The position numbers were made by a program, and so were the translations under genes. Positions 1 through 64,000 of a stretch of 64,000 nucleotides of DNA are shown piece after piece. Source of the stretch: Auritidibacter sp. Marseille-P8566. Its GTDB lineage: Bacteria; Actinomycetota; Actinomycetes; Actinomycetales; Microbacteriaceae. Numbering within the stretch: the first letter of the stretch is position 1; every line of letters starts with the position of its first letter. The stretch is taken from NCBI GenBank assembly GCA_945895375.1, contig CAMDEE010000007.1:1-64000 (forward strand). The letters run 5' to 3'. Below the pieces are notes generated by a model that had not been told where the DNA came from, searched no databases, and saw only the letters and a program-made list of their open reading frames with translations.

Positions 1-74
1 AGTTCTTCAACTAGAAGCGAGTCCTCAATCTTGTCGAGGTTGTCAACGATTAGTTCCTTAGATCCGATTGGCAT
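1..74 (-). CDS. rpmC: 50S ribosomal protein L29, N-terminal part
   Basis: The first 24 codons of L29 are visible; the rest lies beyond the window start. The N terminus (MPIGSKEL..., then a run of acidic and leucine residues ending LLVEE) matches the first helix of actinobacterial L29. Its ATG (72-74) overlaps the TAA of rplP by one base (TAATG), so the two are probably translationally coupled. L29 is a small helical protein of the large subunit near the peptide exit tunnel. The position after rplP is the standard S10-operon order. Identification rests on a short stretch plus gene order. Confidence 0.85.
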   Translation of the reverse strand, partial: MPIGSKELIVDNLDKIEDSLLVEE

Positions 75-493
75 TATGCGTCACCCTCCACACGCTTGAT
101 GATGCGAGCCTTTAGTGGCAACTTGTGGATCGCACGATTCATGGCTTCCTTGGCAAGAGCTTCGGTCACACCAGAAACTTCGAACATCACGCGACCTGGC
201 TTGACGTTTGCTACCCACCACTCAGGAGAACCCTTACCAGAACCCATTCGGGTTTCAGCAGGCTTCTTGGTTAGTGGACGGTCTGGGAAGATGTTGATCC
301 AAACTTTTCCACCACGCTTGATGTGACGGGTCATAGCAATACGTGCAGATTCAATCTGACGGTTAGTTACATACGCAGGTGTGATTGCCTGGATGCCCCA
401 CTCGCCGAATGAAACCTTGGTACCACCAGATGCTGCGCCACTGCGCTTTGGGTGGTGTTGCTTACGGTGCTTTACTTTACGAGGAATCAACAT
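74..493 (-). CDS. rplP: 50S ribosomal protein L16
   Basis: Full-length L16 (139 residues, usual length). It begins [14 protein letters not shown] and contains the conserved [11 protein letters not shown] segment and the basic [21 protein letters not shown] stretch. L16 binds 23S rRNA near the A site and helps organise tRNA binding in the large subunit. It follows rpsC with a two-base gap and overlaps rpmC by one base, as expected in a tightly packed S10 operon. Nothing unusual is seen. Confidence 0.97.
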
Positions 494-495
494 GA

Positions 496-1227
496 TTATG
501 CCTTTGCGCTTTCTGCTGGACGACGGCCACGGCCTTCGCGCTCGCTACGAACTGGCTTTGCATTTGCCTGCTCGATTGCTAGCTCCTTATTGGTGATGTC
601 ACCCTTGTAGATCCATACCTTCACACCGATACGACCGAAAGTGGTCTTAGCTTCGTAGAAGCCGTAATCGATGTTGGCACGAAGAGTGTGTAGAGGAACT
701 CGACCTTGACGGTAGAACTCTGAGCGGCTCATTTCAGCGCCACCTAGACGACCTGAACACTGAACACGGATACCCTTAGCACCCTGACGCTCAGCACCCT
801 GCATACCCTTACGCATTGCACGACGGAAAGCAACACGAGCTGCTAGCTGTTCTGCAATACCCTGGGCTACCAACTGCGCATCCATCTCAGGGTTTTTAAC
901 CTCAAGGATGTTTAGCTGGATCTGCTTGTTGGTAAGTTTTTCTAGATCGGTACGGATAGCTTCAGCTTCCTGACCACGACGACCGATAACAAGACCTGGA
1001 CGAGCAGTGTGAATGTCAACACGAACACGGTCACGAGTACGCTCGATCTCGATGTGTGAAACACCTGCACGGTCTAGACGCTCTGTTAGAAGAATACGGA
1101 TACGAATATCTTCAGCAACATAGTCCTTGTAGCGCTGGCCAACCTTAGTTGAATCAGCGAACCAACGTGAACGGTGGTCTGTTGTGATACCTAGTCGGAA
1201 ACCGTAAGGATTTACCTTCTGACCCAT
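496..1227 (-). CDS. rpsC: 30S ribosomal protein S3
   Basis: S3, 243 residues. It starts [13 protein letters not shown], carries the KH type II domain with the [11 protein letters not shown] loop in the first half, and the C-terminal S3 domain with the [32 protein letters not shown]-type core (seen around residues 155-190). It forms the mRNA entry tunnel of the small subunit together with S4 and S5. The tail is arginine-rich and ends in alanine and lysine, as in other Actinobacteria. The start overlaps the stop of rplV by one base. Confidence 0.97.
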
Positions 1228-1619
1228 TACTTGGTCCTCGCCTTCTGTGCAGTTGCCTTAGCGACAATCTCGTCTGGAGTTGAAACAACAACTGTGATGT
1301 GGCTTGTGCGCTTCAAGATCTGAGCAGAACGTCCCTGAGCACGAGGCATAAATCTCTTCATGGTCGCACCTTCGTCAACGAATGCTGCTGAAATGATTAG
1401 GTCGGCCTCATCGAAACGAACGTTAGCTGCATCAGCCTTCACTCTTGCGTTAGCAACAGCAGAAGCGATCAACTTGTTCACTGGCTCGGCAGCTGCCTGA
1501 GGAGCAAACTTCATCAGAGCAAGTGCTTCTTCAGCGCTCTTGCCACGGATTAGGTTCACAACACGACGTGCCTTCTGAGGTGTGATACGAACACTGCGTA
1601 ATTTAGCGGTAGCTTCCAT
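1227..1619 (-). CDS. rplV: 50S ribosomal protein L22
   Basis: L22, 130 residues. It has the family N terminus ([23 protein letters not shown]) and the extended beta-hairpin region with [12 protein letters not shown], which reaches into the nascent peptide exit tunnel. No deletion or insertion is seen in the hairpin, where macrolide-resistance changes usually occur. It sits two bases after rpsS and overlaps rpsC by one base. The C terminus has a short basic extension (TAQKARTK). Confidence 0.97.
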
Positions 1620-1621
1620 GA

Positions 1622-1903
1622 TTACTTCCTGCGACCCTTCTTGTCGTCCTTCACGTGTCCACGGAAGGTGCGGGTAGGTGCGAATTCACCGAGCTTGTGA
1701 CCAACCATGGTCTCGCTCACGAAAACTGGGATGTGCTTGCGGCCATCGTGAACCGCGATGGTGTGACCCAGCATGGCTGGAACAATCATCGAACGACGTG
1801 ACCAGGTCTTGATCACGTTCTTGGTGTTAGCTTCGTTCTGCTTGGCTACCTTCTTGAAAAGGTGGTCATCAACGAAAGGACCTTTTTTTAGACTTCTTGG
1901 CAT
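1622..1903 (-). CDS. rpsS: 30S ribosomal protein S19
   Basis: S19, 93 residues, typical length. The start [15 protein letters not shown] and the central [22 protein letters not shown] region are diagnostic. S19 sits in the head of the small subunit with S13 and contacts the A-site tRNA region. It lies 16 bases downstream of rplB and two bases upstream of rplV on the same transcript. Confidence 0.97.
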
Positions 1904-1919
1904 ATTCTTCTAGCTCCTA

Positions 1920-2753
1920 CTAGTGGCTTCCACGTGGACGACGGCGAACAATCATCTTGTCGCTAGGCAACTTCTTCTTACGGGTACGACCCTCAGCTTG
2001 ACCCCAAGGGCTCACTGGGTGACGTCCACCAGAAGTCTTACCTTCACCACCACCGTGTGGGTGGTCGACTGGGTTCATAGCAACACCACGGACAGTTGGG
2101 CGAACACCCTTCCATCTCATACGTCCTGCTTTACCCCAGTTGATGTTTGACTGCTCAGCGTTACCGACTTCACCGATGGTTGCACGGCAACGAGCATCGA
2201 CGTTACGGATTTCACCTGAAGGCAAACGTAGCTGAGCCATTCCACCATCTTTAGCAACTAGACGAACTGCAGCTCCAGCTGATCGACCCATCTTGGCTCC
2301 ACCGCCTGGCTTTAGTTCGATTGCGTGGATAACGGTACCAACCGGGATGTTCTTCAAAGGTAAAGCGTTACCTGGCTTGATGTCCGCTGATGGACCCTGC
2401 TCAATACGGTCACCCTGCTTTAGCTTGTTAGGAGCGATGATGTATCGCTTCTCGCCATCTGCATAGTGAAGTAGTGCAATACGTGCGGTACGGTTCGGGT
2501 CGTACTCGATGTGTGCAACAGTAGCTGGCACGCCATCTTTGTCGTGACGACGGAAGTCGATCACACGGTACTGACGCTTGTGACCACCACCGATGTGACG
2601 AGTAGTAATACGACCTGATGCGTTACGACCACCAGTTTTTGGTAGTGGACGAAGTAGTGACTTCTCAGGAGTGGTTCTAGTGATTTCAGCAAAGTCTGAA
2701 ACAGATGAACCACGACGACCTGGAGTCGTTGGCTTATATTTACGAATTCCCAT
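1920..2753 (-). CDS. rplB: 50S ribosomal protein L2
   Basis: L2, 277 residues. It has the N-terminal [18 protein letters not shown], the SH3-like core, and the highly conserved C-terminal loop [29 protein letters not shown], whose histidine is important for peptidyl transferase assembly in the family. It ends in a lysine/arginine-rich tail. It lies 13 bases after rplW in the S10 operon and shows no departure from the family. Confidence 0.97.
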
Positions 2754-2766
2754 TTATCTCTCGCCC

Positions 2767-3066
2767 TTAACCGATGTTGCTAAACAAGTCGATGGTGCCG
2801 CTCTTCAAAGTGATGATTGCGCGCTTGGTGTCCTTGCGCTTACCCAATCCAAACTTTGTCTTGCGGGTCTTACCAATGCGGTTCAAAGTGTTAACTGATG
2901 CAACCTTGACGTTGAAGATAACTTCAACAGCCTGCTTGATCTCAGTCTTGTTTGAACGTGGATCCACTTCGAAGGTGTACTTACCCATGTCAATGAGGTT
3001 GTATGACTTCTCGGAAACGATTGGACGAATAATGACGTCTCTTGGGTTCTTGCTTACTGCAGTCAT
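2767..3066 (-). CDS. rplW: 50S ribosomal protein L23
   Basis: L23, 99 residues. It contains the [18 protein letters not shown] start region and the beta-strand [18 protein letters not shown] typical of the family. L23 lines the exit tunnel mouth and is the docking site for trigger factor and the signal recognition particle. Two bases separate it from rplD and 13 from rplB, consistent with one polycistronic transcript. Confidence 0.97.
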
Positions 3067-3068
3067 TT

Positions 3069-3704
3069 TTACGCCTCCTTCTTTGAGTTAGCGGTGAACT
3101 CTTCAATAGCTGACTTTGTGAAAACTAGGTCATCAGAGTTCAAGATGTCGTAAGCGTTTAGCTGGTCAACTGGAAGAACGTGAACGTTCTTTAGGTTGCG
3201 CAAGCTTAGGTAGCTAACCTCATCAGTGCGGTCAAGAACAACTAGCACGTTCTTCTGCTTGGTGAACATAGCAAGGTATGCCTGAGCTGCCTTAGTTGAA
3301 GGCTTGTCGCTTAGACCAAGGGACTCAACTACGTGCAGACGGTTGTTACGCGCTCTGTCAGTTAGTGCCTGACGAACTGCAGCAGCCTTCATCTTCTTAG
3401 GTGTTCTCTGGTCATAGTCACGAGGCTTAGGGCCGTGAGTGATATAACCACCACGCATCTGAGGAGCACGAAGGGAACCCTGACGAGCACGACCTGTACC
3501 CTTCTGAGCGAAAGGCTTCTTACCAGTACCTGAAACTTCACCGTGACGCTTGGTTGACTGGGTGCCCTGACGAGCAGCAGCCATCTGAGCTACAACAACC
3601 TGGTGAACTAGAGGAATGCTGATGTTGACATCGAACAGAGCTGCATCAAGTTCAACTGAACCTGACTTCTTTCCCTGTATGTCTAATACATCTACGTTTG
3701 CCAT
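3069..3704 (-). CDS. rplD: 50S ribosomal protein L4
   Basis: L4, 211 residues. The long unstructured loop is visible as [20 protein letters not shown] followed by [14 protein letters not shown] and RGG, which enters the 50S core beside the exit tunnel. The C-terminal half has the Rossmann-like fold with [22 protein letters not shown]. In E. coli L4 also represses the S10 operon. Here the leader differs (see the palindrome before rpsJ), so the same autoregulation cannot be assumed. Confidence 0.97.
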
Positions 3705-3709
3705 GAGAA

Positions 3710-4363
3710 TTATGCACCCTTCTTCACTGCGTTACGAACGAATACAAGTGATCCCTTTGAACCAGGAACTGCACCCTTGACAAGTAGTAGACCCTTTTCA
3801 GCGTCGATACCGTGAATAGATAGGTTCAAGGTTGTGACCTTGTCCTGACCCATACGTCCAGCCATCTTGGTTCCCTTGAAAACACGACCTGGAGAAGTAC
3901 CAGCACCGATAGAACCAGGCTTACGGTGGTTACGGTGTGAACCGTGTGATGCACCAACACCGTGGAAACCGTGACGCTTCATGTGACCTGCGAAACCTTT
4001 ACCCTTGCTAGTTCCAACAACGTCAACGAACATGCCAACTTCAAAAACCTCAACACCAAGTTCCTGACCAACTTCATAAGTGTCAGCGTCTAGTGTTCTG
4101 ATTTCTGCAAGGTGACGACGAGGAGTTGAACCTGACTTAGCAAACTGACCTGCATCTGGCTTGTTTACTTTGCGTGGGTCGATAGCTCCGTAAGCGATCT
4201 GGATTGCTGTGTAACCATCGTTCTCAAGGTTCTTGATCTGAGTGATTACGTTTGAACCAGCTTCAATAACAGTGATTGGGACCATCTTGTTGTTGGCGTC
4301 CCATGCCTGGGTCATACCGAGCTTGGTGCCCAGTAGTCCCTTCACAATACGTGTAGTAGTCAT
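3710..4363 (-). CDS. rplC: 50S ribosomal protein L3
   Basis: L3 of 217 residues from the start chosen here. The reading frame stays open for 12 more codons upstream to an ATG at 4399, but that would overlap rpsJ by 26 bases. The ATG at 4363 gives the family start [19 protein letters not shown] and is preceded by an AAGGAAAA ribosome site about eight bases away. The body has the expected [12 protein letters not shown] and [22 protein letters not shown] segments. L3 is an early assembly protein near the peptidyl transferase centre. Confidence 0.95.
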
Positions 4364-4373
4364 CTTATTTTCC

Positions 4374-4682
4374 TTAGAGCTTGATCTCGATGTTGACATC
4401 GGCTGGAAGGTCGAGACGCATCAGTGAGTCAACTGCCTTAGGAGTTGGGTTGATGATGTCGATCAAGCGCTTGTGGGTGCGCATCTCGAAGTGCTCGCGG
4501 CTGTCCTTGTACTTGTGAGGTGAACGAATCACCGCAATGACGTTCTTCTCAGTAGGTAGTGGCACAGGACCAACAACCTTCGCACCCGCACGGGTAACGG
4601 TTTCTACGATCTTTCGAGCTGAAGAATCGATGATCTCGTGATCGTACGACTTCAGTCGAATGCGGATCTTCTGATCTGCCAT
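4374..4682 (-). CDS. rpsJ: 30S ribosomal protein S10 (NusE)
   Basis: S10, 102 residues, the first gene of the S10 operon here. It begins [19 protein letters not shown] and includes [38 protein letters not shown]10 is part of the 30S head and also acts in transcription as NusE, linking NusB and NusG. The ribosome site is weak (GCGAG); an 8-bp RNA hairpin and a TTGACA promoter lie just upstream (both listed). Confidence 0.97.
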
Positions 4683-4696
4683 TAGGACTCGCTTTC

Positions 4697-4715
4697 TTGA
4701 CGTCTAAGACGTCAA
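4697..4715. promoter_or_regulatory. Perfect inverted repeat before rpsJ
   Basis: TTGACGTCTAAGACGTCAA is a perfect inverted repeat with nine-base arms about one central base. It lies 15 bases upstream of the rpsJ start and downstream of the predicted promoter. In the rpsJ transcript it could fold into an eight-pair stem (UUGACGUC/GACGUCAA) with a UUA loop directly before the ribosome site. It could equally be a DNA operator. The position suggests control of the ribosomal operon, but this is inference. Confidence 0.6.
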
Positions 4716-4731
4716 TAACTAGCAGCACTTT

Positions 4732-4759
4732 TTGATATGCACCACTATTTATCTGTCAA
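4732..4759 (-). promoter_or_regulatory. Predicted promoter of the S10 operon
   Basis: On the minus strand TTGACA (4754-4759) and TATCAA (4732-4737) are separated by 16 bases. This is a good match to a housekeeping sigma promoter and would start transcription near 4725, giving a leader of about 40 bases that contains the inverted repeat. A further TTGACA lies farther upstream on the same strand without a clear -10. Only sequence match supports this. Confidence 0.5.
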
Positions 4760-5049
4760 ACCCAGTTACCTGGGGCACTGCTCCGACCCACGCACTCGGG
4801 AGTGTCGCGAGCCAGGCTCACTTCAATCTCAAATACATACTTCGGTAAATTTTTGGCTCAGCTGCGGCCGGACCCGTTTTAGCGGTTCACTATTGCCTGC
4901 AGTGGATCATCCCAGAAAGGACGACATCACATGAACTTTTCAATCTTGGCACAACTACCCGTGTCAATGCAAGTCCAGCCAAGAAAAAACCCTAATATTC
5001 GAACATTTATGTCCCAGAGTCCAACCCCTAATCCAGACACAATAGACCC
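4760..5049. other. Intergenic region between rpsJ and a small membrane gene
   Basis: About 290 bases separate the divergent rpsJ promoter and the small plus-strand gene. No convincing coding frame was found: the open frames are short and have no recognisable product. At its right end CACAAT (5038-5043) lies six bases before the ATG at 5050 and could serve as a leaderless -10. The rest shows nothing I can assign. Confidence 0.4.
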
Positions 5050-5439
5050 ATGACAATCTTTGAATTCTCAGCCTGGCTGAACATCTTGGTCCTAGTACTA
5101 GTAACCTGCTTCCAAATAGCCCTTATTTCAGGATCTCCATGGGGTGAATATGCATTTGGTGGCAAACACAAAGGGGTTTTACCAAGAAACCTTAGAATTG
5201 GCTCAGTTATAACCTCTTTCCTATACCTAGGAATAGCAGGCCATTACCTAGCCCAACTAGGCATTTTCCCTAAACTGCTCTCCCCTGAGCTCAACCAAAT
5301 AGCCAACTGGGCAATAGTAGGAATCAACTCCCTAGCCCTAATCATGAACACCATAACCCCAAGCAAGAAAGAACGCATGATCTGGGCTCCTGTTGCTTTA
5401 GTGCTTCTAGCCACAAGCGTGGCAATAGCCCTGAACTAG
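5050..5439 (+). CDS. Small four-helix membrane protein, unknown function
   Basis: A 129-residue protein with about four hydrophobic segments (near residues 7-30, 48-68, 84-102 and 110-128). Between the first two is the stretch WGEYAFGGKHKGVLP, a motif I associate with a widespread but uncharacterised family of small actinobacterial membrane proteins. There is no signal peptide cleavage site and no ribosome site; CACAAT six bases before the ATG suggests a leaderless transcript. It lies on the opposite strand between the str and S10 operons, which are usually adjacent. It ends before a bidirectional terminator. Function unknown. Confidence 0.75.
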   Translation: MTIFEFSAWLNILVLVLVTCFQIALISGSPWGEYAFGGKHKGVLPRNLRIGSVITSFLYLGIAGHYLAQLGIFPKLLSPELNQIANWAIVGINSLALIMNTITPSKKERMIWAPVALVLLATSVAIALN

Positions 5440-5475
5440 CTCAATCTAGACACTCAGCCCCATCACAACACAAAT

Positions 5476-5509
5476 AAAGAACCCCAGACCATAAGGCCTG
5501 GGGTTCTTT
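5476..5509. terminator. Bidirectional terminator between tuf and the small membrane gene
   Basis: AAAGAACCCCAG (5476-5487) pairs perfectly with CTGGGGTTCTTT (5498-5509). The GC-rich stem is flanked by A-runs on the left and T-runs on the right, so it can end transcripts from both sides: tuf from the right and the small membrane protein gene from the left. Confidence 0.85.
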
Positions 5510-5525
5510 AAGTTAGTTTCTAGAA

Positions 5526-6716
5526 CTACTTGGTGATCTTGGTTACTGTACCAGCACCAACTGTGCGGCCACCTTCACGGATAGCGAAGCGAAGACCCTC
5601 TTCCATAGCAATTGGCTGAATTAGCTCAACTGACATTTCGGTGGTGTCGCCAGGCATAACCATTTCAGTACCTGCAGGCAAGGTGATAACACCAGTTACG
5701 TCTGTGGTACGGAAGTAGAACTGTGGACGGTAGTTTGCGTAGAACGGGTTGTGACGGCCACCCTCATCCTTTGAAAGGATGTAGACGTTGCCATCGAAGC
5801 CAGTGTGAGGTGTGATCGAACCAGGCTTACATACAACCTGGCCACGCTCTACATCTTCACGCTTGGTTCCACGTAGCAATAGACCTACGTTTTCACCTGC
5901 CTCTGCGTAGTCAAGTAGCTTGCGGAACATTTCGATTCCGGTAACGGTGGTCTTCTGCTTCTCGCGGATACCAACGATTTCAACTTCGTCGTTAACCTTA
6001 ACCTGGCCACGCTCGATCTTTCCAGTGATAACAGTTCCACGACCAGTGATTGTGAAAACGTCTTCAACAGGCATCAAGAATGCTTTGTCCAAGTCGCGAA
6101 CTGGCTCTGGGATGTTAGCGTCAACAGCGTCCATTAGGTCTAGAACTGTCTGACCCCATGTAGCGTCGCCTTCTAGTGCCTTTAGAGCTGAAACCTGTAC
6201 TACAGGAGCGTCGTCTCCTGGGAACTCGTACATTGAAAGAAGTTCACGAACTTCCATCTCTACTAGCTCAAGGATTTCCTTGTCAGCAACCATGTCGCTC
6301 TTGTTTAGAGCTACAACGATGTATGGAACACCAACCTGACGAGCAAGAAGCACGTGCTCCTTGGTCTGAGGCATAGGACCATCAGTTGCTGCTACTACAA
6401 GAATCGCACCATCCATCTGAGCTGCACCAGTAATCATGTTCTTGATGTAGTCAGCGTGACCTGGAGCATCTACGTGAGCGTAGTGACGCTTTTCGGTCTG
6501 GTACTCAACGTGTGAGATGTTGATCGTAATACCACGCTGCTTTTCTTCAGGTGAGTTGTCGATCTGGTCGAATGCTGAAGCTGTGTTCAGTGTTGGATAT
6601 TTGTCGTGAAGCACCTTAGTGATCGCAGCAGTCAAAGTGGTCTTACCGTGGTCAACGTGACCGATAGTACCGATATTGACGTGCGGCTTGGTGCGCTCGA
6701 ATTTCGCCTTTGCCAT
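5526..6716 (-). CDS. tuf: Translation elongation factor Tu
   Basis: EF-Tu, 396 residues. The GTPase motifs are all present: GHVDHGKTT near residue 19, the switch region [21 protein letters not shown] and the SALK box. Domains 2 and 3 follow with the usual [11 protein letters not shown]. It delivers aminoacyl-tRNA to the ribosome. The ribosome site GGAGGACC is strong. It is the last gene of the str operon, 117 bases after fusA, and has its own downstream terminator. Only one copy is seen here. Confidence 0.98.
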
Positions 6717-6833
6717 TTATGGTCCTCCTCAGGACTCGTAGTTTTCCCACGGGCACACTTTATGCCCTATTTGGATTGGGTTTACAGAATTTATATTCTA
6801 GTAAGAAAAGTAGGTTCTAGGTAGCCCTAGAGC

Positions 6834-8936
6834 TTACTCCCCCTTGTTCTTTTGTACGATTTCGTCAGCAACAGCTCTCGGGACCTCAGAATAGGACTCG
6901 AAAGTCATTGAATAGACCGCACGACCCGAAGTCTTCGAGCGTAGGTCTCCAACGTAACCGAACATCTCTGACAGTGGAACTAGGGCGCGAACGACCTTGA
7001 CGCCAGAAGCGTCATCCATTGCCTGAATCTGACCGCGTCGAGAGTTCAAGTCACCGATAACATCACCCATGTATTCCTCTGGGGTACGCACTTCGACGGC
7101 CATCAACGGCTCTAGCAGTGTTGGTTGTGCCAATCTCGATGCTTCTTTATAAGCAATCGAGCCAGCGATCTTGAAGGCCATTTCAGATGAGTCAACATCG
7201 TGATATGCACCATCAAGAAGAGTTGCCTTAACACCCACAACTGGGTATCCGGCTAGAGTTCCAACTAGCATCGCATCGCGAATACCAGCGTCAACGCTTG
7301 GGATGTACTCACGAGGAACACGTCCACCAGTCACTGAGTTTACGAACTCGTAAGTCTTGTCACCCTCAACCTCCATAGGCTCCAGTTTGATCTGGATCTT
7401 GGCGAACTGACCTGAACCACCGGTCTGCTTCTTGTGGGTGTAATCATATTTTTCAACAGCGCGCTTTAGAGTCTCGCGGTAGGCAACCTGAGGCTTACCA
7501 ACGTTAGCCTCAACCTTGAACTCACGACGCATTCTGTCAACCAAGATGTCAAGGTGGAGTTCACCCATACCTGAGATAACAGTCTGACCAGTTTCCTGAT
7601 CCTGCTCAACGCGGAAGGTTGGGTCTTCTTCAGCAAGCTTCTGAATAGCAAGACCTAGCTTTTCCTGGTCGCCCTTAGTCTTTGGCTCAATCGCAACAGA
7701 GATAACTGGCTCTGGGAAAGTCATTGACTCAAGAACAACTGGGTTTGCCTTGTCACAAAGAGTGTCACCGGTTGTGGTGTCCTTTAGACCAATAGCTGCG
7801 TAGATGTGTCCAGCGGTTACAGTCTCAACAGGGTTTTCCTTGTTGGCGTGCATCTGGAACAACTTACCGATACGTTCGTTACGGTCCTTAGTTGCGTTTA
7901 GAACCTGGTCACCCTGAGATGCCTGTCCTGAGTAAACGCGGATGTAAGTTAGACGACCGAAGAATGGGTGAGTCATAACCTTGAAAGCAAGAGCAGCAAA
8001 TGGCTCTGTTGACTTAGGCTCGCGACGGATGATCTTCTCTTCGTCACGAACATCGTGACCTTCAACAGCTGGAACATCCAGAGGTGAAGGAAGGTAGTCG
8101 ATAACAGCGTCAAGCATTGGCTGAACACCCTTGTTCTTGAAAGCAGAACCACAAAGAACTGGGTACAAAGTTGAAGTAACGGTTAGCTTACGAATAGCAC
8201 CCTTGATTTCAGCAACGGTTAGCTCTTCGCCAGCAAAGTACTTCTCCATAAGAGCGTCATCTGCTTCAGCAACAGTTTCCAAAAGCATCTTGCGGTACTC
8301 ATCAGCCTTGCCTTGCATGTCTGCAGGGATAGCTTCGATTTCGTACTTAGCTCCAAGCTCAACATCTCCACGCCAGGTTAGAGCGCGCATTTCAACTAGG
8401 TCGATAACACCTTCGAAAGTTGACTCAGCACCGATAGGTAGCTGGATAACTAGTGGCTTAGCACCTAGACGCTTGATAATTGTGTCTACTGTGAAGTAGA
8501 AGTCAGCACCTAGCTTGTCCATCTTGTTTACAAAACAGATACGAGGAACGTCATACTTGTCAGCTTGACGCCAAACAGTTTCTGACTGAGGCTCAACACC
8601 TTCTTTACCATCGAATACAGCAACAGCACCATCTAGAACACGAAGTGAACGCTCCACTTCAACTGTGAAGTCAACGTGGCCTGGGGTGTCAATGATGTTG
8701 ATCTGGTTCTTGTTCCAGAAACAGGTAGTCGCAGCTGAGGTAATGGTAATACCACGTTCCTGCTCCTGCTCCATCCAGTCCATAGTTGCAGCACCATCGT
8801 GCACTTCACCGATCTTGTGTGTGATACCGGTGTAGTACAAAATACGCTCGGTAGTTGTTGTCTTACCTGCGTCAATGTGCGCCATGATACCGATGTTGCG
8901 TACCTTGTTTAGGTCCGTTAGAACTTCTTGGGCCAC
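6834..8936 (-). CDS. fusA: Translation elongation factor G
   Basis: EF-G, 700 residues. The start is GTG with a strong GGAGGACC ribosome site. The G domain shows [15 protein letters not shown], the switch [22 protein letters not shown] and NKMDKLGAD. Domain IV has the [15 protein letters not shown] region and domain V the [21 protein letters not shown] segment. It catalyses ribosomal translocation and, with RRF, ribosome recycling. It lies 90 bases after rpsG with a hairpin in between. Confidence 0.98.
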
Positions 8937-8977
8937 GATGGTCCTCCGAATTAGATGTTGGGTTTACTTACTTAATT

Positions 8978-9019
8978 GAACATCCGCTTGCTAAACAAAA
9001 GGTTAACAAGCGGAGGTTC
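8978..9019 (-). promoter_or_regulatory. Hairpin between rpsG and fusA
   Basis: GAACATCCGCTTG and CAAGCGGAGGTTC form a stem of about 12 pairs with one mismatch and a 16-base loop. It lies just after the rpsG stop. There is no U-run, so it is more likely an RNA processing site, a partial terminator or a stability element than a full terminator. Confidence 0.45.
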
Positions 9020-9026
9020 TTGATTT

Positions 9027-9497
9027 CTACCAGCGGTAGTGAGCGAAAGCCTTGTTTGATTCAGCCATCTTGTGTGTGTCTTCGCGACGCTTAACAGCAG
9101 CGCCTAGACCGTTAGATGCATCCAAGATCTCGTTCATCAAACGCTCAGTCATAGTCTTTTCGCGACGAGCCTTTGCGTAGCCAACCAACCAGCGAAGAGC
9201 CAAAGTGTTTGCACGATGTGCCTTAACTTCAACTGGAACCTGGTAGGTAGAACCACCAACACGACGTGAACGAACCTCAACTGTTGGACGAACATTGTCT
9301 AGAGCTTTCTTTAGAAGCACAACTGCATCTGCACCGCTCTTGGTCGCTGCACCAGAAAGTGCACCATAAACGATTGACTCAGCAACGCTCTTCTTGCCAT
9401 CAAGAAGAATCTTGTTGACCAAAGTAGTTACAACTTGTGAACCATATACTGGGTCAGAGACCACAGGCTTCTTGGTTATAGGACCTTTACGAGGCAT
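9027..9497 (-). CDS. rpsG: 30S ribosomal protein S7
   Basis: S7, 156 residues, typical length. It starts [12 protein letters not shown], includes [27 protein letters not shown] and the [17 protein letters not shown] helix, and ends with [10 protein letters not shown]7 nucleates assembly of the 30S head and contacts E-site tRNA. Its ATG overlaps the rpsL stop by one base (TAATG). Confidence 0.98.
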
Positions 9498-9868
9498 TAC
9501 TTACCCTTCTTTGCACCGTATTGGCTACGAGCCTGCTTACGGTTCTTAACTGCCTGAGTGTCTAGTGCACCACGGACGATCTTGTAACGAACACCAGGAA
9601 GGTCCTTCACACGACCACCACGAACTAGCACCATTGAGTGCTCCTGGAGGTTGTGGCCTTCGCCTGGAATGTAAGCGGTAACTTCAATACCGTTTGAAAG
9701 CTTGACACGAGCCACCTTACGTAGAGCCGAGTTCGGCTTCTTTGGTGTGGTGGTGTACACACGGGTACATACTCCGCGGCGCTGTGGGCTGGCCTTAAGT
9801 GCTGGCGTCTTTGACTTAGTAGCCTTGGCGCTGCGACCCTTGCGGACCAACTGCTGAATTGTTGGCAC
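9497..9868 (-). CDS. rpsL: 30S ribosomal protein S12
   Basis: S12, 123 residues, with a GTG start behind an AAGGAG ribosome site. The decoding-centre segments are wild type: [15 protein letters not shown] has lysine at the usual streptomycin-resistance position, and [12 protein letters not shown] keeps the second conserved lysine. So the sequence predicts streptomycin sensitivity at this locus. First gene of the str operon, separated from rpoC by 195 bases. Confidence 0.98.
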
Positions 9869-10063
9869 TGCTTCTCCTTGTTTTTACCTCGGTTTCCCGA
9901 GAGTTTGGTTACTTCTTGTCTCTTTTTAGACACAGCGGATGCTGTATCAAAAACCTGTTGTGGCCCACCGGAGCTAAATCACTTGAGCTTTAGGGCTGGG
10001 TTTGGTCTAAACGCAAACCTTGCCTAGCCTACTGAAATAACTCCTGTGGGTCAAACGGATTCT
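9869..10063 (-). promoter_or_regulatory. str operon leader
   Basis: This 195-base gap between rpoC and rpsL probably carries the str operon promoter. TTGATA followed 16 bases later by TAAAAA is visible on the minus strand, a weak match, with an ACAGC...GCTGT inverted repeat between the two. Closer to rpsL, CTCGG-GAAA-CCGAG (9888-9901) would form a five-pair RNA stem with a GAAA loop just before the ribosome site. No strong rpoC terminator is evident. Confidence 0.4.
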
Positions 10064-14800
<4,737 letters not shown>

Positions 14801-14826
14801 ATTTATTCTTTTCTCTCTAGATTCGC

Positions 14827-17800
14827 TTAGAAGTAAGTAGGGTCAGTGTCGTTAGACAAAGACTCGTTACGGGATAGGTTGATGCCGTCCATGGACTCGG
14901 TTGCCATGTCGCGCTCGTATTCTTCGTCCTTCAGAGTCACAATCGCACCCTCAGCGTTGAGAACCTCAACGTTTAGAGCAAGGGACTGCATTTCCTTAGC
15001 AAGAACGCGGAATGACTCTGGGATACCAGGAGCCTGAATGTTATCGCCCTTAACGATGGCCTCATAAGTCTTAACGCGACCTGTGATGTCATCTGACTTG
15101 ATGGTTAGCAACTCTTGAAGAGTGTGCGCTGCACCATAAGCCTGTAGAGCCCAAACTTCCATCTCACCGAATCTCTGTCCACCGAACTGAGCCTTACCAC
15201 CAAGTGGTTGCTGGGTGATCATTGAGTAAGGACCTGTTGAACGTGCGTGGATCTTGTCATCTACTAAGTGGTGAAGCTTCAAGATGTACATGTAACCAAC
15301 AGAGATTGGCATTGGGAAAGGCTCACCTGAACGACCATCGAACAGTCTTGCCTTACCGGTCTTGTCAACCAACTTCTGACCATCACGGTTAGGAAGAGTT
15401 GAGTCTAGAAGACCGATGATGTCATCCTTGTGTGCACCGTCGAAGATCGGGGTAGCAACCTTGGTGCCAGGAGCTGCTGAGTGCAACTCTTCGCTTAGGT
15501 GTTCTGCCCACTTAGCGCCAGGCTTGATTTCCCAACCCTGCTTCGCGATCCAACCTAGGTGTGTTTCTAGAACCTGACCGAAGTTCATTCGTCCCGGAAT
15601 ACCTAGTGGGTTCAAGATGATGTCAACCGGAGTTCCATCTTCAAGGAATGGCATGTCTTCAACTGGAAGGATCTTAGAGATAACACCCTTGTTTCCATGA
15701 CGACCTGCAAGCTTGTCACCTTCGGTGATCTTACGCTTCTGAGCAATGTGAACAACAACTCTCTGGTTTACACCAGCAGCCATTTCATCTTCACCTGACT
15801 CAGCATCGAAGACAGTAACAGCAATAACTGTTCCAGCTTCACCGTGAGGCACCTTCAAAGAGGTGTCGCGAACTTCGCGGCTCTTCTCGTTGAAGATAGC
15901 TCTAAGCAAACGCTCTTCAGCTGAAAGCTCGGTTTCACCCTTAGGAGTAACCTTTCCAACCAAGATATCTCCTGGACGAACTTCAGCACCAACGCGGATG
16001 ATTCCACGCTCGTCTAGCTGAGCTAGAGCTTCCATAGATACGTTAGGAAGATCTGCAGTGATCTCTTCCTTACCTAGCTTGGTGTCTCTAGCTTCAACTT
16101 CGTGAGCTTCGATGTGGATAGAAGAAAGAGTGTCATCTTTAACCAGAGACTGGCTCAAGATAATCGCGTCTTCGAAGTTGTGACCTTCCCAAGGCATGAA
16201 TGCAACTAGCAGGTTCTTTCCTAGTGCTAGTTCTCCCTGATCGGTTGCTGGACCATCGGCTAGAGCTTCTCCAGCTTCAACTTTCTGACCAACAGAAACA
16301 ATTGCACGCTGGTTGATTGCAGTTCCCTGGTTTGAACGCTCAAACTTGCGAAGAAGGTACTTCTCCTGCTTGTTGTCGTCTCCTCTAACCACGATTGTGT
16401 CAGCGTCAACTTCTTCAACAACACCAGCACTCTTAGAAAGCAGAACTGCGTGTGAATCCATTGCAGCTGCACGCTCCATACCGGTACCAACAAGTGGTGC
16501 TTCGCTACGGATTAGTGGAACTGCTTGACGCTGCATGTTCGCACCCATCAAAGCACGTGATGAGTCATCGTGCTCTAGGAATGGGATAAGCGATGTAGAA
16601 ACAGAAGCTAGCTGACGAGGTGAAATATCAATGTAGTCAACCTGGTCGTTATCAACTTCAACAACATCACCCTTGTAACGAGCGAATACCTTCTTGTTAG
16701 CAAAAGTCTTGTCAGCGTTTAGTGGAACATCAGCTCCACCAATAACCTTGCCGTCTTCTTCTGCTGCATCTAGGTAATCGATCTTGCCTGAAACTTTTCC
16801 GTTTACAACTCTGTTGTAAGGAGTCTCAATGAAACCGAATGAGTTGATACGTGCGTATGCAGTTAGCGATCCGATAAGACCAATGTTCGGTCCTTCTGGA
16901 GTTTCAACTGGACACATACGACCGTAGTGGCTTGGGTGAACGTCACGGACTTCCATCTGTGCACGCTCTCTAGCAATACCGCCAGGGCCAAGCGCTGAAA
17001 GACGTCGCTTGTGAGCAAGACCTGCAAGAGGGTTGTTCTGATCCATGAACTGAGATAGCTGGCTAGCACCAAAGAACTCTTTGATAGCTGAAACAACTGG
17101 ACGTAGGTTGATCAGGGTCTGCGGAGTAATAGCCTCAACATCCTGAGTAGACATACGCTCACGAACAACACGTTCCATACGGCTAAGACCAATACGAACC
17201 TGGTTCTGGATTAGCTCACCAACTGAACGGATACGACGGTTCTGGAAGTCATCGATGTCGTCAGATGAAATCTTGACGTCAACCTTCTTACCAGCCATCT
17301 TTAGACCAAAGGTCATGTTAGAAGTAATGTCTGCCTTGTTCTTTAGAGCAAGGTCGAAAACAAGCAAGTACTTCATGGTTGCAACAATGTCTTCAACAGT
17401 TAGAACAGTGGTGTTCTCTTCAACTGATAGGCCTAGCTTGCGGTTTAGCTTGTGACGACCAACACGGGCAAGGTTGTATCTCTTCTTGTCGAAGTAAACA
17501 CTCTTCAACCAAGCTTCGGCAGCATCTGCGTTACCTGATTCGCCACGAACCTTGCGGTACATTTCCTTCAACGCATCTTCTTTAGTGATGATTGGAGTTG
17601 TGAATGCACGTGACTCGTCGTAGTTCAAAGTGTTTTCGATTAGATCAATGTCGATTTCCCAGCCGTTAGCAGGAGTCGCAACTGATTTAACATCAGAGAA
17701 CGCCTCAGCAATATCTTCACGAGTCATACCAAGAGCTTTTAGGAAGATAGTTGCAGAGACCTTGGTCTTGCGGTCAACCTGAACCTGAAGAATTGGCTTA

Positions 17801-18429
17801 CCGAAACGTGATACTGACTTACGGTCATCCTTAACCCATTCGGTTAGGAACTCTAGGTAAGAACCACGAGAAGGAATTATCTGAGCCTTGTTGTTTTTAA
17901 CATCCAAGTTACCTGTGGTGTTAGTTGACACAGAGAAGTAAACACCAGGAGAACGAACTAGCTGAGAAACAACTACACGCTCAGTTCCATTAACAATGAA
18001 GGTACCTTCATTAGTCATGATTGGGAATTCACCCATGAACACGGTCTGGCTCTTAATTTCACCAGTCTTGTAGTTTGTGAACTCTGCCTTGATATACAAA
18101 GGACGAGCGTAAGTCTTGCCCTTTACCTTGCACTGGTCAGGAGTGTAAGTTGGCTCATCCAAAGCAGGAGCCTTGAACTCAAGACCCATCTTTGCTTCTG
18201 ACGGGTTGTTCGGGTTGTCTTCGATCGGAGATAGCTCCTCGAATACTTCCTCGAGACCGGTCTTGGCATCTGGGCCAACCTTGTCTCGCCATGACTTATC
18301 ACCGACGAGCCATTCAAAGCTCTCAGTCTGCAGGGTTAGAAGATTTGGTAATTCGATTGGTTCACGAGTTTTAGCAAACGATAGTCGTTGTGCTGAACGA
18401 ATGTTTTTGGTGGTTTTCTTGGCGGCCAA
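14827..18429 (-). CDS. rpoB: RNA polymerase beta subunit
   Basis: Beta subunit, 1200 residues, with a TTG start preceded by GAAGGGAT. The rifampicin region reads [18 protein letters not shown] then [12 protein letters not shown], the sensitive wild-type form. Other landmarks are [45 protein letters not shown] and the clamp-binding [10 protein letters not shown]. It pairs with the enlarged RpoC, 26 bases downstream. No matching large insertion is obvious in RpoB beyond a modest 20-30 residue excess over the usual actinobacterial length. Confidence 0.98.
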
Positions 18430-18558
18430 GATGATCCCTTCAAAGGCGGTTTACTTATTAGAACGGTCTATGGGATTAGTCCCTAACTTTGTCGCCAAAA
18501 TATGCGTACAAAAAGCGCAGCCGAAATATGCTTACGGGTTGTTGGGGAGCAAACCTCT

Positions 18559-18587
18559 ATCTTATAGGGGTCAAATAGCCTTGGCAA
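18559..18587 (-). promoter_or_regulatory. Predicted rpoB-rpoC promoter
   Basis: On the minus strand TTGCCA (18582-18587) and TAAGAT (18559-18564) are separated by 17 bases, the ideal spacing for the housekeeping sigma factor. The leader to the TTG start of rpoB would be about 125 bases. Nothing else of note is recognised in the leader. Confidence 0.6.
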
Positions 18588-18628
18588 GACAAATATTCAA
18601 GAAAATCTCCAAAATCTCCTTAAATAGA

Positions 18629-18656
18629 GAGACCTGCTCTCCCAGGAGCAGGTCTC
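18629..18656 (-). terminator. Terminator after the first repeat protein gene
   Basis: GAGACCTGCTC and GAGCAGGTCTC form a perfect 11-pair stem with a six-base loop, 18 bases past the stop codon of the 18674 gene. The following minus-strand sequence TCTATTTAAG is T-rich but not a long U-run. It separates the surface protein gene from the rpoB promoter. Confidence 0.75.
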
Positions 18657-18673
18657 AACCTATCACTTGAACT

Positions 18674-21600
18674 TTACTGAGCTGGAATGATTGTGATTCC
18701 CTCAGAGTCAGCTCTGGTGGTCTTGTAGCCAGGGATGATTGCAACTACCCTGACGGAGATGGAGGCATTGAAATCTCTTACGGTTGGGATGTAAGCAGAT
18801 TCGGTCGCTCCCTGGATGATTCTGTCGTTTCGCTTCCAGATGTAGATGAATTCAGCGCCATCTGGGTACTCACCTGGGTCAACACTCAAGCTTCCACCAA
18901 GAATCGGGTCACCTGTAACTGTTGGGATACCAGGGGTAGCAATGGTTCCAGCCTTGATCTGGCGGGCCTTTACTACGTGAGTGTAGGTCTTGTAACCAGC
19001 TGCAGTTACAACAACTTTCATACCAATGGTTGAACCGAAGTCATCCAAAGTGAACTCGTAGATGTTGTCATCGCCTGGGCCTTCGTAGAATACTTCGCCG
19101 TCACGGATCCAGACGATAGAAATGTCTACTTCCTGGTCCCATTCACCAACATTGACCTCTACTGTGCCACCGGTTACGAATGGACCTGAGATTGAAGGCT
19201 TGCTAGATGGCTTTAGAAGACCTAGAGCAACGGTTACACCCTTGCTGAACTTCTCAACGCTCTCGTAGCCCTCTAGAGTTCCAGTAATTCCAACGCTGAT
19301 CACGGCTTCTCCGTCTTCACCGGTTAGCTCGTAAGTCTCAGTTTCTGAACCGAAGATTGGCTCACCATCGCGGTACCACTGGTAGCTAAGCTCGGTTCCA
19401 TCCATCCACTCCTTGGTGAAGGCGGTTAGAGTGCTGCCAACGGTTGCCTTGCCCTTGATTGAAGGGGTTGGCGCTTTAGTCATTAGACCTTCAGCAATAG
19501 CAATTGGCTTGCTAATGATGTTGTATACAGAACCAGCGGTTGCTACATCGATTACTGCACGAACATCCTTACCGAAGTCATCAATGCTGACTAGGTACTT
19601 AGCAGATGTTGCGCCATCGATCTCTTCACCATCGCGTAGCCAGGTGTAAGTCAACTTAGCTGCCTTAGGGAACTGAGCACGAGGCAACTTGATGAAGGTT
19701 CCAACTCTTAGGAAGCCATCGCTCACAGTTGCGTTAGGAACAACGCTCACATCTCTAGAAGCCCATAGCAAGATGGTTGCAGTTTCAACTGTTTCACCAT
19801 CTTGTGCAGTTACTTCAACCTGAAGCTCTGTAATACCGGTTGCGTTAGTTACGTTACCGATAACACGAACAGTTGCGAACTGGTTGTTCTTAGCAACAAC
19901 TACGTTTACTGCTCCTGCTTCAACTTCAATTCTTTGGTCGTCAACCCAGGTTTGACCGTTCACTGTGATTCCAGAGAAGGTTGCATCTGATGATGGCAGA
20001 ACATTCAAAATAATTGTTGTTGTTTCCGTTGCTTCACCATCAGGTGCAGTAACTACAACTTCCAAAATGTTTTCACCAAGAACTAGATCTGCTCCACCAG
20101 TGATTTCATAGGTAGATTCTGGATCTGTTGTCTCAACAACAATTTCAACATCCTTAGTTCCAGCTGGAAGATCTACTGTTTCGCCGTCAACAACGCTTGC
20201 ACTTGCATCTCCTTCAGGACCAACCCAAGCAACTGAAAGATCAGCCATGCTTGCATCGTTGCTCAAAGCAACAATTACGGTTACGAAGTAGTCGGTGAAA
20301 GTTAGCTCGTCAGCTGCGGTAACAGTAATGGTGATGGTGTTTTCTCCAACCACCAAACCTTCGTTACCGTCAACTACGAATGAAGCTAGCTCATCGTTCA
20401 AAATTACGTCAACTGAAACTTCATCAGTGAATGGAGGAACTTCAACTGTTCCACCGTCTTCAACTTCTTCACCGTTTACAGATAGAGAAGCAAATGTGGT
20501 GTCAGTGTTTGGCAGAACTGTAATAGTTACGAAGTATTCCTGGATAGTTTCACCATCGAAAGCAGTAACAATAACCTTTAGGTCGTTATCGCCAGGTAGA
20601 AGATCAGATCCACCTTCAATTTCAAAGGTTGCATCCTGATCGGTTACCTCAACAACTACATCAACATCAGTAGTTAGAGGAGGAACAACCACGAAGTCTG
20701 CGTCCTGAACGTCAATACCTGCAACGTTGAAGACAGATAGTGAGGTATCGAAGCTAACCACTAGGTTCACTGTGAAGGTATAAACCTGAGCAGTTACTTC
20801 GTCAGCAGCAGTAACAGTCACCAAAACAGTGTTTTCACCAACCACTAGCTCGGTGTCACCAACAACAGTCACGGTTGCATCTGTGTCAACGGTGTCAACT
20901 TCAACAGAAACCTCTGTGTTACGAGAGTCAATGTCAATGCCTTCACCCTCAACAGCGGTGATGCCATTGATCACGATTGAGTTCACTGCTGTGTTGGTAC
21001 TTCTAAGCACCTCAACAATGAATGAATATTCTTGAATGGTTACTGTGTCTTCAGCAGTCACTGTGACAGAAACTGGGTTCTCACCAGTCTGAAGATCAAG
21101 TTCACCTGTAATAAAGAATGTTGCATCAACATCAGCAAGGGTTACTTCAACATCAACTTCCGAAGTTCCGAAAGGAACAGTGAATCTTCCTTCATTTGCA
21201 ATGGTGGTTCCATTGACTTTGAAAGTAGCCGCAGTGTTTTCGTTTGCTGGAACATCAAGATTGATTGTGTACACGCCAGTAACGTTCGCTGAATCAGTAA
21301 CAGTTACGGTTAGCTCGTTTGCACCAACTTCTAGACCAGTAGCGCCTTCGATTGTAACAGTAGCGTTTTCATCAATTGCAGTTGCTAGAACTTCGACACT
21401 CTTAGTTTTTGGGTCAAGGTAAACAGTTTTTCTGTCTGCTGTTTCAACATTGTTGATCTTCAAAGAAGAAAGTAGTGAAGTCACACGAAGTGTCACGGTC
21501 GCAAGATATTGGCTCTCTGGTTCAAGTGCATTTCCAGTTCTAACTAAGAGCTCAGAATCTCCGAAAGGCAAGTTGCTAAAAGTGTTTGTAAGAGTAGAGA

Positions 21601-21874
21601 AAGTGAAGTCTTCGTTAGGAACTGACTCAGCAACAGCATTAAGCACAGCAACGCCTGCGGTGATGTCGTAAGGAACTGCTCCACTCACAACAAGATCAGC
21701 ACTCTTAGTCTCTGCTGAGATTACAACAACAGATCCGTCAGTAACTGCTGTGCCATTGACTGTGAATGTTGAAAAGGGACTGTTGTTAGCACTAGCTGCC
21801 GAAGTTAACCCAGATACAGATGTGACTACTAGGGCAAAAATAGTTAGTAGTGAAAGGCGTTTTGATCTAAACAC
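18674..21874 (-). CDS. Large secreted cadherin-like repeat protein
   Basis: Secreted surface protein of about 1066 residues from the GTG at 21874, chosen because it follows an AAAAAAGGACG ribosome site and puts a signal peptide (basic FRSKR, then LSLLTIFALVVTSVSG, ending TSAASA) at the N terminus; an upstream start at 21940 would add 22 residues. The mature protein has about eight repeats of 80-90 residues with the pattern FxVNGxxV...PxxTxxVxVxV...DxxATxxVxG...L.xGENxVxVTVTAxDxxT...YxVxV, fitting the cadherin-like beta-sandwich family (PF12733). Four Ig-like repeats with YxWxRDGExI follow. No sortase motif or membrane anchor is seen at the end (ITIIPAQ). It probably acts as an adhesin or cell-surface layer. 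Confidence 0.8.
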   Translation of the reverse strand: MFRSKRLSLLTIFALVVTSVSGLTSAASANNSPFSTFTVNGTAVTDGSVVVISAETKSADLVVSGAVPYDITAGVAVLNAVAESVPNEDFTFSTLTNTFSNLPFGDSELLVRTGNALEPESQYLATVTLRVTSLLSSLKINNVETADRKTVYLDPKTKSVEVLATAIDENATVTIEGATGLEVGANELTVTVTDSANVTGVYTINLDVPANENTAATFKVNGTTIANEGRFTVPFGTSEVDVEVTLADVDATFFITGELDLQTGENPVSVTVTAEDTVTIQEYSFIVEVLRSTNTAVNSIVINGITAVEGEGIDIDSRNTEVSVEVDTVDTDATVTVVGDTELVVGENTVLVTVTAADEVTAQVYTFTVNLVVSFDTSLSVFNVAGIDVQDADFVVVPPLTTDVDVVVEVTDQDATFEIEGGSDLLPGDNDLKVIVTAFDGETIQEYFVTITVLPNTDTTFASLSVNGEEVEDGGTVEVPPFTDEVSVDVILNDELASFVVDGNEGLVVGENTITITVTAADELTFTDYFVTVIVALSNDASMADLSVAWVGPEGDASASVVDGETVDLPAGTKDVEIVVETTDPESTYEITGGADLVLGENILEVVVTAPDGEATETTTIILNVLPSSDATFSGITVNGQTWVDDQRIEVEAGAVNVVVAKNNQFATVRVIGNVTNATGITELQVEVTAQDGETVETATILLWASRDVSVVPNATVSDGFLRVGTFIKLPRAQFPKAAKLTYTWLRDGEEIDGATSAKYLVSIDDFGKDVRAVIDVATAGSVYNIISKPIAIAEGLMTKAPTPSIKGKATVGSTLTAFTKEWMDGTELSYQWYRDGEPIFGSETETYELTGEDGEAVISVGITGTLEGYESVEKFSKGVTVALGLLKPSSKPSISGPFVTGGTVEVNVGEWDQEVDISIVWIRDGEVFYEGPGDDNIYEFTLDDFGSTIGMKVVVTAAGYKTYTHVVKARQIKAGTIATPGIPTVTGDPILGGSLSVDPGEYPDGAEFIYIWKRNDRIIQGATESAYIPTVRDFNASISVRVVAIIPGYKTTRADSEGITIIPAQ

Positions 21875-22021
21875 TTGAATCGTCCTTTTTTGAGCGGCTA
21901 TAAATCTACTTATGTAAAAGATTAGAGCAATATACGGCAATCTCCCTAGTCTTTACCAATTCGCAACCAGAACTTTATTTCCTGGCAAGAGCTAGTCTTT
22001 GGGGTATCCAGCCCCGGTTTG

Positions 22022-22360
22022 TTAGCCCTTTAGGATGTCATAAAGCCCCATTTGGTCCCCAGAAGTCACATAAAGCTCATCAAATGATGGGTTTAGCAGT
22101 AGCACTCGGATGCAGTTAGCCTTCTTTGGCCCTATAAACAGGCTTCTCTTGACCCCAATTTGATATTCCCCAGAAAGATTGAAGGGTAACCAGCCATACC
22201 TTGTCTTTTCGCCAAGATCACTACGCTTAGGTGTCTGTTCGACTGAAACCTTGAGGATTCGATCCAGCTCAAAGGCTATGTAGTGCCTGCCAAGAACATA
22301 GCGCTCTGTTCTAGATAGTTTAAATAGGGCAATTCCGTCGGTGACGATTAGTTTTGCCAT
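22022..22360 (-). CDS. PH-like small protein, paralogue A
   Basis: A 112-residue protein, one of three tandem diverged paralogues. The shared pattern is an N-terminal strand pair, a LGR turn, an ELxRI strand, LGxK near the middle, GEYxxxxKR followed by a strand ending FxG, then hhxNPSFDEL and a C-terminal helix. Seven strands followed by a helix resembles a PH-like domain, but no family is recognised with certainty. The ATG follows GGGAAC; the same TTTAGGGAACA context precedes paralogue C. No signal peptide or membrane segment. Function unknown. Confidence 0.65.
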   Translation of the reverse strand: MAKLIVTDGIALFKLSRTERYVLGRHYIAFELDRILKVSVEQTPKRSDLGEKTRYGWLPFNLSGEYQIGVKRSLFIGPKKANCIRVLLLNPSFDELYVTSGDQMGLYDILKG

Positions 22361-22435
22361 TTCTGTTCCCTAAAGTATTCGCTAATACGTATGCCATAAG
22401 TGTAATAGTGACGACTTGGTAAACACAGAGATTAA

Positions 22436-22843
22436 CTAGGCTGCGTTCATAAAGGACTTCAACTGACTTTCGAGCTCAGTAGCCTGTGGCCCAGAGACCC
22501 AGATCTCATCAATACCTGGATGAAAGATCCTGATCTTCAAAGCCTGACCACCCAATTTTCCAAAAACCAGGGTTCTCTTGGAGTTCGTGCGATATTCCCC
22601 AGTAACCCCAAAAAACATCATGCGCTTAGAGACCTTCATACCCAGATGGGCTTTATCCGGAAAATCAGCAAACTCAACTGATATGAGTCTCGACTTCTCA
22701 AGGAGCAGCCCCGGTCTACTTAGTGCCCGTTTTTCCCGCCCATTAAGAATAATTCTGAATGCCACTTTGCTAAATCCAAACGTAGCCACAATTCTCCCAA
22801 TGCTCAAATGTTCTAATTTACGAATACTTAGAAACACTCCCAC
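22436..22843 (-). CDS. PH-like small protein, paralogue B
   Basis: Second of three tandem paralogues, up to 135 residues. The core shared with its neighbours is ExxxLSRPG...LEKSRLISV, LGMKVSKRMMFFG, TGEYRTNSKRTLVFG, HPGIDEIWVSG and a C-terminal helix. The start is uncertain: the GTG at 22843 gives the full frame, while alignment with the other two favours a start near the TTG at 22807. No clear ribosome site precedes either. Function unknown. Confidence 0.6.
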   Translation of the reverse strand: MGVFLSIRKLEHLSIGRIVATFGFSKVAFRIILNGREKRALSRPGLLLEKSRLISVEFADFPDKAHLGMKVSKRMMFFGVTGEYRTNSKRTLVFGKLGGQALKIRIFHPGIDEIWVSGPQATELESQLKSFMNAA

Positions 22844-22894
22844 CCCAGACCGCCAAACTCCAAGAACCTTGCGATGACCTAAATAGCTGTCTTA

Positions 22895-23239
22895 CTACTT
22901 TTTAGTTAGGGCCTTATACAGATCTTCAACGTCTTTGCCGCAGTAACGAATCTCATCGATTGATGGATGCTTGAAGGTAACAACCAGGTGCTTTGCTGCA
23001 CGGGATCTACCTAGCACCATGATTTTCTTTGCACCTGCCCGATACTCCCCGAGTATTCCGCCAAAGATTGAACTGCGTGAGACTTTAGTGCCAAGCTCAG
23101 CCAGGTTTATCCCTGACCCTAATCTGACATCCGAAATTCTGCTCAGTTCGACTTTGACCTTAGGTCTACCCAGCACCCTGCGTTCAAGTGCACTCAGAGA
23201 TACCTCTAAGTATTTGCCAAATACAACTATTCGAGCCAT
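22895..23239 (-). CDS. PH-like small protein, paralogue C
   Basis: Third tandem paralogue, 114 residues. Matching elements are SALERRVLGRPKVKVELSRI, LGTKVSRSSIFGG, LGEYRAGAKKIMVLG and KHPSIDEIRYCG, then a helix LYKALTKK. The ATG has the same TTTTAGGGAACAA leader as paralogue A, suggesting the duplicated unit included the ribosome site. It lies directly downstream of the decayed tadA end. Function unknown; a PH-like fold is inferred from the strand pattern only. Confidence 0.65.
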   Translation of the reverse strand: MARIVVFGKYLEVSLSALERRVLGRPKVKVELSRISDVRLGSGINLAELGTKVSRSSIFGGILGEYRAGAKKIMVLGRSRAAKHLVVTFKHPSIDEIRYCGKDVEDLYKALTKK

Positions 23240-23333
23240 TTGTTCCCTAAAACGAATTTTTCCTATGTGGAAACATAATACTAATCCCCCCCGAAATCAA
23301 GAAAGCGTGCTTGAACACTAGGTTAAATCTGGC

Positions 23334-23410
23334 TCACTCGCGCTTCTGCTCGAAAAACTCTTTCAACACAGAACTAGCCAAGCTACCGTTTCAGGAATTA
23401 CTCCAATTTC
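23334..23410 (-). pseudogene. Decayed copy of the tadA 3' end
   Basis: Read on the minus strand, 23410 to 23334 encodes EIGVIPET, then after a frame shift LASSVLKEFFEQKRE and TGA. The intact tadA ends EIEVIPEVLANEASVQLKEFFANKR. The two DNA stretches align over about 75 bases with a small gap, including GTTGAAAGAGTTYTTCG in both. No upstream part of tadA is present. It lies in the same orientation as tadA, on the other side of fic, so the pair forms a diverged direct repeat around fic. Found by eye; a pairwise alignment would settle it. Confidence 0.7.
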
Positions 23411-23494
23411 ATTTCCAAAACACTAACCCACCTGATCTGAGCACTAAAGGAACTCATAAGCGCTGACCGGAATGATTCCAAACACAAGTTATTG

Positions 23495-24529
23495 CTAGGA
23501 AGCTGAGCTGGACCTTAGAGCACTAATCAGTTCTTGATTGATGAAGAACTTCTCTCTTCCAGAGACCATGCTGGTCAAAGCTCCCTGTCTTTCTAAAGAC
23601 TCAAGCCAGTTAGCTGCCGTGACCCTGGTTACCCCACATCTCTCAACTACCTGACCGATCTGGACATAAGGCTTCTCAAAGATCAAAGCAATCAGAGAAG
23701 CCTTAGTGTCATATTTTTCTCCGAAAGATAACTGCATAGTTGTTATCTGCTTTAACTTTGAAGCAGATTCAACAGCAGATACCCTCACCCCTTCAAGCAT
23801 GAACAAAACCCAAGGTATCCAAGCATCCTGACTATCAACATCTCTAAGACGCTTGTAATACTCATCCCTATGCTCAAACAAGTACTGAGACATCTGAATG
23901 ACCGGCTGCTTTAGCAGTCCACTGGCCACAAGATGTAAGACATTCAAGACTCTTCCAGTTCGACCATTGCCATCACTAAAAGGATGAATGGCTTCGAACT
24001 GGTAATGCGATAAAGCCATGACAATCAGAGGATGAAGAACATCTTCTCTGTTTACAAACTTCTCCCAAGAAGCCAGCAGCTCTTTAAGCTCTCCAGGAGC
24101 TGGAGGAGTGTAAATAGTTTTGCCACCTGATTGGATAACAGTTCCTGGGCTCTGCCTTAACTTCATTTCTCTACCAAGCATTTCGCTACAGATCATTGAA
24201 GCTAACTTCAAAGAAATGCCTCTCTTAGAAGCAACATCAGAACCAACAGTTATTGCTTTACGCAATCGAATGGCTAAGAGAGTCTCAGTGTCTACCTTTG
24301 AAGATGAAACATCAGCCATAAAAATAGAGTCGTGAGTAGTAACAACATTCTCAATCTCACTAGAAGCCTGAGCTTCTAGAACAGGAATGGTATTTATAAA
24401 TACTGCTGAGTTGTCTAACACTTCAGCAATCTCATCCAAACGAGCCAAAGCATTAGAAGCAGCAATGACAGCCCTAAAGATCTCAGGTACAGCAAAGTCC
24501 ACAGCGGGCGGAAAGGACTTTAGGTTCAT
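23495..24529 (-). CDS. Fic family protein AMP transferase with winged helix
   Basis: Fic-domain protein, 344 residues. The catalytic motif HPFSDGNGRTGR starts at H182 and matches the active consensus HxFx(D/E)GNGRxxR, so it should transfer AMP (or another nucleotide monophosphate) to a target hydroxyl. An inhibitory motif S56xxxE60N61 in the N-terminal helix fits class II self-inhibited Fic proteins of the SoFic type. The last 70 residues form a winged helix (GQVVERCGVTRVTAANWLESLERQG), which could bind DNA. The start lies six bases after an extended -10, TGTTAGTTT, indicating a leaderless message. No antitoxin gene is adjacent. The target is unknown. Confidence 0.9.
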   Translation of the reverse strand: MNLKSFPPAVDFAVPEIFRAVIAASNALARLDEIAEVLDNSAVFINTIPVLEAQASSEIENVVTTHDSIFMADVSSSKVDTETLLAIRLRKAITVGSDVASKRGISLKLASMICSEMLGREMKLRQSPGTVIQSGGKTIYTPPAPGELKELLASWEKFVNREDVLHPLIVMALSHYQFEAIHPFSDGNGRTGRVLNVLHLVASGLLKQPVIQMSQYLFEHRDEYYKRLRDVDSQDAWIPWVLFMLEGVRVSAVESASKLKQITTMQLSFGEKYDTKASLIALIFEKPYVQIGQVVERCGVTRVTAANWLESLERQGALTSMVSGREKFFINQELISALRSSSAS

Positions 24530-24535
24530 TTAGTC

Positions 24536-24544
24536 AAACTAACA
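24536..24544 (-). promoter_or_regulatory. Extended -10 of fic, probably leaderless
   Basis: TGTTAGTTT on the minus strand followed by GACTAA and then the ATG. With initiation seven bases after the -10, the transcript would begin at the start codon. There is no ribosome site in front of the gene. The operator-like sites lie directly upstream. Confidence 0.5.
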
Positions 24545-24548
24545 GATA

Positions 24549-24595
24549 TGTATAGTTTTTACACATTTCTATACAGGTTGATAAAACCTGTATAG
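24549..24595. promoter_or_regulatory. Three TGTATAG half-sites at 20-bp pitch, with perfect inverted repeat
   Basis: TGTATAG occurs at 24549-24555 and 24589-24595, and its complement CTATACA at 24569-24575, so the three sites start exactly 20 bases apart. The second and third form an 11-base perfect inverted repeat, CTATACAGGTT...AACCTGTATAG, with a five-base spacer. The array occupies the -35 region of fic and the space after the tadA stop. It looks like an operator; the winged helix of Fic is an obvious candidate ligand (inference). It could also form an RNA stem at the tadA 3' end, but no U-run follows. Confidence 0.6.
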
Positions 24596-24604
24596 TCCCC
24601 TGAT

Positions 24605-25063
24605 TTACCTCTTGTTAGCGAAGAACTCTTTCAACTGCACGCTAGCTTCATTAGCTAAGACTTCAGGAATAACTTCAATCTCAGCCCCAAGGCGTTTATC
24701 TCTAACTAAGTCATACAGAGATCCAGAAGCCCCTGCCTTCTCATCCCATGCTCCAAAGACAACTCTTGAGATTCTTGCTGCCTGGATAGCGCCAGCACAC
24801 ATGACGCAAGGCTCTAGGGTCACAACTAAAGTCATGTCCTCCAAACGCCAATCCCCGAGCAAGCTGGTTGCCTCTCGAATGGCCACTATCTCTGCGTGAG
24901 CTGTTGGATCTCCGGACAGTTCTTTTTCATTCCTCCCCCTGGCAATGATTTCCCCAGCAGCATCCATAATGACAGCACCAACTGGAACATCCCCAGAAAC
25001 ATCCATGGCTATCTGGGCTTCAGTAAGAGCAGCCCTCATATAAGGTTCCCAGTCTCTGCTCAT
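24605..25063 (-). CDS. tadA: tRNA adenosine deaminase
   Basis: TadA, 152 residues, makes inosine at the wobble position of tRNA-Arg(ACG). The zinc and catalytic motifs are H56-A-E58 and P85-C86-V-M-C89. PVGAVI near residue 27 and GDWRLEDMTLVVTLEPC match the family. The ATG follows AGGCAGGG. It lies upstream of fic on the same strand with an operator-like array in between. A second, broken copy of its last 25 codons lies beyond fic. Confidence 0.93.
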   Translation of the reverse strand: MSRDWEPYMRAALTEAQIAMDVSGDVPVGAVIMDAAGEIIARGRNEKELSGDPTAHAEIVAIREATSLLGDWRLEDMTLVVTLEPCVMCAGAIQAARISRVVFGAWDEKAGASGSLYDLVRDKRLGAEIEVIPEVLANEASVQLKEFFANKR

Positions 25064-25291
25064 AACCCTGCCTCTTCCGTTGCTAGATTTATGTTACGAC
25101 AAATGCCAATTTCTTAGTTTTATTAGAGGGGGCTTGAACTAAGAATGAGCATTTGAAAATTCCTCTAGATCTCCTTCTAAAAGCCCAAGTGGCTAAAGAA
25201 ACTCCGAAGGTGCCAAGGTTCATTCCTAACTTGATAGATTTGGGAAAGCGAAAAAAATTCGCTTTACCAAACAAGTAGTGCAGGAGCAGCC
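25064..25291. promoter_or_regulatory. Divergent control region with 5' hairpin before the PP-loop gene
   Basis: The region separates tadA and the PP-loop gene. On the plus strand the extended -10 TGATAGATT is at 25232-25240, predicting a start near 25247. The transcript would then begin almost at once with the stem AAAGCGAA-AAAAA-TTCGCTTT (25245-25265), followed by the ribosome site AGGAGC before the ATG at 25292. A stem at the very 5' end could protect the mRNA or regulate it. Confidence 0.5.
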
Positions 25292-26419
25292 ATGAAGCTA
25301 GTTGCTCTTTCTTCTTCCCCCTTCGAATCAAGAGTCAAAGTAACCCTTGATTCAGGTCAAGAACACGAACTCTACCTAGAGTCAAACCTTGAGTTAGATC
25401 ACAAGACAGACCCTTGGTTATATCTATTGCTACCTGTCTGCCTAAGACTCGGTGAAGACCTAGAAGTCAAAGGCTCTCTTTCAAAAGAAGCAATAGCTTC
25501 TTTTGAAAAGGCCAACGACGAACTACTAGCAGGCCACTCATACATGCTGCCAATGAAGCTGATATACAACCAGGACTTTGCAGAATCAGCTAAACCAGAT
25601 AACAGCAGAGGAGTTGGTTCTTTCTTCTCAGGGGGTCTTGATTCTGCATATTCTGCTGAAACAGAAAAAGAAGTTGATTCTCTTATTTGTGTTTGGGGTT
25701 TTGATATTTCAATCAGCAACCCCACTCACTGGAACCTAACTAAAGATTTAGTAGAGAGCTACTGCTCTTCTCTAGGTAAAAGACCAGTAACAGTAAAGAC
25801 AAACGTAAGAGCAGTCTTCAACGATGTCTTGGAATGGGGCAGGGACTACCACGGATCTGCTTTAGCTGGAGTTGGTAGTGCTCTGTCTAAACACTTCAAG
25901 GCTGTTTACATAGCTGCTGGATATAAAAGAGTGGAAACTAACTGGGGTCACTTTCCAGCTCTTGCTAAGGCTTACAGCACACCAACTATTCAAGTAGGTG
26001 AAAGCGGACCAGTTAGAAGAATAGAAAAAGCAGACGCTTTAGCTAATAACCCAAGAACACCACAGATCAGGGTTTGCTATAGGAACGTCAAAGGTTTAGC
26101 TAATTGTGGAACATGTAAGAAATGTGTAAGAACAAGATTAGAGTTTGACCTTATTAATACCCCTAAACGTCCGCTAGGTCTTGAAACAAGGCCAAAGATC
26201 ACAGAACTACTAACAACAAAGATAAACAGGGCTGATTACAAGTTCTACCTAGATGCAATCAAATACGCCAGAGCCAAAGGCTCTAAGAACACCATTGCTC
26301 CCCTGCTAGCAGTCGCCTACGCACGACTAATCAGCAAAACCCAATCACTTCTAGCAAAGCTAACCAAGAAGAAAGACCCTATTCAAGGTAACCCTAGAAT
26401 CTCTAACCAAAAGGCTTAG
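25292..26419 (+). CDS. PP-loop ATPase with a four-cysteine site, unknown substrate
   Basis: A 375-residue protein with the PP-loop signature SGGLDS at 113-118, the ATP pyrophosphatase motif of the adenine nucleotide alpha hydrolase superfamily. Downstream is a C262...C272-x2-C275-x2-C278 cluster (NCGTCKKCVRTR), resembling the zinc site of QueC-type 7-cyano-7-deazaguanine synthases. The protein is much longer than QueC (about 220), and its first 100 residues are unassigned. ATP-dependent adenylation of a carboxylate or amide is the likely chemistry. No queuosine or deazapurine genes are nearby. It reads in the direction of upp, 27 bases away. Confidence 0.75.
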   Translation: MKLVALSSSPFESRVKVTLDSGQEHELYLESNLELDHKTDPWLYLLLPVCLRLGEDLEVKGSLSKEAIASFEKANDELLAGHSYMLPMKLIYNQDFAESAKPDNSRGVGSFFSGGLDSAYSAETEKEVDSLICVWGFDISISNPTHWNLTKDLVESYCSSLGKRPVTVKTNVRAVFNDVLEWGRDYHGSALAGVGSALSKHFKAVYIAAGYKRVETNWGHFPALAKAYSTPTIQVGESGPVRRIEKADALANNPRTPQIRVCYRNVKGLANCGTCKKCVRTRLEFDLINTPKRPLGLETRPKITELLTTKINRADYKFYLDAIKYARAKGSKNTIAPLLAVAYARLISKTQSLLAKLTKKKDPIQGNPRISNQKA

Positions 26420-26431
26420 AACTCCCTCAAC

Positions 26432-26440
26432 TGTTAGATT
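26432..26440 (+). promoter_or_regulatory. Extended -10 of upp, probably leaderless
   Basis: TGTTAGATT followed by TGGCAT and the ATG at 26447. Initiation seven bases after the -10 falls on the A of the start codon. No ribosome site is seen before upp. Confidence 0.55.
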
Positions 26441-26446
26441 TGGCAT

Positions 26447-27082
26447 ATGCGTATACATGTAGCGGATCACCCACTCATTACTCACAAGCTAACTGTTCTT
26501 AGAGACAAGAACACTCCTTCTCCTGTATTTAGACAGTTAGTAGAAGAACTTGTAACCCTGCTTGCCTATGAGGCAACCAGAGAAGTAAAGACAACTGAAG
26601 TAACCATAGAAACCCCTGTTACCAAAACAACAGGCAGAAAGCTCTCAAAGCCAAGACCAATCATCATCCCAATCCTGCGCGCCGGATTGGGAATGCTTGA
26701 AGGCATTGTAAAACTTCTACCGACAGCTGAAGTTGGTTTCTTAGGCATCAAAAGAAACGAAGAAACACTTCAGCCATATACATATGCAAACCGTCTTCCA
26801 GATGATCTAACTGGAAGACAGGTTTACATCATTGACCCAATGCTTGCTACCGGTGGAACACTAATCGATTCAATTGATTATGTGTTTGAAAAAGGCGCAA
26901 CAGATGTTACCTGTATTTGTCTTCTAGGAGCACCTGAAGGTGTTGCTGCAGTTGAACAACATGTAGGAGACAGAGGCGTAAAAATAGTTCTTGGAGCACT
27001 AGATGAAAAGCTCAACGAACTTGGCTACATAGTTCCAGGTCTAGGTGATGCTGGTGACCGGTTGTATGGGTTGGCAGAATAA
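26447..27082 (+). CDS. upp: Uracil phosphoribosyltransferase
   Basis: Upp, 211 residues, converts uracil and PRPP to UMP in pyrimidine salvage. The PRPP-binding loop is DPMLATGGT at 130-138; [12 protein letters not shown] near residue 75 and the C-terminal [15 protein letters not shown] uracil-binding region are diagnostic. The length is usual. It probably has its own leaderless promoter and is followed 20 bases later by the nonulosonate synthase. Confidence 0.96.
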
Positions 27083-27101
27083 ATCTGGCACAATATCTAG
27101 T

Positions 27102-28160
27102 ATGAAAACTTTTAACTTAAATAACAAGAACTTTGGCTACCTGAATCCTTTCATAATCGCTGAGATTGGTGTAAATCACGAGGGATCATTAGATGCTGCA
27201 AAAAGGATGATTGAGCTAGTTGCAAATTCAGGCGGGCATGCTGCAAAATTTCAAACTTACTCTGCAGATAAATTGGCTACAAAAACTACAAGTCCTGCGT
27301 ATTGGGACACCTCTAAAGAGAGTATTTCTAGCCAACATCAACTCTTTCAGAAATGGTCTAGCTTCACAGATTCTGATTACCTTGAGTTAGCAAAAACGTC
27401 TGAGGACTTGGGCGTGGTTTTTCTGTCAACTCCTTTTGATCTAGATGCTGTGAACTCCTTGGAGCCACTGGTGCCTGCCTACAAAATTGCGTCAGCTGAC
27501 ATAACGAACATTCCACTGATCCGAGCAATAGCGGGTAAAAGGAAGCCTGTCATAGTTTCTGTGGGAGCTGCCAACTTCGGAGAGATTGACCTTTGCCTAA
27601 GTGAGTTGATTAAGAGTGGAGTTCAAGATATTAGCCTTCTTCATTGTGTCCTCCGATATCCCACTCCACCTCAAATTGCATTCTTGAAACAGATAACGGA
27701 TTTGCAAGAAAGGTTTGGTGCTTCAGTTTCGATCGGTTACAGCGACCATGTTCCACCTACCGATGGTGGCGGTTTGCCACAGCTTGAGCTTGCGTCTGCA
27801 TTGGGATGTGTTGTACTCGAAAAACACTTCACACTTGATAAATCAAAACCTGGGAACGATCACTACCACGCTATGGATGCCATCGACTTGAAGCGCTTTA
27901 CTGAAAACCTAGGTAGATATAGAGAATTATATGGGGAAGGAGAGATTCAGCTGGATTCACAAAAAGAAGCCATCCAGAATGCTCGCCGACGAATTGTTGC
28001 CAAAATTGATCTCGAATCTGGATCAACCTTGAGCTCTGACAACCTCATAGCCCTAAGGGCCAACGTCGGCATCGAGATTAGTGATTGGGATAAAGTTATC
28101 GGCAGCCAACTTTCCAAATCTGTAAGAGAAAATCAGCCAATTAGCTGGTCAGATTTGTAG
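27102..28160 (+). CDS. Nonulosonate synthase (NeuB/PseI/LegI family)
   Basis: A 352-residue sialic-acid-type synthase, which condenses phosphoenolpyruvate with a six-carbon amino sugar to make a nine-carbon nonulosonic acid. Motifs seen: IAEIGVNHEGSLDAAKRMI, AKFQTY, LSTPFD, KIASADITNIPLI, HCVLRYPTPP and SIGYSDH; the C-terminal SAF (antifreeze-like) domain begins near ARRRIVAKIDLESGS. The frame is open further upstream into upp, but the ATG at 27102 gives the family N terminus and follows CACAAT by seven bases, a leaderless arrangement. The exact substrate (N-acetylmannosamine, pseudaminic or legionaminic precursor) cannot be told by eye. The 3' end overlaps the facing gene by 28 bases. Confidence 0.88.
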   Translation: MKTFNLNNKNFGYLNPFIIAEIGVNHEGSLDAAKRMIELVANSGGHAAKFQTYSADKLATKTTSPAYWDTSKESISSQHQLFQKWSSFTDSDYLELAKTSEDLGVVFLSTPFDLDAVNSLEPLVPAYKIASADITNIPLIRAIAGKRKPVIVSVGAANFGEIDLCLSELIKSGVQDISLLHCVLRYPTPPQIAFLKQITDLQERFGASVSIGYSDHVPPTDGGGLPQLELASALGCVVLEKHFTLDKSKPGNDHYHAMDAIDLKRFTENLGRYRELYGEGEIQLDSQKEAIQNARRRIVAKIDLESGSTLSSDNLIALRANVGIEISDWDKVIGSQLSKSVRENQPISWSDL

Positions 28161-29812
28161 GCCTTTGCTTCTATTAACTCTCGGATAGGTGCGCCGTCGA
28201 GCAGTGACTTAGCTAACCAGGCTATTCTCTCAGCACCCCTCCCATCCACCGCAACTTCACCAGCCGAACCGAGCATTTTCCGAGCCGACGCGTCTTGAAT
28301 CAGCCTAACTAGCGAAGTTGCTATTTCCTCGTCGCTAACCTCAGAATGAATCCCCAGAAACACAACACCAGACTTTTCATCAAGGTGATTGTGGCTGGTC
28401 TCTCTGGCATTTTGCGCTATGACTATGCAAGGTTTTCCAAGAAAACCCGCTTCATAAACCGTTCTCCCTCCGCTGGTTATCACTAGGTCTGAATTAGCGA
28501 TTTCAGACTCGAAGCTTTGGGGGTTTGAGAGGACAGTAAGGTGAGTTGAAAGCTCATGTGTATAGCCGATACCTAGAATCACTTTAGTGTTGAACCCTGT
28601 CGGCAATTTCTCGAGCAATGAGGCTACTCTTTGAGTCAAATTCGCTGGGTCTACCCCACCAAAAGTGACAGTCACTCGAGTAACCGCAGGGTCCTCTTCA
28701 TTGGCAGAGAGTTTTGCCAACTCGAATTCTCGCCTCAAAGGCGTCCATTTAGCCCCAGATAACACGGCATTGTCTGGGGTTTGGTGGCTCGAATATAAGG
28801 CGTTGATGGTTACATCAGCATTAGAGGGCCCGGAACCTAAGTCCTCAATGGAAATCGCACGCAATCCTGTTTTTCTCACATCATCCCAAAATGCCTGCTC
28901 TGTGTCCAGTGTGTCGTTAATCAATAGCGCTGATCTTGGATCTATGTGATTTGACTCCATCAGGTCAAAGAGGGTATCGCTGCCTTGTTCCAAAATCTGG
29001 AACCCTCTCTCTTTAAGTTTGGATTCTACGAATGGGTCACAGTTGTGAAGAATAAACACCTTACGAAACTCGGGAAGCTCGTCGGCAATTAAAAGTGCAT
29101 GATACAGATGGCCGCTGCCGATCAACTGATTTGCAGAGATCCGAAACAAGACAGTCAGTCCTTCAATCTGGTTCTTGGCCTGATAGAAATCCCACATTGT
29201 GTCTATGTCTTCGAAGTCTTTATTAGCCACCACCAGATTCGGTTCGATTGTAGAAATTTTGTTGGTCGCGAGCAACTGCTTGATGTCAGTAATCAAGACA
29301 GCTCCAGTCTCGGAAAACAACTCCGGTTCCATGAACTGCCTATTGACCCTTTTGCTAAAGAGGGGTTCTACAAAACCGCTAAACATACGCCAGTGAAGAT
29401 GAAAAACGGGCTTAACTAAAATTGTCGTCGTTCTCTTTTGTGCAACATGAGACAGAGCGACATCCCGAAGCTCTGGCGCTCCAAAAGAAGGGCTCGTGGC
29501 CTGCACAATTGCCAGTGCGCCTTCAGAAAACTGTGAATCTTTCACCACTTCAATAGCAACATCTTGCAAAGTTGCCACATCGTCAGCCGTCTCTGGGCTT
29601 CGCTTGTGTATCCTCGCACCTTGTTTTTCTGCAAAGTCCAGCACGTGAGGGTTTTCGGAACTGACAATGACGGCTTCGAAGATTTTGGCATCTTGACATT
29701 TCTTGATGGCAATTTCGAGTAGAGTCTTGAATCCTATTTTTCTAATATTCTTATTAGGAATCCCTTTGCTGCCCATACGAACAGGAATTAAGGCATATAT
29801 CTTGGTGTCCAT
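28133..29812 (-). CDS. Fused CMP-nonulosonate synthetase and PseG-like hydrolase
   Basis: A 559-residue fusion. Residues 1 to about 215 are a cytidylyltransferase of the NeuA/PseF/LegF family (YALIPVRMGSKGIPNKNIR, IVQATSPSFGAPELRD, FEDIDTMWDFYQA) that activates the sugar with CTP. From about residue 220 the protein resembles PseG, the UDP-sugar hydrolase of the pseudaminate pathway, with IGSGHLYHALLIADEL, LINDTLDT, VTFGGVDPANLT and SDLVITSGGRTVYEAGFLGKP. Fusion puts the UDP-releasing and CMP-activating steps on one chain, on either side of the synthase encoded next door. It starts behind AGGAGAACCC. PseB, PseC and PseH-type enzymes are not in this window. Confidence 0.85.
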   Translation of the reverse strand: MDTKIYALIPVRMGSKGIPNKNIRKIGFKTLLEIAIKKCQDAKIFEAVIVSSENPHVLDFAEKQGARIHKRSPETADDVATLQDVAIEVVKDSQFSEGALAIVQATSPSFGAPELRDVALSHVAQKRTTTILVKPVFHLHWRMFSGFVEPLFSKRVNRQFMEPELFSETGAVLITDIKQLLATNKISTIEPNLVVANKDFEDIDTMWDFYQAKNQIEGLTVLFRISANQLIGSGHLYHALLIADELPEFRKVFILHNCDPFVESKLKERGFQILEQGSDTLFDLMESNHIDPRSALLINDTLDTEQAFWDDVRKTGLRAISIEDLGSGPSNADVTINALYSSHQTPDNAVLSGAKWTPLRREFELAKLSANEEDPAVTRVTVTFGGVDPANLTQRVASLLEKLPTGFNTKVILGIGYTHELSTHLTVLSNPQSFESEIANSDLVITSGGRTVYEAGFLGKPCIVIAQNARETSHNHLDEKSGVVFLGIHSEVSDEEIATSLVRLIQDASARKMLGSAGEVAVDGRGAERIAWLAKSLLDGAPIRELIEAKAYKSDQLIG

Positions 29813-29841
29813 GGGTTCTCCTCATTTGACAATTGTGCTGA

Positions 29842-29847
29842 CATAAT
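29842..29847 (+). promoter_or_regulatory. Extended -10 of the flippase gene
   Basis: TGACATAAT (extended -10 with CATAAT at 29842-29847) precedes the ATG at 29857 by nine bases, giving a leader of about two bases. No ribosome site is present. Confidence 0.4.
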
Positions 29848-29856
29848 TAGCGGCAG

Positions 29857-31110
29857 ATGATAAAACTTACATTAGCCCAATCCTTGTTTGCCTTAGGCCC
29901 TCTATATCTAACGGTAGCTCTGCCAATTGTAATTGGTGCAGGGAATGCAGGAGAGTTTCTTGGCTTGTTGGCAATAAGTGGATTGATTGGTATTGCCTTC
30001 AACCTGAGTTTTGATGGCTTCATCCAAAGAGAGATTTTGCACTTTGAATCAAGAAGAGCGACTGTACTGATTGAAAATAGGATGAAATTCAGTCTCCTAC
30101 TCGGCCTGGCAGCCATTTTTGGCATGTGGCTATTTTCTGGATCATGGTGGTTTGCTACCCCTGTGCTTGGAGCAGTAGCGATTTCGCTAGCTGTGACTGC
30201 TCAAGGCGCTCTGAGATCTAGCGGTGATATACCGCTGTTCGTTCAGTTCGGGACAATAACCAATATTGTTTTACCTAGCGCGCTTTTTGTGCTCGCTGGC
30301 GAATTTAGAGATCTAAGCCCTTCTGTTTTGTTCGCTGCTTATGTCAGCGCAATCACCGTCATCTCCTTCATTTTCCTAGCGAAACTAAAAAGAAATTTTG
30401 ATGTGCGGCACGGAGAGAATGTTGCAATCTCTCCCTTTGTAATCGAAGGTTTAGCGATACTACCTCACACCTTAGGTTTGTACATACTTTTGTACAGTGA
30501 CCGACTTGGGCTTACCTTTCTGGGCGAACCCGAAAAAGTGACAGAAATAGCACGCGCGGCCCTGCCGGCTTCCGCACTGTTTGCTCTAATGTCAGTTTTT
30601 GTTGGCCCTTTTACGAAACAACAATTCACCCCAGAACACATATTCAAAGATAAGCAAAAGGTGAGCAGGATGCTGGTTGTTGTTTCCGCAGTAGGTTTAG
30701 TTTTGCTTGTCGGCATACAGGTGCTAATCACTTTTTTTGGCTACTCGGTAACCATCATCACAGGCCTGGAAGTTGAATACCTAGCCCTATCTGCATGCTA
30801 TGTAGCTATACCCTTGGCTAGCCTCTCTTACGCAATTGTTGGTGGGCAACTTTTTATGAGGCGCGATGGTGGCTGGTACTCCCCTTTCAGCATTACGATA
30901 GGAGCAATTTCTATAGCTACTTCAACGTTGATTTTCAAAAATATAGGCGGGAGCGTTTACATTTTCCCCCTTTTCATTTGTCTAGGCTACTGCTTGCTCA
31001 GCCTCGTGACACTAATTCGCGCTCAAAGAAAATGGAGATTCAAAAGCAGTGGGATGTACTTTATTCTTGGGGTGCTATGCTCTGCCCAATTATTCTTTAC
31101 TTTGAATTAA
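29857..31110 (+). CDS. Polysaccharide flippase, Wzx-like
   Basis: A 417-residue protein with about 12 hydrophobic segments and few charged residues, typical of MOP-superfamily exporters that flip lipid-linked oligosaccharide across the membrane. The loop FDGFIQREILHFESRRA after the second segment and the tail RAQRKWRFKSSGM fit the topology. It lies among the glycosyltransferase and polymerase genes. The 3' end overlaps the facing glycosyltransferase by 14 bases. Assignment is from topology and context; sequence motifs in this family are weak. Confidence 0.8.
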   Translation: MIKLTLAQSLFALGPLYLTVALPIVIGAGNAGEFLGLLAISGLIGIAFNLSFDGFIQREILHFESRRATVLIENRMKFSLLLGLAAIFGMWLFSGSWWFATPVLGAVAISLAVTAQGALRSSGDIPLFVQFGTITNIVLPSALFVLAGEFRDLSPSVLFAAYVSAITVISFIFLAKLKRNFDVRHGENVAISPFVIEGLAILPHTLGLYILLYSDRLGLTFLGEPEKVTEIARAALPASALFALMSVFVGPFTKQQFTPEHIFKDKQKVSRMLVVVSAVGLVLLVGIQVLITFFGYSVTIITGLEVEYLALSACYVAIPLASLSYAIVGGQLFMRRDGGWYSPFSITIGAISIATSTLIFKNIGGSVYIFPLFICLGYCLLSLVTLIRAQRKWRFKSSGMYFILGVLCSAQLFFTLN

Positions 31111-32176
31111 TCAGATCCAGCCATCGATTTGTTATTTCTACTTGAGAATAATTCTCGACCATGGCTGATGAATTGAAAGATATCTTTTCTAGTTGCTCGG
31201 TGCTCAGTGTTGCTGCCTCCTGAATTTTTTTTGCCAGGTCCCTGAATGAGTTGGAGTCCGCTAGCAGGCCACTCTGGCCGCGAACTATGCGATTAGCGCC
31301 TGATCCTGATGGTGTAGCAACAATTGGAACTCCACAAACTAATGCTTCTAAGTAGCTAAATGGTAATCCTTCGTGTCGTGAAGAATTGAGCAAAAAAGCA
31401 CTATCCCGCAGCTCCTTGGTTGGCTCGGTAGTAAAACCCATGAATTTCACTCCGAATGTAAAAGTCACACTAACCCACATTGTTGCAAGAGTTTTTCTCC
31501 AACCTTCTCCAAAGATATGGAGTTCATATCCCAATTTGTGAATCTTAGATTTTTTCCAAGCTCTTAGAGCCGTAACTACTCTCTTTTGGGCAACAAATCG
31601 CGTCAGCATCAAGAAACGTTTATGACCCTTTTGTGGATGTGCCAGTGCGTCACCACTAAGTAGTGACTGGTCTAAAGGATTTTCAATACACACAACATGG
31701 GTGTGTATGAGAGGCCTAACCCTCATCACATCTTCCTCCGAAAGCAGAATTAAGGTATCCGATTTTCTAGAGTGTCTTATATATTCCGAAAGAACTCCGC
31801 TCTTAATGAAATTTTCAGCAGAATCATGATACATAACGAGTCTCTTGGCATTCAATGGCACATCTACTTGTCTGACTTGCCTGGGGTGTGTGAAAAGAAA
31901 GAGTGTGTTGCGATTTGAATCTTGACGCATTGAATTCTCTGAGCCAGCTTGGATTGTGCCGCCTAGAAATAGACCTGCCAGCAGATTTCTTATTTTTAGG
32001 GGTAGTAGCCTGACGATAGGCTTGAATGAGGCAAGGTGCTTCGCTGGATTGTTGACTTGAATTTCTTCGACTTCAAAGTGTTCCCTCATCATGTTTTGGA
32101 AAAGATCTGCGAACCTAGAAACGCCTCCCCTATTGCTAGCAGTGATTACAAGAACAATTTTACCGACTCTTCTCAA
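31097..32176 (-). CDS. Glycosyltransferase, GT4-like
   Basis: A 359-residue GT-B fold glycosyltransferase. The N-terminal domain opens with IVLVITASNRGGVSRFADLF; the C-terminal domain has KRFLMLTRFVAQKRVVTALRAW, LHIFGEGWRK and the donor-binding SSRHEGLPFSYLEALVCGVPIVATPSGSGANRIV, including the E(x7)E-type region of family 4. It is the last gene of the minus-strand polymer operon; its start overlaps the polymerase gene by 17 bases. Donor and acceptor are unknown. Confidence 0.87.
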   Translation of the reverse strand: MRRVGKIVLVITASNRGGVSRFADLFQNMMREHFEVEEIQVNNPAKHLASFKPIVRLLPLKIRNLLAGLFLGGTIQAGSENSMRQDSNRNTLFLFTHPRQVRQVDVPLNAKRLVMYHDSAENFIKSGVLSEYIRHSRKSDTLILLSEEDVMRVRPLIHTHVVCIENPLDQSLLSGDALAHPQKGHKRFLMLTRFVAQKRVVTALRAWKKSKIHKLGYELHIFGEGWRKTLATMWVSVTFTFGVKFMGFTTEPTKELRDSAFLLNSSRHEGLPFSYLEALVCGVPIVATPSGSGANRIVRGQSGLLADSNSFRDLAKKIQEAATLSTEQLEKISFNSSAMVENYSQVEITNRWLDLINSK

Positions 32177-33368
32177 GTGACTCCTCGCTAAATGTTAAAA
32201 GTATTATCAAACTGATGCCCATTCCAATTGGGAGTACATGTGGGGAATCGTTGAACCCGACCGCTAAGTATGCAACCATTAGAGATCCCAAGAATATCGA
32301 CTTAGGGGGCATATTGCCGCTTAGGCTGCGTTTCAAAACAGAAAAAATCAAGGTGAGATAAGCGATTGCTCCTAGCAAACCTAAGTCCAAAATCAGTGAC
32401 AGGTACATGCTGTGTGCGCTTCGCACTGGCTCGCTTAAGGCGCTTGAAGTAATGCTGGCGAACCCATTCCAGCCCAACCCTAGAGGGTTCTCAAGAGCGG
32501 TTGCATATGCAAGATTTTGAAAGGCAAATCGTCTTAAGGAATTCACAATCTCCGAGCTGTCTGTGGCTTGGACGCGACTCAGCACTTGGTTGCCAGCTGG
32601 AGTCATCAAGAAAACACTGAGTAAACCACTAATTCCGAATATCCATGAAACGTAGGCTCTGGCTCCTCGTCCCCTTTTGGCCAAAATGATGAGTGTAAAC
32701 GCTAATCCAGCAACGAATCCCAGCAACGCCCCTCTGCTAGCCAGTACAATCATCGCTGCCAGGCAAAGAACTCCTCCAGATATTAGCCACGCGCGTTCTC
32801 TTCCTGTTTTATTCCATGCTGCAGCAGAAAAACAGATTATTGCAGCGAGCGAGCAGAAAAACGCATCCTGAAGATAGTATTCGAACAAGTAAGATTTCTG
32901 CCGGGTGGACGACAAAAACCCGCCTTGTTCGACTGCTATCGAAACAAGGACAACAATGGAATCAAAGACCCCTAGAAGGACTAGGCCTTTCAAGAGTGCA
33001 TCTGTCGGATCACTAAAAGAACGTTTCACAAAATATGCTAAAAAAACACAACCACCAGTGAGTAACAACCAGTTTAGTCCTTGAGCAAAATTGGCGTCAC
33101 CCAACGGTGATGATATAACCGCAATCAGGGCAGAGAGGAAAAAGGCGCTCAGCCCTAAAAGCTGCGATCGCCCGATTTTGGTTTTGTGAATAATTGGATT
33201 TTGTACACAAGCAAGCAGTATTAAACTGGCGGCAATAATGAAAGTTAGCCTTATTCCGAAGACGGTGGGACCAAAACTCATGGGTAAAAGGCAGAATCCG
33301 ATTTCAAGAGCGCGTTTCGAAAACAATGAATCGCTACTCTGGAGTTGGTTGACTTCTGCTCTCGCCAC
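32160..33368 (-). CDS. Polysaccharide polymerase, Wzy/O-antigen ligase-like
   Basis: A 402-residue membrane protein with about ten hydrophobic segments. The large loop carrying ENPLGLGWNGFASIT and RSAHSMYLSLILDLGLLGAIAYL matches the O-antigen polymerase/ligase (Wzy_C) signature. It probably joins flipped repeat units on the outer face. Directly adjacent to the unassigned 33369 gene with no gap. Confidence 0.85.
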   Translation of the reverse strand: MARAEVNQLQSSDSLFSKRALEIGFCLLPMSFGPTVFGIRLTFIIAASLILLACVQNPIIHKTKIGRSQLLGLSAFFLSALIAVISSPLGDANFAQGLNWLLLTGGCVFLAYFVKRSFSDPTDALLKGLVLLGVFDSIVVLVSIAVEQGGFLSSTRQKSYLFEYYLQDAFFCSLAAIICFSAAAWNKTGRERAWLISGGVLCLAAMIVLASRGALLGFVAGLAFTLIILAKRGRGARAYVSWIFGISGLLSVFLMTPAGNQVLSRVQATDSSEIVNSLRRFAFQNLAYATALENPLGLGWNGFASITSSALSEPVRSAHSMYLSLILDLGLLGAIAYLTLIFSVLKRSLSGNMPPKSIFLGSLMVAYLAVGFNDSPHVLPIGMGISLIILLTFSEESLEKSR

Positions 33369-34256
33369 TTAGATTCCTACCCTTCTCGAAATTCTGCTTA
33401 GAGCAGATGCGGCTAAGAGGGGATACTTCGCTAAGTTCTCTGGATATGCCAGTCCTAAAATGTCAGAAAGTTCGTTTGGCTCTCTTAAATACCTAGCGCC
33501 AAGCTCATAATCTGCTATTGCCTCAAGCGCAGGGCGGTCGTGCGTAGCGCTTACCAATTCACTAGCAATTTGGACCAGTCTTGAATCCTCAAATTGTTCG
33601 CCCTTTATTCTCGGGTTAGAGCTTGTGAAATTAACTTCGAGACCTAAGTTGATTGCATAAAAAGCGGATGTCGTGACTCTGTTGCTCACATAGTGGGTAT
33701 GCGCTGAAAGAATTAATCTAAGATTTTCTAGGAATGAACCGTTCTCTGGACTACCTGCAGTAACGACCTCTAAGCCCCGTTCACGGGCTAGTTTAATGTA
33801 TGCATTACTGGGGTCTTGAATATCCCGCCAAAATAGGCAAATTGTAAGCTTGCTCTCACCTGCTATCTCGATTGCTTCAATCAGGCTTAGAGGTCTGTCA
33901 TCTAAGGGGTGCATATCTGTGCCATGCATCGGAAAAAAAATGTACCGTGGCGCCGAAGAGATTTCTTCCACTACACCGCCACCATTGAGGTTGAGATAGA
34001 GCCATGGTGCTCCAATAGCTGCTCGGACTCTAATCCCTAGATCTCGCGATCTCAAGGTTTGTCTTTCGCCCCAAACAATGCGTCTACTACGCTTTCTCAA
34101 CAAGTCCTTGCCAATCAACTCCCAACCCGTTCCAGGGTTCCAGCCATGTTGGACGTGTCCGAGAATGGTTCCTGACCTATTACAGTGCGCTCTTAGAATT
34201 TGACCATGTCCGTAAACTTCGTTATCTCTCCATAAAAGGAGTTTCCTTAAATTCAT
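33369..34256 (-). CDS. Unassigned polymer-locus protein, possible glycosyltransferase
   Basis: A 295-residue soluble protein without signal peptide or membrane segment. Recognisable pieces are GHVQHGWNPGTGW near residue 33, IFFPMHGTDMHP near 105 and THYVSNRVTTSAFYAINLGLEVNF near 190. Paired histidine-glycine motifs and a C-terminal serine/threonine loop resemble GT-B enzymes such as capsule or polysialyl transferases, but I do not recognise the family. Given the nonulosonate genes nearby it could be the nonulosonyltransferase (inference). ATG overlaps the stop of the upstream GT4 gene by four bases. Confidence 0.6.
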   Translation of the reverse strand: MNLRKLLLWRDNEVYGHGQILRAHCNRSGTILGHVQHGWNPGTGWELIGKDLLRKRSRRIVWGERQTLRSRDLGIRVRAAIGAPWLYLNLNGGGVVEEISSAPRYIFFPMHGTDMHPLDDRPLSLIEAIEIAGESKLTICLFWRDIQDPSNAYIKLARERGLEVVTAGSPENGSFLENLRLILSAHTHYVSNRVTTSAFYAINLGLEVNFTSSNPRIKGEQFEDSRLVQIASELVSATHDRPALEAIADYELGARYLREPNELSDILGLAYPENLAKYPLLAASALSRISRRVGI

Positions 34257-35506
34257 ATGCTTGGCCGTGTTTCGTCACGTAGCGCTAAAATTCTTTTGGC
34301 TTTTTGTTCCCAGGTTTGCGACTGAGCAAAAACATAGCCTTGCCTTAAGACTTCAATTTTTTCTTGTTCTGGCCTTAGCAACCAAGAATGGATCTCTTGG
34401 GCGATTTGAAGAGCTAGAACGTTGTCTGACTCACCTTGACTTCTAGGCCCCGCGACCAGGTTTTCGGGAAATATGCTCTGAACAACTTGAGTCCGAATTG
34501 CAACGCACTTTACTCCCGAATACAAACTTTCAAGCAAAAATGGAGAGGACGAATCTCGGCCACTGGTGAACAAAGTAATGTCATATTTGGAAAGACTATT
34601 CATTAAGTTATTCCAAGAAACTGGTCCCATGAAATTAATGTTTTTACCTACCCCCAACTCTCGAGCCAGTGAATTTAAGGTGGAAGGATCGCCAGAGCCG
34701 TAAAAATCCAGCTGTGCACTCCAACCCATCTTCACCAATTCGTTCACTGCTAGAACTGCTACTCGAGGGCGTTTTGAACCAACAAGCCTTCCTGCCCAAA
34801 TAATTCTTTTTTGCGAATCTTCGAATCCTAAGTTTTTTTCATTCAAAGTGCTCATCTTTGGTGGGTAAATGCCGTCTGAAACTTCGAAGATTACTTTTTC
34901 AAATCCTACTTTGTTTAGAAGTTTTTCGGTGGCATCGTTTGTTGCGAGCGCAGTTAGGCCAATTCTGACTCTTTTTGGCATTATCAATTTGGATAACATC
35001 GTCAAGGAATATATACTCACGTTGCGCACAAATTCGTACGTCAAATTATTTAATTTTAGGCCCCGTAGCTCACCTAAGTGTCCGCCGCCTAGTGGTCCCC
35101 AATATCGACTACCGGTTAGCCCGAATAATGGACTGGGCAATCTGACCGACGAAATGCTTGGGTGGTGCACAAAGTAAAAATCAATCTTTTCGCGCTTTGC
35201 CCAAAAAATCACTGACCTACACCAATCTAGAGCTGCCAGCATTAGGCCAACAGCTTGAAGCAGCGAGGCGGGGTTAGCCTGAAATTTTACATTTCGCCCA
35301 ACGAAAACAACTCTGATATTTTTCGGAATCTTGAAATCCGCGTAGTGCGCTTTTTGAGATGTGTGCGTTACAAGTGTTACAACATGGCCAGCAGACGCAT
35401 AGGCCTCAGCCCAGCGCCAGGCGACACCGAGTTCTGTGGGTGCATCTGGCTTAGAAATTAGCCCCAACAAGAGAATCTGCTTCTCTATGAACTTGTGTTT
35501 ATTCAA
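34253..35506 (-). CDS. Glycosyltransferase, GT4-like
   Basis: A 417-residue GT-B glycosyltransferase. N-terminal ELGVAWRWAEAYASAGHVVTLVT binds the acceptor side; C-terminal KRIIWAGRLVGSKRPRVAVLAV, LDFYGSGDPS and FTSGRDSSSPFLLESLYSGVKCVAIRT give the nucleotide-sugar site. The PLGGGHLGE segment after HHPS is seen in a subgroup of family 4 enzymes in exopolysaccharide clusters. It overlaps both neighbours by four bases, so expression is coupled. Confidence 0.87.
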   Translation of the reverse strand: MNKHKFIEKQILLLGLISKPDAPTELGVAWRWAEAYASAGHVVTLVTHTSQKAHYADFKIPKNIRVVFVGRNVKFQANPASLLQAVGLMLAALDWCRSVIFWAKREKIDFYFVHHPSISSVRLPSPLFGLTGSRYWGPLGGGHLGELRGLKLNNLTYEFVRNVSIYSLTMLSKLIMPKRVRIGLTALATNDATEKLLNKVGFEKVIFEVSDGIYPPKMSTLNEKNLGFEDSQKRIIWAGRLVGSKRPRVAVLAVNELVKMGWSAQLDFYGSGDPSTLNSLARELGVGKNINFMGPVSWNNLMNSLSKYDITLFTSGRDSSSPFLLESLYSGVKCVAIRTQVVQSIFPENLVAGPRSQGESDNVLALQIAQEIHSWLLRPEQEKIEVLRQGYVFAQSQTWEQKAKRILALRDETRPSI

Positions 35507-36969
35507 AATGCGCCTCTACCCTTCAATACATAAATGACCGTCTTCAAGATGATTGTGAGATCACCGAATACAGACCAATTCTCAACGTAGTTGAGGTCTA
35601 TAGCTACTGTCTCTTCCCAGGTTAGAAGTGATCTTCCGCCAATCTGCCATGGTCCAGTTACGCCTGGTTTTACTAGGAGTCTTCTGGTTTCGTGGTCTTT
35701 CCACTCTTGAACTTCGGAAAGTAGTGGTGGTCTTGGGCCAACTAGGCTCATGTTACCTTTGATGACGTTTAGGAACTGAGGAAGCTCGTCTATCGAGTAC
35801 TTTCTGATGACCTTGCCGAACTTGGTTACTCTTGGGTCTTCAGGGTCTTTGAACATGTTCTTGTTTTTAGCAGATTCAGCTAGAGCTGCTTGTCTTTCAG
35901 CATGTTCTAACTCTGCGCCAACTTTCATGCTGCGCAGTTTATACATGGTGAATTCTTTACCGTTAAGGCCAACTCTTGTTTGTTTGAAGAAAGCTGGTCC
36001 ACCATCTTGGCGTTTGATGATTATTGCTGCTACTAGCACTACTGGTGTTGATACTAGGAAGGCTATTGTTCCTAGAACAACATCCATGACTGTCTTGATT
36101 GCATATTGAGGACCAGAGAACTTAGTGGAGGAGATCTCTAGTAGCGGTGTTCCTGCGATAACTCTGGTGGTTAGCTTTGAGCTTGATACACCGGTGATGG
36201 CAGGTGAAACCACAAAGCTGATGTCGTGGCCGTCTAGAGCCCAGTAAAGGCGCTTATGCATATCTGCTGAGGTTGAACTTGAGCCAACTACTTTTAGTAG
36301 TTCAACTTTGTTTGCTCTGCAGATTTCTGGAAGATCTTGTAAGTTGAATTCCTTTTCTTCGCCCGTTGCAATCATCTTTAGTTTTAGTTGTTTAGAACCG
36401 GAGATTGTGAAGACTGGTTCAAACTCGTGGTCTTTGTTTTCACTAAGTCTCTTGACGGAGTCAACCGTTAGTTCTTCAGGACCGTAGACGGCTACTCTCT
36501 TTTTGAATCTGCCCTGGAGTCTTTGTTTTCTTAGCCAAGCTCTTGCAATTCTTCTTTCTAGAAGAAGAGCTAGAGTTCCAAAGACTATGACGCTGGTTAC
36601 GAATACACGAGATACGTCAACCTTGAAGAACAAGGAGTTAAAGGCAAGAAGACCTAGAACAGTTAGCGATGCATTGATGATTCTTCGGTATTCAAAAAAG
36701 TCAGAACCAATGATTTTGATTTCTCTGGTTTTGAAAACTGTTAGGGCAACTAGCCAGGTGGCCAGCATGGTTAGTGCTACAGCTTGTGGGTCAAGTTCAA
36801 TACGCAGTGTGCCACTGGCTTCTATTGGATCAAAGAGGCTAAAGGTTTGGTAGGTAATTACATAAGTGCTGAGGGTAGTGAAGCTAAGAACGAAGAAATC
36901 TAATAATCCAACAGCTGCCGCGTACCTGCGCATGTTGGCTGGCTTGGTGTGAGTCATGCTTTTAGCCAA
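35503..36969 (-). CDS. Initiating sugar-phosphate transferase (polyprenyl glycosylphosphotransferase)
   Basis: A 488-residue protein of the WbaP/CpsE type. Four or five membrane segments and a CoA-binding-like region occupy the first 290 residues; the catalytic domain follows with QTRVGLNGKEFTMYKLRSMK, RKYSIDELPQFLNVIKGNMSLVGPRPP, KPGVTGPWQIGGRS and DLNYVENWS. It transfers a sugar phosphate to undecaprenyl phosphate and so starts repeat-unit synthesis. Overlaps the phosphatase gene by 16 bases. Confidence 0.92.
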   Translation of the reverse strand: MAKSMTHTKPANMRRYAAAVGLLDFFVLSFTTLSTYVITYQTFSLFDPIEASGTLRIELDPQAVALTMLATWLVALTVFKTREIKIIGSDFFEYRRIINASLTVLGLLAFNSLFFKVDVSRVFVTSVIVFGTLALLLERRIARAWLRKQRLQGRFKKRVAVYGPEELTVDSVKRLSENKDHEFEPVFTISGSKQLKLKMIATGEEKEFNLQDLPEICRANKVELLKVVGSSSTSADMHKRLYWALDGHDISFVVSPAITGVSSSKLTTRVIAGTPLLEISSTKFSGPQYAIKTVMDVVLGTIAFLVSTPVVLVAAIIIKRQDGGPAFFKQTRVGLNGKEFTMYKLRSMKVGAELEHAERQAALAESAKNKNMFKDPEDPRVTKFGKVIRKYSIDELPQFLNVIKGNMSLVGPRPPLLSEVQEWKDHETRRLLVKPGVTGPWQIGGRSLLTWEETVAIDLNYVENWSVFGDLTIILKTVIYVLKGRGAF

Positions 36970-37553
36970 TCTACGATTATCTCTAGACTGCCTTCGATGT
37001 GTTCTGCTACTTGGCTATACACTTCAGTGCTCTCCCCGAATGGGTCTATGACGTCTACAGGGTCAAGGTTAGTTGGAACCATACCTCTAAGCAATACCGC
37101 CTCGTGTATTGCTCTTTTGAGGTATTGCTCTCTGATTTCCTTGGGTTTCTTCTTAAATTCATCTTGGAATTCAGGGTTTGCCATTAGGAATGAAGTTAAC
37201 CTTGCAAACTCATCAATGGTGAAGGAGTACTTGCTTGCCTTAGGTAGCATCCTGGCTAGTTCGCTTCTGTGCTCCAGGGTCGCTGTGAGGACTAGGTCTG
37301 CATCTTCTAGCATCTTGGGGGTTAGGTCTCTTGAAGTGTGCTTAGAGGCCTTGTAGCCTCGTTCTGCCATGGCATCTGCTGACTGAGGGGTCATTGGATC
37401 TCCAGTCATAGCCATTACACCTGCTGAAGAAACAGAAATAGGTAGTTTCTCTTTAGCTGCCTTTTGAATAAGCATCTGCTCGGCCATAGGGGATCTACAG
37501 ATGTTGCCTGTGCAGACAAAAACAATTTTAAATGCGGCCTTTGCGGCTGCCAT
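36954..37553 (-). CDS. Low-molecular-weight protein tyrosine phosphatase
   Basis: A 199-residue phosphatase. The P-loop is C14-TGNIC-R20 followed by SPMAEQ, and an acid motif DPFGE lies near residue 155. In polymer loci such enzymes dephosphorylate the BY-kinase and reset the assembly cycle (Wzb/Wzc pair). It lies between the kinase and the initiating transferase, two bases after the kinase. Slightly longer than the usual 150-160 residues, with an inserted helical stretch around 110-140. Confidence 0.9.
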   Translation of the reverse strand: MAAAKAAFKIVFVCTGNICRSPMAEQMLIQKAAKEKLPISVSSAGVMAMTGDPMTPQSADAMAERGYKASKHTSRDLTPKMLEDADLVLTATLEHRSELARMLPKASKYSFTIDEFARLTSFLMANPEFQDEFKKKPKEIREQYLKRAIHEAVLLRGMVPTNLDPVDVIDPFGESTEVYSQVAEHIEGSLEIIVDWLKA

Positions 37554-37555
37554 GG

Positions 37556-39073
37556 TTAGGCCTTTTTAGTGGATTTACGAGGCGTCTTAGCCGCTGGCTT
37601 TGATTCTACTTTTTCAATAGCCTCAGCTTCTTCTCCATAAGCCTGTATGTAAGTTCCGTACGCTCCACCGTAAGCGCCGTAGTTTCCGTACTTACCGTAG
37701 GCTCCGTAACTTCCGTATGAGCCGTACTTATATGAGTAGCGGTAACGGTAAGCGTCAACACCCTTGGTTGGGATCTTGTTCATGATGAAACCTAGAACTC
37801 TTCCGCCAACAGTTTCGACGTGACCAAGGGCTGCTGTTAGCTGAGGCTTGGTTGTTCTACCGACTGCAACAACAACTACAACACCACCGGTTAGTTTGGA
37901 AAGAATAGCTGCGTCTGTTACTGGAAGTAGTGGAGCGGTGTCAATGAGGATTACATCGTAATCTTTTTCTGCTTTAGCCAAGAACTTCTTCATAGCAACG
38001 CTACCTAGAAGTTCTGATGGGTTAGGTGGAACCTGACCTGCTGGAAGCAGGTCTAGGTGCTTTCTGCCCCAACGCTGAATAACGTCGCTTTGTTTTACTT
38101 GGCCGACTAGAAGATTAGTTAGACCAACTGCACCTTCAATGGAGAAGTATTTGTGCATCTTAGGTTTACGGAAGTCACAGTCAATTAGAAGTACTTTTAC
38201 TCCGGTGTCTGCCATAGCAATTGCCAGGTTAGCAATGGTTGAAGACTTACCTTCTGAAGGAACAGAGGAGGTCACAACAATTGATTTCTTTACTTCAGCT
38301 GCTTCAATGAATTGAATGTTGGTTCTAAGTTGTCTAAAGGCTTCTGCTCTTGTGCTCTTCGGGCTGGTGTGAACAATGAGAGGGTTTGATTCCGCGTTAG
38401 GGTCAAAGACAATTCCACCTAGGACGTTGATTACTCCGTCTTTATCTGGCACATCTTCAACGCTTCTAATTCTGAGATCCAAAGATTCTCTAAGAAGGGC
38501 AGCTCCGAATCCAAGGGCCAAACCAATTAGTGCTCCTAGAGCAAGGTTTAGTAGAGGTCTTGGTGCTGATGGGGCTTTGGCAACTTGGCCTGGCTGAATA
38601 ACGCTTAGCTTCACAGGGGATGCAAGGGTTGGGTCAACTGTTTCTAGGTGGGTTACTACCTGCTCTAGAGAGTTGGCAACTGCGTTAGCTATGCTGGCTG
38701 CTCTGAAAGGTGAAGGGTCCGTGACAGTGATCTCTAGGATGACTGTATTAAGAGGTACTGTTGCGGTGATCTGGCCTGGAAGCTTGTCGGAGAACTCCTG
38801 AAGGTTTAATTCAGCCACCACGGAGTCCAAAACAGCTGGGGAGGTCACGATATCGGCGTATGACTTGACTCGCTGCTGGGTGAAGGAGTTACCGGTTAGC
38901 AGATCAGAAGCTGAGTCTGAAGCGCTGGTTGAGACGAAAAGTCTGGTAGTTGACTCATACGTAGGTGTCGTTAAGGAGGTAACGGCGAAGGCTGATACGA
39001 CTGAGACCAAGAAGATAGCCGCAACGAGCACAAAACGCTTGCGAACTACTAGTAAATACTCGTTAAATCTCAA
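37556..39073 (-). CDS. Chain-length regulator fused to BY tyrosine kinase
   Basis: A 505-residue protein with a Wzz domain between two membrane segments (about 14-33 and 172-195) and a cytoplasmic bacterial tyrosine kinase domain: Walker A around GKSS 275-278, Walker A' LLIDCD at 295-300, Walker B VILIDTA at 374-380. The tail from 442 to 479 holds 14 tyrosines in an alternating YG pattern, the autophosphorylation cluster. Unlike many Gram-positive systems the two domains are on one chain. Start is TTG behind AGGGG. First gene of the seven-gene minus-strand operon ending at 31097. Confidence 0.93.
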   Translation of the reverse strand: MRFNEYLLVVRKRFVLVAAIFLVSVVSAFAVTSLTTPTYESTTRLFVSTSASDSASDLLTGNSFTQQRVKSYADIVTSPAVLDSVVAELNLQEFSDKLPGQITATVPLNTVILEITVTDPSPFRAASIANAVANSLEQVVTHLETVDPTLASPVKLSVIQPGQVAKAPSAPRPLLNLALGALIGLALGFGAALLRESLDLRIRSVEDVPDKDGVINVLGGIVFDPNAESNPLIVHTSPKSTRAEAFRQLRTNIQFIEAAEVKKSIVVTSSVPSEGKSSTIANLAIAMADTGVKVLLIDCDFRKPKMHKYFSIEGAVGLTNLLVGQVKQSDVIQRWGRKHLDLLPAGQVPPNPSELLGSVAMKKFLAKAEKDYDVILIDTAPLLPVTDAAILSKLTGGVVVVVAVGRTTKPQLTAALGHVETVGGRVLGFIMNKIPTKGVDAYRYRYSYKYGSYGSYGAYGKYGNYGAYGGAYGTYIQAYGEEAEAIEKVESKPAAKTPRKSTKKA

Positions 39074-39106
39074 AAGAACCCCTACATCTGGTTAGAACTC
39101 TAAACT

Positions 39107-39169
39107 AGCCGATTTTGCGTCTTTTTTTGGCATTTTTAGGCATTTTGCCTATTTTGGGCCAAATCGGCT
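39107..39169. promoter_or_regulatory. Nested inverted repeats between the kinase operon and a secreted protein gene
   Basis: Three nested repeats share one centre: AGCCGATTT (39107-39115) with AAATCGGCT (39161-39169); TTTGGC (39126-39131) with GCCAAA (39158-39163); and TAGGCA (39137-39142) with TGCCTA (39146-39151). The outer and middle pairs share AAA and could be alternatives. The intervals are T-rich. It lies about 35 bases upstream of the kinase operon start and about 105 bases upstream of the plus-strand gene. Operator, attenuator and terminator are all possible. Confidence 0.5.
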
Positions 39170-39275
39170 CTATTTGTGTTTCCGAATCGCAATAATAATT
39201 TTTTGTGAATTTGCTTTATTTTTATCAAAAATGCCCTATAAACTATGGGGGTACTTACCTAAATAAGAGGAAATT

Positions 39276-39953
39276 ATGAAAAAGTCACTTTTAGCTATCT
39301 CAGCAGTTGCAGTTCTATCTCTAGGAACTGTTGCTCCAGCAATGGCATACCCAGCTGGTCAAGCTCCGACACTTAGCCTTTCATCTGTTAGCCGTCTAAC
39401 TCCTGGTGACAACGTATCTGTAGTTGTTGCACGTGTGAAGAGTTCATGTTCAGTTTCTCTTGAATGGGTTTCTGGTAGCGGTGCTACTACATCAGCAACT
39501 GTTGGTAGCAGAGGTAGAACTCCTGTTATGACAATTGCTACCCCATCTACTGCGGGTACATACACTCTAAGAACTTCTCAGATCTCTTCAACCTGTTCAG
39601 GTGGATCTGCAGTTACTCTTTCTCGTGCAATCACAGTTGGAAAACTTGCAAGCGTTACTGCAAAGCTAAGAACAACAAGCGGTTTCGTTTCAAAGAACCC
39701 AACAGTTTCTATCACTGGAACAGTGAAGTCAGGTTCAGTAGCAGTTGCTAGCAAGACAGTCTCAGTTTCACTAAGACTTGCTGGTAACGAAGTAAAGACT
39801 GTAACTGCACCTACCAACGGTTCAGGTGTATTCACAGCTAACTTCACTGGTACTTCATACACTGCAGGTTCATACACTGCTGTAGTTTCATTCGTAGCTG
39901 ATTCAACTTACGCTGCAAAGAACTCAACAACAGCGGTTCTAAAACTTAGATAA
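39276..39953 (+). CDS. Secreted Ig-like protein
   Basis: A 225-residue exported protein. Signal peptide MKKSLLAISAVAVLSLGTVAPAMA with cleavage after AMA. The mature part is rich in serine, threonine and valine; two beta-sandwich domains are suggested, the second (TAKLRTTSGFV...KTVSVSLRLAGNEVKTVTAPTNGSG) like the Ig repeats found in bacterial surface proteins. Two cysteines (in SSCSVSLEW and SSTCSGGS) may form a disulfide. The ribosome site AGAGGAA is strong. It probably forms a unit with the DUF4012 gene 11 bases on. Confidence 0.75.
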   Translation: MKKSLLAISAVAVLSLGTVAPAMAYPAGQAPTLSLSSVSRLTPGDNVSVVVARVKSSCSVSLEWVSGSGATTSATVGSRGRTPVMTIATPSTAGTYTLRTSQISSTCSGGSAVTLSRAITVGKLASVTAKLRTTSGFVSKNPTVSITGTVKSGSVAVASKTVSVSLRLAGNEVKTVTAPTNGSGVFTANFTGTSYTAGSYTAVVSFVADSTYAAKNSTTAVLKLR

Positions 39954-39980
39954 TTTTTGAAGTTTTGCAACTTTCAAAAA
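39954..39980 (+). promoter_or_regulatory. Stem-loop holding the TTG start of the DUF4012 gene
   Basis: TTTTTGAAGTT (39954-39964) pairs with AACTTTCAAAAA (39969-39980) with one bulged base; the four-base loop TTGC contains the TTG start codon at 39965-39967. It begins at the base after the TAA of the preceding gene. It may limit translation of the second gene or act as a weak terminator for the first. The stem is A/T-rich, so stability is modest. Confidence 0.45.
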
Positions 39981-41749
39981 ATAAACGAAATGCCATCGCT
40001 CTCGGAGTGGTGGCATTAGTTTTATGTATCCTCTACGCGGTAATCCGTGTTGTATTGATGGTTGTTTCTCTTCAAGGAACCCTTGGCGAAGTAGATAACC
40101 TAAGAGCGGCGGCGGCTAATAAAGATCTAGGTGCGCTGAGCATCAGCATTGGTAAAGCCGCTGACGCTATTGAGATGGCTGACTCTTCTGCTAAAGATCC
40201 GCTAGTTCAACTGTTCTCTAACACTCCGATTGTTGGCAATGACATCAAGGCTGCATCAGTTGTTGCATCTGATGGTCGTATGGTTTTACTTGCCGCTGAA
40301 GAAGTGACCCTGGTTGCCAGCCAGTTGATTAAAGCTGGTATTGGTAAAGAAGCTCTTCAAGACAGCGCTCTTGTTGCATCACTTCGTGATGGTATGAGCC
40401 AGATGGATCTCGCAGTTCAGAAACTAAATACTGATTTGCAGGGAATTGATGAGACTCAACTGCACTTTGGTTTAGATACCCGAATCAAATCAGCTAAAGA
40501 ACTGGTTTCTTCTTTTGCTATTGCTAGCTCTCGTCTTACTCCCCTAGTTCAAGTTGGCACCACTGTCATTGAGCAGCCTGGTAAGAAGCGTTGGTTTATT
40601 TCTATTCAGAACTTAGCTGAGCTTCGCGGTACCGGAGGTATCACTGGAGCGTTCGCTGTTATCACCACTAACAACGGCAAGATGAAACTTGAAGAGTATG
40701 GCTCTGACAAGGTTCTACTAAGTGATGGTCGTATTGACTATGAGAGCTTCCCAGAAGAGCTTAGAGATCTTTGGGGTGTTGACCTTGCTGACTGGAGAGA
40801 CATCAATGCTTCAGCTCACGCTCCTTACGGAGCAAGACTTCTTGCTGATGGTTGGGAGCAGCTAAGAGGACAAAAGGTTGATGGAGTTATGTTCATCGGT
40901 CAGGGTGTGGTTAGCCAACTCTCTGGTGCTGTTGGTCCTATTGAGACTCGTGGTGTCACAGTTGATAAAGACAACGCTGTTGAATTTTTTGCTAAAGAGA
41001 TCTATGCCAAGTTCACCAATGTTAAAGATAAAGATGATGTTGTTGGTGAACTAGCTAAAGAGATGTTCTCAAGACTTATTGATGGCAAGGTAAGTGGTGG
41101 CGGTCTATTCGCAGCTGCTGCTAACGATAAGACTGGTGACCGAGTAATGGCTTGGTCAAGAGAAAAAGAAACTCAAAAGATTTTTAGCAAGTATCAGGTT
41201 TCGGGAGAGGTTCCTACAGCGTTTGGTCCTCACGTTTTTGTTACTGTAAACAATGCTGGTGGTAACAAGCTAGATGCTTACACAACCCTGAAGGCTGATT
41301 ACTTACTAGGTATCTGTAACGTCGACACCTTCACTGGTTACCAGGGTCGAAAGAGCCGTGTGACCGTTGAGGTTACTAACAGTTCTCCTAAGGGTCTCCC
41401 TAAGTATGTTGACATGAGACTAGATGACAGCTTTGGTGAGGCTAGACCTAAGGGCTCTAACCGTCTCTTAGTAACTATCTATGGTCCGGTTGGTTCTGAA
41501 GCTGAGAGCCTAACTGTCAACGGTGTTGAAGAGTTTGCTATCAACGGTGTTGATAGAAACAGGCCACTCTGGATCTTTGATCTTCAGATGCTTGCAGGGG
41601 ATACCAAGGAGATAGTTCTGAACCTTGTTGAGCCAATCAATGATGACAACATGGAGCCAGTTCCGCCTAAGCAGATTCTTACCGGTCCGGTAATGCTAAA
41701 TGCACCTACTTTGAGTTCTTCCTCAAACGGGCAATGCTCTTTGCGATAA
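39965..41749 (+). CDS. DUF4012 membrane-anchored protein
   Basis: A 594-residue protein with one N-terminal membrane segment (about 12-34) and a large outside domain. ISIQNLAELRGTGGITGAFAVITT near residue 205 is the signature of DUF4012 (PF13196), a family often encoded in exopolysaccharide loci but without a known activity. The start TTG is taken from the frame; no better start is seen, and its ribosome site is weak. The C terminus ends SSSSNGQCSLR. The last 44 bases overlap the facing VanZ-like gene. Confidence 0.8.
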   Translation: MQLSKNKRNAIALGVVALVLCILYAVIRVVLMVVSLQGTLGEVDNLRAAAANKDLGALSISIGKAADAIEMADSSAKDPLVQLFSNTPIVGNDIKAASVVASDGRMVLLAAEEVTLVASQLIKAGIGKEALQDSALVASLRDGMSQMDLAVQKLNTDLQGIDETQLHFGLDTRIKSAKELVSSFAIASSRLTPLVQVGTTVIEQPGKKRWFISIQNLAELRGTGGITGAFAVITTNNGKMKLEEYGSDKVLLSDGRIDYESFPEELRDLWGVDLADWRDINASAHAPYGARLLADGWEQLRGQKVDGVMFIGQGVVSQLSGAVGPIETRGVTVDKDNAVEFFAKEIYAKFTNVKDKDDVVGELAKEMFSRLIDGKVSGGGLFAAAANDKTGDRVMAWSREKETQKIFSKYQVSGEVPTAFGPHVFVTVNNAGGNKLDAYTTLKADYLLGICNVDTFTGYQGRKSRVTVEVTNSSPKGLPKYVDMRLDDSFGEARPKGSNRLLVTIYGPVGSEAESLTVNGVEEFAINGVDRNRPLWIFDLQMLAGDTKEIVLNLVEPINDDNMEPVPPKQILTGPVMLNAPTLSSSSNGQCSLR

Positions 41750-42137
41750 AGATTCCAATTACTCCACCAAGAGCGTTATTTAAAACGTCAAACGCTGTTG
41801 CGTAGCGCTCAGGTAAGAACAGTATCTGTGAGCCTTCAGCTAGCAAAGAAACCAATACTGGTACTAGGGCTAGAACTAGGTTTTTGGTTCTAGGGGCAAA
41901 GACCACCAGGAAGATACCTAGGGGAACGTATAACAAGACATTGCCGATGGCTTCGAGCTCGTTGTATTGGATCCAGTCAAGGCTCGGGGTTCTGGCTGTG
42001 AAGTTGAGAAGTTCTCTGGTGATTATTGAGAGTATTCCCTCGCCATCGACCGGCTTAGGCCAAATCGATGTCGCTACCAGAATAATCAGGTAGCAAGCTA
42101 GTGCTAGAAGAGCGAGGGGTTTCCTCAAAAATTCCAC
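41706..42137 (-). CDS. VanZ-like membrane protein
   Basis: A 143-residue protein with about four membrane segments and the VanZ-type pattern EAIGNVLLYVPLGIFLV, LLAEGSQILF and RYATAFDVLNNALGGVIG. VanZ proteins confer low-level teicoplanin resistance in enterococci, but most members in Actinobacteria have no known role. The start is GTG. A perfect seven-pair hairpin, GCAACTT/AAGTTGC (42150-42168), lies just upstream. The 3' end overlaps the DUF4012 gene. Confidence 0.8.
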   Translation of the reverse strand: MEFLRKPLALLALACYLIILVATSIWPKPVDGEGILSIITRELLNFTARTPSLDWIQYNELEAIGNVLLYVPLGIFLVVFAPRTKNLVLALVPVLVSLLAEGSQILFLPERYATAFDVLNNALGGVIGIFIAKSIARLRKNSK

Positions 42138-42400
42138 CTTTGGTGTTTCGCAACTTGACGAAAGTTGCTCTTAGACCTAAAGTTTAGAACATGTACAACA
42201 CCGCTATTTCAAACACCATGTCGGAGGCGACTCTAACTCGCCCTGTCATGATGAGCGTTGTTATGTGTATGCGAATGTGTCGCTAACTCTTAGAGCCGGC
42301 TAAGCCCTCTTTTTCAAAACGAGTTACGACACCAACACCCCAGCAATAAGTCCTAATTAGGCATAACCTTCCCGCATACACAACCCAAAGGATTAGAAAA
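42138..42400. other. Divergent intergenic region upstream of the regulator
   Basis: Holds the hairpin GCAACTT/AAGTTGC at 42150-42168 next to the VanZ-like gene, and the AAAGGA ribosome site of the regulator at its right end. I see no convincing promoter pair or gene in the remaining sequence. Confidence 0.3.
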
Positions 42401-43015
42401 ATGACCACCACATTAAACCCATTTGTAAGAACTGAGATCACTGAAACTGAAGCTAGAGGTTTCGCACTATACGTAGGCATCGATGAGGCTACCGCTAAGG
42501 CTAATGGCACATCTCTAGGAGCAATTGTTGCTGCTTTACGAGAGACCCTTGAATCAATTGCCCCAGGGCTAGCAGCAGAGACTTTCGCCTCTGTTGCCCT
42601 TGCCAAGGCTGGTTCTGGAGGTAAAAACGTAGATGTAGTTAGAGCTGCTCTGTCTGACCCCAGAGCCTTAGAGCGTCTTGTTGATAAGAGTACTGAGAAT
42701 GCTGCTAAGGGAGTTGTTATTGACCTGCAGAGAAGGAAAGTATTTATTGATGGAGCTAAGGCTGATCTAACTGGCAAAGAGTTTTGCTTACTTGAATACC
42801 TTGTTAAACACCAAGGAATAACAATCTCCAGAGAAGAATTAATAAAGACGCTTTGGAATTGCGCAGGTGGCCCTGAAGTTTACGGAAGAACTATTGACGT
42901 TCATGTTAGAAGACTTCGAGCAGGGCTCGTTGGTAACGAAGACATCGTTAGAACCATTCGTGGTGAAGGCTACCGTTTCGACAAGCACCCAGATGTTCTG
43001 ATTGAAGGAATATAA
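42401..43015 (+). CDS. Winged-helix regulator with a non-receiver N-terminal domain
   Basis: A 204-residue protein. The C-terminal 100 residues are an OmpR/PhoB-type winged helix (DLTGKEFCLLEYLVKHQGITISREELIKTLW, TIDVHVRRLRAGL, IRTIRGEGYRF). The first 100 residues are not a receiver domain: there is no phospho-acceptor pattern, and the sequence begins with NPFVRTEITETEARGFALYVG, which I associate with a regulator family common in Microbacteriaceae. Signal and targets unknown. It has a good ribosome site AAAGGA and is followed 16 bases later by a kinase-like gene. Confidence 0.85.
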   Translation: MTTTLNPFVRTEITETEARGFALYVGIDEATAKANGTSLGAIVAALRETLESIAPGLAAETFASVALAKAGSGGKNVDVVRAALSDPRALERLVDKSTENAAKGVVIDLQRRKVFIDGAKADLTGKEFCLLEYLVKHQGITISREELIKTLWNCAGGPEVYGRTIDVHVRRLRAGLVGNEDIVRTIRGEGYRFDKHPDVLIEGI

Positions 43016-43031
43016 AAAGTAGGCTGGCTCT

Positions 43032-43619
43032 ATGTCTGAACAACTGGTTTATGAAGAGTTACTCTCCCGTCTAACGGATGAGACCTTTTCTCTAATAGAC
43101 CGAGGGGTGGCCATGCCAATCATTGTTATTGATGGTCGTGCAGGTTCTGGTAAATCTACTCTTGCTCTGGATCTGCAGAATGAACTCTTTAGAGCTGGTG
43201 AATCTTTACCAAGGGTTATTCATATGGATGATCTGTATGAGGGTTGGAATGGTTTATCTCTAGGGGCTGAATATCTTCAGCGAGTAGTTCTAGGTCCACT
43301 ATTAGCAACTGGGACTTCTTCTTGGCAGGAATACAACTGGGAAGAAGAGCAGCGCTATAGGTGGCGAGAGTTTTCAGGTGGTACGCCTTTGATTATTGAA
43401 GGCTGTGGATCTCTGAATAGATACACCAGTGCGGCAGCTCACCTGACTGTGTGGCTTGATGTTCCTGAAGAAATAAGAAAGCAGCGCTGGTTAGAAAGAG
43501 ATGGTCATATTTTTGATCAATACTTTGATATGTGGGCAGCCCAAGAACTGGACTTTATTGCTAGAGAGAAATCCCCTGAGTTTGCTCAGTTTGGTTTAGC
43601 TAGCTCTTCTATTCATTAG
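43032..43619 (+). CDS. P-loop kinase, uridine kinase-like
   Basis: A 195-residue P-loop protein. Walker A is GRAGSGKST at 35-43, a DDLY motif follows LPRVIHMD as in uridine kinases, and the lid region has RKQRWLERDG. Small-molecule phosphorylation is likely, the substrate is not defined. The 3' end overlaps the facing DedA gene by 24 bases. Confidence 0.75.
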   Translation: MSEQLVYEELLSRLTDETFSLIDRGVAMPIIVIDGRAGSGKSTLALDLQNELFRAGESLPRVIHMDDLYEGWNGLSLGAEYLQRVVLGPLLATGTSSWQEYNWEEEQRYRWREFSGGTPLIIEGCGSLNRYTSAAAHLTVWLDVPEEIRKQRWLERDGHIFDQYFDMWAAQELDFIAREKSPEFAQFGLASSSIH

Positions 43620-44234
43620 CCAGATTCGAAGGCCAGCAATAATGCTTGCTGAAATAAAGATTCCTGCAATTAGGTAAGAAGCGTTCTTGACCAATGGAAT
43701 GCTCGCTGAGAAGTAACCAGCCATGGTTAGTCCCACTCCCCAAGCTAGTGCGCCAACCAGGTTGGCGCTAAAGAACTTGTAGTAGTTCATCTTAGAAATA
43801 CCTGCTACTACCGGAACAAATACTCTTGCCCAAGGCATGAATCTAGCGATTACAACAGCCCACCAGCCCCAGGCTAGAAATAGAGCTTCGCTCTTTTCTA
43901 TTCCAGTTTTGATCCACTTACCTTTTCTTTTATCGAGGTAAGGTCTGCCGTAGTGACGGCCTAGTGTGTAACCAACCTGGTCGCCTAACCAAGCTGCGAT
44001 ACCAACACCGGTTGCCATGACAACAATGTTCACATCTGCTGCGTGAGCAGCTGCAATGAGACCTGCGGCAAAGACTAGAGAGTCACCTGTGATGAAAGGT
44101 ATGAAAGCTCCAATAAGTAAGCCGGTGCCTGCAAAGACTAGACCCCAAACAACTAGGTAAAACAGGGTTGCACCTAGGGAAGGAAACCAGCCTGCTATCT
44201 CTTGCGCTATAGATGTGTGAAATGTAGTGGGCAA
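43596..44234 (-). CDS. DedA family membrane protein
   Basis: A 212-residue protein with about five membrane segments. The family motifs are visible: GAFIPFITGDSLVFAAG, GDQVGYTLGRHYGR and the conserved FMPWARVFVPVVAGISKM. DedA proteins act in membrane homeostasis, and several are flippases for undecaprenyl phosphate or phosphatidylethanolamine. Start is TTG, overlapping no gene but two bases before the nitroreductase stop. A role in lipid-carrier recycling for the polymer locus is possible (inference). Confidence 0.88.
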   Translation of the reverse strand: MPTTFHTSIAQEIAGWFPSLGATLFYLVVWGLVFAGTGLLIGAFIPFITGDSLVFAAGLIAAAHAADVNIVVMATGVGIAAWLGDQVGYTLGRHYGRPYLDKRKGKWIKTGIEKSEALFLAWGWWAVVIARFMPWARVFVPVVAGISKMNYYKFFSANLVGALAWGVGLTMAGYFSASIPLVKNASYLIAGIFISASIIAGLRIWLMNRRAS

Positions 44235-44819
44235 TTACGGCTTTCCGTACAACATGATTTCATCGAGGCTTAGTCGAACTCTAGGAGCAATTTCACGTTC
44301 ATATGCCGGACCTTCGAGCTGCTCAGCAGGTGCTACCTTGCCAACAGCAATAACAACTAGAACTTCGTGGTTGTCATCAAGCTTTAGTAGAGACTCAATT
44401 TCTTCTCTTACGATTCCACCGATGTGGTGAGTGTGCAGACCTAACTCTTGAGCTTGAACAACCATTAGTGATGCTGCAAGACCTGCGTCATACTTACGGC
44501 CAGTGATCTCTTTGCCATCGGGTAGCGCTTTCTGAACTGCCATCACGATAAGCGCTGAGGCGTCTGGAGCCCAGGCTTGGTTGAATCCGGTTAGACCCTT
44601 TTCACAAAGTTCAGCGTGCAATTCATCGTCACGGCTTACGAATGCAAATCTCCATGGCTGAAGGTTGTTAGCTGATGGTGCCCATCTTCCTGCTTCAAGA
44701 ATAGAAAGGGCTTCTTGCTGAGTTAGTAAATACTCCCGGTTGAAAGATCTTGGGCTCCAGCGTTCTGCTAGAACAGGGGCAATAGGGGCAGCGGTAATCG
44801 CGATTTTGTTTGGTTGCAT
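44235..44819 (-). CDS. Nitroreductase family oxidoreductase
   Basis: A 194-residue FMN enzyme. The pattern RWSPRSFN near residue 21, GRWAPSANNLQPWRF near 53 and HTHHIGGIVREEIESLL near 136 are typical of the nitroreductase superfamily. The physiological substrate cannot be told. It follows the threonine aldolase gene by nine bases, with AGGAGC before the ATG, so the two are probably co-transcribed. Confidence 0.88.
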   Translation of the reverse strand: MQPNKIAITAAPIAPVLAERWSPRSFNREYLLTQQEALSILEAGRWAPSANNLQPWRFAFVSRDDELHAELCEKGLTGFNQAWAPDASALIVMAVQKALPDGKEITGRKYDAGLAASLMVVQAQELGLHTHHIGGIVREEIESLLKLDDNHEVLVVIAVGKVAPAEQLEGPAYEREIAPRVRLSLDEIMLYGKP

Positions 44820-44828
44820 GCTCCTAGT

Positions 44829-45896
44829 CTAAACCCCAAGGGCTTTAGCCAAAGCCTTGAGTAAACCGTCAACATCCTCTTGAGTGGTATCCCAAGCACA
44901 CATCCAGCGAACTTGGCTCTTGCTGTAATCCCAGACATAGAACCAGTAATCCTTTTGAATTTCAGGGATTAGTTCCATCGGAATAATTGGGAATACTGCG
45001 TTGGCTTGAGTTGGGTTAGGAACACTTACTCTGCCATTAGATTTTGCTGCTAATTCTCTAACTCCTGCATCTAAGGCCTTTGCCATGGCGTTAGCGTGCT
45101 TTGCACTATTAATGGCTAGATCATCTTTTAGTAGTCCGATTAGCTGAATGCTCACAAATCTCATCTTGCTTGGTAACTGCATAGATGTTTTGCGTAGGAA
45201 AGGCATGCTCTGGGTTAGTTCTTTGGAGTTAATAACAACTACTGCTTCAGCAGCAAGAGCACCAATCTTGGTTCCACCAAAGCTAACTAGGTCAACACCT
45301 GCATCGGTTGTGAACTCTTTGAAGGAAGCGTTTAGAGCTGCTGCTGCATTTGAGAGCCTTGCTCCATCCATGTGTAACTTGAGGTTATTCTTATGTGCAA
45401 AATCAGCCAGTGCTTTGATTTCAGGTATTGAATAAAGGGTTCCCATCTCTGTGGTCTGGGTAATGCTGATTACTGCCACCTGGGATCTGTGCACTGAACC
45501 TATGTCAAATAGGTGCGGCTCGATTAGTTCTGGGGTTAGCTTGCCATCAGGGGTTGGGATGGTCCAGAGTTTGAGCCCTGCCATCTTCTCAGGTGCTCCT
45601 CCCTCATCGCTATTGATGTGAGCAGTCTCAGCACATATCACCGACTCCCACCTTCTAACCACTGAGGAAAGGGCTATTACGTTGGCTCCGGTGCCATTAA
45701 AGACAGGGAAAACCTCTGCATCAGGCCCAAAGGTGTCTTTGAAGATCTCATGTAGTTCCGCTGTGACAAAGTCGTCACCGTAGGCCTGTTCATGGCCCTC
45801 ATTGACGCTCTTCATGAGCTCAAACAGGCTTGGGTGCACTCCTGCGTAGTTATCGCTAGCGAATCCTCGCCATACCTTGCGGTCTTCTAGGGCCAT
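44829..45896 (-). CDS. ltaE: Low-specificity L-threonine aldolase
   Basis: A 355-residue PLP enzyme of fold type I that splits L-threonine or L-allo-threonine to glycine and acetaldehyde. D177 in LHMDGARLSNA binds the pyridine nitrogen and K210 in SFGGTKIGAL forms the Schiff base. FASDNYAGVHP and NGTGANVIAL match the family start. The ATG follows AGGAGC. Closely related enzymes such as phenylserine aldolase cannot be excluded. Confidence 0.87.
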   Translation of the reverse strand: MALEDRKVWRGFASDNYAGVHPSLFELMKSVNEGHEQAYGDDFVTAELHEIFKDTFGPDAEVFPVFNGTGANVIALSSVVRRWESVICAETAHINSDEGGAPEKMAGLKLWTIPTPDGKLTPELIEPHLFDIGSVHRSQVAVISITQTTEMGTLYSIPEIKALADFAHKNNLKLHMDGARLSNAAAALNASFKEFTTDAGVDLVSFGGTKIGALAAEAVVVINSKELTQSMPFLRKTSMQLPSKMRFVSIQLIGLLKDDLAINSAKHANAMAKALDAGVRELAAKSNGRVSVPNPTQANAVFPIIPMELIPEIQKDYWFYVWDYSKSQVRWMCAWDTTQEDVDGLLKALAKALGV

Positions 45897-46021
45897 TTTT
45901 GCTCCTGTTTTAGGGGTTTTTACAACTCTATATTGCCCTATTCCCCTATTCGTTAATTAGAACAGTTAAGTTGTTTAACCTGGGGTAGGTGGCAAACTAA
46001 TTCCAACGCAAGGGTGGTGTT

Positions 46022-46669
46022 ATGACTATGTACCAAAGGTCCGTTCTCGTTGTGGAAGACGAGCCGTTTATTAGAGCGCTTGTTTCCGACAAACTAGAAA
46101 ACGATGGCTTCAAAGTCCAAGTCGCATCCAACGCACGCGAGGCCCGAAAAATCACAGACGGTGAAGATGTTGATGTTGTCATCCTGGACATCGATCTAGG
46201 TGCTGGTCCTAATGGTTTGGACTTTGCAGTTGCTATGAACAAACTGCACCCAGAGATGGCTCTAGTATTTCTAACCCACGTAGCAGAACCAAGACTGTTT
46301 GGTTTTGATGTTAAGTCTGTTCCTAAAAACGCTGCATACCTTCTAAAGAGTCGTTTATCTGACCCAGGTGTTCTAAACCAGGCTATCGAAGCTGCTCTAC
46401 GTGACAAAGTTGGGGAAGAGTTCAGAGATGATCTCAATCCTTCACACTCACTGGTAAACGTTTCCAGAACACAGTTCGAAGTTCTACGAATGATTGCTAA
46501 AGGTTATTCAAACCAGCAGATTGCCCAGGAGCGTGGAACAACACTTCGTGCAGTTGAGAACCTAGTCAACAGAGCTGTTGCAGCTGCTGGTATTGATGTT
46601 GAGTCAAAGACTAGTGCTCGTGTTATCGCAGTTAGAGAATTCGTAAAGGCTGCTGGTTTACCAGAATAA
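46022..46669 (+). CDS. Orphan response regulator, receiver plus LuxR-type helix-turn-helix
   Basis: A 215-residue regulator. The receiver domain has acidic pocket residues E12 and D13, phospho-acceptor D56 in [10 protein letters not shown] at LTHVAEP and K in YLLKSRL. The C-terminal LuxR helix-turn-helix is [33 protein letters not shown]. No histidine kinase is nearby. Start ATG at 46022 follows GGGTGGTG. The upstream region has a short inverted repeat GTTAA...TTAAC. The 3' end overlaps nucS by 12 bases. Confidence 0.9.
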
Positions 46670-47356
46670 AGAGTCTGGATCTATTGACGCTTCTCTGAGC
46701 TGTTCATAATCCAAAATCAAACATTCAATGCCTCTATCTTCAGCAAGTGTTCTTGCCTGAGGCTTAATTTCTTGAGCTGCAAATATTCCTCTGACTGGTG
46801 CAAGTGCTGCATCTCTATTCATGAGCTCTAGATATCTTGTTAGCTGTTCAACGCCATCGATTTCACCACGACGTTTGATTTCAATAGCAACGCTCTGGCC
46901 GTTTTTATCTTTAGCGAGAATATCGACTGGTCCAATAGGTGTCATGTATTCTCTTCTGACTAACTTCGCTCCCTCACCAATGATCTCTATCTGAGCTGCC
47001 ATTAGTTCTTGCAGGTGAGCTTCAACGCCGTCTTTGATAAGACCTGGGTCTTTGCCTAGTTCATGGTTGATGTCATTGTGTATTTCAAAGATTTGAATCC
47101 AAAGAATATCTGCCGTCTTTGCTTGGCTTACTCGCCAGATCTCTTTGACCCCATTGCCTTGCTGCTCTTCATCTGGTTCATGAACTGAGTAATTACATGG
47201 TGGGTTCATCCAGTTCAACGGCTTATAAGAGCCTGTTTCACTGTGAATAAGGATGCTGCCATCACCTTTGAGCATTAGTAGTCTTCTGGCTTTAGGCAGG
47301 TGGGCAGTTAGTCTGCCAGCGTAGTCAACTGAGCAGTCAGCAATAACTAAACGCAT
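46658..47356 (-). CDS. nucS: Mismatch endonuclease NucS/EndoMS
   Basis: A 232-residue NucS. The nuclease core D145 (GPVDILAKD), E159 and K161 (IEIKRR) is intact, and the protein ends in DPDSLFW, a C-terminal clamp-binding-type tail. NucS carries out non-canonical mismatch repair in Actinobacteria and Archaea that lack MutS-MutL. The ribosome site is AAAGG. It follows the DUF1003 gene by two bases. Confidence 0.93.
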
Positions 47357-47358
47357 AA

Positions 47359-47838
47359 CTACCTTTTAGAAATCTTCTCTTCGATTTGTTCAAGTCGAGT
47401 AACTAGATGAGCTAGCGACTCGTCTTGATGATCAAGGTGCTTTTGAATCTTTACTGCTTCATCTAAGACAGCAGCTGCATCTTCATATGTCATTACTGCT
47501 CGCTTTTCAGCAGCAGCTGCTTGAATGTTTTGACCAACAATAATTATTGGTAATAAAACTAATTGCAAAAAAGTTTGGGCTATCCAAGCAACAATCAGAA
47601 CTGGATCTCCAGTCATGATTACAGCAGGCAAGCTCACCAGGGTTAGTCCAAAGAAAACATATGCTGCCCACATAGTTCCAACACTCTTTGTGATGAAAAG
47701 ACCTAGTTTCTGATTTAAGGTTCTAGGGCCAACTTCAGAAAGAATCTGCTCAGCGTTATCTGCTTTGTGTTTCTTACGTCCTGCTATGTGTGGATGTGGT
47801 TCGTAGTCAAACTTAGCCTTAGGAGCATTGAGGGCCAT
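47359..47838 (-). CDS. DUF1003-like membrane protein
   Basis: A 159-residue protein with two central membrane segments (about 55-75 and 83-105), a basic N-terminal part, and a C-terminal coiled-coil helix ([22 protein letters not shown]...). [19 protein letters not shown] matches DUF1003 proteins. Function unknown. Its ATG overlaps the stop of the DUF4956 gene by one base. Confidence 0.7.
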
Positions 47839-48395
47839 TAGGACTCTATTTCTAGCTTCATTCCAACTGGTGCTGTGGTGACCGCTCTAACCTGAACTCT
47901 TTGGACTGTGTGTCCTAGTTGTTCTTCAACCTTCTGCTTTAGGGCTCCTGGTTCAATCTCGACATAGTCGGTGGTAAGACTAAATTTCTGGTTCACTCGC
48001 TGCGGCAGAATCCTTGGGTGATCCACCACATAAACAGCCACTACTAGAAGGACTGCGTAAAGAGTCTGAACCGGTAGGTCATAGGCAGGAAGACCTAGGG
48101 TGAGTCCCATGGCTAGAGCTACCAATAGGTAGACAATCTCAGTCCAGCCCAGGGTGGTAGATCTAAGTCTGAAGATAGAGATAACGCTGAACAGGGCAAA
48201 ACCAACACCAATGGAGATGGTGAATGTTCCAAGAGCTCCACCCAAGACATAGAGGGTGATATTGATGAGGCAAATGGCCACGAATACGTCTCTGCGCTTG
48301 TGTCTTCTATAGAAGAAAACATAGGACACTAGGAACAGCAAAACTAGGTTAATGCTGAGAGTGGCCAGCAGAAGCGGGTAATCAATCGGGGTCAT
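47838..48395 (-). CDS. DUF4956 membrane protein
   Basis: A 185-residue protein with about five membrane segments in the first 130 residues and a cytoplasmic tail. FALFSVISIFRLRSTTLGWTEIVYLLVALAMG is characteristic of DUF4956. In other bacteria this family is often encoded beside CotH proteins and VTC-type polyphosphate polymerases; here CotH is divergent 18 bases away and no VTC gene is seen. The start lies six bases after TAATCT with no ribosome site, indicating a leaderless message. Confidence 0.82.
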   Translation of the reverse strand: MTPIDYPLLLATLSINLVLLFLVSYVFFYRRHKRRDVFVAICLINITLYVLGGALGTFTISIGVGFALFSVISIFRLRSTTLGWTEIVYLLVALAMGLTLGLPAYDLPVQTLYAVLLVVAVYVVDHPRILPQRVNQKFSLTTDYVEIEPGALKQKVEEQLGHTVQRVQVRAVTTAPVGMKLEIES

Positions 48396-48413
48396 AATGA
48401 TAGATTAGCCCAC
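48396..48413. promoter_or_regulatory. Bidirectional leaderless promoter, DUF4956/CotH
   Basis: Only 18 bases separate the two divergent start codons. On the plus strand the extended -10 TGATAGATT (48398-48406) ends seven bases before the cotH-like ATG. On the minus strand TAATCT (complement of 48402-48407) ends six bases before the DUF4956 ATG. The two -10 elements overlap in TAGATTA, so both promoters use the same base pairs and polymerase could serve only one at a time. Confidence 0.6.
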
Positions 48414-49691
48414 ATGGTTATCAACAAGGGCGTAAGAAGGCTTCTAGGGGCCTCAACAGCGTTGATTCTAGGGCTCCTAGTTTCCCCTGCACAGGCTGCA
48501 AGTACCCTCAAGTCCACTGACTTCTATAACCCCCTAAAGGTCCTCAGAATCGACCTAGATTTGCCTCAGGGCACAGTAGACGCCCTAAATGACAGAAGCC
48601 GTTACAAGATCTATGCCCCAGGCAGTGTGACTATGTCCGTGGACGGTAGAACCAGCGGCAGCGTGGAAATGGAAGTTCGCCTCAAAGGTACAACCTCGAT
48701 ATCAAGACTTAAAGACACCCCTAGCTTCAAGATCAAGTTCCCTAAGGGTCCTTCCCAGACCGGTTTCCTAGGGCTTAGAAGATTGACCCTTAACGCTCTG
48801 ACCCAAGATGGCAGCAAGATCCATGAGTATGGTGCCTATGCCCTTTTCAATGCCATGGGTATTCCAGCGTCAAAAACTGGCTGGGCAAGAGTTTATGTTA
48901 ACGGTCTTGATAAAGGGCTATACGTAAATGTTGAACAGCCTGATGAGAATTTTGCAGCGAAAAGATTCAAGGACATCACCCAGCACATTTATGAAGGTAT
49001 TGCTCTAGAAGATTTCAAGCCAGGCAATGATGATGGCGATAACCTAACTGGATCATTCCTAGCCGATCATGGTTGGAAAGTAACCGCAAACAAGAGTGAC
49101 CTAACCAAACTGATTTCGGCAGCTAACTACAAAGACCCTGCCAATTGGTATAAAGCTCTTGATGGTGTTACCGACAGAACCGGGCTACTTAAGTTCATGG
49201 CAGTTGAAAACTTCCTAGGTCACTGGGATGGATACACCGGACCACTCGTAAACAACTACTTCATTCGAAGTAATACCAGAAATAAGTTCACCTTTATTCC
49301 TTGGGGTGTTGACCAGACATTTGGTGAAAACAGGGCCACAACTAAAGACTTTGGTGACACCTTCATGACACCAATGCTTTCCAAAACTTCTACTCATCCA
49401 TGGCTTCCAAAAGAAACCGTTAGAGGCATGATGTATACCAAATGCATCGCTTATGTGCCGTGCCGCGATGCTTACCTATCTCAACTCAAAGCCGTTTCCG
49501 CTATGGCTACCAAGATGAAGCTTTCAACTTTGATGAAATCTGCTGCGACTGTGATTAAACCAACACTGGCTGCTAAAAATAATTTAGATCAGATGGAAAT
49601 GATTGCTTTGGAGCAAGCAAGAGCTCTCAAGTTCATTACTACAAGGCAAAAAGAAGTTGCTGCCTTGGTAAAGAAATACAAGATTAAATAA
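48414..49691 (+). CDS. Secreted CotH-family kinase 1
   Basis: A 425-residue CotH protein with a signal peptide (LLGASTALILGLLVSPAQAA). Motifs in order: VRLKGTTSI and PSFKIKF, LNALTQDGSKIHEY, RVYVNGLDKGLYVNVEQPD, GHWDGYTGPLVNNYF and FIPWGVDQTFG. The last two hold the acidic residues used for ATP and metal by CotH kinases, first described as spore-coat protein kinases. Here the enzyme is exported and the bacterium is not a spore former as far as seen, so the substrate is probably a surface protein. The 3' end overlaps the facing glycine-rich gene by eight bases. Confidence 0.88.
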   Translation: MVINKGVRRLLGASTALILGLLVSPAQAASTLKSTDFYNPLKVLRIDLDLPQGTVDALNDRSRYKIYAPGSVTMSVDGRTSGSVEMEVRLKGTTSISRLKDTPSFKIKFPKGPSQTGFLGLRRLTLNALTQDGSKIHEYGAYALFNAMGIPASKTGWARVYVNGLDKGLYVNVEQPDENFAAKRFKDITQHIYEGIALEDFKPGNDDGDNLTGSFLADHGWKVTANKSDLTKLISAANYKDPANWYKALDGVTDRTGLLKFMAVENFLGHWDGYTGPLVNNYFIRSNTRNKFTFIPWGVDQTFGENRATTKDFGDTFMTPMLSKTSTHPWLPKETVRGMMYTKCIAYVPCRDAYLSQLKAVSAMATKMKLSTLMKSAATVIKPTLAAKNNLDQMEMIALEQARALKFITTRQKEVAALVKKYKIK

Positions 49692-52600
49692 CTAGCACTC
49701 CAGCTAGGTTCATGGTTAGCGCTAGCATTCCAATTCCACCGATACGGTAAACCCAGCGCCACTTATGCGCCATTATCGGACGCTCTTCATCTTCATTGCC
49801 TTCACGGCCAAACATTCCCAGTAACCCTAGTAAGAACACAGGTATTGGTAGCAGCATGAATAGATACTGCGGATACTCAGGGTTACCTTGCATCCACCCT
49901 GTGATAACTCCAGCGCTGATGCTAGAAACTATCAAGGTCAAGGCAAGACCAGGAACACCCTGAGGTAACAGTCTCCATAGCCAAGGGAAGTTAGGGAACT
50001 TGTCTTGGAACCAGCTAAGGATATTAGGCAGGATGAAGATAAAGCTACCCACCCAGACTTGCCAGACGTTACCCATGAACGCAGCAGTTACAAATATGAA
50101 GAGGAACAATCTGACACCGGTTGAAATAACTTTTTGAACCTGAGATGTTGAAGGAACTTCAGTTGGGTTGATGGTGTCCAAACGCTTAGAGAAACCTCTG
50201 GCAGCTAACTCTTCGAGCAGAATACGAATTGCGATAGCAACTGCTAAGAAGATTGCAAACTCGTTGGTGTAGTTGGCAACAACAAGAGTTCTTCCAGCCA
50301 GAGCAGGAAGGGTAGCGACCATAGCTGAAACTGACCAACCAACGAAGAAGGTTAGCACCGCTATGTCGACTAAACGGTCCCAGAGATAAGCAAAACTAGT
50401 TTCAAACTGTTTTCTGATCGCTCTAAAGGCAACACCAATAAGAGCTGGACCAAAACCAAGTAATAGAACACCAAGCATCAAGCGAATATCAGAAATGTCG
50501 CTGATACCATAGATGCTAATCATTCCAATTGAGTAGATAACGGTTGCGAGCATTCCAGAGAATGCGTCAAACATACCTAGAACTGCAATCGCTAGGAACA
50601 GCTCCCATGTTGGTGGTCGAAGTTCAATAGATGGTTGCGCAAGAGCCACTGCTGCTAGAACAACACCGGTGATTGGAGCGGCTAACCACATCGAACCAAA
50701 GATAGATCGTAAATATGCTCCATCGTTCACAATCTTTGAAATCACTGGTGAGAACTTGGCAAGGCTCACTGTGAGATTGTGAGTGAAGCGATCAAGGAAA
50801 GTAAAGATCTTGAGTTTAAAGATCGGCAGCTTATCTCCCCAGCTCACCTTGGCCGTTGTGAAGGATTCCACTTCAGCATCTAGGGTAGAAATTTCTCCAT
50901 CTGATGATTCGGTGTTTTGAGAACTAGAGCCACCCTCTGAAGAGGCTGCTCTAGCTCCACCGCTAGATCCTCCTCCGCCTCCAGCTGCTGCTCCAGCTGC
51001 TGCTCCAGCCACAGCACCGGCTATAACAACGGCGGTTCCCACGGCTTCTGCTACTGCTTTTATGCCCTCTGGGCTAGCTAGTGGGTCATAAGGCTGGCTA
51101 GGAGCGTTCTCGTCGGTCTGAGCCCCTGGTGTGTCGGTTGATGGCTCAATTACTTCAGGAACCTCAGGATCAATGACCTCAGGAAGGCCATTAGGGCCTG
51201 CAATTCCGGTGAGGGTGATCTCTACTTGCTGCGGGCTCAATAAGGTTTCTTCAGCGCTTACGGCCCTTGAATAGCTACCTAGGCCTTTGCCGAATCCAGC
51301 CACCTTAGGTAGCGACATGTTAGTAATCACATCTTTACCAATAATCACAAGCCTGATCTTGTATTCACCTAGTTGGGCGATTGTGAAATCAGCAGAGTTT
51401 GCAGAGTTACCTGTAAAGGATGTTCTACCTAGGTACTGCCAAAGGGTTCCTGTTTCCATAAACGCAACGACATCAGAAGCCGCAGCCATCTCAGCACTAA
51501 CATTGATCGTTAGTCGCACAGAGGAGCCAACTTCAACCTGCTGAGTTGAAACAAGTTGTATTTGTTCATCAACACTTGAGTTACTTAGATCAGTTAGAAC
51601 TGTAACTGTTGGTGCACCTGGAGTTGGTGCATATATTCCGACTTCCTTCATTGCATTCTGAGTGTCTGCATCTAAATCTGAGAAGACTCTAGCAACAGGA
51701 TTTGGATCAAGAGATTCCGGTAACTGACCAGGAGAAACAGTAACCGTTGTTGCTTTTGTGGACTGCTCGGCTAAAGCAGAAACTATATCTTCGTATGGTC
51801 CTTTATTGCCAGCAGCATCTCTTGCCGAACCAGCGAGAAGAGTTAGACCAAATGTTCCATCGGTACAGTTATCCAAACTGACTTGGAAATACTTTCCACT
51901 ACCAATTACGTAGCCGACTTTGCAGAACTTAGCTGTGCCAGCTGCTGGAGTAAAGCTATTAGCAGTTACACCCGTGACAACCTCATCAAATCTCACATCA
52001 AAAACGTGACTGTTGCTCTGCAAGCTGCCTGGCTGTAAAACAACCGTTGCCTCGGGTGCCACATCGTCTTTGATCTCGACCTTGCCATAGATTGGAGATT
52101 GATTAGCAAATCTTGGTCCTGCGTTACCAGATGAATCCATAACGCTGTTTTGTTTTAGAGATAAACCAAAAGAGCCAGTCGAGCAGTTGGTAACTGCGAC
52201 TTGATAATTTAATCCTTCGCCGGTCAGCGAGCTGATAACACAGCCTGAGGCTGTTCCGGAAGAGAGAGCAAAACTGTCTTTAGATAGCCCTTGAACAGCT
52301 TCATTGAAGTTCACATCAAATACTTTTGTTGGCAGATCTTTCGTTGCGTTTACTAAATTGATCTTTGCTTCGGGTCCTGCCGAATCAATAACTACCGGCA
52401 CAGAACTAGTGCCAAATACCGTTGCCACAAGTGTCCCGTTGAGCTTAGATTTTGTGTCCCTTGGTGTGGCATTGAAGTAATAAATGTAAGGGGCTTTGAG
52501 TGGCTTATCCCCGGTGATTGTTACCTTGAGGCCCTGCAAAGCCGAGCCACTGAAAACAATATCCTGCTCTGCAAATGCTCGCTTGGATTTCAAGGTTAAT

Positions 52601-53523
52601 TTGTATTCAATGATGTTTGCAGATGTCGGGTTACTTCCAAGCACCTCAAGCGATTTAGCTCCTAGAACAGGAAAGTATCTAACGACGATTTTGCCTGATG
52701 AAGAAGAATCTTGATATTTACTGATAGCTACTTTTCCACCTGCTGCAGTGTTCTTTCCAGCGTTACCACCTCGGCCACCGGATTCACTTGAAGAGGCATT
52801 GAATAGCGTTCCACCTAAACCACCGACTAGGCCACCGCCACCGCCACCAGCGCCACCACCATCTTGGTTGGGGTTGCCTGCGGTTGAAGCTCCTATTCCG
52901 CCTGCCGAATTATCTGAGTAATCCGAATTGGTTGTTCCTCGTGTAGATCCGTTTGATGCAGAAGCACAACCACCGCCAGCTCCTGCACCTGCTGCGATGA
53001 ATCTCTCTTTATCGATATCAAGAACTGTTGCTGCTCCGCCACCACCGCCACCGCCAGAGGAACCAACCGGGCCAGTATTGCCACCTCGCCCACCGTTATA
53101 AATATCTCCTAATAGAGATTTACCTCCCAGGCCTCCACCTGATGAGTTTCTATTGCTGGCACCTTCTGCACCTTTTTCACCTGGGTAGAAATATAAAGTT
53201 CTGTTGGATAGGTCTGGAGATTGAATAAAAAGATATCCTGCATCGCCACCATTTGATCGCGCACAAATAGCACCATCAAGTCCACCCGCACCACCGGCAG
53301 CTCCAAAAACTTCGATTTCAATTTCGCCTAGGCCCTTAGGAACCGCAAAGGCTTTAGCTCCATCGGAATACGAATAGGTTTTTTCACAGACTTCTCCAAC
53401 AAGTGTGAAACCTGGAATGCAGTCTTCGGCGGCATGAGCTAGAGGGCTAGCTGCGAGACTAAAGCCAACGCCTAGCGAGAGTGCTAGAAAAGAGTTCGTG
53501 AGTTTCCTCAGTGCTCTGCTCAT
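49684..53523 (-). CDS. Glycine-rich surface protein fused to a polytopic membrane domain
   Basis: A 1279-residue protein. A signal peptide (1-32) leads into a glycine-rich domain (about 68-282), with G-runs, FGAAGGAGG and ERFIAAGAGAGGG, resembling the glycine-rich domains of ALK-type receptors. Two bacterial Ig-like repeats follow (about 376-475 and 485-580; VFDVNFNEAVQGL and VFDVRFDEVVTGV with paired cysteines), then a stalk rich in proline and acidic residues. A hydrophobic alanine/glycine stretch (824-848) precedes a serine-rich linker, and the last 340 residues hold about ten membrane segments. A large ectodomain fused to a multi-pass C terminus is an unusual layout; the membrane part matches no transporter I recognise. 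Confidence 0.8.
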   Translation of the reverse strand: MSRALRKLTNSFLALSLGVGFSLAASPLAHAAEDCIPGFTLVGEVCEKTYSYSDGAKAFAVPKGLGEIEIEVFGAAGGAGGLDGAICARSNGGDAGYLFIQSPDLSNRTLYFYPGEKGAEGASNRNSSGGGLGGKSLLGDIYNGGRGGNTGPVGSSGGGGGGGAATVLDIDKERFIAAGAGAGGGCASASNGSTRGTTNSDYSDNSAGGIGASTAGNPNQDGGGAGGGGGGLVGGLGGTLFNASSSESGGRGGNAGKNTAAGGKVAISKYQDSSSSGKIVVRYFPVLGAKSLEVLGSNPTSANIIEYKLTLKSKRAFAEQDIVFSGSALQGLKVTITGDKPLKAPYIYYFNATPRDTKSKLNGTLVATVFGTSSVPVVIDSAGPEAKINLVNATKDLPTKVFDVNFNEAVQGLSKDSFALSSGTASGCVISSLTGEGLNYQVAVTNCSTGSFGLSLKQNSVMDSSGNAGPRFANQSPIYGKVEIKDDVAPEATVVLQPGSLQSNSHVFDVRFDEVVTGVTANSFTPAAGTAKFCKVGYVIGSGKYFQVSLDNCTDGTFGLTLLAGSARDAAGNKGPYEDIVSALAEQSTKATTVTVSPGQLPESLDPNPVARVFSDLDADTQNAMKEVGIYAPTPGAPTVTVLTDLSNSSVDEQIQLVSTQQVEVGSSVRLTINVSAEMAAASDVVAFMETGTLWQYLGRTSFTGNSANSADFTIAQLGEYKIRLVIIGKDVITNMSLPKVAGFGKGLGSYSRAVSAEETLLSPQQVEITLTGIAGPNGLPEVIDPEVPEVIEPSTDTPGAQTDENAPSQPYDPLASPEGIKAVAEAVGTAVVIAGAVAGAAAGAAAGGGGGSSGGARAASSEGGSSSQNTESSDGEISTLDAEVESFTTAKVSWGDKLPIFKLKIFTFLDRFTHNLTVSLAKFSPVISKIVNDGAYLRSIFGSMWLAAPITGVVLAAVALAQPSIELRPPTWELFLAIAVLGMFDAFSGMLATVIYSIGMISIYGISDISDIRLMLGVLLLGFGPALIGVAFRAIRKQFETSFAYLWDRLVDIAVLTFFVGWSVSAMVATLPALAGRTLVVANYTNEFAIFLAVAIAIRILLEELAARGFSKRLDTINPTEVPSTSQVQKVISTGVRLFLFIFVTAAFMGNVWQVWVGSFIFILPNILSWFQDKFPNFPWLWRLLPQGVPGLALTLIVSSISAGVITGWMQGNPEYPQYLFMLLPIPVFLLGLLGMFGREGNEDEERPIMAHKWRWVYRIGGIGMLALTMNLAGVLVI

Positions 53524-53637
53524 CTCGAAACCTACCTCGGTGTCCGGCGTTTAATTCCCATTTTATTTCGCAGACTAGCCAGACTGACTAGAAACATACG
53601 CTTTTGCGTAATATTTTTGGTAGGAGTATGAAAATCT
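53524..53637. other. Intergenic region with a small hairpin
   Basis: Contains TACGC-AAAA-GCGTA on the minus strand, a five-pair hairpin downstream of the 53638 gene, and a short direct repeat of CTAGTC. The glycine-rich gene starts at the left end with GAGGTAGG in its leader. No clear promoter was identified. Confidence 0.3.
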
Positions 53638-54498
53638 CTATCTAACCGCGTAATCAGAGCAGGCTTTGATGACTTCATCTTTAGCGGTCGCGGTTATCTT
53701 CTCGGCATCCTTAAGGATAAGAGAGCCCACCGGTTCGGTGTTGGTAAGAGCAAAATACTGCCTAGAAAGATCAGAGAAGTTGATGAAAGCTTTCTGAAGC
53801 GAAGCGTTCCCAGCTGATTCGCCAATCACCCTAATCTCAGACAAGAAGACTGGAACATCGTCGTCTAGTTCTGGAAGGGCCAGCTCTGCATATTTATTGC
53901 AAGCTGCTCTATCGAGGGATCTGAGTGAACCGTTGAAAGCTCCAAGCGGAACAATAATTGCAAAAACTAGTAACGCAACCCCACCGTAGATAAAGTATCT
54001 TCTCTTTACTTGAGAAACAACATTGCCTGGGTTCTTAGCTGACCTAAAGACTAAAGCTGCTTTTACGTTCAAAGCGACAGCAATCGCTGTGCAAAGCAAA
54101 GCTAAGGCAAGTAGTAGAGGAGAGGTAAATCTCAATAATCGATACATAGCCTGGAAAATTTCAAAGTAACTGCGATCTTGGAAACTTAGTGCTGTTGGGA
54201 TTATTAGTAGAAAAGGGACCACTAGGAGAACGGCTGCTGGCACCAGAGCCAGATAGAACTTAACGGTGGGGCTGAGCTTGGTTGCCGATAACAGTGCGGT
54301 AACAAGATTTAGCAGGAAGAAGACAAAGTAGATAATGACAATGCTTCTAAGTGCTAGCTGATAGTCGGCATACTCTTCGCTGGCCAACACCCCTAAATAC
54401 TCAGGTAGCGGGAACCAGTAGCTGATTGGCCAGAAAACTACTGCTGAGGCCAGTGCTAAGAGCAGGCCTGCCCTGAAGTGCCTTATGCGATCTATCAC
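53638..54498 (-). CDS. Membrane protein, unknown function
   Basis: A 286-residue protein with about five membrane segments (near 10-30, 50-72, 82-105, 125-148 and 172-190) and an outside C-terminal domain of about 90 residues, with single cysteines near residues 200 and 281. Start is GTG behind AGGAG. Not recognised. It lies upstream of the glycine-rich gene on the same strand, 114 bases apart, so a shared role at the envelope is possible. Confidence 0.65.
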   Translation of the reverse strand: MIDRIRHFRAGLLLALASAVVFWPISYWFPLPEYLGVLASEEYADYQLALRSIVIIYFVFFLLNLVTALLSATKLSPTVKFYLALVPAAVLLVVPFLLIIPTALSFQDRSYFEIFQAMYRLLRFTSPLLLALALLCTAIAVALNVKAALVFRSAKNPGNVVSQVKRRYFIYGGVALLVFAIIVPLGAFNGSLRSLDRAACNKYAELALPELDDDVPVFLSEIRVIGESAGNASLQKAFINFSDLSRQYFALTNTEPVGSLILKDAEKITATAKDEVIKACSDYAVR

Positions 54499-54582
54499 GT
54501 GAATCTCCTAGGTGAACTTGAGATTAAGCCTAGCCCCGAGAATGCCCCAAAGTACCCCAAGTAAATGGCAGAATAGTTAGTG

Positions 54583-55383
54583 ATGGAAAATTTAGCAGGA
54601 AAGACGGCCTTAATCACCGGAGCGAGCTCAGGTCTAGGTGAGGCCTATGCTCTTAAATTAGCCAGCTTGGGAGTAAAGGTAATCTTGGTCGCTAGACGCG
54701 CAGATCGCCTAAGAGCTCTGGCTGATCGCATCACAGCTGAGCACGGCATCTACGCAGCTAGCGCTTTGCCAATGGATCTAAGTAGCAGAGACGCTGGTTC
54801 AACTCTTGCAAAAATCCTAAAGGGTCGTGGCATACAAGTCGACATCCTTATCAACAACGCGGGCTTTGGTCAGACCATCAAGTTCGTTGAAGAAGAGAAC
54901 AGTTTTATTGTTGATGAGCTAAATGTGAACATTCACACTCTGGTTGAACTAACTCACGCTTTCCTACCTGGCATGGTTGAGCGCAAGGACGGCATAGTAA
55001 TCAACATTGCTTCAACCGCTGCATTCCAGTCACTGCCATACATGGCTGTCTATGGGGCAACTAAGGCCTTTGTTCTATCCTTCACTGAAGCTCTATGGGG
55101 CGAAACCCAGAACAGTGGAGTCAAAGTGTTAGCCGTATGCCCAGGACCTACAGCTACTGAGTTCTTTGATTCAAACGGAACTAAACCTGCTTTAGGCAGA
55201 TTTATTCGTTCTTCCGAAGACGTGATAAACACAACCTTGAAAGCACTTGAAAAAGAGAAGTCTCCGGCCGCAGTGGTTGATGGCCTACTAAATAAACTAA
55301 CTTCTCTTTCCAGCAGGTTCTTTACCAGAAGAGCGTCAATCAAAATATCAGGCAAAGTTATGATGCCAAGAAAGAAAGACTAG
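54583..55383 (+). CDS. Short-chain dehydrogenase/reductase
   Basis: A 266-residue classical SDR. The nucleotide motif TGASSGLG lies at the N terminus, NNAG follows LDIL-type IDILI, and the catalytic serine, tyrosine and lysine are in IASTAAF and YGATK. An arginine pair after LVARR suggests NADP preference. GTG at 54580 is an alternative start three bases earlier. No ribosome site is present; CAGAAT at 54569-54574 could be a leaderless -10. Substrate unknown. Four-base 3' overlap with the facing gene. Confidence 0.87.
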   Translation: MENLAGKTALITGASSGLGEAYALKLASLGVKVILVARRADRLRALADRITAEHGIYAASALPMDLSSRDAGSTLAKILKGRGIQVDILINNAGFGQTIKFVEEENSFIVDELNVNIHTLVELTHAFLPGMVERKDGIVINIASTAAFQSLPYMAVYGATKAFVLSFTEALWGETQNSGVKVLAVCPGPTATEFFDSNGTKPALGRFIRSSEDVINTTLKALEKEKSPAAVVDGLLNKLTSLSSRFFTRRASIKISGKVMMPRKKD

Positions 55384-56915
55384 TTCTTACTTTCAATGCT
55401 GAAGGCGTTTGCTAAACCACGCCACCACGCAACATCAGGCAAATCAAATCTTTGCGAACCAACATCAGGAACGTTGATCTGCATTGTTGTTGAGCCACCA
55501 CCATCAAGCAATACAGCATCGGTTGCACCTAGCGATAGCAACCACTCACCCATTTGAGATGAGGTTGAGCCGCCCTGTCTGTATCCAAAGTCAAAGGCAT
55601 CGTAACCTCGGCTAGAAGTAATCAGCCAAACCTGTCCGTCTTGGTTCCAACCGATAGCTGATCTTGGTCTGTGTTCTTTGTTGTGTAAAGCACACACCCA
55701 TACCAACTTGCTGCCCTGCACAATTCTTGGACCGCGTCCTGCCGCGGTTATAAAAGGCGACTTGGATTCAGAGATAAATGACTTAGAAACTGTCACAATG
55801 TCACCGACTCTAAATCTTGAAGCGGTCAGAGAAGATGTGCTGCTTCTAGCTTGCAAAACATAGCCACCTGGATCAACTTTTGTGGCGATTCCGGAGCGGA
55901 CACTTCTTACAATTTGATTCCCTAGAGCATCCGGCGAAATTCTGACGGTCGTGCGACCTGCTCTAGTTGTTCCAATGAAATTTGAATCAAAAAGGGTAGC
56001 CCCGGTGGTGCTTAGATTGGCAAAGTTCACTGAGTCGAAAATAAGTGTGTTTGATTTACTGGAAATGCTTCCAGAACTGGTTACATTGTCTGCGGAAATT
56101 CTGTCTTCAAACTTAGGAATAGGCGGCAAGCTGATTCTCACAGTTGTTTTCGCCTTCATCTTGGCAATGATTGGAGCAAGATAACCCTTAACCTGAACAA
56201 CGGTGCCTGACTTGGAGGAGATTGCTGCTCCAGCTGGGTATATTTTGAAAATTTTGCCGGACTTGATCTGGAAAGTAACCTGGCCTTTAGGAGTAACTGG
56301 TCTGATGAAGTTCGATCGGTAAACAACTAGCGATGTAGCAGCTGGTTCTAGCTGGTTGACACCGGAGATGTTGAACTTTCTGGTTCCGATAGTCAAAGTG
56401 CCAGTACTTCTATAGCCCCTAGCATCGACAACCTTGTGTCTGGATAATCCAATCACACCTGATTGCCCGGGTGGAGAGTAAGTAACTTGCCCCTCCTCTA
56501 CAACAGCATTCCAAGGCCCGTTAGAGTCGAAGTAATCGCCATTTAGGCTAGCCATGGTCTTAGGGTTTGAATCAGCAAGTTGCTTTAGATTTTGTTCACG
56601 TGGAATTCCTTGGTGCAGAACGCCAAAGGTGATGTATCTGAGGTTTCCTGATACAACCGAAATCTTTGCACCCAAAGAAGATAGTGAAGCATCCCTTGCA
56701 TCGCTTCCTGGCTCAAACTGCCAAGCTCTTGCCTTGACGCCAAACCCCAGTGCTTTATCTGCCACTAAATGGTTATTGTCCAAAGCCGGAGTGTTTATGC
56801 AACCTGCCTGAGCGGCAGAAACAGGAACTGCAGTTGATAAAGCAAACAGGGTAGCGATGATGAATGCAGTAGTCTTGACCACTTTTTTTCTGGATGAATC
56901 CTGACGCTTTTTCAT
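55380..56915 (-). CDS. Secreted phosphodiester glycosidase (NAGPA family)
   Basis: A 511-residue exported protein. A basic N terminus (MKKRQDSSRKKVVK) precedes the hydrophobic signal TAFIIATLFALSTAVPVSAAQA. The C-terminal domain has ASLNGDYFDSNGPW, RPRSAIGWNQDG and DAVLLDGGGSTTMQ, the signature of the phosphodiester glycosidase family (PF09992), whose founding member uncovers mannose 6-phosphate by removing N-acetylglucosamine from a phosphodiester. In bacteria it may trim sugar-phosphate groups in wall polymers or glycoproteins. Starts behind GAAGG and diverges from the second CotH gene. Confidence 0.85.
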   Translation of the reverse strand: MKKRQDSSRKKVVKTTAFIIATLFALSTAVPVSAAQAGCINTPALDNNHLVADKALGFGVKARAWQFEPGSDARDASLSSLGAKISVVSGNLRYITFGVLHQGIPREQNLKQLADSNPKTMASLNGDYFDSNGPWNAVVEEGQVTYSPPGQSGVIGLSRHKVVDARGYRSTGTLTIGTRKFNISGVNQLEPAATSLVVYRSNFIRPVTPKGQVTFQIKSGKIFKIYPAGAAISSKSGTVVQVKGYLAPIIAKMKAKTTVRISLPPIPKFEDRISADNVTSSGSISSKSNTLIFDSVNFANLSTTGATLFDSNFIGTTRAGRTTVRISPDALGNQIVRSVRSGIATKVDPGGYVLQARSSTSSLTASRFRVGDIVTVSKSFISESKSPFITAAGRGPRIVQGSKLVWVCALHNKEHRPRSAIGWNQDGQVWLITSSRGYDAFDFGYRQGGSTSSQMGEWLLSLGATDAVLLDGGGSTTMQINVPDVGSQRFDLPDVAWWRGLANAFSIESKN

Positions 56916-56956
56916 AGAACCTTCAGACTATAACAAGTACTGGGTAGGCTTGAAAT
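56916..56956. promoter_or_regulatory. Divergent promoters, glycosidase and CotH 2
   Basis: In 41 bases both genes have their promoters. On the minus strand the extended -10 TGTTATAGT (TATAGT complementary to 56927-56932) lies 11 bases before the glycosidase ATG. On the plus strand TAGGCT (56945-56950) lies six bases before the CotH ATG at 56957, which has no ribosome site. The arrangement suggests co-regulation of the two exported enzymes. Confidence 0.5.
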
Positions 56957-58705
56957 ATGTTCACGAAGAATAAATCAAGCCTGGTTACAGCTTTTATTCT
57001 TATGTCTTTGACTGGGAGTTTGCTGAACTCCTCAGCTTCAGGGGCCGCTTCTTCCTATGTTGAAGGCACAGATGCAGCTGCCGCTATGTTCAATCCTTTG
57101 CAGGTCAATAACTTCTCATTACAAATGACTGACGAGGACTTCGAATCCTTGCGCTGGCCCAACGTAAGTTGGGATAACGAGGGTGAGTGGCTTGAGACTC
57201 GAATGAGTGTCACTCTAGCTGGAAAGCGTTATGGGCCTTACGTAGTCGGTGTTCACCTAAAGGGTGCTTGGGGATCATGGCGAGACATTTCAGGCAAGGC
57301 TGCCTTCAAAGTCAAAATGGACGCATTTGTTGAAGGTCAAACCCTTCTAGGGGTTAGCCGAATAACCCTTAACAACATGGTGCAAGATCCCAGCTACCTT
57401 AGAGAATCCATCAGCTACCGGTTATACAGGAATCTAGGTATCCCAACACCAAGAACCGGTTATGCGAACGTTAGCCTCAACGGCATTGACTATGGGTTAC
57501 ACCTAAATGTTGAAACATTGAACAAGCGGATGCTAGAGCGCTGGGGTGTCTCTAGCTCACACCTGTATAAAGGTGCTGTCCCTTACTTTCCTGATCTCAC
57601 CTCAGGCAGCGAATGGATGTTCGCCATCGAGTCTGGCAGCAAAACAGACACTTCAGATCTAACCGCATTCATAGCCATAAACGATTTAGAGGGCAAAGCG
57701 TGGTGGGATGCCATTTCGGCCCGAATGGACATGGAGCTGCTCACTCTAGGTTGGGCATCTGAGATATATAGCGGCCACTGGGACGGATACGTCAGAAACC
57801 TGAATAACTACTTTTTGAATTTTGATAAAAGCGGAAAAGTCATGATGATTCCTTGGGGCGTTGACCAAACCTGGGGAGGTGCTCTTGGATATACAGACTC
57901 TGGAGCGGCTATGCCAAACAAGTGCTGGACTTATAAACCTTGCCTAGCGCTATACAGGCAATCTCTAGCCAAGGTTTCAAGAGCCTCAAAGAGCCTCAAC
58001 CTACAGACCATGGCGAGAGAAATTGGCATCGCGATTAGATCGGACATCATCGCTGACCCTTTCGGCCCTGGCATAAACACTGCAACTAACTACCAGAACA
58101 ACCTGGTCTGGCGTATTGGAGATCAGCAGCGTGTTCTTTCATCCACGGTTCAACCTTTCGATACAACACTTGCCAGTATCAGAGTCAACGGCAAGATTTA
58201 CAATCCAGGAGAGACTATCTATCTAGCCGCAGGAACACGAACAGCAGACCTTCAGATCACTACAAGCCAAGCCTCTGCGGTGGCGGTCATTCAACCAATA
58301 GGAACCCTGAGGGATGGCCTGAACAGTGCATCCGTAGTTGTAACTTCCTCTGACAAACAACACGTCAATACAAACAAGATCCAGATTTATGTATACACAA
58401 ACCTAACTACCAAAAGCACACCGGTTTACAATAGCAATTCAACAGTTCCCACCTTCGCTGGAACTTCTAGCATTGGCCTCCTCGGGACTTCAATCATGGG
58501 TTCAACCAACTTGAAACTTGATATCAAGATGGCTAGAGCCAAGAACCAGACCATAACTAAGGCAAGATCACTTATGGCATCCCGAGTGAAGCAGCTTTTA
58601 GCTTCTCTATCAGCTCGAGGTATTAAGCCGGTAACAGTAACTCAAAATGTTGTTTCATCTGGTTCAGTGAACGCCCTGCAGATCACTGCAACTTACCAGA
58701 AGTAA
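56957..58705 (+). CDS. Secreted CotH-family kinase 2 with a cadherin-like domain
   Basis: A 582-residue protein with a signal peptide. The CotH domain (about 40-360) has VHLKGAWGSWRD and AAFKVKMD, LNNMVQDPSYLRES, NVSLNGIDYGLHLNVETL, GHWDGYVRNLNNYFL and IPWGVDQTWG, closely parallel to the first CotH protein. After about residue 395 is a cadherin-like beta-sandwich domain (TTLASIRVNGKIYNPGETIYLAAGTRTADLQI) of the same type as the repeats in the neighbouring giant proteins. A C-terminal 90 residues are unassigned. The convergent giant repeat gene lies beyond a shared terminator. Confidence 0.88.
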   Translation: MFTKNKSSLVTAFILMSLTGSLLNSSASGAASSYVEGTDAAAAMFNPLQVNNFSLQMTDEDFESLRWPNVSWDNEGEWLETRMSVTLAGKRYGPYVVGVHLKGAWGSWRDISGKAAFKVKMDAFVEGQTLLGVSRITLNNMVQDPSYLRESISYRLYRNLGIPTPRTGYANVSLNGIDYGLHLNVETLNKRMLERWGVSSSHLYKGAVPYFPDLTSGSEWMFAIESGSKTDTSDLTAFIAINDLEGKAWWDAISARMDMELLTLGWASEIYSGHWDGYVRNLNNYFLNFDKSGKVMMIPWGVDQTWGGALGYTDSGAAMPNKCWTYKPCLALYRQSLAKVSRASKSLNLQTMAREIGIAIRSDIIADPFGPGINTATNYQNNLVWRIGDQQRVLSSTVQPFDTTLASIRVNGKIYNPGETIYLAAGTRTADLQITTSQASAVAVIQPIGTLRDGLNSASVVVTSSDKQHVNTNKIQIYVYTNLTTKSTPVYNSNSTVPTFAGTSSIGLLGTSIMGSTNLKLDIKMARAKNQTITKARSLMASRVKQLLASLSARGIKPVTVTQNVVSSGSVNALQITATYQK

Positions 58706-58716
58706 TCTCCTTAAAC

Positions 58717-58748
58717 AAAGATGCCCCTGGATTACCAGGGGCATCTTT
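58717..58748. terminator. Bidirectional terminator between CotH 2 and the repeat proteins
   Basis: AAAGATGCCCCTGG (58717-58730) and CCAGGGGCATCTTT (58735-58748) form a perfect 14-pair stem with an ATTA loop, with A and T tracts on the two sides. It serves both convergent genes. Confidence 0.88.
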
Positions 58749-58757
58749 ACTGTTTGA

Positions 58758-61532
58758 TTAGTAAGAGTAGATAGTTACTGTGGTTCCCTTTTGTGACTTG
58801 GCACCAGGGATTAGCTGGTAAAGGGCAGTCTTGAAGCTGTTAGTCTTCAACGCAACAAGTAACTTCTTGGTGTTTGACGCACGAGCAGGACCTGCAGTGG
58901 TCTTGTCCTTCTTGATCAAGAAGTTGTTGCTAATGGTTACAACACCAACAGTTCCCTTGACCTTCTTTAGTCCTGCAAGAATCGCTGCGTTACCCTTTAC
59001 GTTGGTCTTCTTATCTACTGTAAGAACACCGACCTTAGGGAATGGAATCACAATAACGGTCACGAGGTTAGGAACAATCGCAGTTACTGTGTAAGCCTGA
59101 GTTGTTTCGTCTTCAGCGGTAACAGTAATTGTCAAGGTGTTAGGTCCCTTTACAAGTGAATCTCCGCCAGAAACTTCGTATGTAGCTACTGAGCTCTCTG
59201 GAACACCGTCGACTTCAGCTGAGGTTGCGCCCTTGGCCAAAAGAATCTTTGAACCAACGACAACGGCCTTTCCATTTACTAGGAAGGTCTTTAGTCTCTT
59301 GTCAGGTGAAAGGGCAACCGGAATCACGATGCTGTAGCTACCTGCTTCAGCACTTTCGTCGCCAGGAGTAACGGTAAGAGAAATGATGTTCTCACCAGTT
59401 ACAAGTCCAGCAACGTTCCAAGTGTTAGCAGCTGTCGCCTTGGTTACTGTAGCCTCGCCACCATCGAACTCAAGCTTGGTTCCGTCTCCAAGACCAATCT
59501 TTTCAGCCACAGTTGGCTCAACGAAGATGCTTGCAGTAGTTGTGCCGTTGGCTAGAGGTGTCTGAAGAGCGGCTGTTCCATCTTGACCAACAGTAAGAGT
59601 GGTTGTGTTGACCTTTACAGTCTTGAGAGTTGCGTCAGCACCACCAACGTAGACCAAAAGCTTGTAAGTCTTTGCGAATTCCAAACCTGCTTCTGGAATG
59701 ACCTGGATGTCAATCTCGTTGACACCCTTCTCCACTCCAAAGAAGCGACCAACAGTAGGAAGAAGAGTCTTGCCGTTAGCAACTACATCTGATGTAGCGC
59801 TCTCAGCCTTGACCTGAATCTTCACAGTTGTTGCTGTGATTGGAAGGTTTACGAAACCAGCTTCATTGTCTAGAAGAGCTAGATCAACAGCTTCGTCGTT
59901 TACCAGTAGTCCGCCTTCTTCAGACAGAGCATTGCTTTCGCTAATTGGAAGAACGTTTAGGTTGATTGTGTAGGTTTCGCTGTCCCCACTTGAAGCAGTA
60001 ACAGTAAGAACTAGCTCGTTGTCTCCCTCTTCGAGAGGTGTTAGACGACCGTCTCCAGCAACAGTGAATGATGCTGTCGGGTCAGTAGTTGTTACCTTCA
60101 CGTTTACTCTTGTGGTTCCGTAAGGAAGATCAATTGAATCGTTTGTAGTTGCGTCAACACCATTTACCAAGAAAAGCTCTAGTGAAGTGTCAACTGCAGC
60201 TGCAACGTTGAAGAACAATCTGTATGTTGCAACAGATGTGTCCTGAGCAGTTACCTGAACCTTAACAATGTTTCTACCAGGCACTAGAGCATCTGCTCCG
60301 ATGATCTCAACGGTAGAAAGGTTTGTGGTTGGAACTGCAGTGATGTCTACAGAAGTTACATCGCTGTCAAGTTCGAATTCGTCACCATTAGCAACTTCAC
60401 TGCCGTCGTATTCGAAAGTAGCAAGGCTAGTGTCATCGTTTGCAAGAACCTTCAATGTAACGGTTGAAGTAGTAGTGGTAGTTCCATCTTCAGCAGTTAC
60501 TACAACGGTTAGTGTGTTGTCACCTAGTTGAAGACCGTTGTTACCAGTTACATTCACTGATGCCGCTGCATCCGCAGCGATTGCTGTCACAGCAACAGCT
60601 GTAGTTCCAGCAGGAACAAAAACAGTAGTACCGTCAACGACACGAGCACCTGAAACCTTGAAGACCACTAGTGAGCTATTGCTTGAAGGGGTCTGTACGT
60701 TCAGAGTAACTGTGTAAACAGCTTCAGCCCCGCTTTGAGCAGTAACTGTTGCGGTCACTGTGTTCGCACCAGTGGTAAGTGAATTGGTTGGGCTGATCAC
60801 CACAGAAGATGTTGGATCGCTAGGTACCGCCACCACTGTCGCACCCGTAGTTCCAGGAGCTAGGTAGACTCGCCCACCATTTCTTACTGCCTGGCCGTTC
60901 ACGGTGAATGTCTCTAGTGCAACATCGCTCGAGAACGCAAGCACACGAACCTTGAAGGTGTAAACCTGAGTTGTGGTTCCATCTTCAGCGGTAACTGTTA
61001 CAGATACTGTGTTCATTCCAGTGACTAGGTTCAGTGAGCCTGCTACCAAACTTGTTGCATTTGCATCGCTAGGGACAGCTTCAACTGTTACAGCGGTTGT
61101 CAATGGTGCTACTTCGAAGGTTTGACCTGGAGTGATGGTGGAACCATTAACTTTTAGGCTTCCCAAGGTAGCGTCTGTCGAGAATTCCGGAGTCTGGGTG
61201 TTCTGGTAAACATCAACGGTGTAGGTAGCTGTGGTTACAGCATCCGAACCGGTAACAGTAACGACGATGACGTTGATTCCAGGCTGCAAGTTTGTGTCAC
61301 TTACCTGCACACTTGCAGCGATGTCAGTTGCTACTGCAGTGACAACAACTGAAGTCGTGCCAGCAGGAACCAGTATTACGTCGCCATCTTCTACCGGTGT
61401 GCCATCAATCTCAAAGGTTGACAGTGAGACGTCAACACTGGCGGCGTTGGCCGCTGGGATCCCCTGCATCGGCAGAACAATAAGTAGCGCTGCGGTTAGA
61501 ACCGTAAGCAGTTTCTTGACTGTCATATTCAT
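58758..61532 (-). CDS. Giant secreted cadherin-like repeat protein with basic C-terminal domain
   Basis: About 924 residues from the ATG at 61532, which follows AAGGGAACA; the frame is open to an ATG at 61562 that overlaps the stop of the upstream gene, but that one lacks a ribosome site. Signal peptide (KKLLTVLTAALLIVLPMQGIPAANA). Nine repeats of 80-105 residues follow, each near TFxVNGxxV...PAGTTxVxVxAxxxDxxASVxVxG...L.xGxNTxTVTVTAEDGTT...YTVxLxV; repeats 7 and 8 are longer and more diverged. The last 100 residues are lysine-rich (KKVKGTVGV, IKKDKTTAG, TKKLLVALKT) and unlike the repeats, possibly a wall-binding module. No sortase motif. Second gene of an operon with the next. Confidence 0.82.
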   Translation of the reverse strand: MNMTVKKLLTVLTAALLIVLPMQGIPAANAASVDVSLSTFEIDGTPVEDGDVILVPAGTTSVVVTAVATDIAASVQVSDTNLQPGINVIVVTVTGSDAVTTATYTVDVYQNTQTPEFSTDATLGSLKVNGSTITPGQTFEVAPLTTAVTVEAVPSDANATSLVAGSLNLVTGMNTVSVTVTAEDGTTTQVYTFKVRVLAFSSDVALETFTVNGQAVRNGGRVYLAPGTTGATVVAVPSDPTSSVVISPTNSLTTGANTVTATVTAQSGAEAVYTVTLNVQTPSSNSSLVVFKVSGARVVDGTTVFVPAGTTAVAVTAIAADAAASVNVTGNNGLQLGDNTLTVVVTAEDGTTTTTSTVTLKVLANDDTSLATFEYDGSEVANGDEFELDSDVTSVDITAVPTTNLSTVEIIGADALVPGRNIVKVQVTAQDTSVATYRLFFNVAAAVDTSLELFLVNGVDATTNDSIDLPYGTTRVNVKVTTTDPTASFTVAGDGRLTPLEEGDNELVLTVTASSGDSETYTINLNVLPISESNALSEEGGLLVNDEAVDLALLDNEAGFVNLPITATTVKIQVKAESATSDVVANGKTLLPTVGRFFGVEKGVNEIDIQVIPEAGLEFAKTYKLLVYVGGADATLKTVKVNTTTLTVGQDGTAALQTPLANGTTTASIFVEPTVAEKIGLGDGTKLEFDGGEATVTKATAANTWNVAGLVTGENIISLTVTPGDESAEAGSYSIVIPVALSPDKRLKTFLVNGKAVVVGSKILLAKGATSAEVDGVPESSVATYEVSGGDSLVKGPNTLTITVTAEDETTQAYTVTAIVPNLVTVIVIPFPKVGVLTVDKKTNVKGNAAILAGLKKVKGTVGVVTISNNFLIKKDKTTAGPARASNTKKLLVALKTNSFKTALYQLIPGAKSQKGTTVTIYSY

Positions 61533-61561
61533 TGTTCCCTTGTTTGTCTCTGCTTTTCTCA

Positions 61562-64000
61562 TTACGCTTTCACTCTCACTACGTAGCTCTGGCTTGTGCC
61601 GTCGGCCGCTATCACGGTAACTGTCACGTTGTTGAAACCAGCCTTAATGTCTCTCCCAGTAATAGTCACCGAAGCACCAGGATCGTTTGCTTCTGCTGAC
61701 ACGTGAAGCTTGGTGGTGCCCGGAAGTACGCTCAACTTGGTCTTACCTAACATGCTGATTCCCTGAATGGTGAATCGCTTCAAACTTGTGTTAGATGACA
61801 GAGCAGGAATGTTCAAGAAGAAGTTGTACTCCTGATATGACTGATCCTGAGCTCTGACAATGATCCTGGTTGATTGGAAGTCTCCTGCAGTCAGGTTCTT
61901 GAAGTTGAAGTAAGTGATTGTTGCCTTTGGATCTTCTGCTATGGCCTCTAGGTCTACAGAAGTAGTTCCTGCAGGAAGCGTTACATAAGCTCCGTTAGCT
62001 CGCTCTACTCCGTTCAACTTCAATGAAGTTACGTTCGAGTTGCTTGACGGAGCAGCCACAGTGACTTTCACTGCATAATCGCGTATAGTTGAACCATCGG
62101 CTGCGGTAACTCTAACAGTTAGAGTGTTTTCGCCAGTAATCAAGTCCTTGTTTCCAAGAATCTTGTAGGTTGCAGATTCATCATCTGTTGCCGCAACTAC
62201 TGAAACGGTGGTTGAACCAAACGGTACAGAAATACTTGGGTCAGCCGCTGTCAAGTCAATTGAAGTTGATCCAACAACTAATGACTTCAGTTTGGTGTTA
62301 CCCGGAAGTCCACCGATACGGAAGGTTACCTTGTATTCACGAGTTGCAAGGCTTGGCGCAGTAACAACGATTGTGATCAGGTTGTCACCACGAACTAGCT
62401 CGGTGTTACCTGTAACCGCGACAGTAGCATTCTCGTCATTTGTGGTTACTTCAACATCTACTTCAGTAATCTCGAAATCAGTTGTCAAGACAACATCGCC
62501 ATCAACAACTGATTCTCCGCCAACGAAGATCTCGCTTACTGAGGTATCACTTGATACCAAAACAACTACGGTTAGCTTGTAGACGAGGACATCACCGTTA
62601 GGTGCGGTCACGACTACATCAACAACGTTGCTTCCAGTTACAAGACTGTCTGCTCCGATTACGTCAACTGTTGTGTTTTCGTCTGTAGGAACAGCAACAA
62701 TCTCGATTTCTGTAGAGTTCGCTGGCATTTGAACGGTTGAGCCGTTCTGGACGTTTACACCGTTGGCAGTGAATTCTGATAGTGAAGTGTCAGCTGAGAA
62801 GGCTACATCAAGAGTAAGAGTGTAGACCTTTACTGTTACCTCATCTACCGCTGTAACAGTGATTGTTACAGTGTTTTCACCAGGCTCAAGTGCAGAGCCG
62901 CCATCAACCTCAACCTGCGCTTCTTCGTCAGTCGGAGTCGCAACGATTTCAACATCTGTTGTTCCAGTTGGGAATGAGATCTTCTGGGCGTCAACAACTG
63001 CTACACCGTTTACTGTGAAGGTCGAAAGGCTAGTAACTGCTCTGTCTCTCAAGTTCACTGTAAGGGTGTAAGTAGCGGTAGTGCCGTCTTCGGCTGTTAC
63101 AACAACAACGATCTCGCTTTGTCCGACTGGAATGTCAGCAGAACCTGTGATTTCAACAGTAGCTGCCGGGCTAGTTGCCAAGGCAACAACAGCAACGAAG
63201 TTGTTGATTCCATCTAGGTTCAAGACCGCTCCGTCAACAACTGCAACACCGTCAGCGGTGAAGGTCGCAAGGGAAGTGTCCTTTGACAGTGCTAGAACGT
63301 TTACGGTCACTGTATAAGTAGCTGTTGCACCTGAAGGAGCTGTAACCACGATAGTAATTTCGTTTGTTCCAGTCTCAAGTCCAGTTGTTCCAGTAACTTC
63401 AGTTGTCGCTTCAGCATCAGCACCAGTCGCGGTTACGAATACTTCAGTAGTACCGAATGGCACTGTTACGGTTGCACCGTCAGCCACACTCGCGCCGTTC
63501 AGTGTGATAGTTCCTAGAGCTGTGTTTGAAGAAACAGCTGCTCTAACAACATTTAGTGTGTATTCACGAGTTGTTGTGCCGTCTGCGGCAGTTACTGTAA
63601 TCACAACTTCGTTGTCACCGGTAACAAGAGCATCTTGGCCCGTTACAGCGAAGGTTGCGTCAACGTCTTCGGTAGATGCGGCAACAACTACTGAGGTAGT
63701 TACTGCAGGGACATTGAATACAAGAGCGCCTAGCGGTACTGACTGACCGTTGACTGTAACTCCAGTCAAGTTGGTGTTGTTAGAAGCTGGAACAACAACA
63801 GTAAATGTGTAGCTTGCAACTCTAGAGTTGGCAGCTGTAACGAATACTGTAACGGTGTTGTTTCCAACCTTTAGATCGGTAGCACCCTGGACACTTGTTG
63901 TAGCGTCTTTATCTTCAGCAGTTGCCTCAACTGTTACTGAGGTGGTTCCTGTGGCGACGTTAACAGTTGATCCTGCCTCTGCCAAAGTGCCGTTTACAGT
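61562..64000 (-). CDS. Giant cadherin-like repeat protein, 5' end outside the window
   Basis: At least 812 residues; the coding frame is open to the last base of the window, so the N terminus and signal peptide are missing. Nine full repeats and the end of a tenth are visible, each 80-90 residues with FTVNGxxV, GTTxVxVxA, DxxATVxVTG, L.TGxNxVxVVVTAxDGTT and YTVTV elements, the cadherin-like beta-sandwich pattern. The last repeat ends the protein directly (SQSYVVRVKA), without an anchor or basic domain. It lies upstream of the other giant repeat gene and shares a TAATG junction with that frame. Probably both proteins are made together and form surface fibres or a matrix. Confidence 0.82.
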   Translation of the reverse strand, partial: TVNGTLAEAGSTVNVATGTTSVTVEATAEDKDATTSVQGATDLKVGNNTVTVFVTAANSRVASYTFTVVVPASNNTNLTGVTVNGQSVPLGALVFNVPAVTTSVVVAASTEDVDATFAVTGQDALVTGDNEVVITVTAADGTTTREYTLNVVRAAVSSNTALGTITLNGASVADGATVTVPFGTTEVFVTATGADAEATTEVTGTTGLETGTNEITIVVTAPSGATATYTVTVNVLALSKDTSLATFTADGVAVVDGAVLNLDGINNFVAVVALATSPAATVEITGSADIPVGQSEIVVVVTAEDGTTATYTLTVNLRDRAVTSLSTFTVNGVAVVDAQKISFPTGTTDVEIVATPTDEEAQVEVDGGSALEPGENTVTITVTAVDEVTVKVYTLTLDVAFSADTSLSEFTANGVNVQNGSTVQMPANSTEIEIVAVPTDENTTVDVIGADSLVTGSNVVDVVVTAPNGDVLVYKLTVVVLVSSDTSVSEIFVGGESVVDGDVVLTTDFEITEVDVEVTTNDENATVAVTGNTELVRGDNLITIVVTAPSLATREYKVTFRIGGLPGNTKLKSLVVGSTSIDLTAADPSISVPFGSTTVSVVAATDDESATYKILGNKDLITGENTLTVRVTAADGSTIRDYAVKVTVAAPSSNSNVTSLKLNGVERANGAYVTLPAGTTSVDLEAIAEDPKATITYFNFKNLTAGDFQSTRIIVRAQDQSYQEYNFFLNIPALSSNTSLKRFTIQGISMLGKTKLSVLPGTTKLHVSAEANDPGASVTITGRDIKAGFNNVTVTVIAADGTSQSYVVRVKA

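Follow-up and report, generated by a model that had tools for sequence, protein, structure and literature searches.

The closest described relatives of the locus reported here are the spore-coat CotH proteins of Bacillus (PF08757; 5jd9 and 5jda), the accessory genes of Pel polysaccharide clusters and the NAGPA uncovering enzyme family. The roles assigned below to CotH residues are taken from the accessible parts of two studies (PMC12189002, PMC7821199), the latter of which reports that B. subtilis CotH D251A is inactive and calls the source of ATP unanswered even in B. subtilis spores. CotH, DUF4956 and a polyphosphate polymerase (VTC) have been described together as accessory genes of Gram-positive Pel clusters; the portion of that work available offers only a possible regulatory role for CotH (PMC7112168). 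While this three-gene module, which recurs in Gram-positive bacteria, is already known, the present locus is a VTC-less variant of it with NAGPA and repeat-protein additions.

The locus lies on contig C7 of a freshwater actinobacterium and was compared across a panel of 60 genomes of the same genus, apparently Rhodoluna. The window, i.e., the whole stretch of DNA analysed, comprises 64,000 nucleotides; the contig itself stops at C7:64621, where the Rep2 frame is still open. The cluster is likely a surface-modification locus, one that probably builds or trims the cell surface. The first-pass annotation had named a DUF4956 gene, two exported CotH-type genes, a NAGPA-type glycosidase, a glycine-rich membrane protein and two giant repeat proteins, all of which were found at or beside the positions given for them (Table 1). 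Two further genes were recognized inside the cluster, encoding a small transmembrane protein and a short-chain dehydrogenase (SDR). Inspection by eye shows N-terminal signal peptides on CotH-A, CotH-B, NAGPA, Rep1 and the glycine-rich protein, which suggests that these products are exported. The glycine-rich protein is a variable component, missing in L035, L036, L037 and L042, as is the SDR, which is probably an optional passenger. For the small membrane protein, which is present in most loci of arrangement I (not L038), Pfam and NCBIfam searches up to E 0.1 gave no match. A third CotH of the genome lies elsewhere (C1:97407-98231).

Table 1. Features of the locus, in window coordinates.
Feature	Position	Strand	Evidence
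DUF4956 membrane protein	47838..48395	-	PF16316 6.2e-33; AF2 pLDDT 74.5
Intergenic spacer, putative bidirectional promoter	48396..48413	.	18 bp between divergent start codons; motif TAGATTA
CotH-A, probably exported CotH-fold protein, 425 aa	48414..49691	+	PF08757 7.5e-37; 5jd9 sequence match E 1.9e-7
Glycine-rich Big_12 protein, probably exported, C-terminal multi-TM region, 1279 aa	49684..53523	-	PF19078; TM by hydropathy
Small membrane protein, about five TM segments, 286 aa	53638..54498	-	hydropathy
SDR-type short-chain dehydrogenase	54580..55383	+	assigned by reading the sequence
NAGPA-type phosphodiester glycosidase, probably exported, 511 aa	55380..56915	-	PF09992 3.5e-19
CotH-B, probably exported, 582 aa	56957..58705	+	PF08757 4.9e-30
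Cadherin-like repeat domain of CotH-B (residues 402-479)	58160..58393	+	HMM of the window's repeats, E 3e-9
Predicted OmpA-like C-terminal fold of CotH-B (residues 482-581)	58400..58699	+	AF2 model, fold comparison
Terminator-like hairpin, 14-bp stem, between convergent CotH-B and Rep1	58717..58748	.	hairpin scan (17 such hairpins in the region vs 16.1 in shuffles, i.e., no excess)
Rep1, cadherin-like repeat protein, probably exported, 934 aa	58758..61562	-	PF12733, 7 stretches; 8 repeat domains by own HMM
Rep2, cadherin-like repeat protein, 5' end past the contig	61562..64000	-	PF12733, 8 stretches; 10 repeat domains by own HMM

DUF4956 and CotH-A are the core of the locus. In a Pfam search, 29 of the 60 genus genomes have both and 29 have neither; CotH occurs alone once (G004, 61% complete), as does DUF4956 (G041), beside which a CotH fragment was found at the contig end. 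DUF4956 adjoins CotH in 28 of the 30 genomes that carry it, a count that includes three with just a CotH piece at a contig end (G018, G041, G043); in G020 and G057 the contig ends there. In a NucS search of 14 genomes, nine CotH-negative ones gave a match, with DUF4956/CotH in none of these nine in the stretch examined, while four others (G003, G024, G029, G053) gave none. The DUF4956 model, of moderate confidence, predicts five transmembrane helices followed by a C-terminal beta-alpha-beta-beta domain and has no match in the PDB at E<=0.001.

The spacer between the two divergent core genes looks like a symmetric bidirectional promoter. It measures exactly 18 bp in 13 of 22 loci, and TAGAYTA is found in 20 of them, L069 and L070 lacking the symmetric motif; TAGATTA reads as overlapping -10-like hexamers on both strands. 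Divergent start sites at 18-bp spacing are described in the accessible part of PMC10268837. A random 18-mer would carry TA...TA at the right place at a rate of 0.8%, which is no P value for conservation because the loci are related. A general promoter scan of the region returned fewer sites (13) than shuffles (17.1); the best of them, a minus-strand site at 48424-48397, spans the spacer and has another -10 hexamer, and no plus-strand site is listed over the spacer.

CotH-B is composed of a CotH fold (residues about 40-398), a cadherin-like domain and an OmpA-like fold. Its AF2 model (pLDDT 91.9) superimposes on 5jd9 with Z 35.9 and an rmsd of 2.6 A over 334 residues; the fold of CotH-A is assigned from sequence only, through Pfam and the match to 5jd9. 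Residues 477-582 of the CotH-B model resemble the OmpA-like 3td3 (Z 10.8 over 106 residues) and are predicted to be wall-anchor-like. The earlier observation that CotH-B shares the repeat domain of its neighbours is upheld. An HMM built from 15 of the window's own repeats alone matches CotH-B and, in a search of 430 ORFs, hits the corresponding position of 12 out of 13 CotH-B orthologs (L043 being the exception); the CotH-A and type C CotH proteins among these ORFs gave no match. PF12733 itself recognizes Rep1 (112 bits) and Rep2 (118.8 bits; cut-off 24.2), the CotH-B domain being detected by the own HMM only. Rep1 adjoins CotH-B in 11 of 12 loci, and the Rep2 stop and the Rep1 start share a single base. 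In topology, the C-terminal tails of CotH-B and Rep1 look alike by eye, but homology is not claimed, hhalign giving a probability of 2.9% (E 0.016) from 13 and 12 rows, one of the 13 (L067_7) being no CotH-B ortholog.

The NAGPA domain scores 70.1 bits (cut-off 25), and the protein matches 3ohg and the NAGPA structures 6pku and 6pky weakly (E 0.02); L470, D471, G472, G473, S475 and T476 are invariant in 13 aligned genus sequences. The gene is divergent from CotH-B in all 12 testable loci. A strong subtype (E<1e-13, a cut picked after the table was seen) occurs in 25 of 30 CotH-positive genomes and none of 30 CotH-negative ones; with the weak subtype included, the counts become 26 and three (G002, G037, G050). 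By number of CotH matches (pieces of broken genes included), the strong subtype is present in 24 of 26 genomes that have at least two, in one of the four that have one and in none of the 30 that have none. NAGPA and CotH co-occur even where they are unlinked, e.g., in G008, G013 and G034. No NAGPA match accompanies the DUF4956 and CotH of G022, G032, G042 and G057 (62, 80, 97 and 72% complete).

The first-pass annotation had read these genes as one possible system, with an inferred functional link, and had named their independent presence in relatives as evidence against it. The set does not form a single inseparable unit. The gene order is conserved in one Rhodoluna clade and NAGPA tracks CotH, but the pieces come apart among relatives: the DUF4956/CotH core stays together, whereas NAGPA, CotH-B and the repeats are clade-specific additions that also occur apart from the core and from one another. 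Cadherin-like repeats are found without CotH in G012, G027 and G059, and without CotH-B beside them in G033 (L038); G021 (79% complete) has CotH-B and no repeat match. The eight arrangement I genomes placed on an rpoB tree group with G041 in a single clade (support 82); another five lack an rpoB row. The tree covers 39 of the 60 genomes, 41 rpoB matches having been reduced by a weak split match (G029) and a 131-residue piece (G009); in 11 rows fewer than half of the columns are filled, and G041 was coded CotH-negative before its CotH fragment was found. With phylogeny counted, the co-occurrence rests on about five changes of state; the four independent pairs, about three of which go the same way while one shows no difference, cannot reach significance. 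Cadherin-like repeats went CotH's way in 2.4 of the four pairs and the opposite way in 0.1.

It had further been proposed that the CotH proteins phosphorylate the repeat proteins outside the cell. The predicted CotH fold and several active-site residues are preserved. The catalytic Asp (B. subtilis D228) and the Asn (D272 and N281 in CotH-A) are retained in all 54 aligned genus CotHs (proteins >330 aa from 40 stretches, out of 92 matches); together with a Lys and a Glu, they persist in all or nearly all of these proteins and of 48 CotHs taken from named records (partly Rhodoluna, otherwise several phyla). The adenine-sandwiching Trp (Trp245) is kept in 53 of the 54. However, W-D-x-D is replaced in CotH-A by W297-G298-x-D300, and Gly occupies the place of the metal-binding Asp (the PKA D184 equivalent) in 54 of 54 genus CotHs. 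The kinase premise is weakened by this loss of the DFG-type Asp, and CotH catalysis is in doubt. The assignment of B. subtilis D251 to this column rests on spacing, and B. cereus D246 sits at the same 23-residue spacing. Among 27 CotH domains of a phylum sample (of 34 matches), 23 have the regular motif with Asp and none has WGxD; the other four, irregular and without the Trp, have Asp in three cases and Ser in one. One of the 48 named-record CotHs has Asp in the Gly column, and the WGxD content of that scan (111 relatives confirmed, best 80 kept, 76 loci returned) arose by selection because its pattern contained PWGxDQ. By sequence alignment, the column of Tyr142, the partner of Trp245 in stacking on adenine, holds Glu in 39, Lys in 13 and Ser in two of the 54, the neighbouring Tyr being kept in 53. 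The Asp two residues past the Gly is fixed in 54 of 54 genus CotHs, in contrast to the 23 regular domains (Asp 9, Asn 14), which suggests a moved metal ligand. As to a substrate, 40-residue stretches reach a Ser+Lys+Arg share of no more than 0.30 in Rep1 and 0.28 in Rep2, and the maximum over seven cluster proteins is 0.40 (NAGPA); judged from the composition of these proteins only, neither Rep1 nor Rep2 showed a stretch as Ser/Lys/Arg-rich as expected for substrates of the CotB/CotG type.

VTC was found in none of the 60 genus genomes, compared with 31 of 33 DUF4956 genomes of the phylum sample. The idea that WGxD originated together with VTC loss was rejected, given that L170, L182 and L192 each have VTC next to a WGxD CotH. 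PPK1, present in 54 of 60 genus genomes with and without CotH, was likewise rejected as a tracker of CotH. Outside the recognized Rhodoluna loci, giant neighbours of CotH (a second ORF of at least 1000 aa within 3 kb) were seen at 8 of 32 loci, an uncontrolled count in which GC-rich loci yield spurious ORFs; only L170 and L182, whose operons adjoin proteins of 3145 and 3211 aa, are used here.

The whole is read as a locus for cell-surface modification with two genes as its core, to which accessory genes were added in one clade, a reading held with about even confidence. The membrane protein DUF4956 and the probably exported CotH-A, likely transcribed divergently from one symmetric promoter, would descend from the CotH, DUF4956 and polyphosphate polymerase module after VTC was lost. 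In one Rhodoluna clade, the core would have gained CotH-B, the divergent NAGPA, membrane proteins and tandem cadherin-like repeat proteins. In the most likely mechanism, the OmpA-like fold would hold CotH-B at the wall, where the domain that it shares with the repeat proteins would bring it into contact with them. The CotH proteins would there move phosphate onto a surface protein or glycan, and NAGPA would cut sugar-phosphate diester links in that material. To our knowledge, no phosphate donor outside the cell is known, which counts against this reading.

Three other explanations compete with this modification locus. The WGxD CotHs may be pseudokinases that keep the fold, perhaps bind a ligand and serve as wall-anchored scaffolds or adaptors for the repeat proteins, with no phosphotransfer. 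This is consistent with the invariant Gly, with Glu or Lys aligned to Tyr142 in 52 of 54, with the loss of activity in B. subtilis D251A (accessible part of PMC7821199) and with the two extra binding-type domains of CotH-B; nevertheless it appears rather unlikely, since the (nearly) invariant catalytic Asp, Asn, Lys and Glu go beyond the needs of a pure scaffold and the fixed Asp two residues on also speaks against it. Alternatively, CotH could act on a glycan (capsule, teichoic-acid-like polymer or protein-linked sugar) instead of the repeats, with NAGPA trimming the same polymer. Fam20B, by analogy, phosphorylates xylose. Sugar phosphodiesters are the substrates of the NAGPA family, the related module accompanies Pel clusters (accessible part of PMC7112168), CotH-A in arrangement II neighbours a GH16 enzyme and a below-cut-off match to CDP-glycerol phosphotransferase, and genes resembling glycan synthesis were seen by eye at about 27-39 kb of the window; yet none was recognized within the cluster itself, and a glycan target is regarded as possible rather than probable.

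Somewhat doubtful, too, is that only DUF4956 and CotH-A are functionally linked, while NAGPA, CotH-B and the repeats settled beside them in one clade and were kept by inheritance. The single rpoB clade, the variation of the glycine-rich protein, SDR, CotH-B and repeats, and the repeats found without CotH would all fit. On the other hand, the order is retained though CotH-A identity drops to about 42% (L043), NAGPA accompanies CotH even when unlinked, and CotH-B and the repeat proteins have a domain in common. A more far-reaching idea, highly speculative at this stage, is that WGxD CotHs make up a subfamily of exported kinases, widespread and largely aquatic, whose phosphate-donor site is rebuilt; they would dispense with the usual Asp-Mg-ATP arrangement and perhaps use polyphosphate or another exported donor via DUF4956; the donor would be made by VTC in VTC-bearing relatives and possibly by PPK1 in Rhodoluna. 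This idea, if true, would tell where an extracellular kinase gets its phosphate.

Rhodoluna offers a natural simplification, in which VTC is gone and CotH and DUF4956 persist as a closely spaced divergent pair. The contribution of DUF4956 to CotH, and the way in which a non-cytoplasmic kinase obtains phosphate, become testable; gene inactivation in a naturally transformable species of the genus has been published (accessible part of PMC11577799). The invariant loss of the metal-binding Asp from an otherwise preserved active site is a clear biochemical puzzle.

Compared with the NAGPA family, the enzyme described here has the PF09992 domain with its LDGGGST core but is bacterial and probably exported. 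Bacillus CotH has the same predicted fold, catalytic Asp, Asn and adenine Trp, and also lies near proteins that may form a surface layer; unlike it, the present proteins carry an N-terminal signal for export (judged by eye), have Gly where the D184-type Asp would stand and an apparently changed Tyr142 position, CotH-B adds cadherin-like and OmpA-like domains, and no CotB/CotG-like substrate stretch was seen, on composition, in the repeat proteins. The Pel accessory set (PMC7112168, accessible part) likewise places CotH beside DUF4956, whereas in Rhodoluna VTC is absent, the pair is divergent, and NAGPA and repeat proteins are added. In other aquatic actinobacteria (L170, L180, L182, L192), a WGxD CotH also adjoins DUF4956, but these operons are co-directional and include VTC (by Pfam in L170, L182 and L192, by likeness in L180), and an LTD protein (recognized by Pfam in L182 only) takes the place that NAGPA and the cadherin-like repeats have in Rhodoluna.

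The genes named by the first-pass annotation were all found at the places it had given, by sequence reading and a Pfam search, in the order shown in the table. They lie on a contig (C7, CAMDEE010000007.1) of a 1.43 Mb genome that stops 621 bases beyond the window, and the frame of Rep2 runs past that contig end. The order CotH-A, small TM protein, NAGPA (phosphodiester glycosidase), CotH-B, Rep1, Rep2 recurs in one group of 13 genomes with 14 clusters, some divided between two contigs. There, NAGPA diverges from CotH-B in 12/12 testable loci and Rep1 follows CotH-B in 11/12, while neither the glycine-rich protein nor the SDR is always present. The stop of Rep2 and the start of Rep1 overlap by one base in all six loci showing both, which suggests coupled translation of the two repeat proteins. 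One genome of the panel (G011) carries two divergent cluster copies (C9 and C25; L034, L035), whose CotH-A proteins are 75% and 57% identical to that of the window; at 5% contamination, this genome is possibly a mixed bin.

Features of the cluster, left to right, and of related regions in the same genome
Feature	Position	Strand	Remark
Cadherin-like repeat protein	18674-21940		Off cluster
Polysaccharide-type surface region	about 27045-39073		By eye: NeuB-like and NeuA-like sugar genes; flippase-like and polymerase-like proteins; glycosyltransferases; polyprenyl glycosylphosphotransferase; tyrosine-kinase chain regulator
DUF4956	47838-48395	-	Core pair
Divergent spacer	48396-48413		Contains TAGATTA
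CotH-A	48414-49691	+	Core pair; exported CotH fold
Glycine-rich/Big_12/multi-TM protein	49684-53523	-	Optional
Small TM protein		-	
SDR		+	Optional
NAGPA		-	
CotH-B	56957-58705	+	Exported CotH fold
Rep1	58758-61562	-	Cadherin-like (PF12733) repeats
Rep2	61562-64000	-	Cadherin-like (PF12733) repeats; overlap with Rep1 at 61562
Cadherin-like repeat protein	G000 C1:274609-281333		Off cluster

The most constant part of this arrangement is the pair DUF4956 and CotH-A. Across the genus panel (60 genomes), CotH occurs in 30, DUF4956 in 30 and both in 29 (Fisher P 1.5e-14, phylogeny ignored). A CotH fragment adjoins DUF4956 in the sole DUF4956-only genome, and the sole CotH-only genome is 61% complete. 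DUF4956 adjoins CotH in 28 of its 30 genomes, three of these with only part of CotH, at a contig end; contig ends interrupt the remaining two. Two tandem CotH-A-like genes adjoin DUF4956 in some genomes of the genus (L066, L068, L069). Among 14 genomes queried, nine CotH-negative ones gave a NucS match; DUF1003 was present in eight of these nine NucS stretches, and DUF4956 or CotH in none. The pair therefore looks to be present or absent as one unit at this site.

The two genes diverge from a very short spacer. Longest-ORF starts could be paired at 22 loci; there, the start codons are 13–21 bp apart, exactly 18 bp in 13 of them, and 20 spacers contain TAGAYTA, which yields overlapping −10-like hexamers on both strands. 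At the 18-bp loci, one hexamer begins 13 bases ahead of CotH-A and its counterpart 12 ahead of DUF4956, a position that would imply nearly leaderless mRNAs. This placement fits the symmetric bidirectional promoters with an 18-bp distance between their start sites (PMC10268837, in excerpt), and the spacer is thus a putative promoter of this type. A general consensus promoter scan of the region did not single it out.

The remaining genes are more loosely associated. Outside the 13-genome group, CotH-A is neighbored by a longer type C CotH, a DUF3048 lipoprotein, an MFS-like protein, a CDP-glycerol-transferase-like protein and GH16, or by none of these, and NAGPA, where present, sits elsewhere in the genome. 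Strong NAGPA matches occur in 25/30 CotH-positive versus 0/30 CotH-negative genomes (24 of the 26 that have at least two CotH matches, one of four with a single match), and cadherin-like repeats in 17/30 versus 3/30. Several genomes depart from the full set: four CotH-positive ones gave no NAGPA match (G022, G032, G042, G057), G033 has repeats without CotH-B alongside, G021 gave no repeat match, and G012, G027 and G059 have repeats without CotH. These exceptions count against one inseparable system. Gene order is conserved in the 13-genome group; NAGPA, CotH-B and the repeats are separable. In an rpoB phylogeny covering 39 genomes, with G041 entered as CotH-negative and with noise from incomplete genomes and short rpoB pieces, CotH, DUF4956 and strong NAGPA require five changes each. 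CotH differs in four independent pairs; DUF4956 and NAGPA agree with it in about three and are opposite in none. For the repeats, 2.4 pairs run in the same direction and 0.1 in the opposite one. The comparison is consistent with linkage, four pairs being too few for significance, which would take at least six.

CotH-B had also been proposed to dock onto its repeat neighbors. Trained on no sequences other than 15 Rep1 and Rep2 repeats, an HMM matched CotH-B residues 402–479 (E 3e-9) and, in 12/13 orthologs, the corresponding segment, with zero matches in CotH-A and type C CotH. In the AlphaFold2 model (pLDDT 91.9), the CotH domain matches 5jd9 (Z 35.9, 2.6 Å, 334 residues), followed by PI4K-, HipA- and Fam20-type kinases (Z about 10–12), while the C-terminal 100 residues resemble OmpA-like domains (Z 10.8, 106 residues; Foldseek E 1.5e-4). 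Because of these matches, CotH-B is read as CotH, cadherin-like and OmpA-like domains. The shared repeat domain stands; docking itself is a proposal with a structural basis.

The CotH active site poses a real biochemical puzzle, a Gly at the metal site. Bacillus subtilis CotH requires both D228 and D251 (PMC7821199, in excerpt), and the equivalents of PKA D166, N171 and D184, with the adenine-flanking Tyr142/Trp245, are given in PMC12189002. The B. cereus motif reads W245-D246-Y247-D248 in entry numbering, with 23 residues from D223 to D246, as from D228 to D251. In the alignment, the D246 position is Gly in 54/54 CotHs of the genus (WGxD), whereas the equivalents of D223, N228 and D248 never vary and 53 of the proteins keep the Trp. 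WGxD was absent from the 27 CotH domains of a phylum sample (296 genomes): 23, counted by eye, have the first Asp within a regular motif (second position Asp in nine, Asn in 14), and the four irregular ones, second CotH domains or pieces from multi-CotH genomes, lack the Trp and have Asp (three) or Ser (one) in that column. Among 48 CotHs of named records, chosen by the PWGxDQ pattern and partly from Rhodoluna, the probable genus of the panel, Lys is retained in 48, Glu in 47, Asp in 46 and Asn in 46. Record titles include Aurantimicrobium, Nanopelagicales, Ilumatobacteraceae, Verrucomicrobiota and Myxococcales/Sorangium; one locus (L205) is titled Klebsiella pneumoniae MAG among mostly actinobacterial and myxobacterial titles, and is perhaps a mislabelled bin. 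Since the Gly is fixed and the other residues are retained, WGxD CotHs form a subfamily with a constrained yet altered site. Judged from sequence, the metal ligand may have moved, the donor may differ, or the proteins may be conserved pseudokinases.

Most likely, the locus modifies the cell surface: CotH proteins, wall-anchored and repeat-docked, would act on surface material, DUF4956 would serve them from the membrane, and NAGPA would cut sugar–phosphate links. We give this joint frame an even chance, and true protein phosphorylation less than that. A pseudokinase scaffold, with CotH working without phosphotransfer, is one of the three readings of the Gly, to be set beside the retention of the other site residues; we consider it unlikely. 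Equally doubtful is a glycan kinase, in which CotH acts on a glycan. That only DUF4956 and CotH-A are functionally linked seems slightly less probable still, with the genomes that have repeats without CotH on its side and, on the other, the co-occurrence of NAGPA with CotH even at separate loci. These three overlap with the surface-modification reading, and the confidences do not sum to one. The original interpretation is thus partly supported, in its gene set and not as a single inseparable system.

As published, CotH, a polyphosphate polymerase (VTC) and DUF4956 accompany pel clusters of Gram-positive bacteria as accessory genes (PMC7112168, in excerpt). In the phylum sample, DUF4956 occurs in 33 genomes, VTC in 31, all with DUF4956, and CotH in 22. 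DUF4956 without VTC is found only in the window's genome and as a below-cut-off match (G333), and CotH without DUF4956 as one partial match (G216); VTC is absent from all 60 genomes of the genus panel. The window therefore carries this set minus VTC, a variant of an already known set, of which a full-text literature search, with subscription journals mostly outside its coverage, found no description. In other aquatic actinobacteria (L170, L180, L182, L192), a WGxD CotH precedes DUF4956 and a VTC protein. The CotH operon adjoins proteins of >3000 aa in L170 and L182, that of L182 with RCC1 and fn3 repeats, and in L182 a lamin-tail-domain protein also lies beside the CotH–DUF4956–VTC genes.
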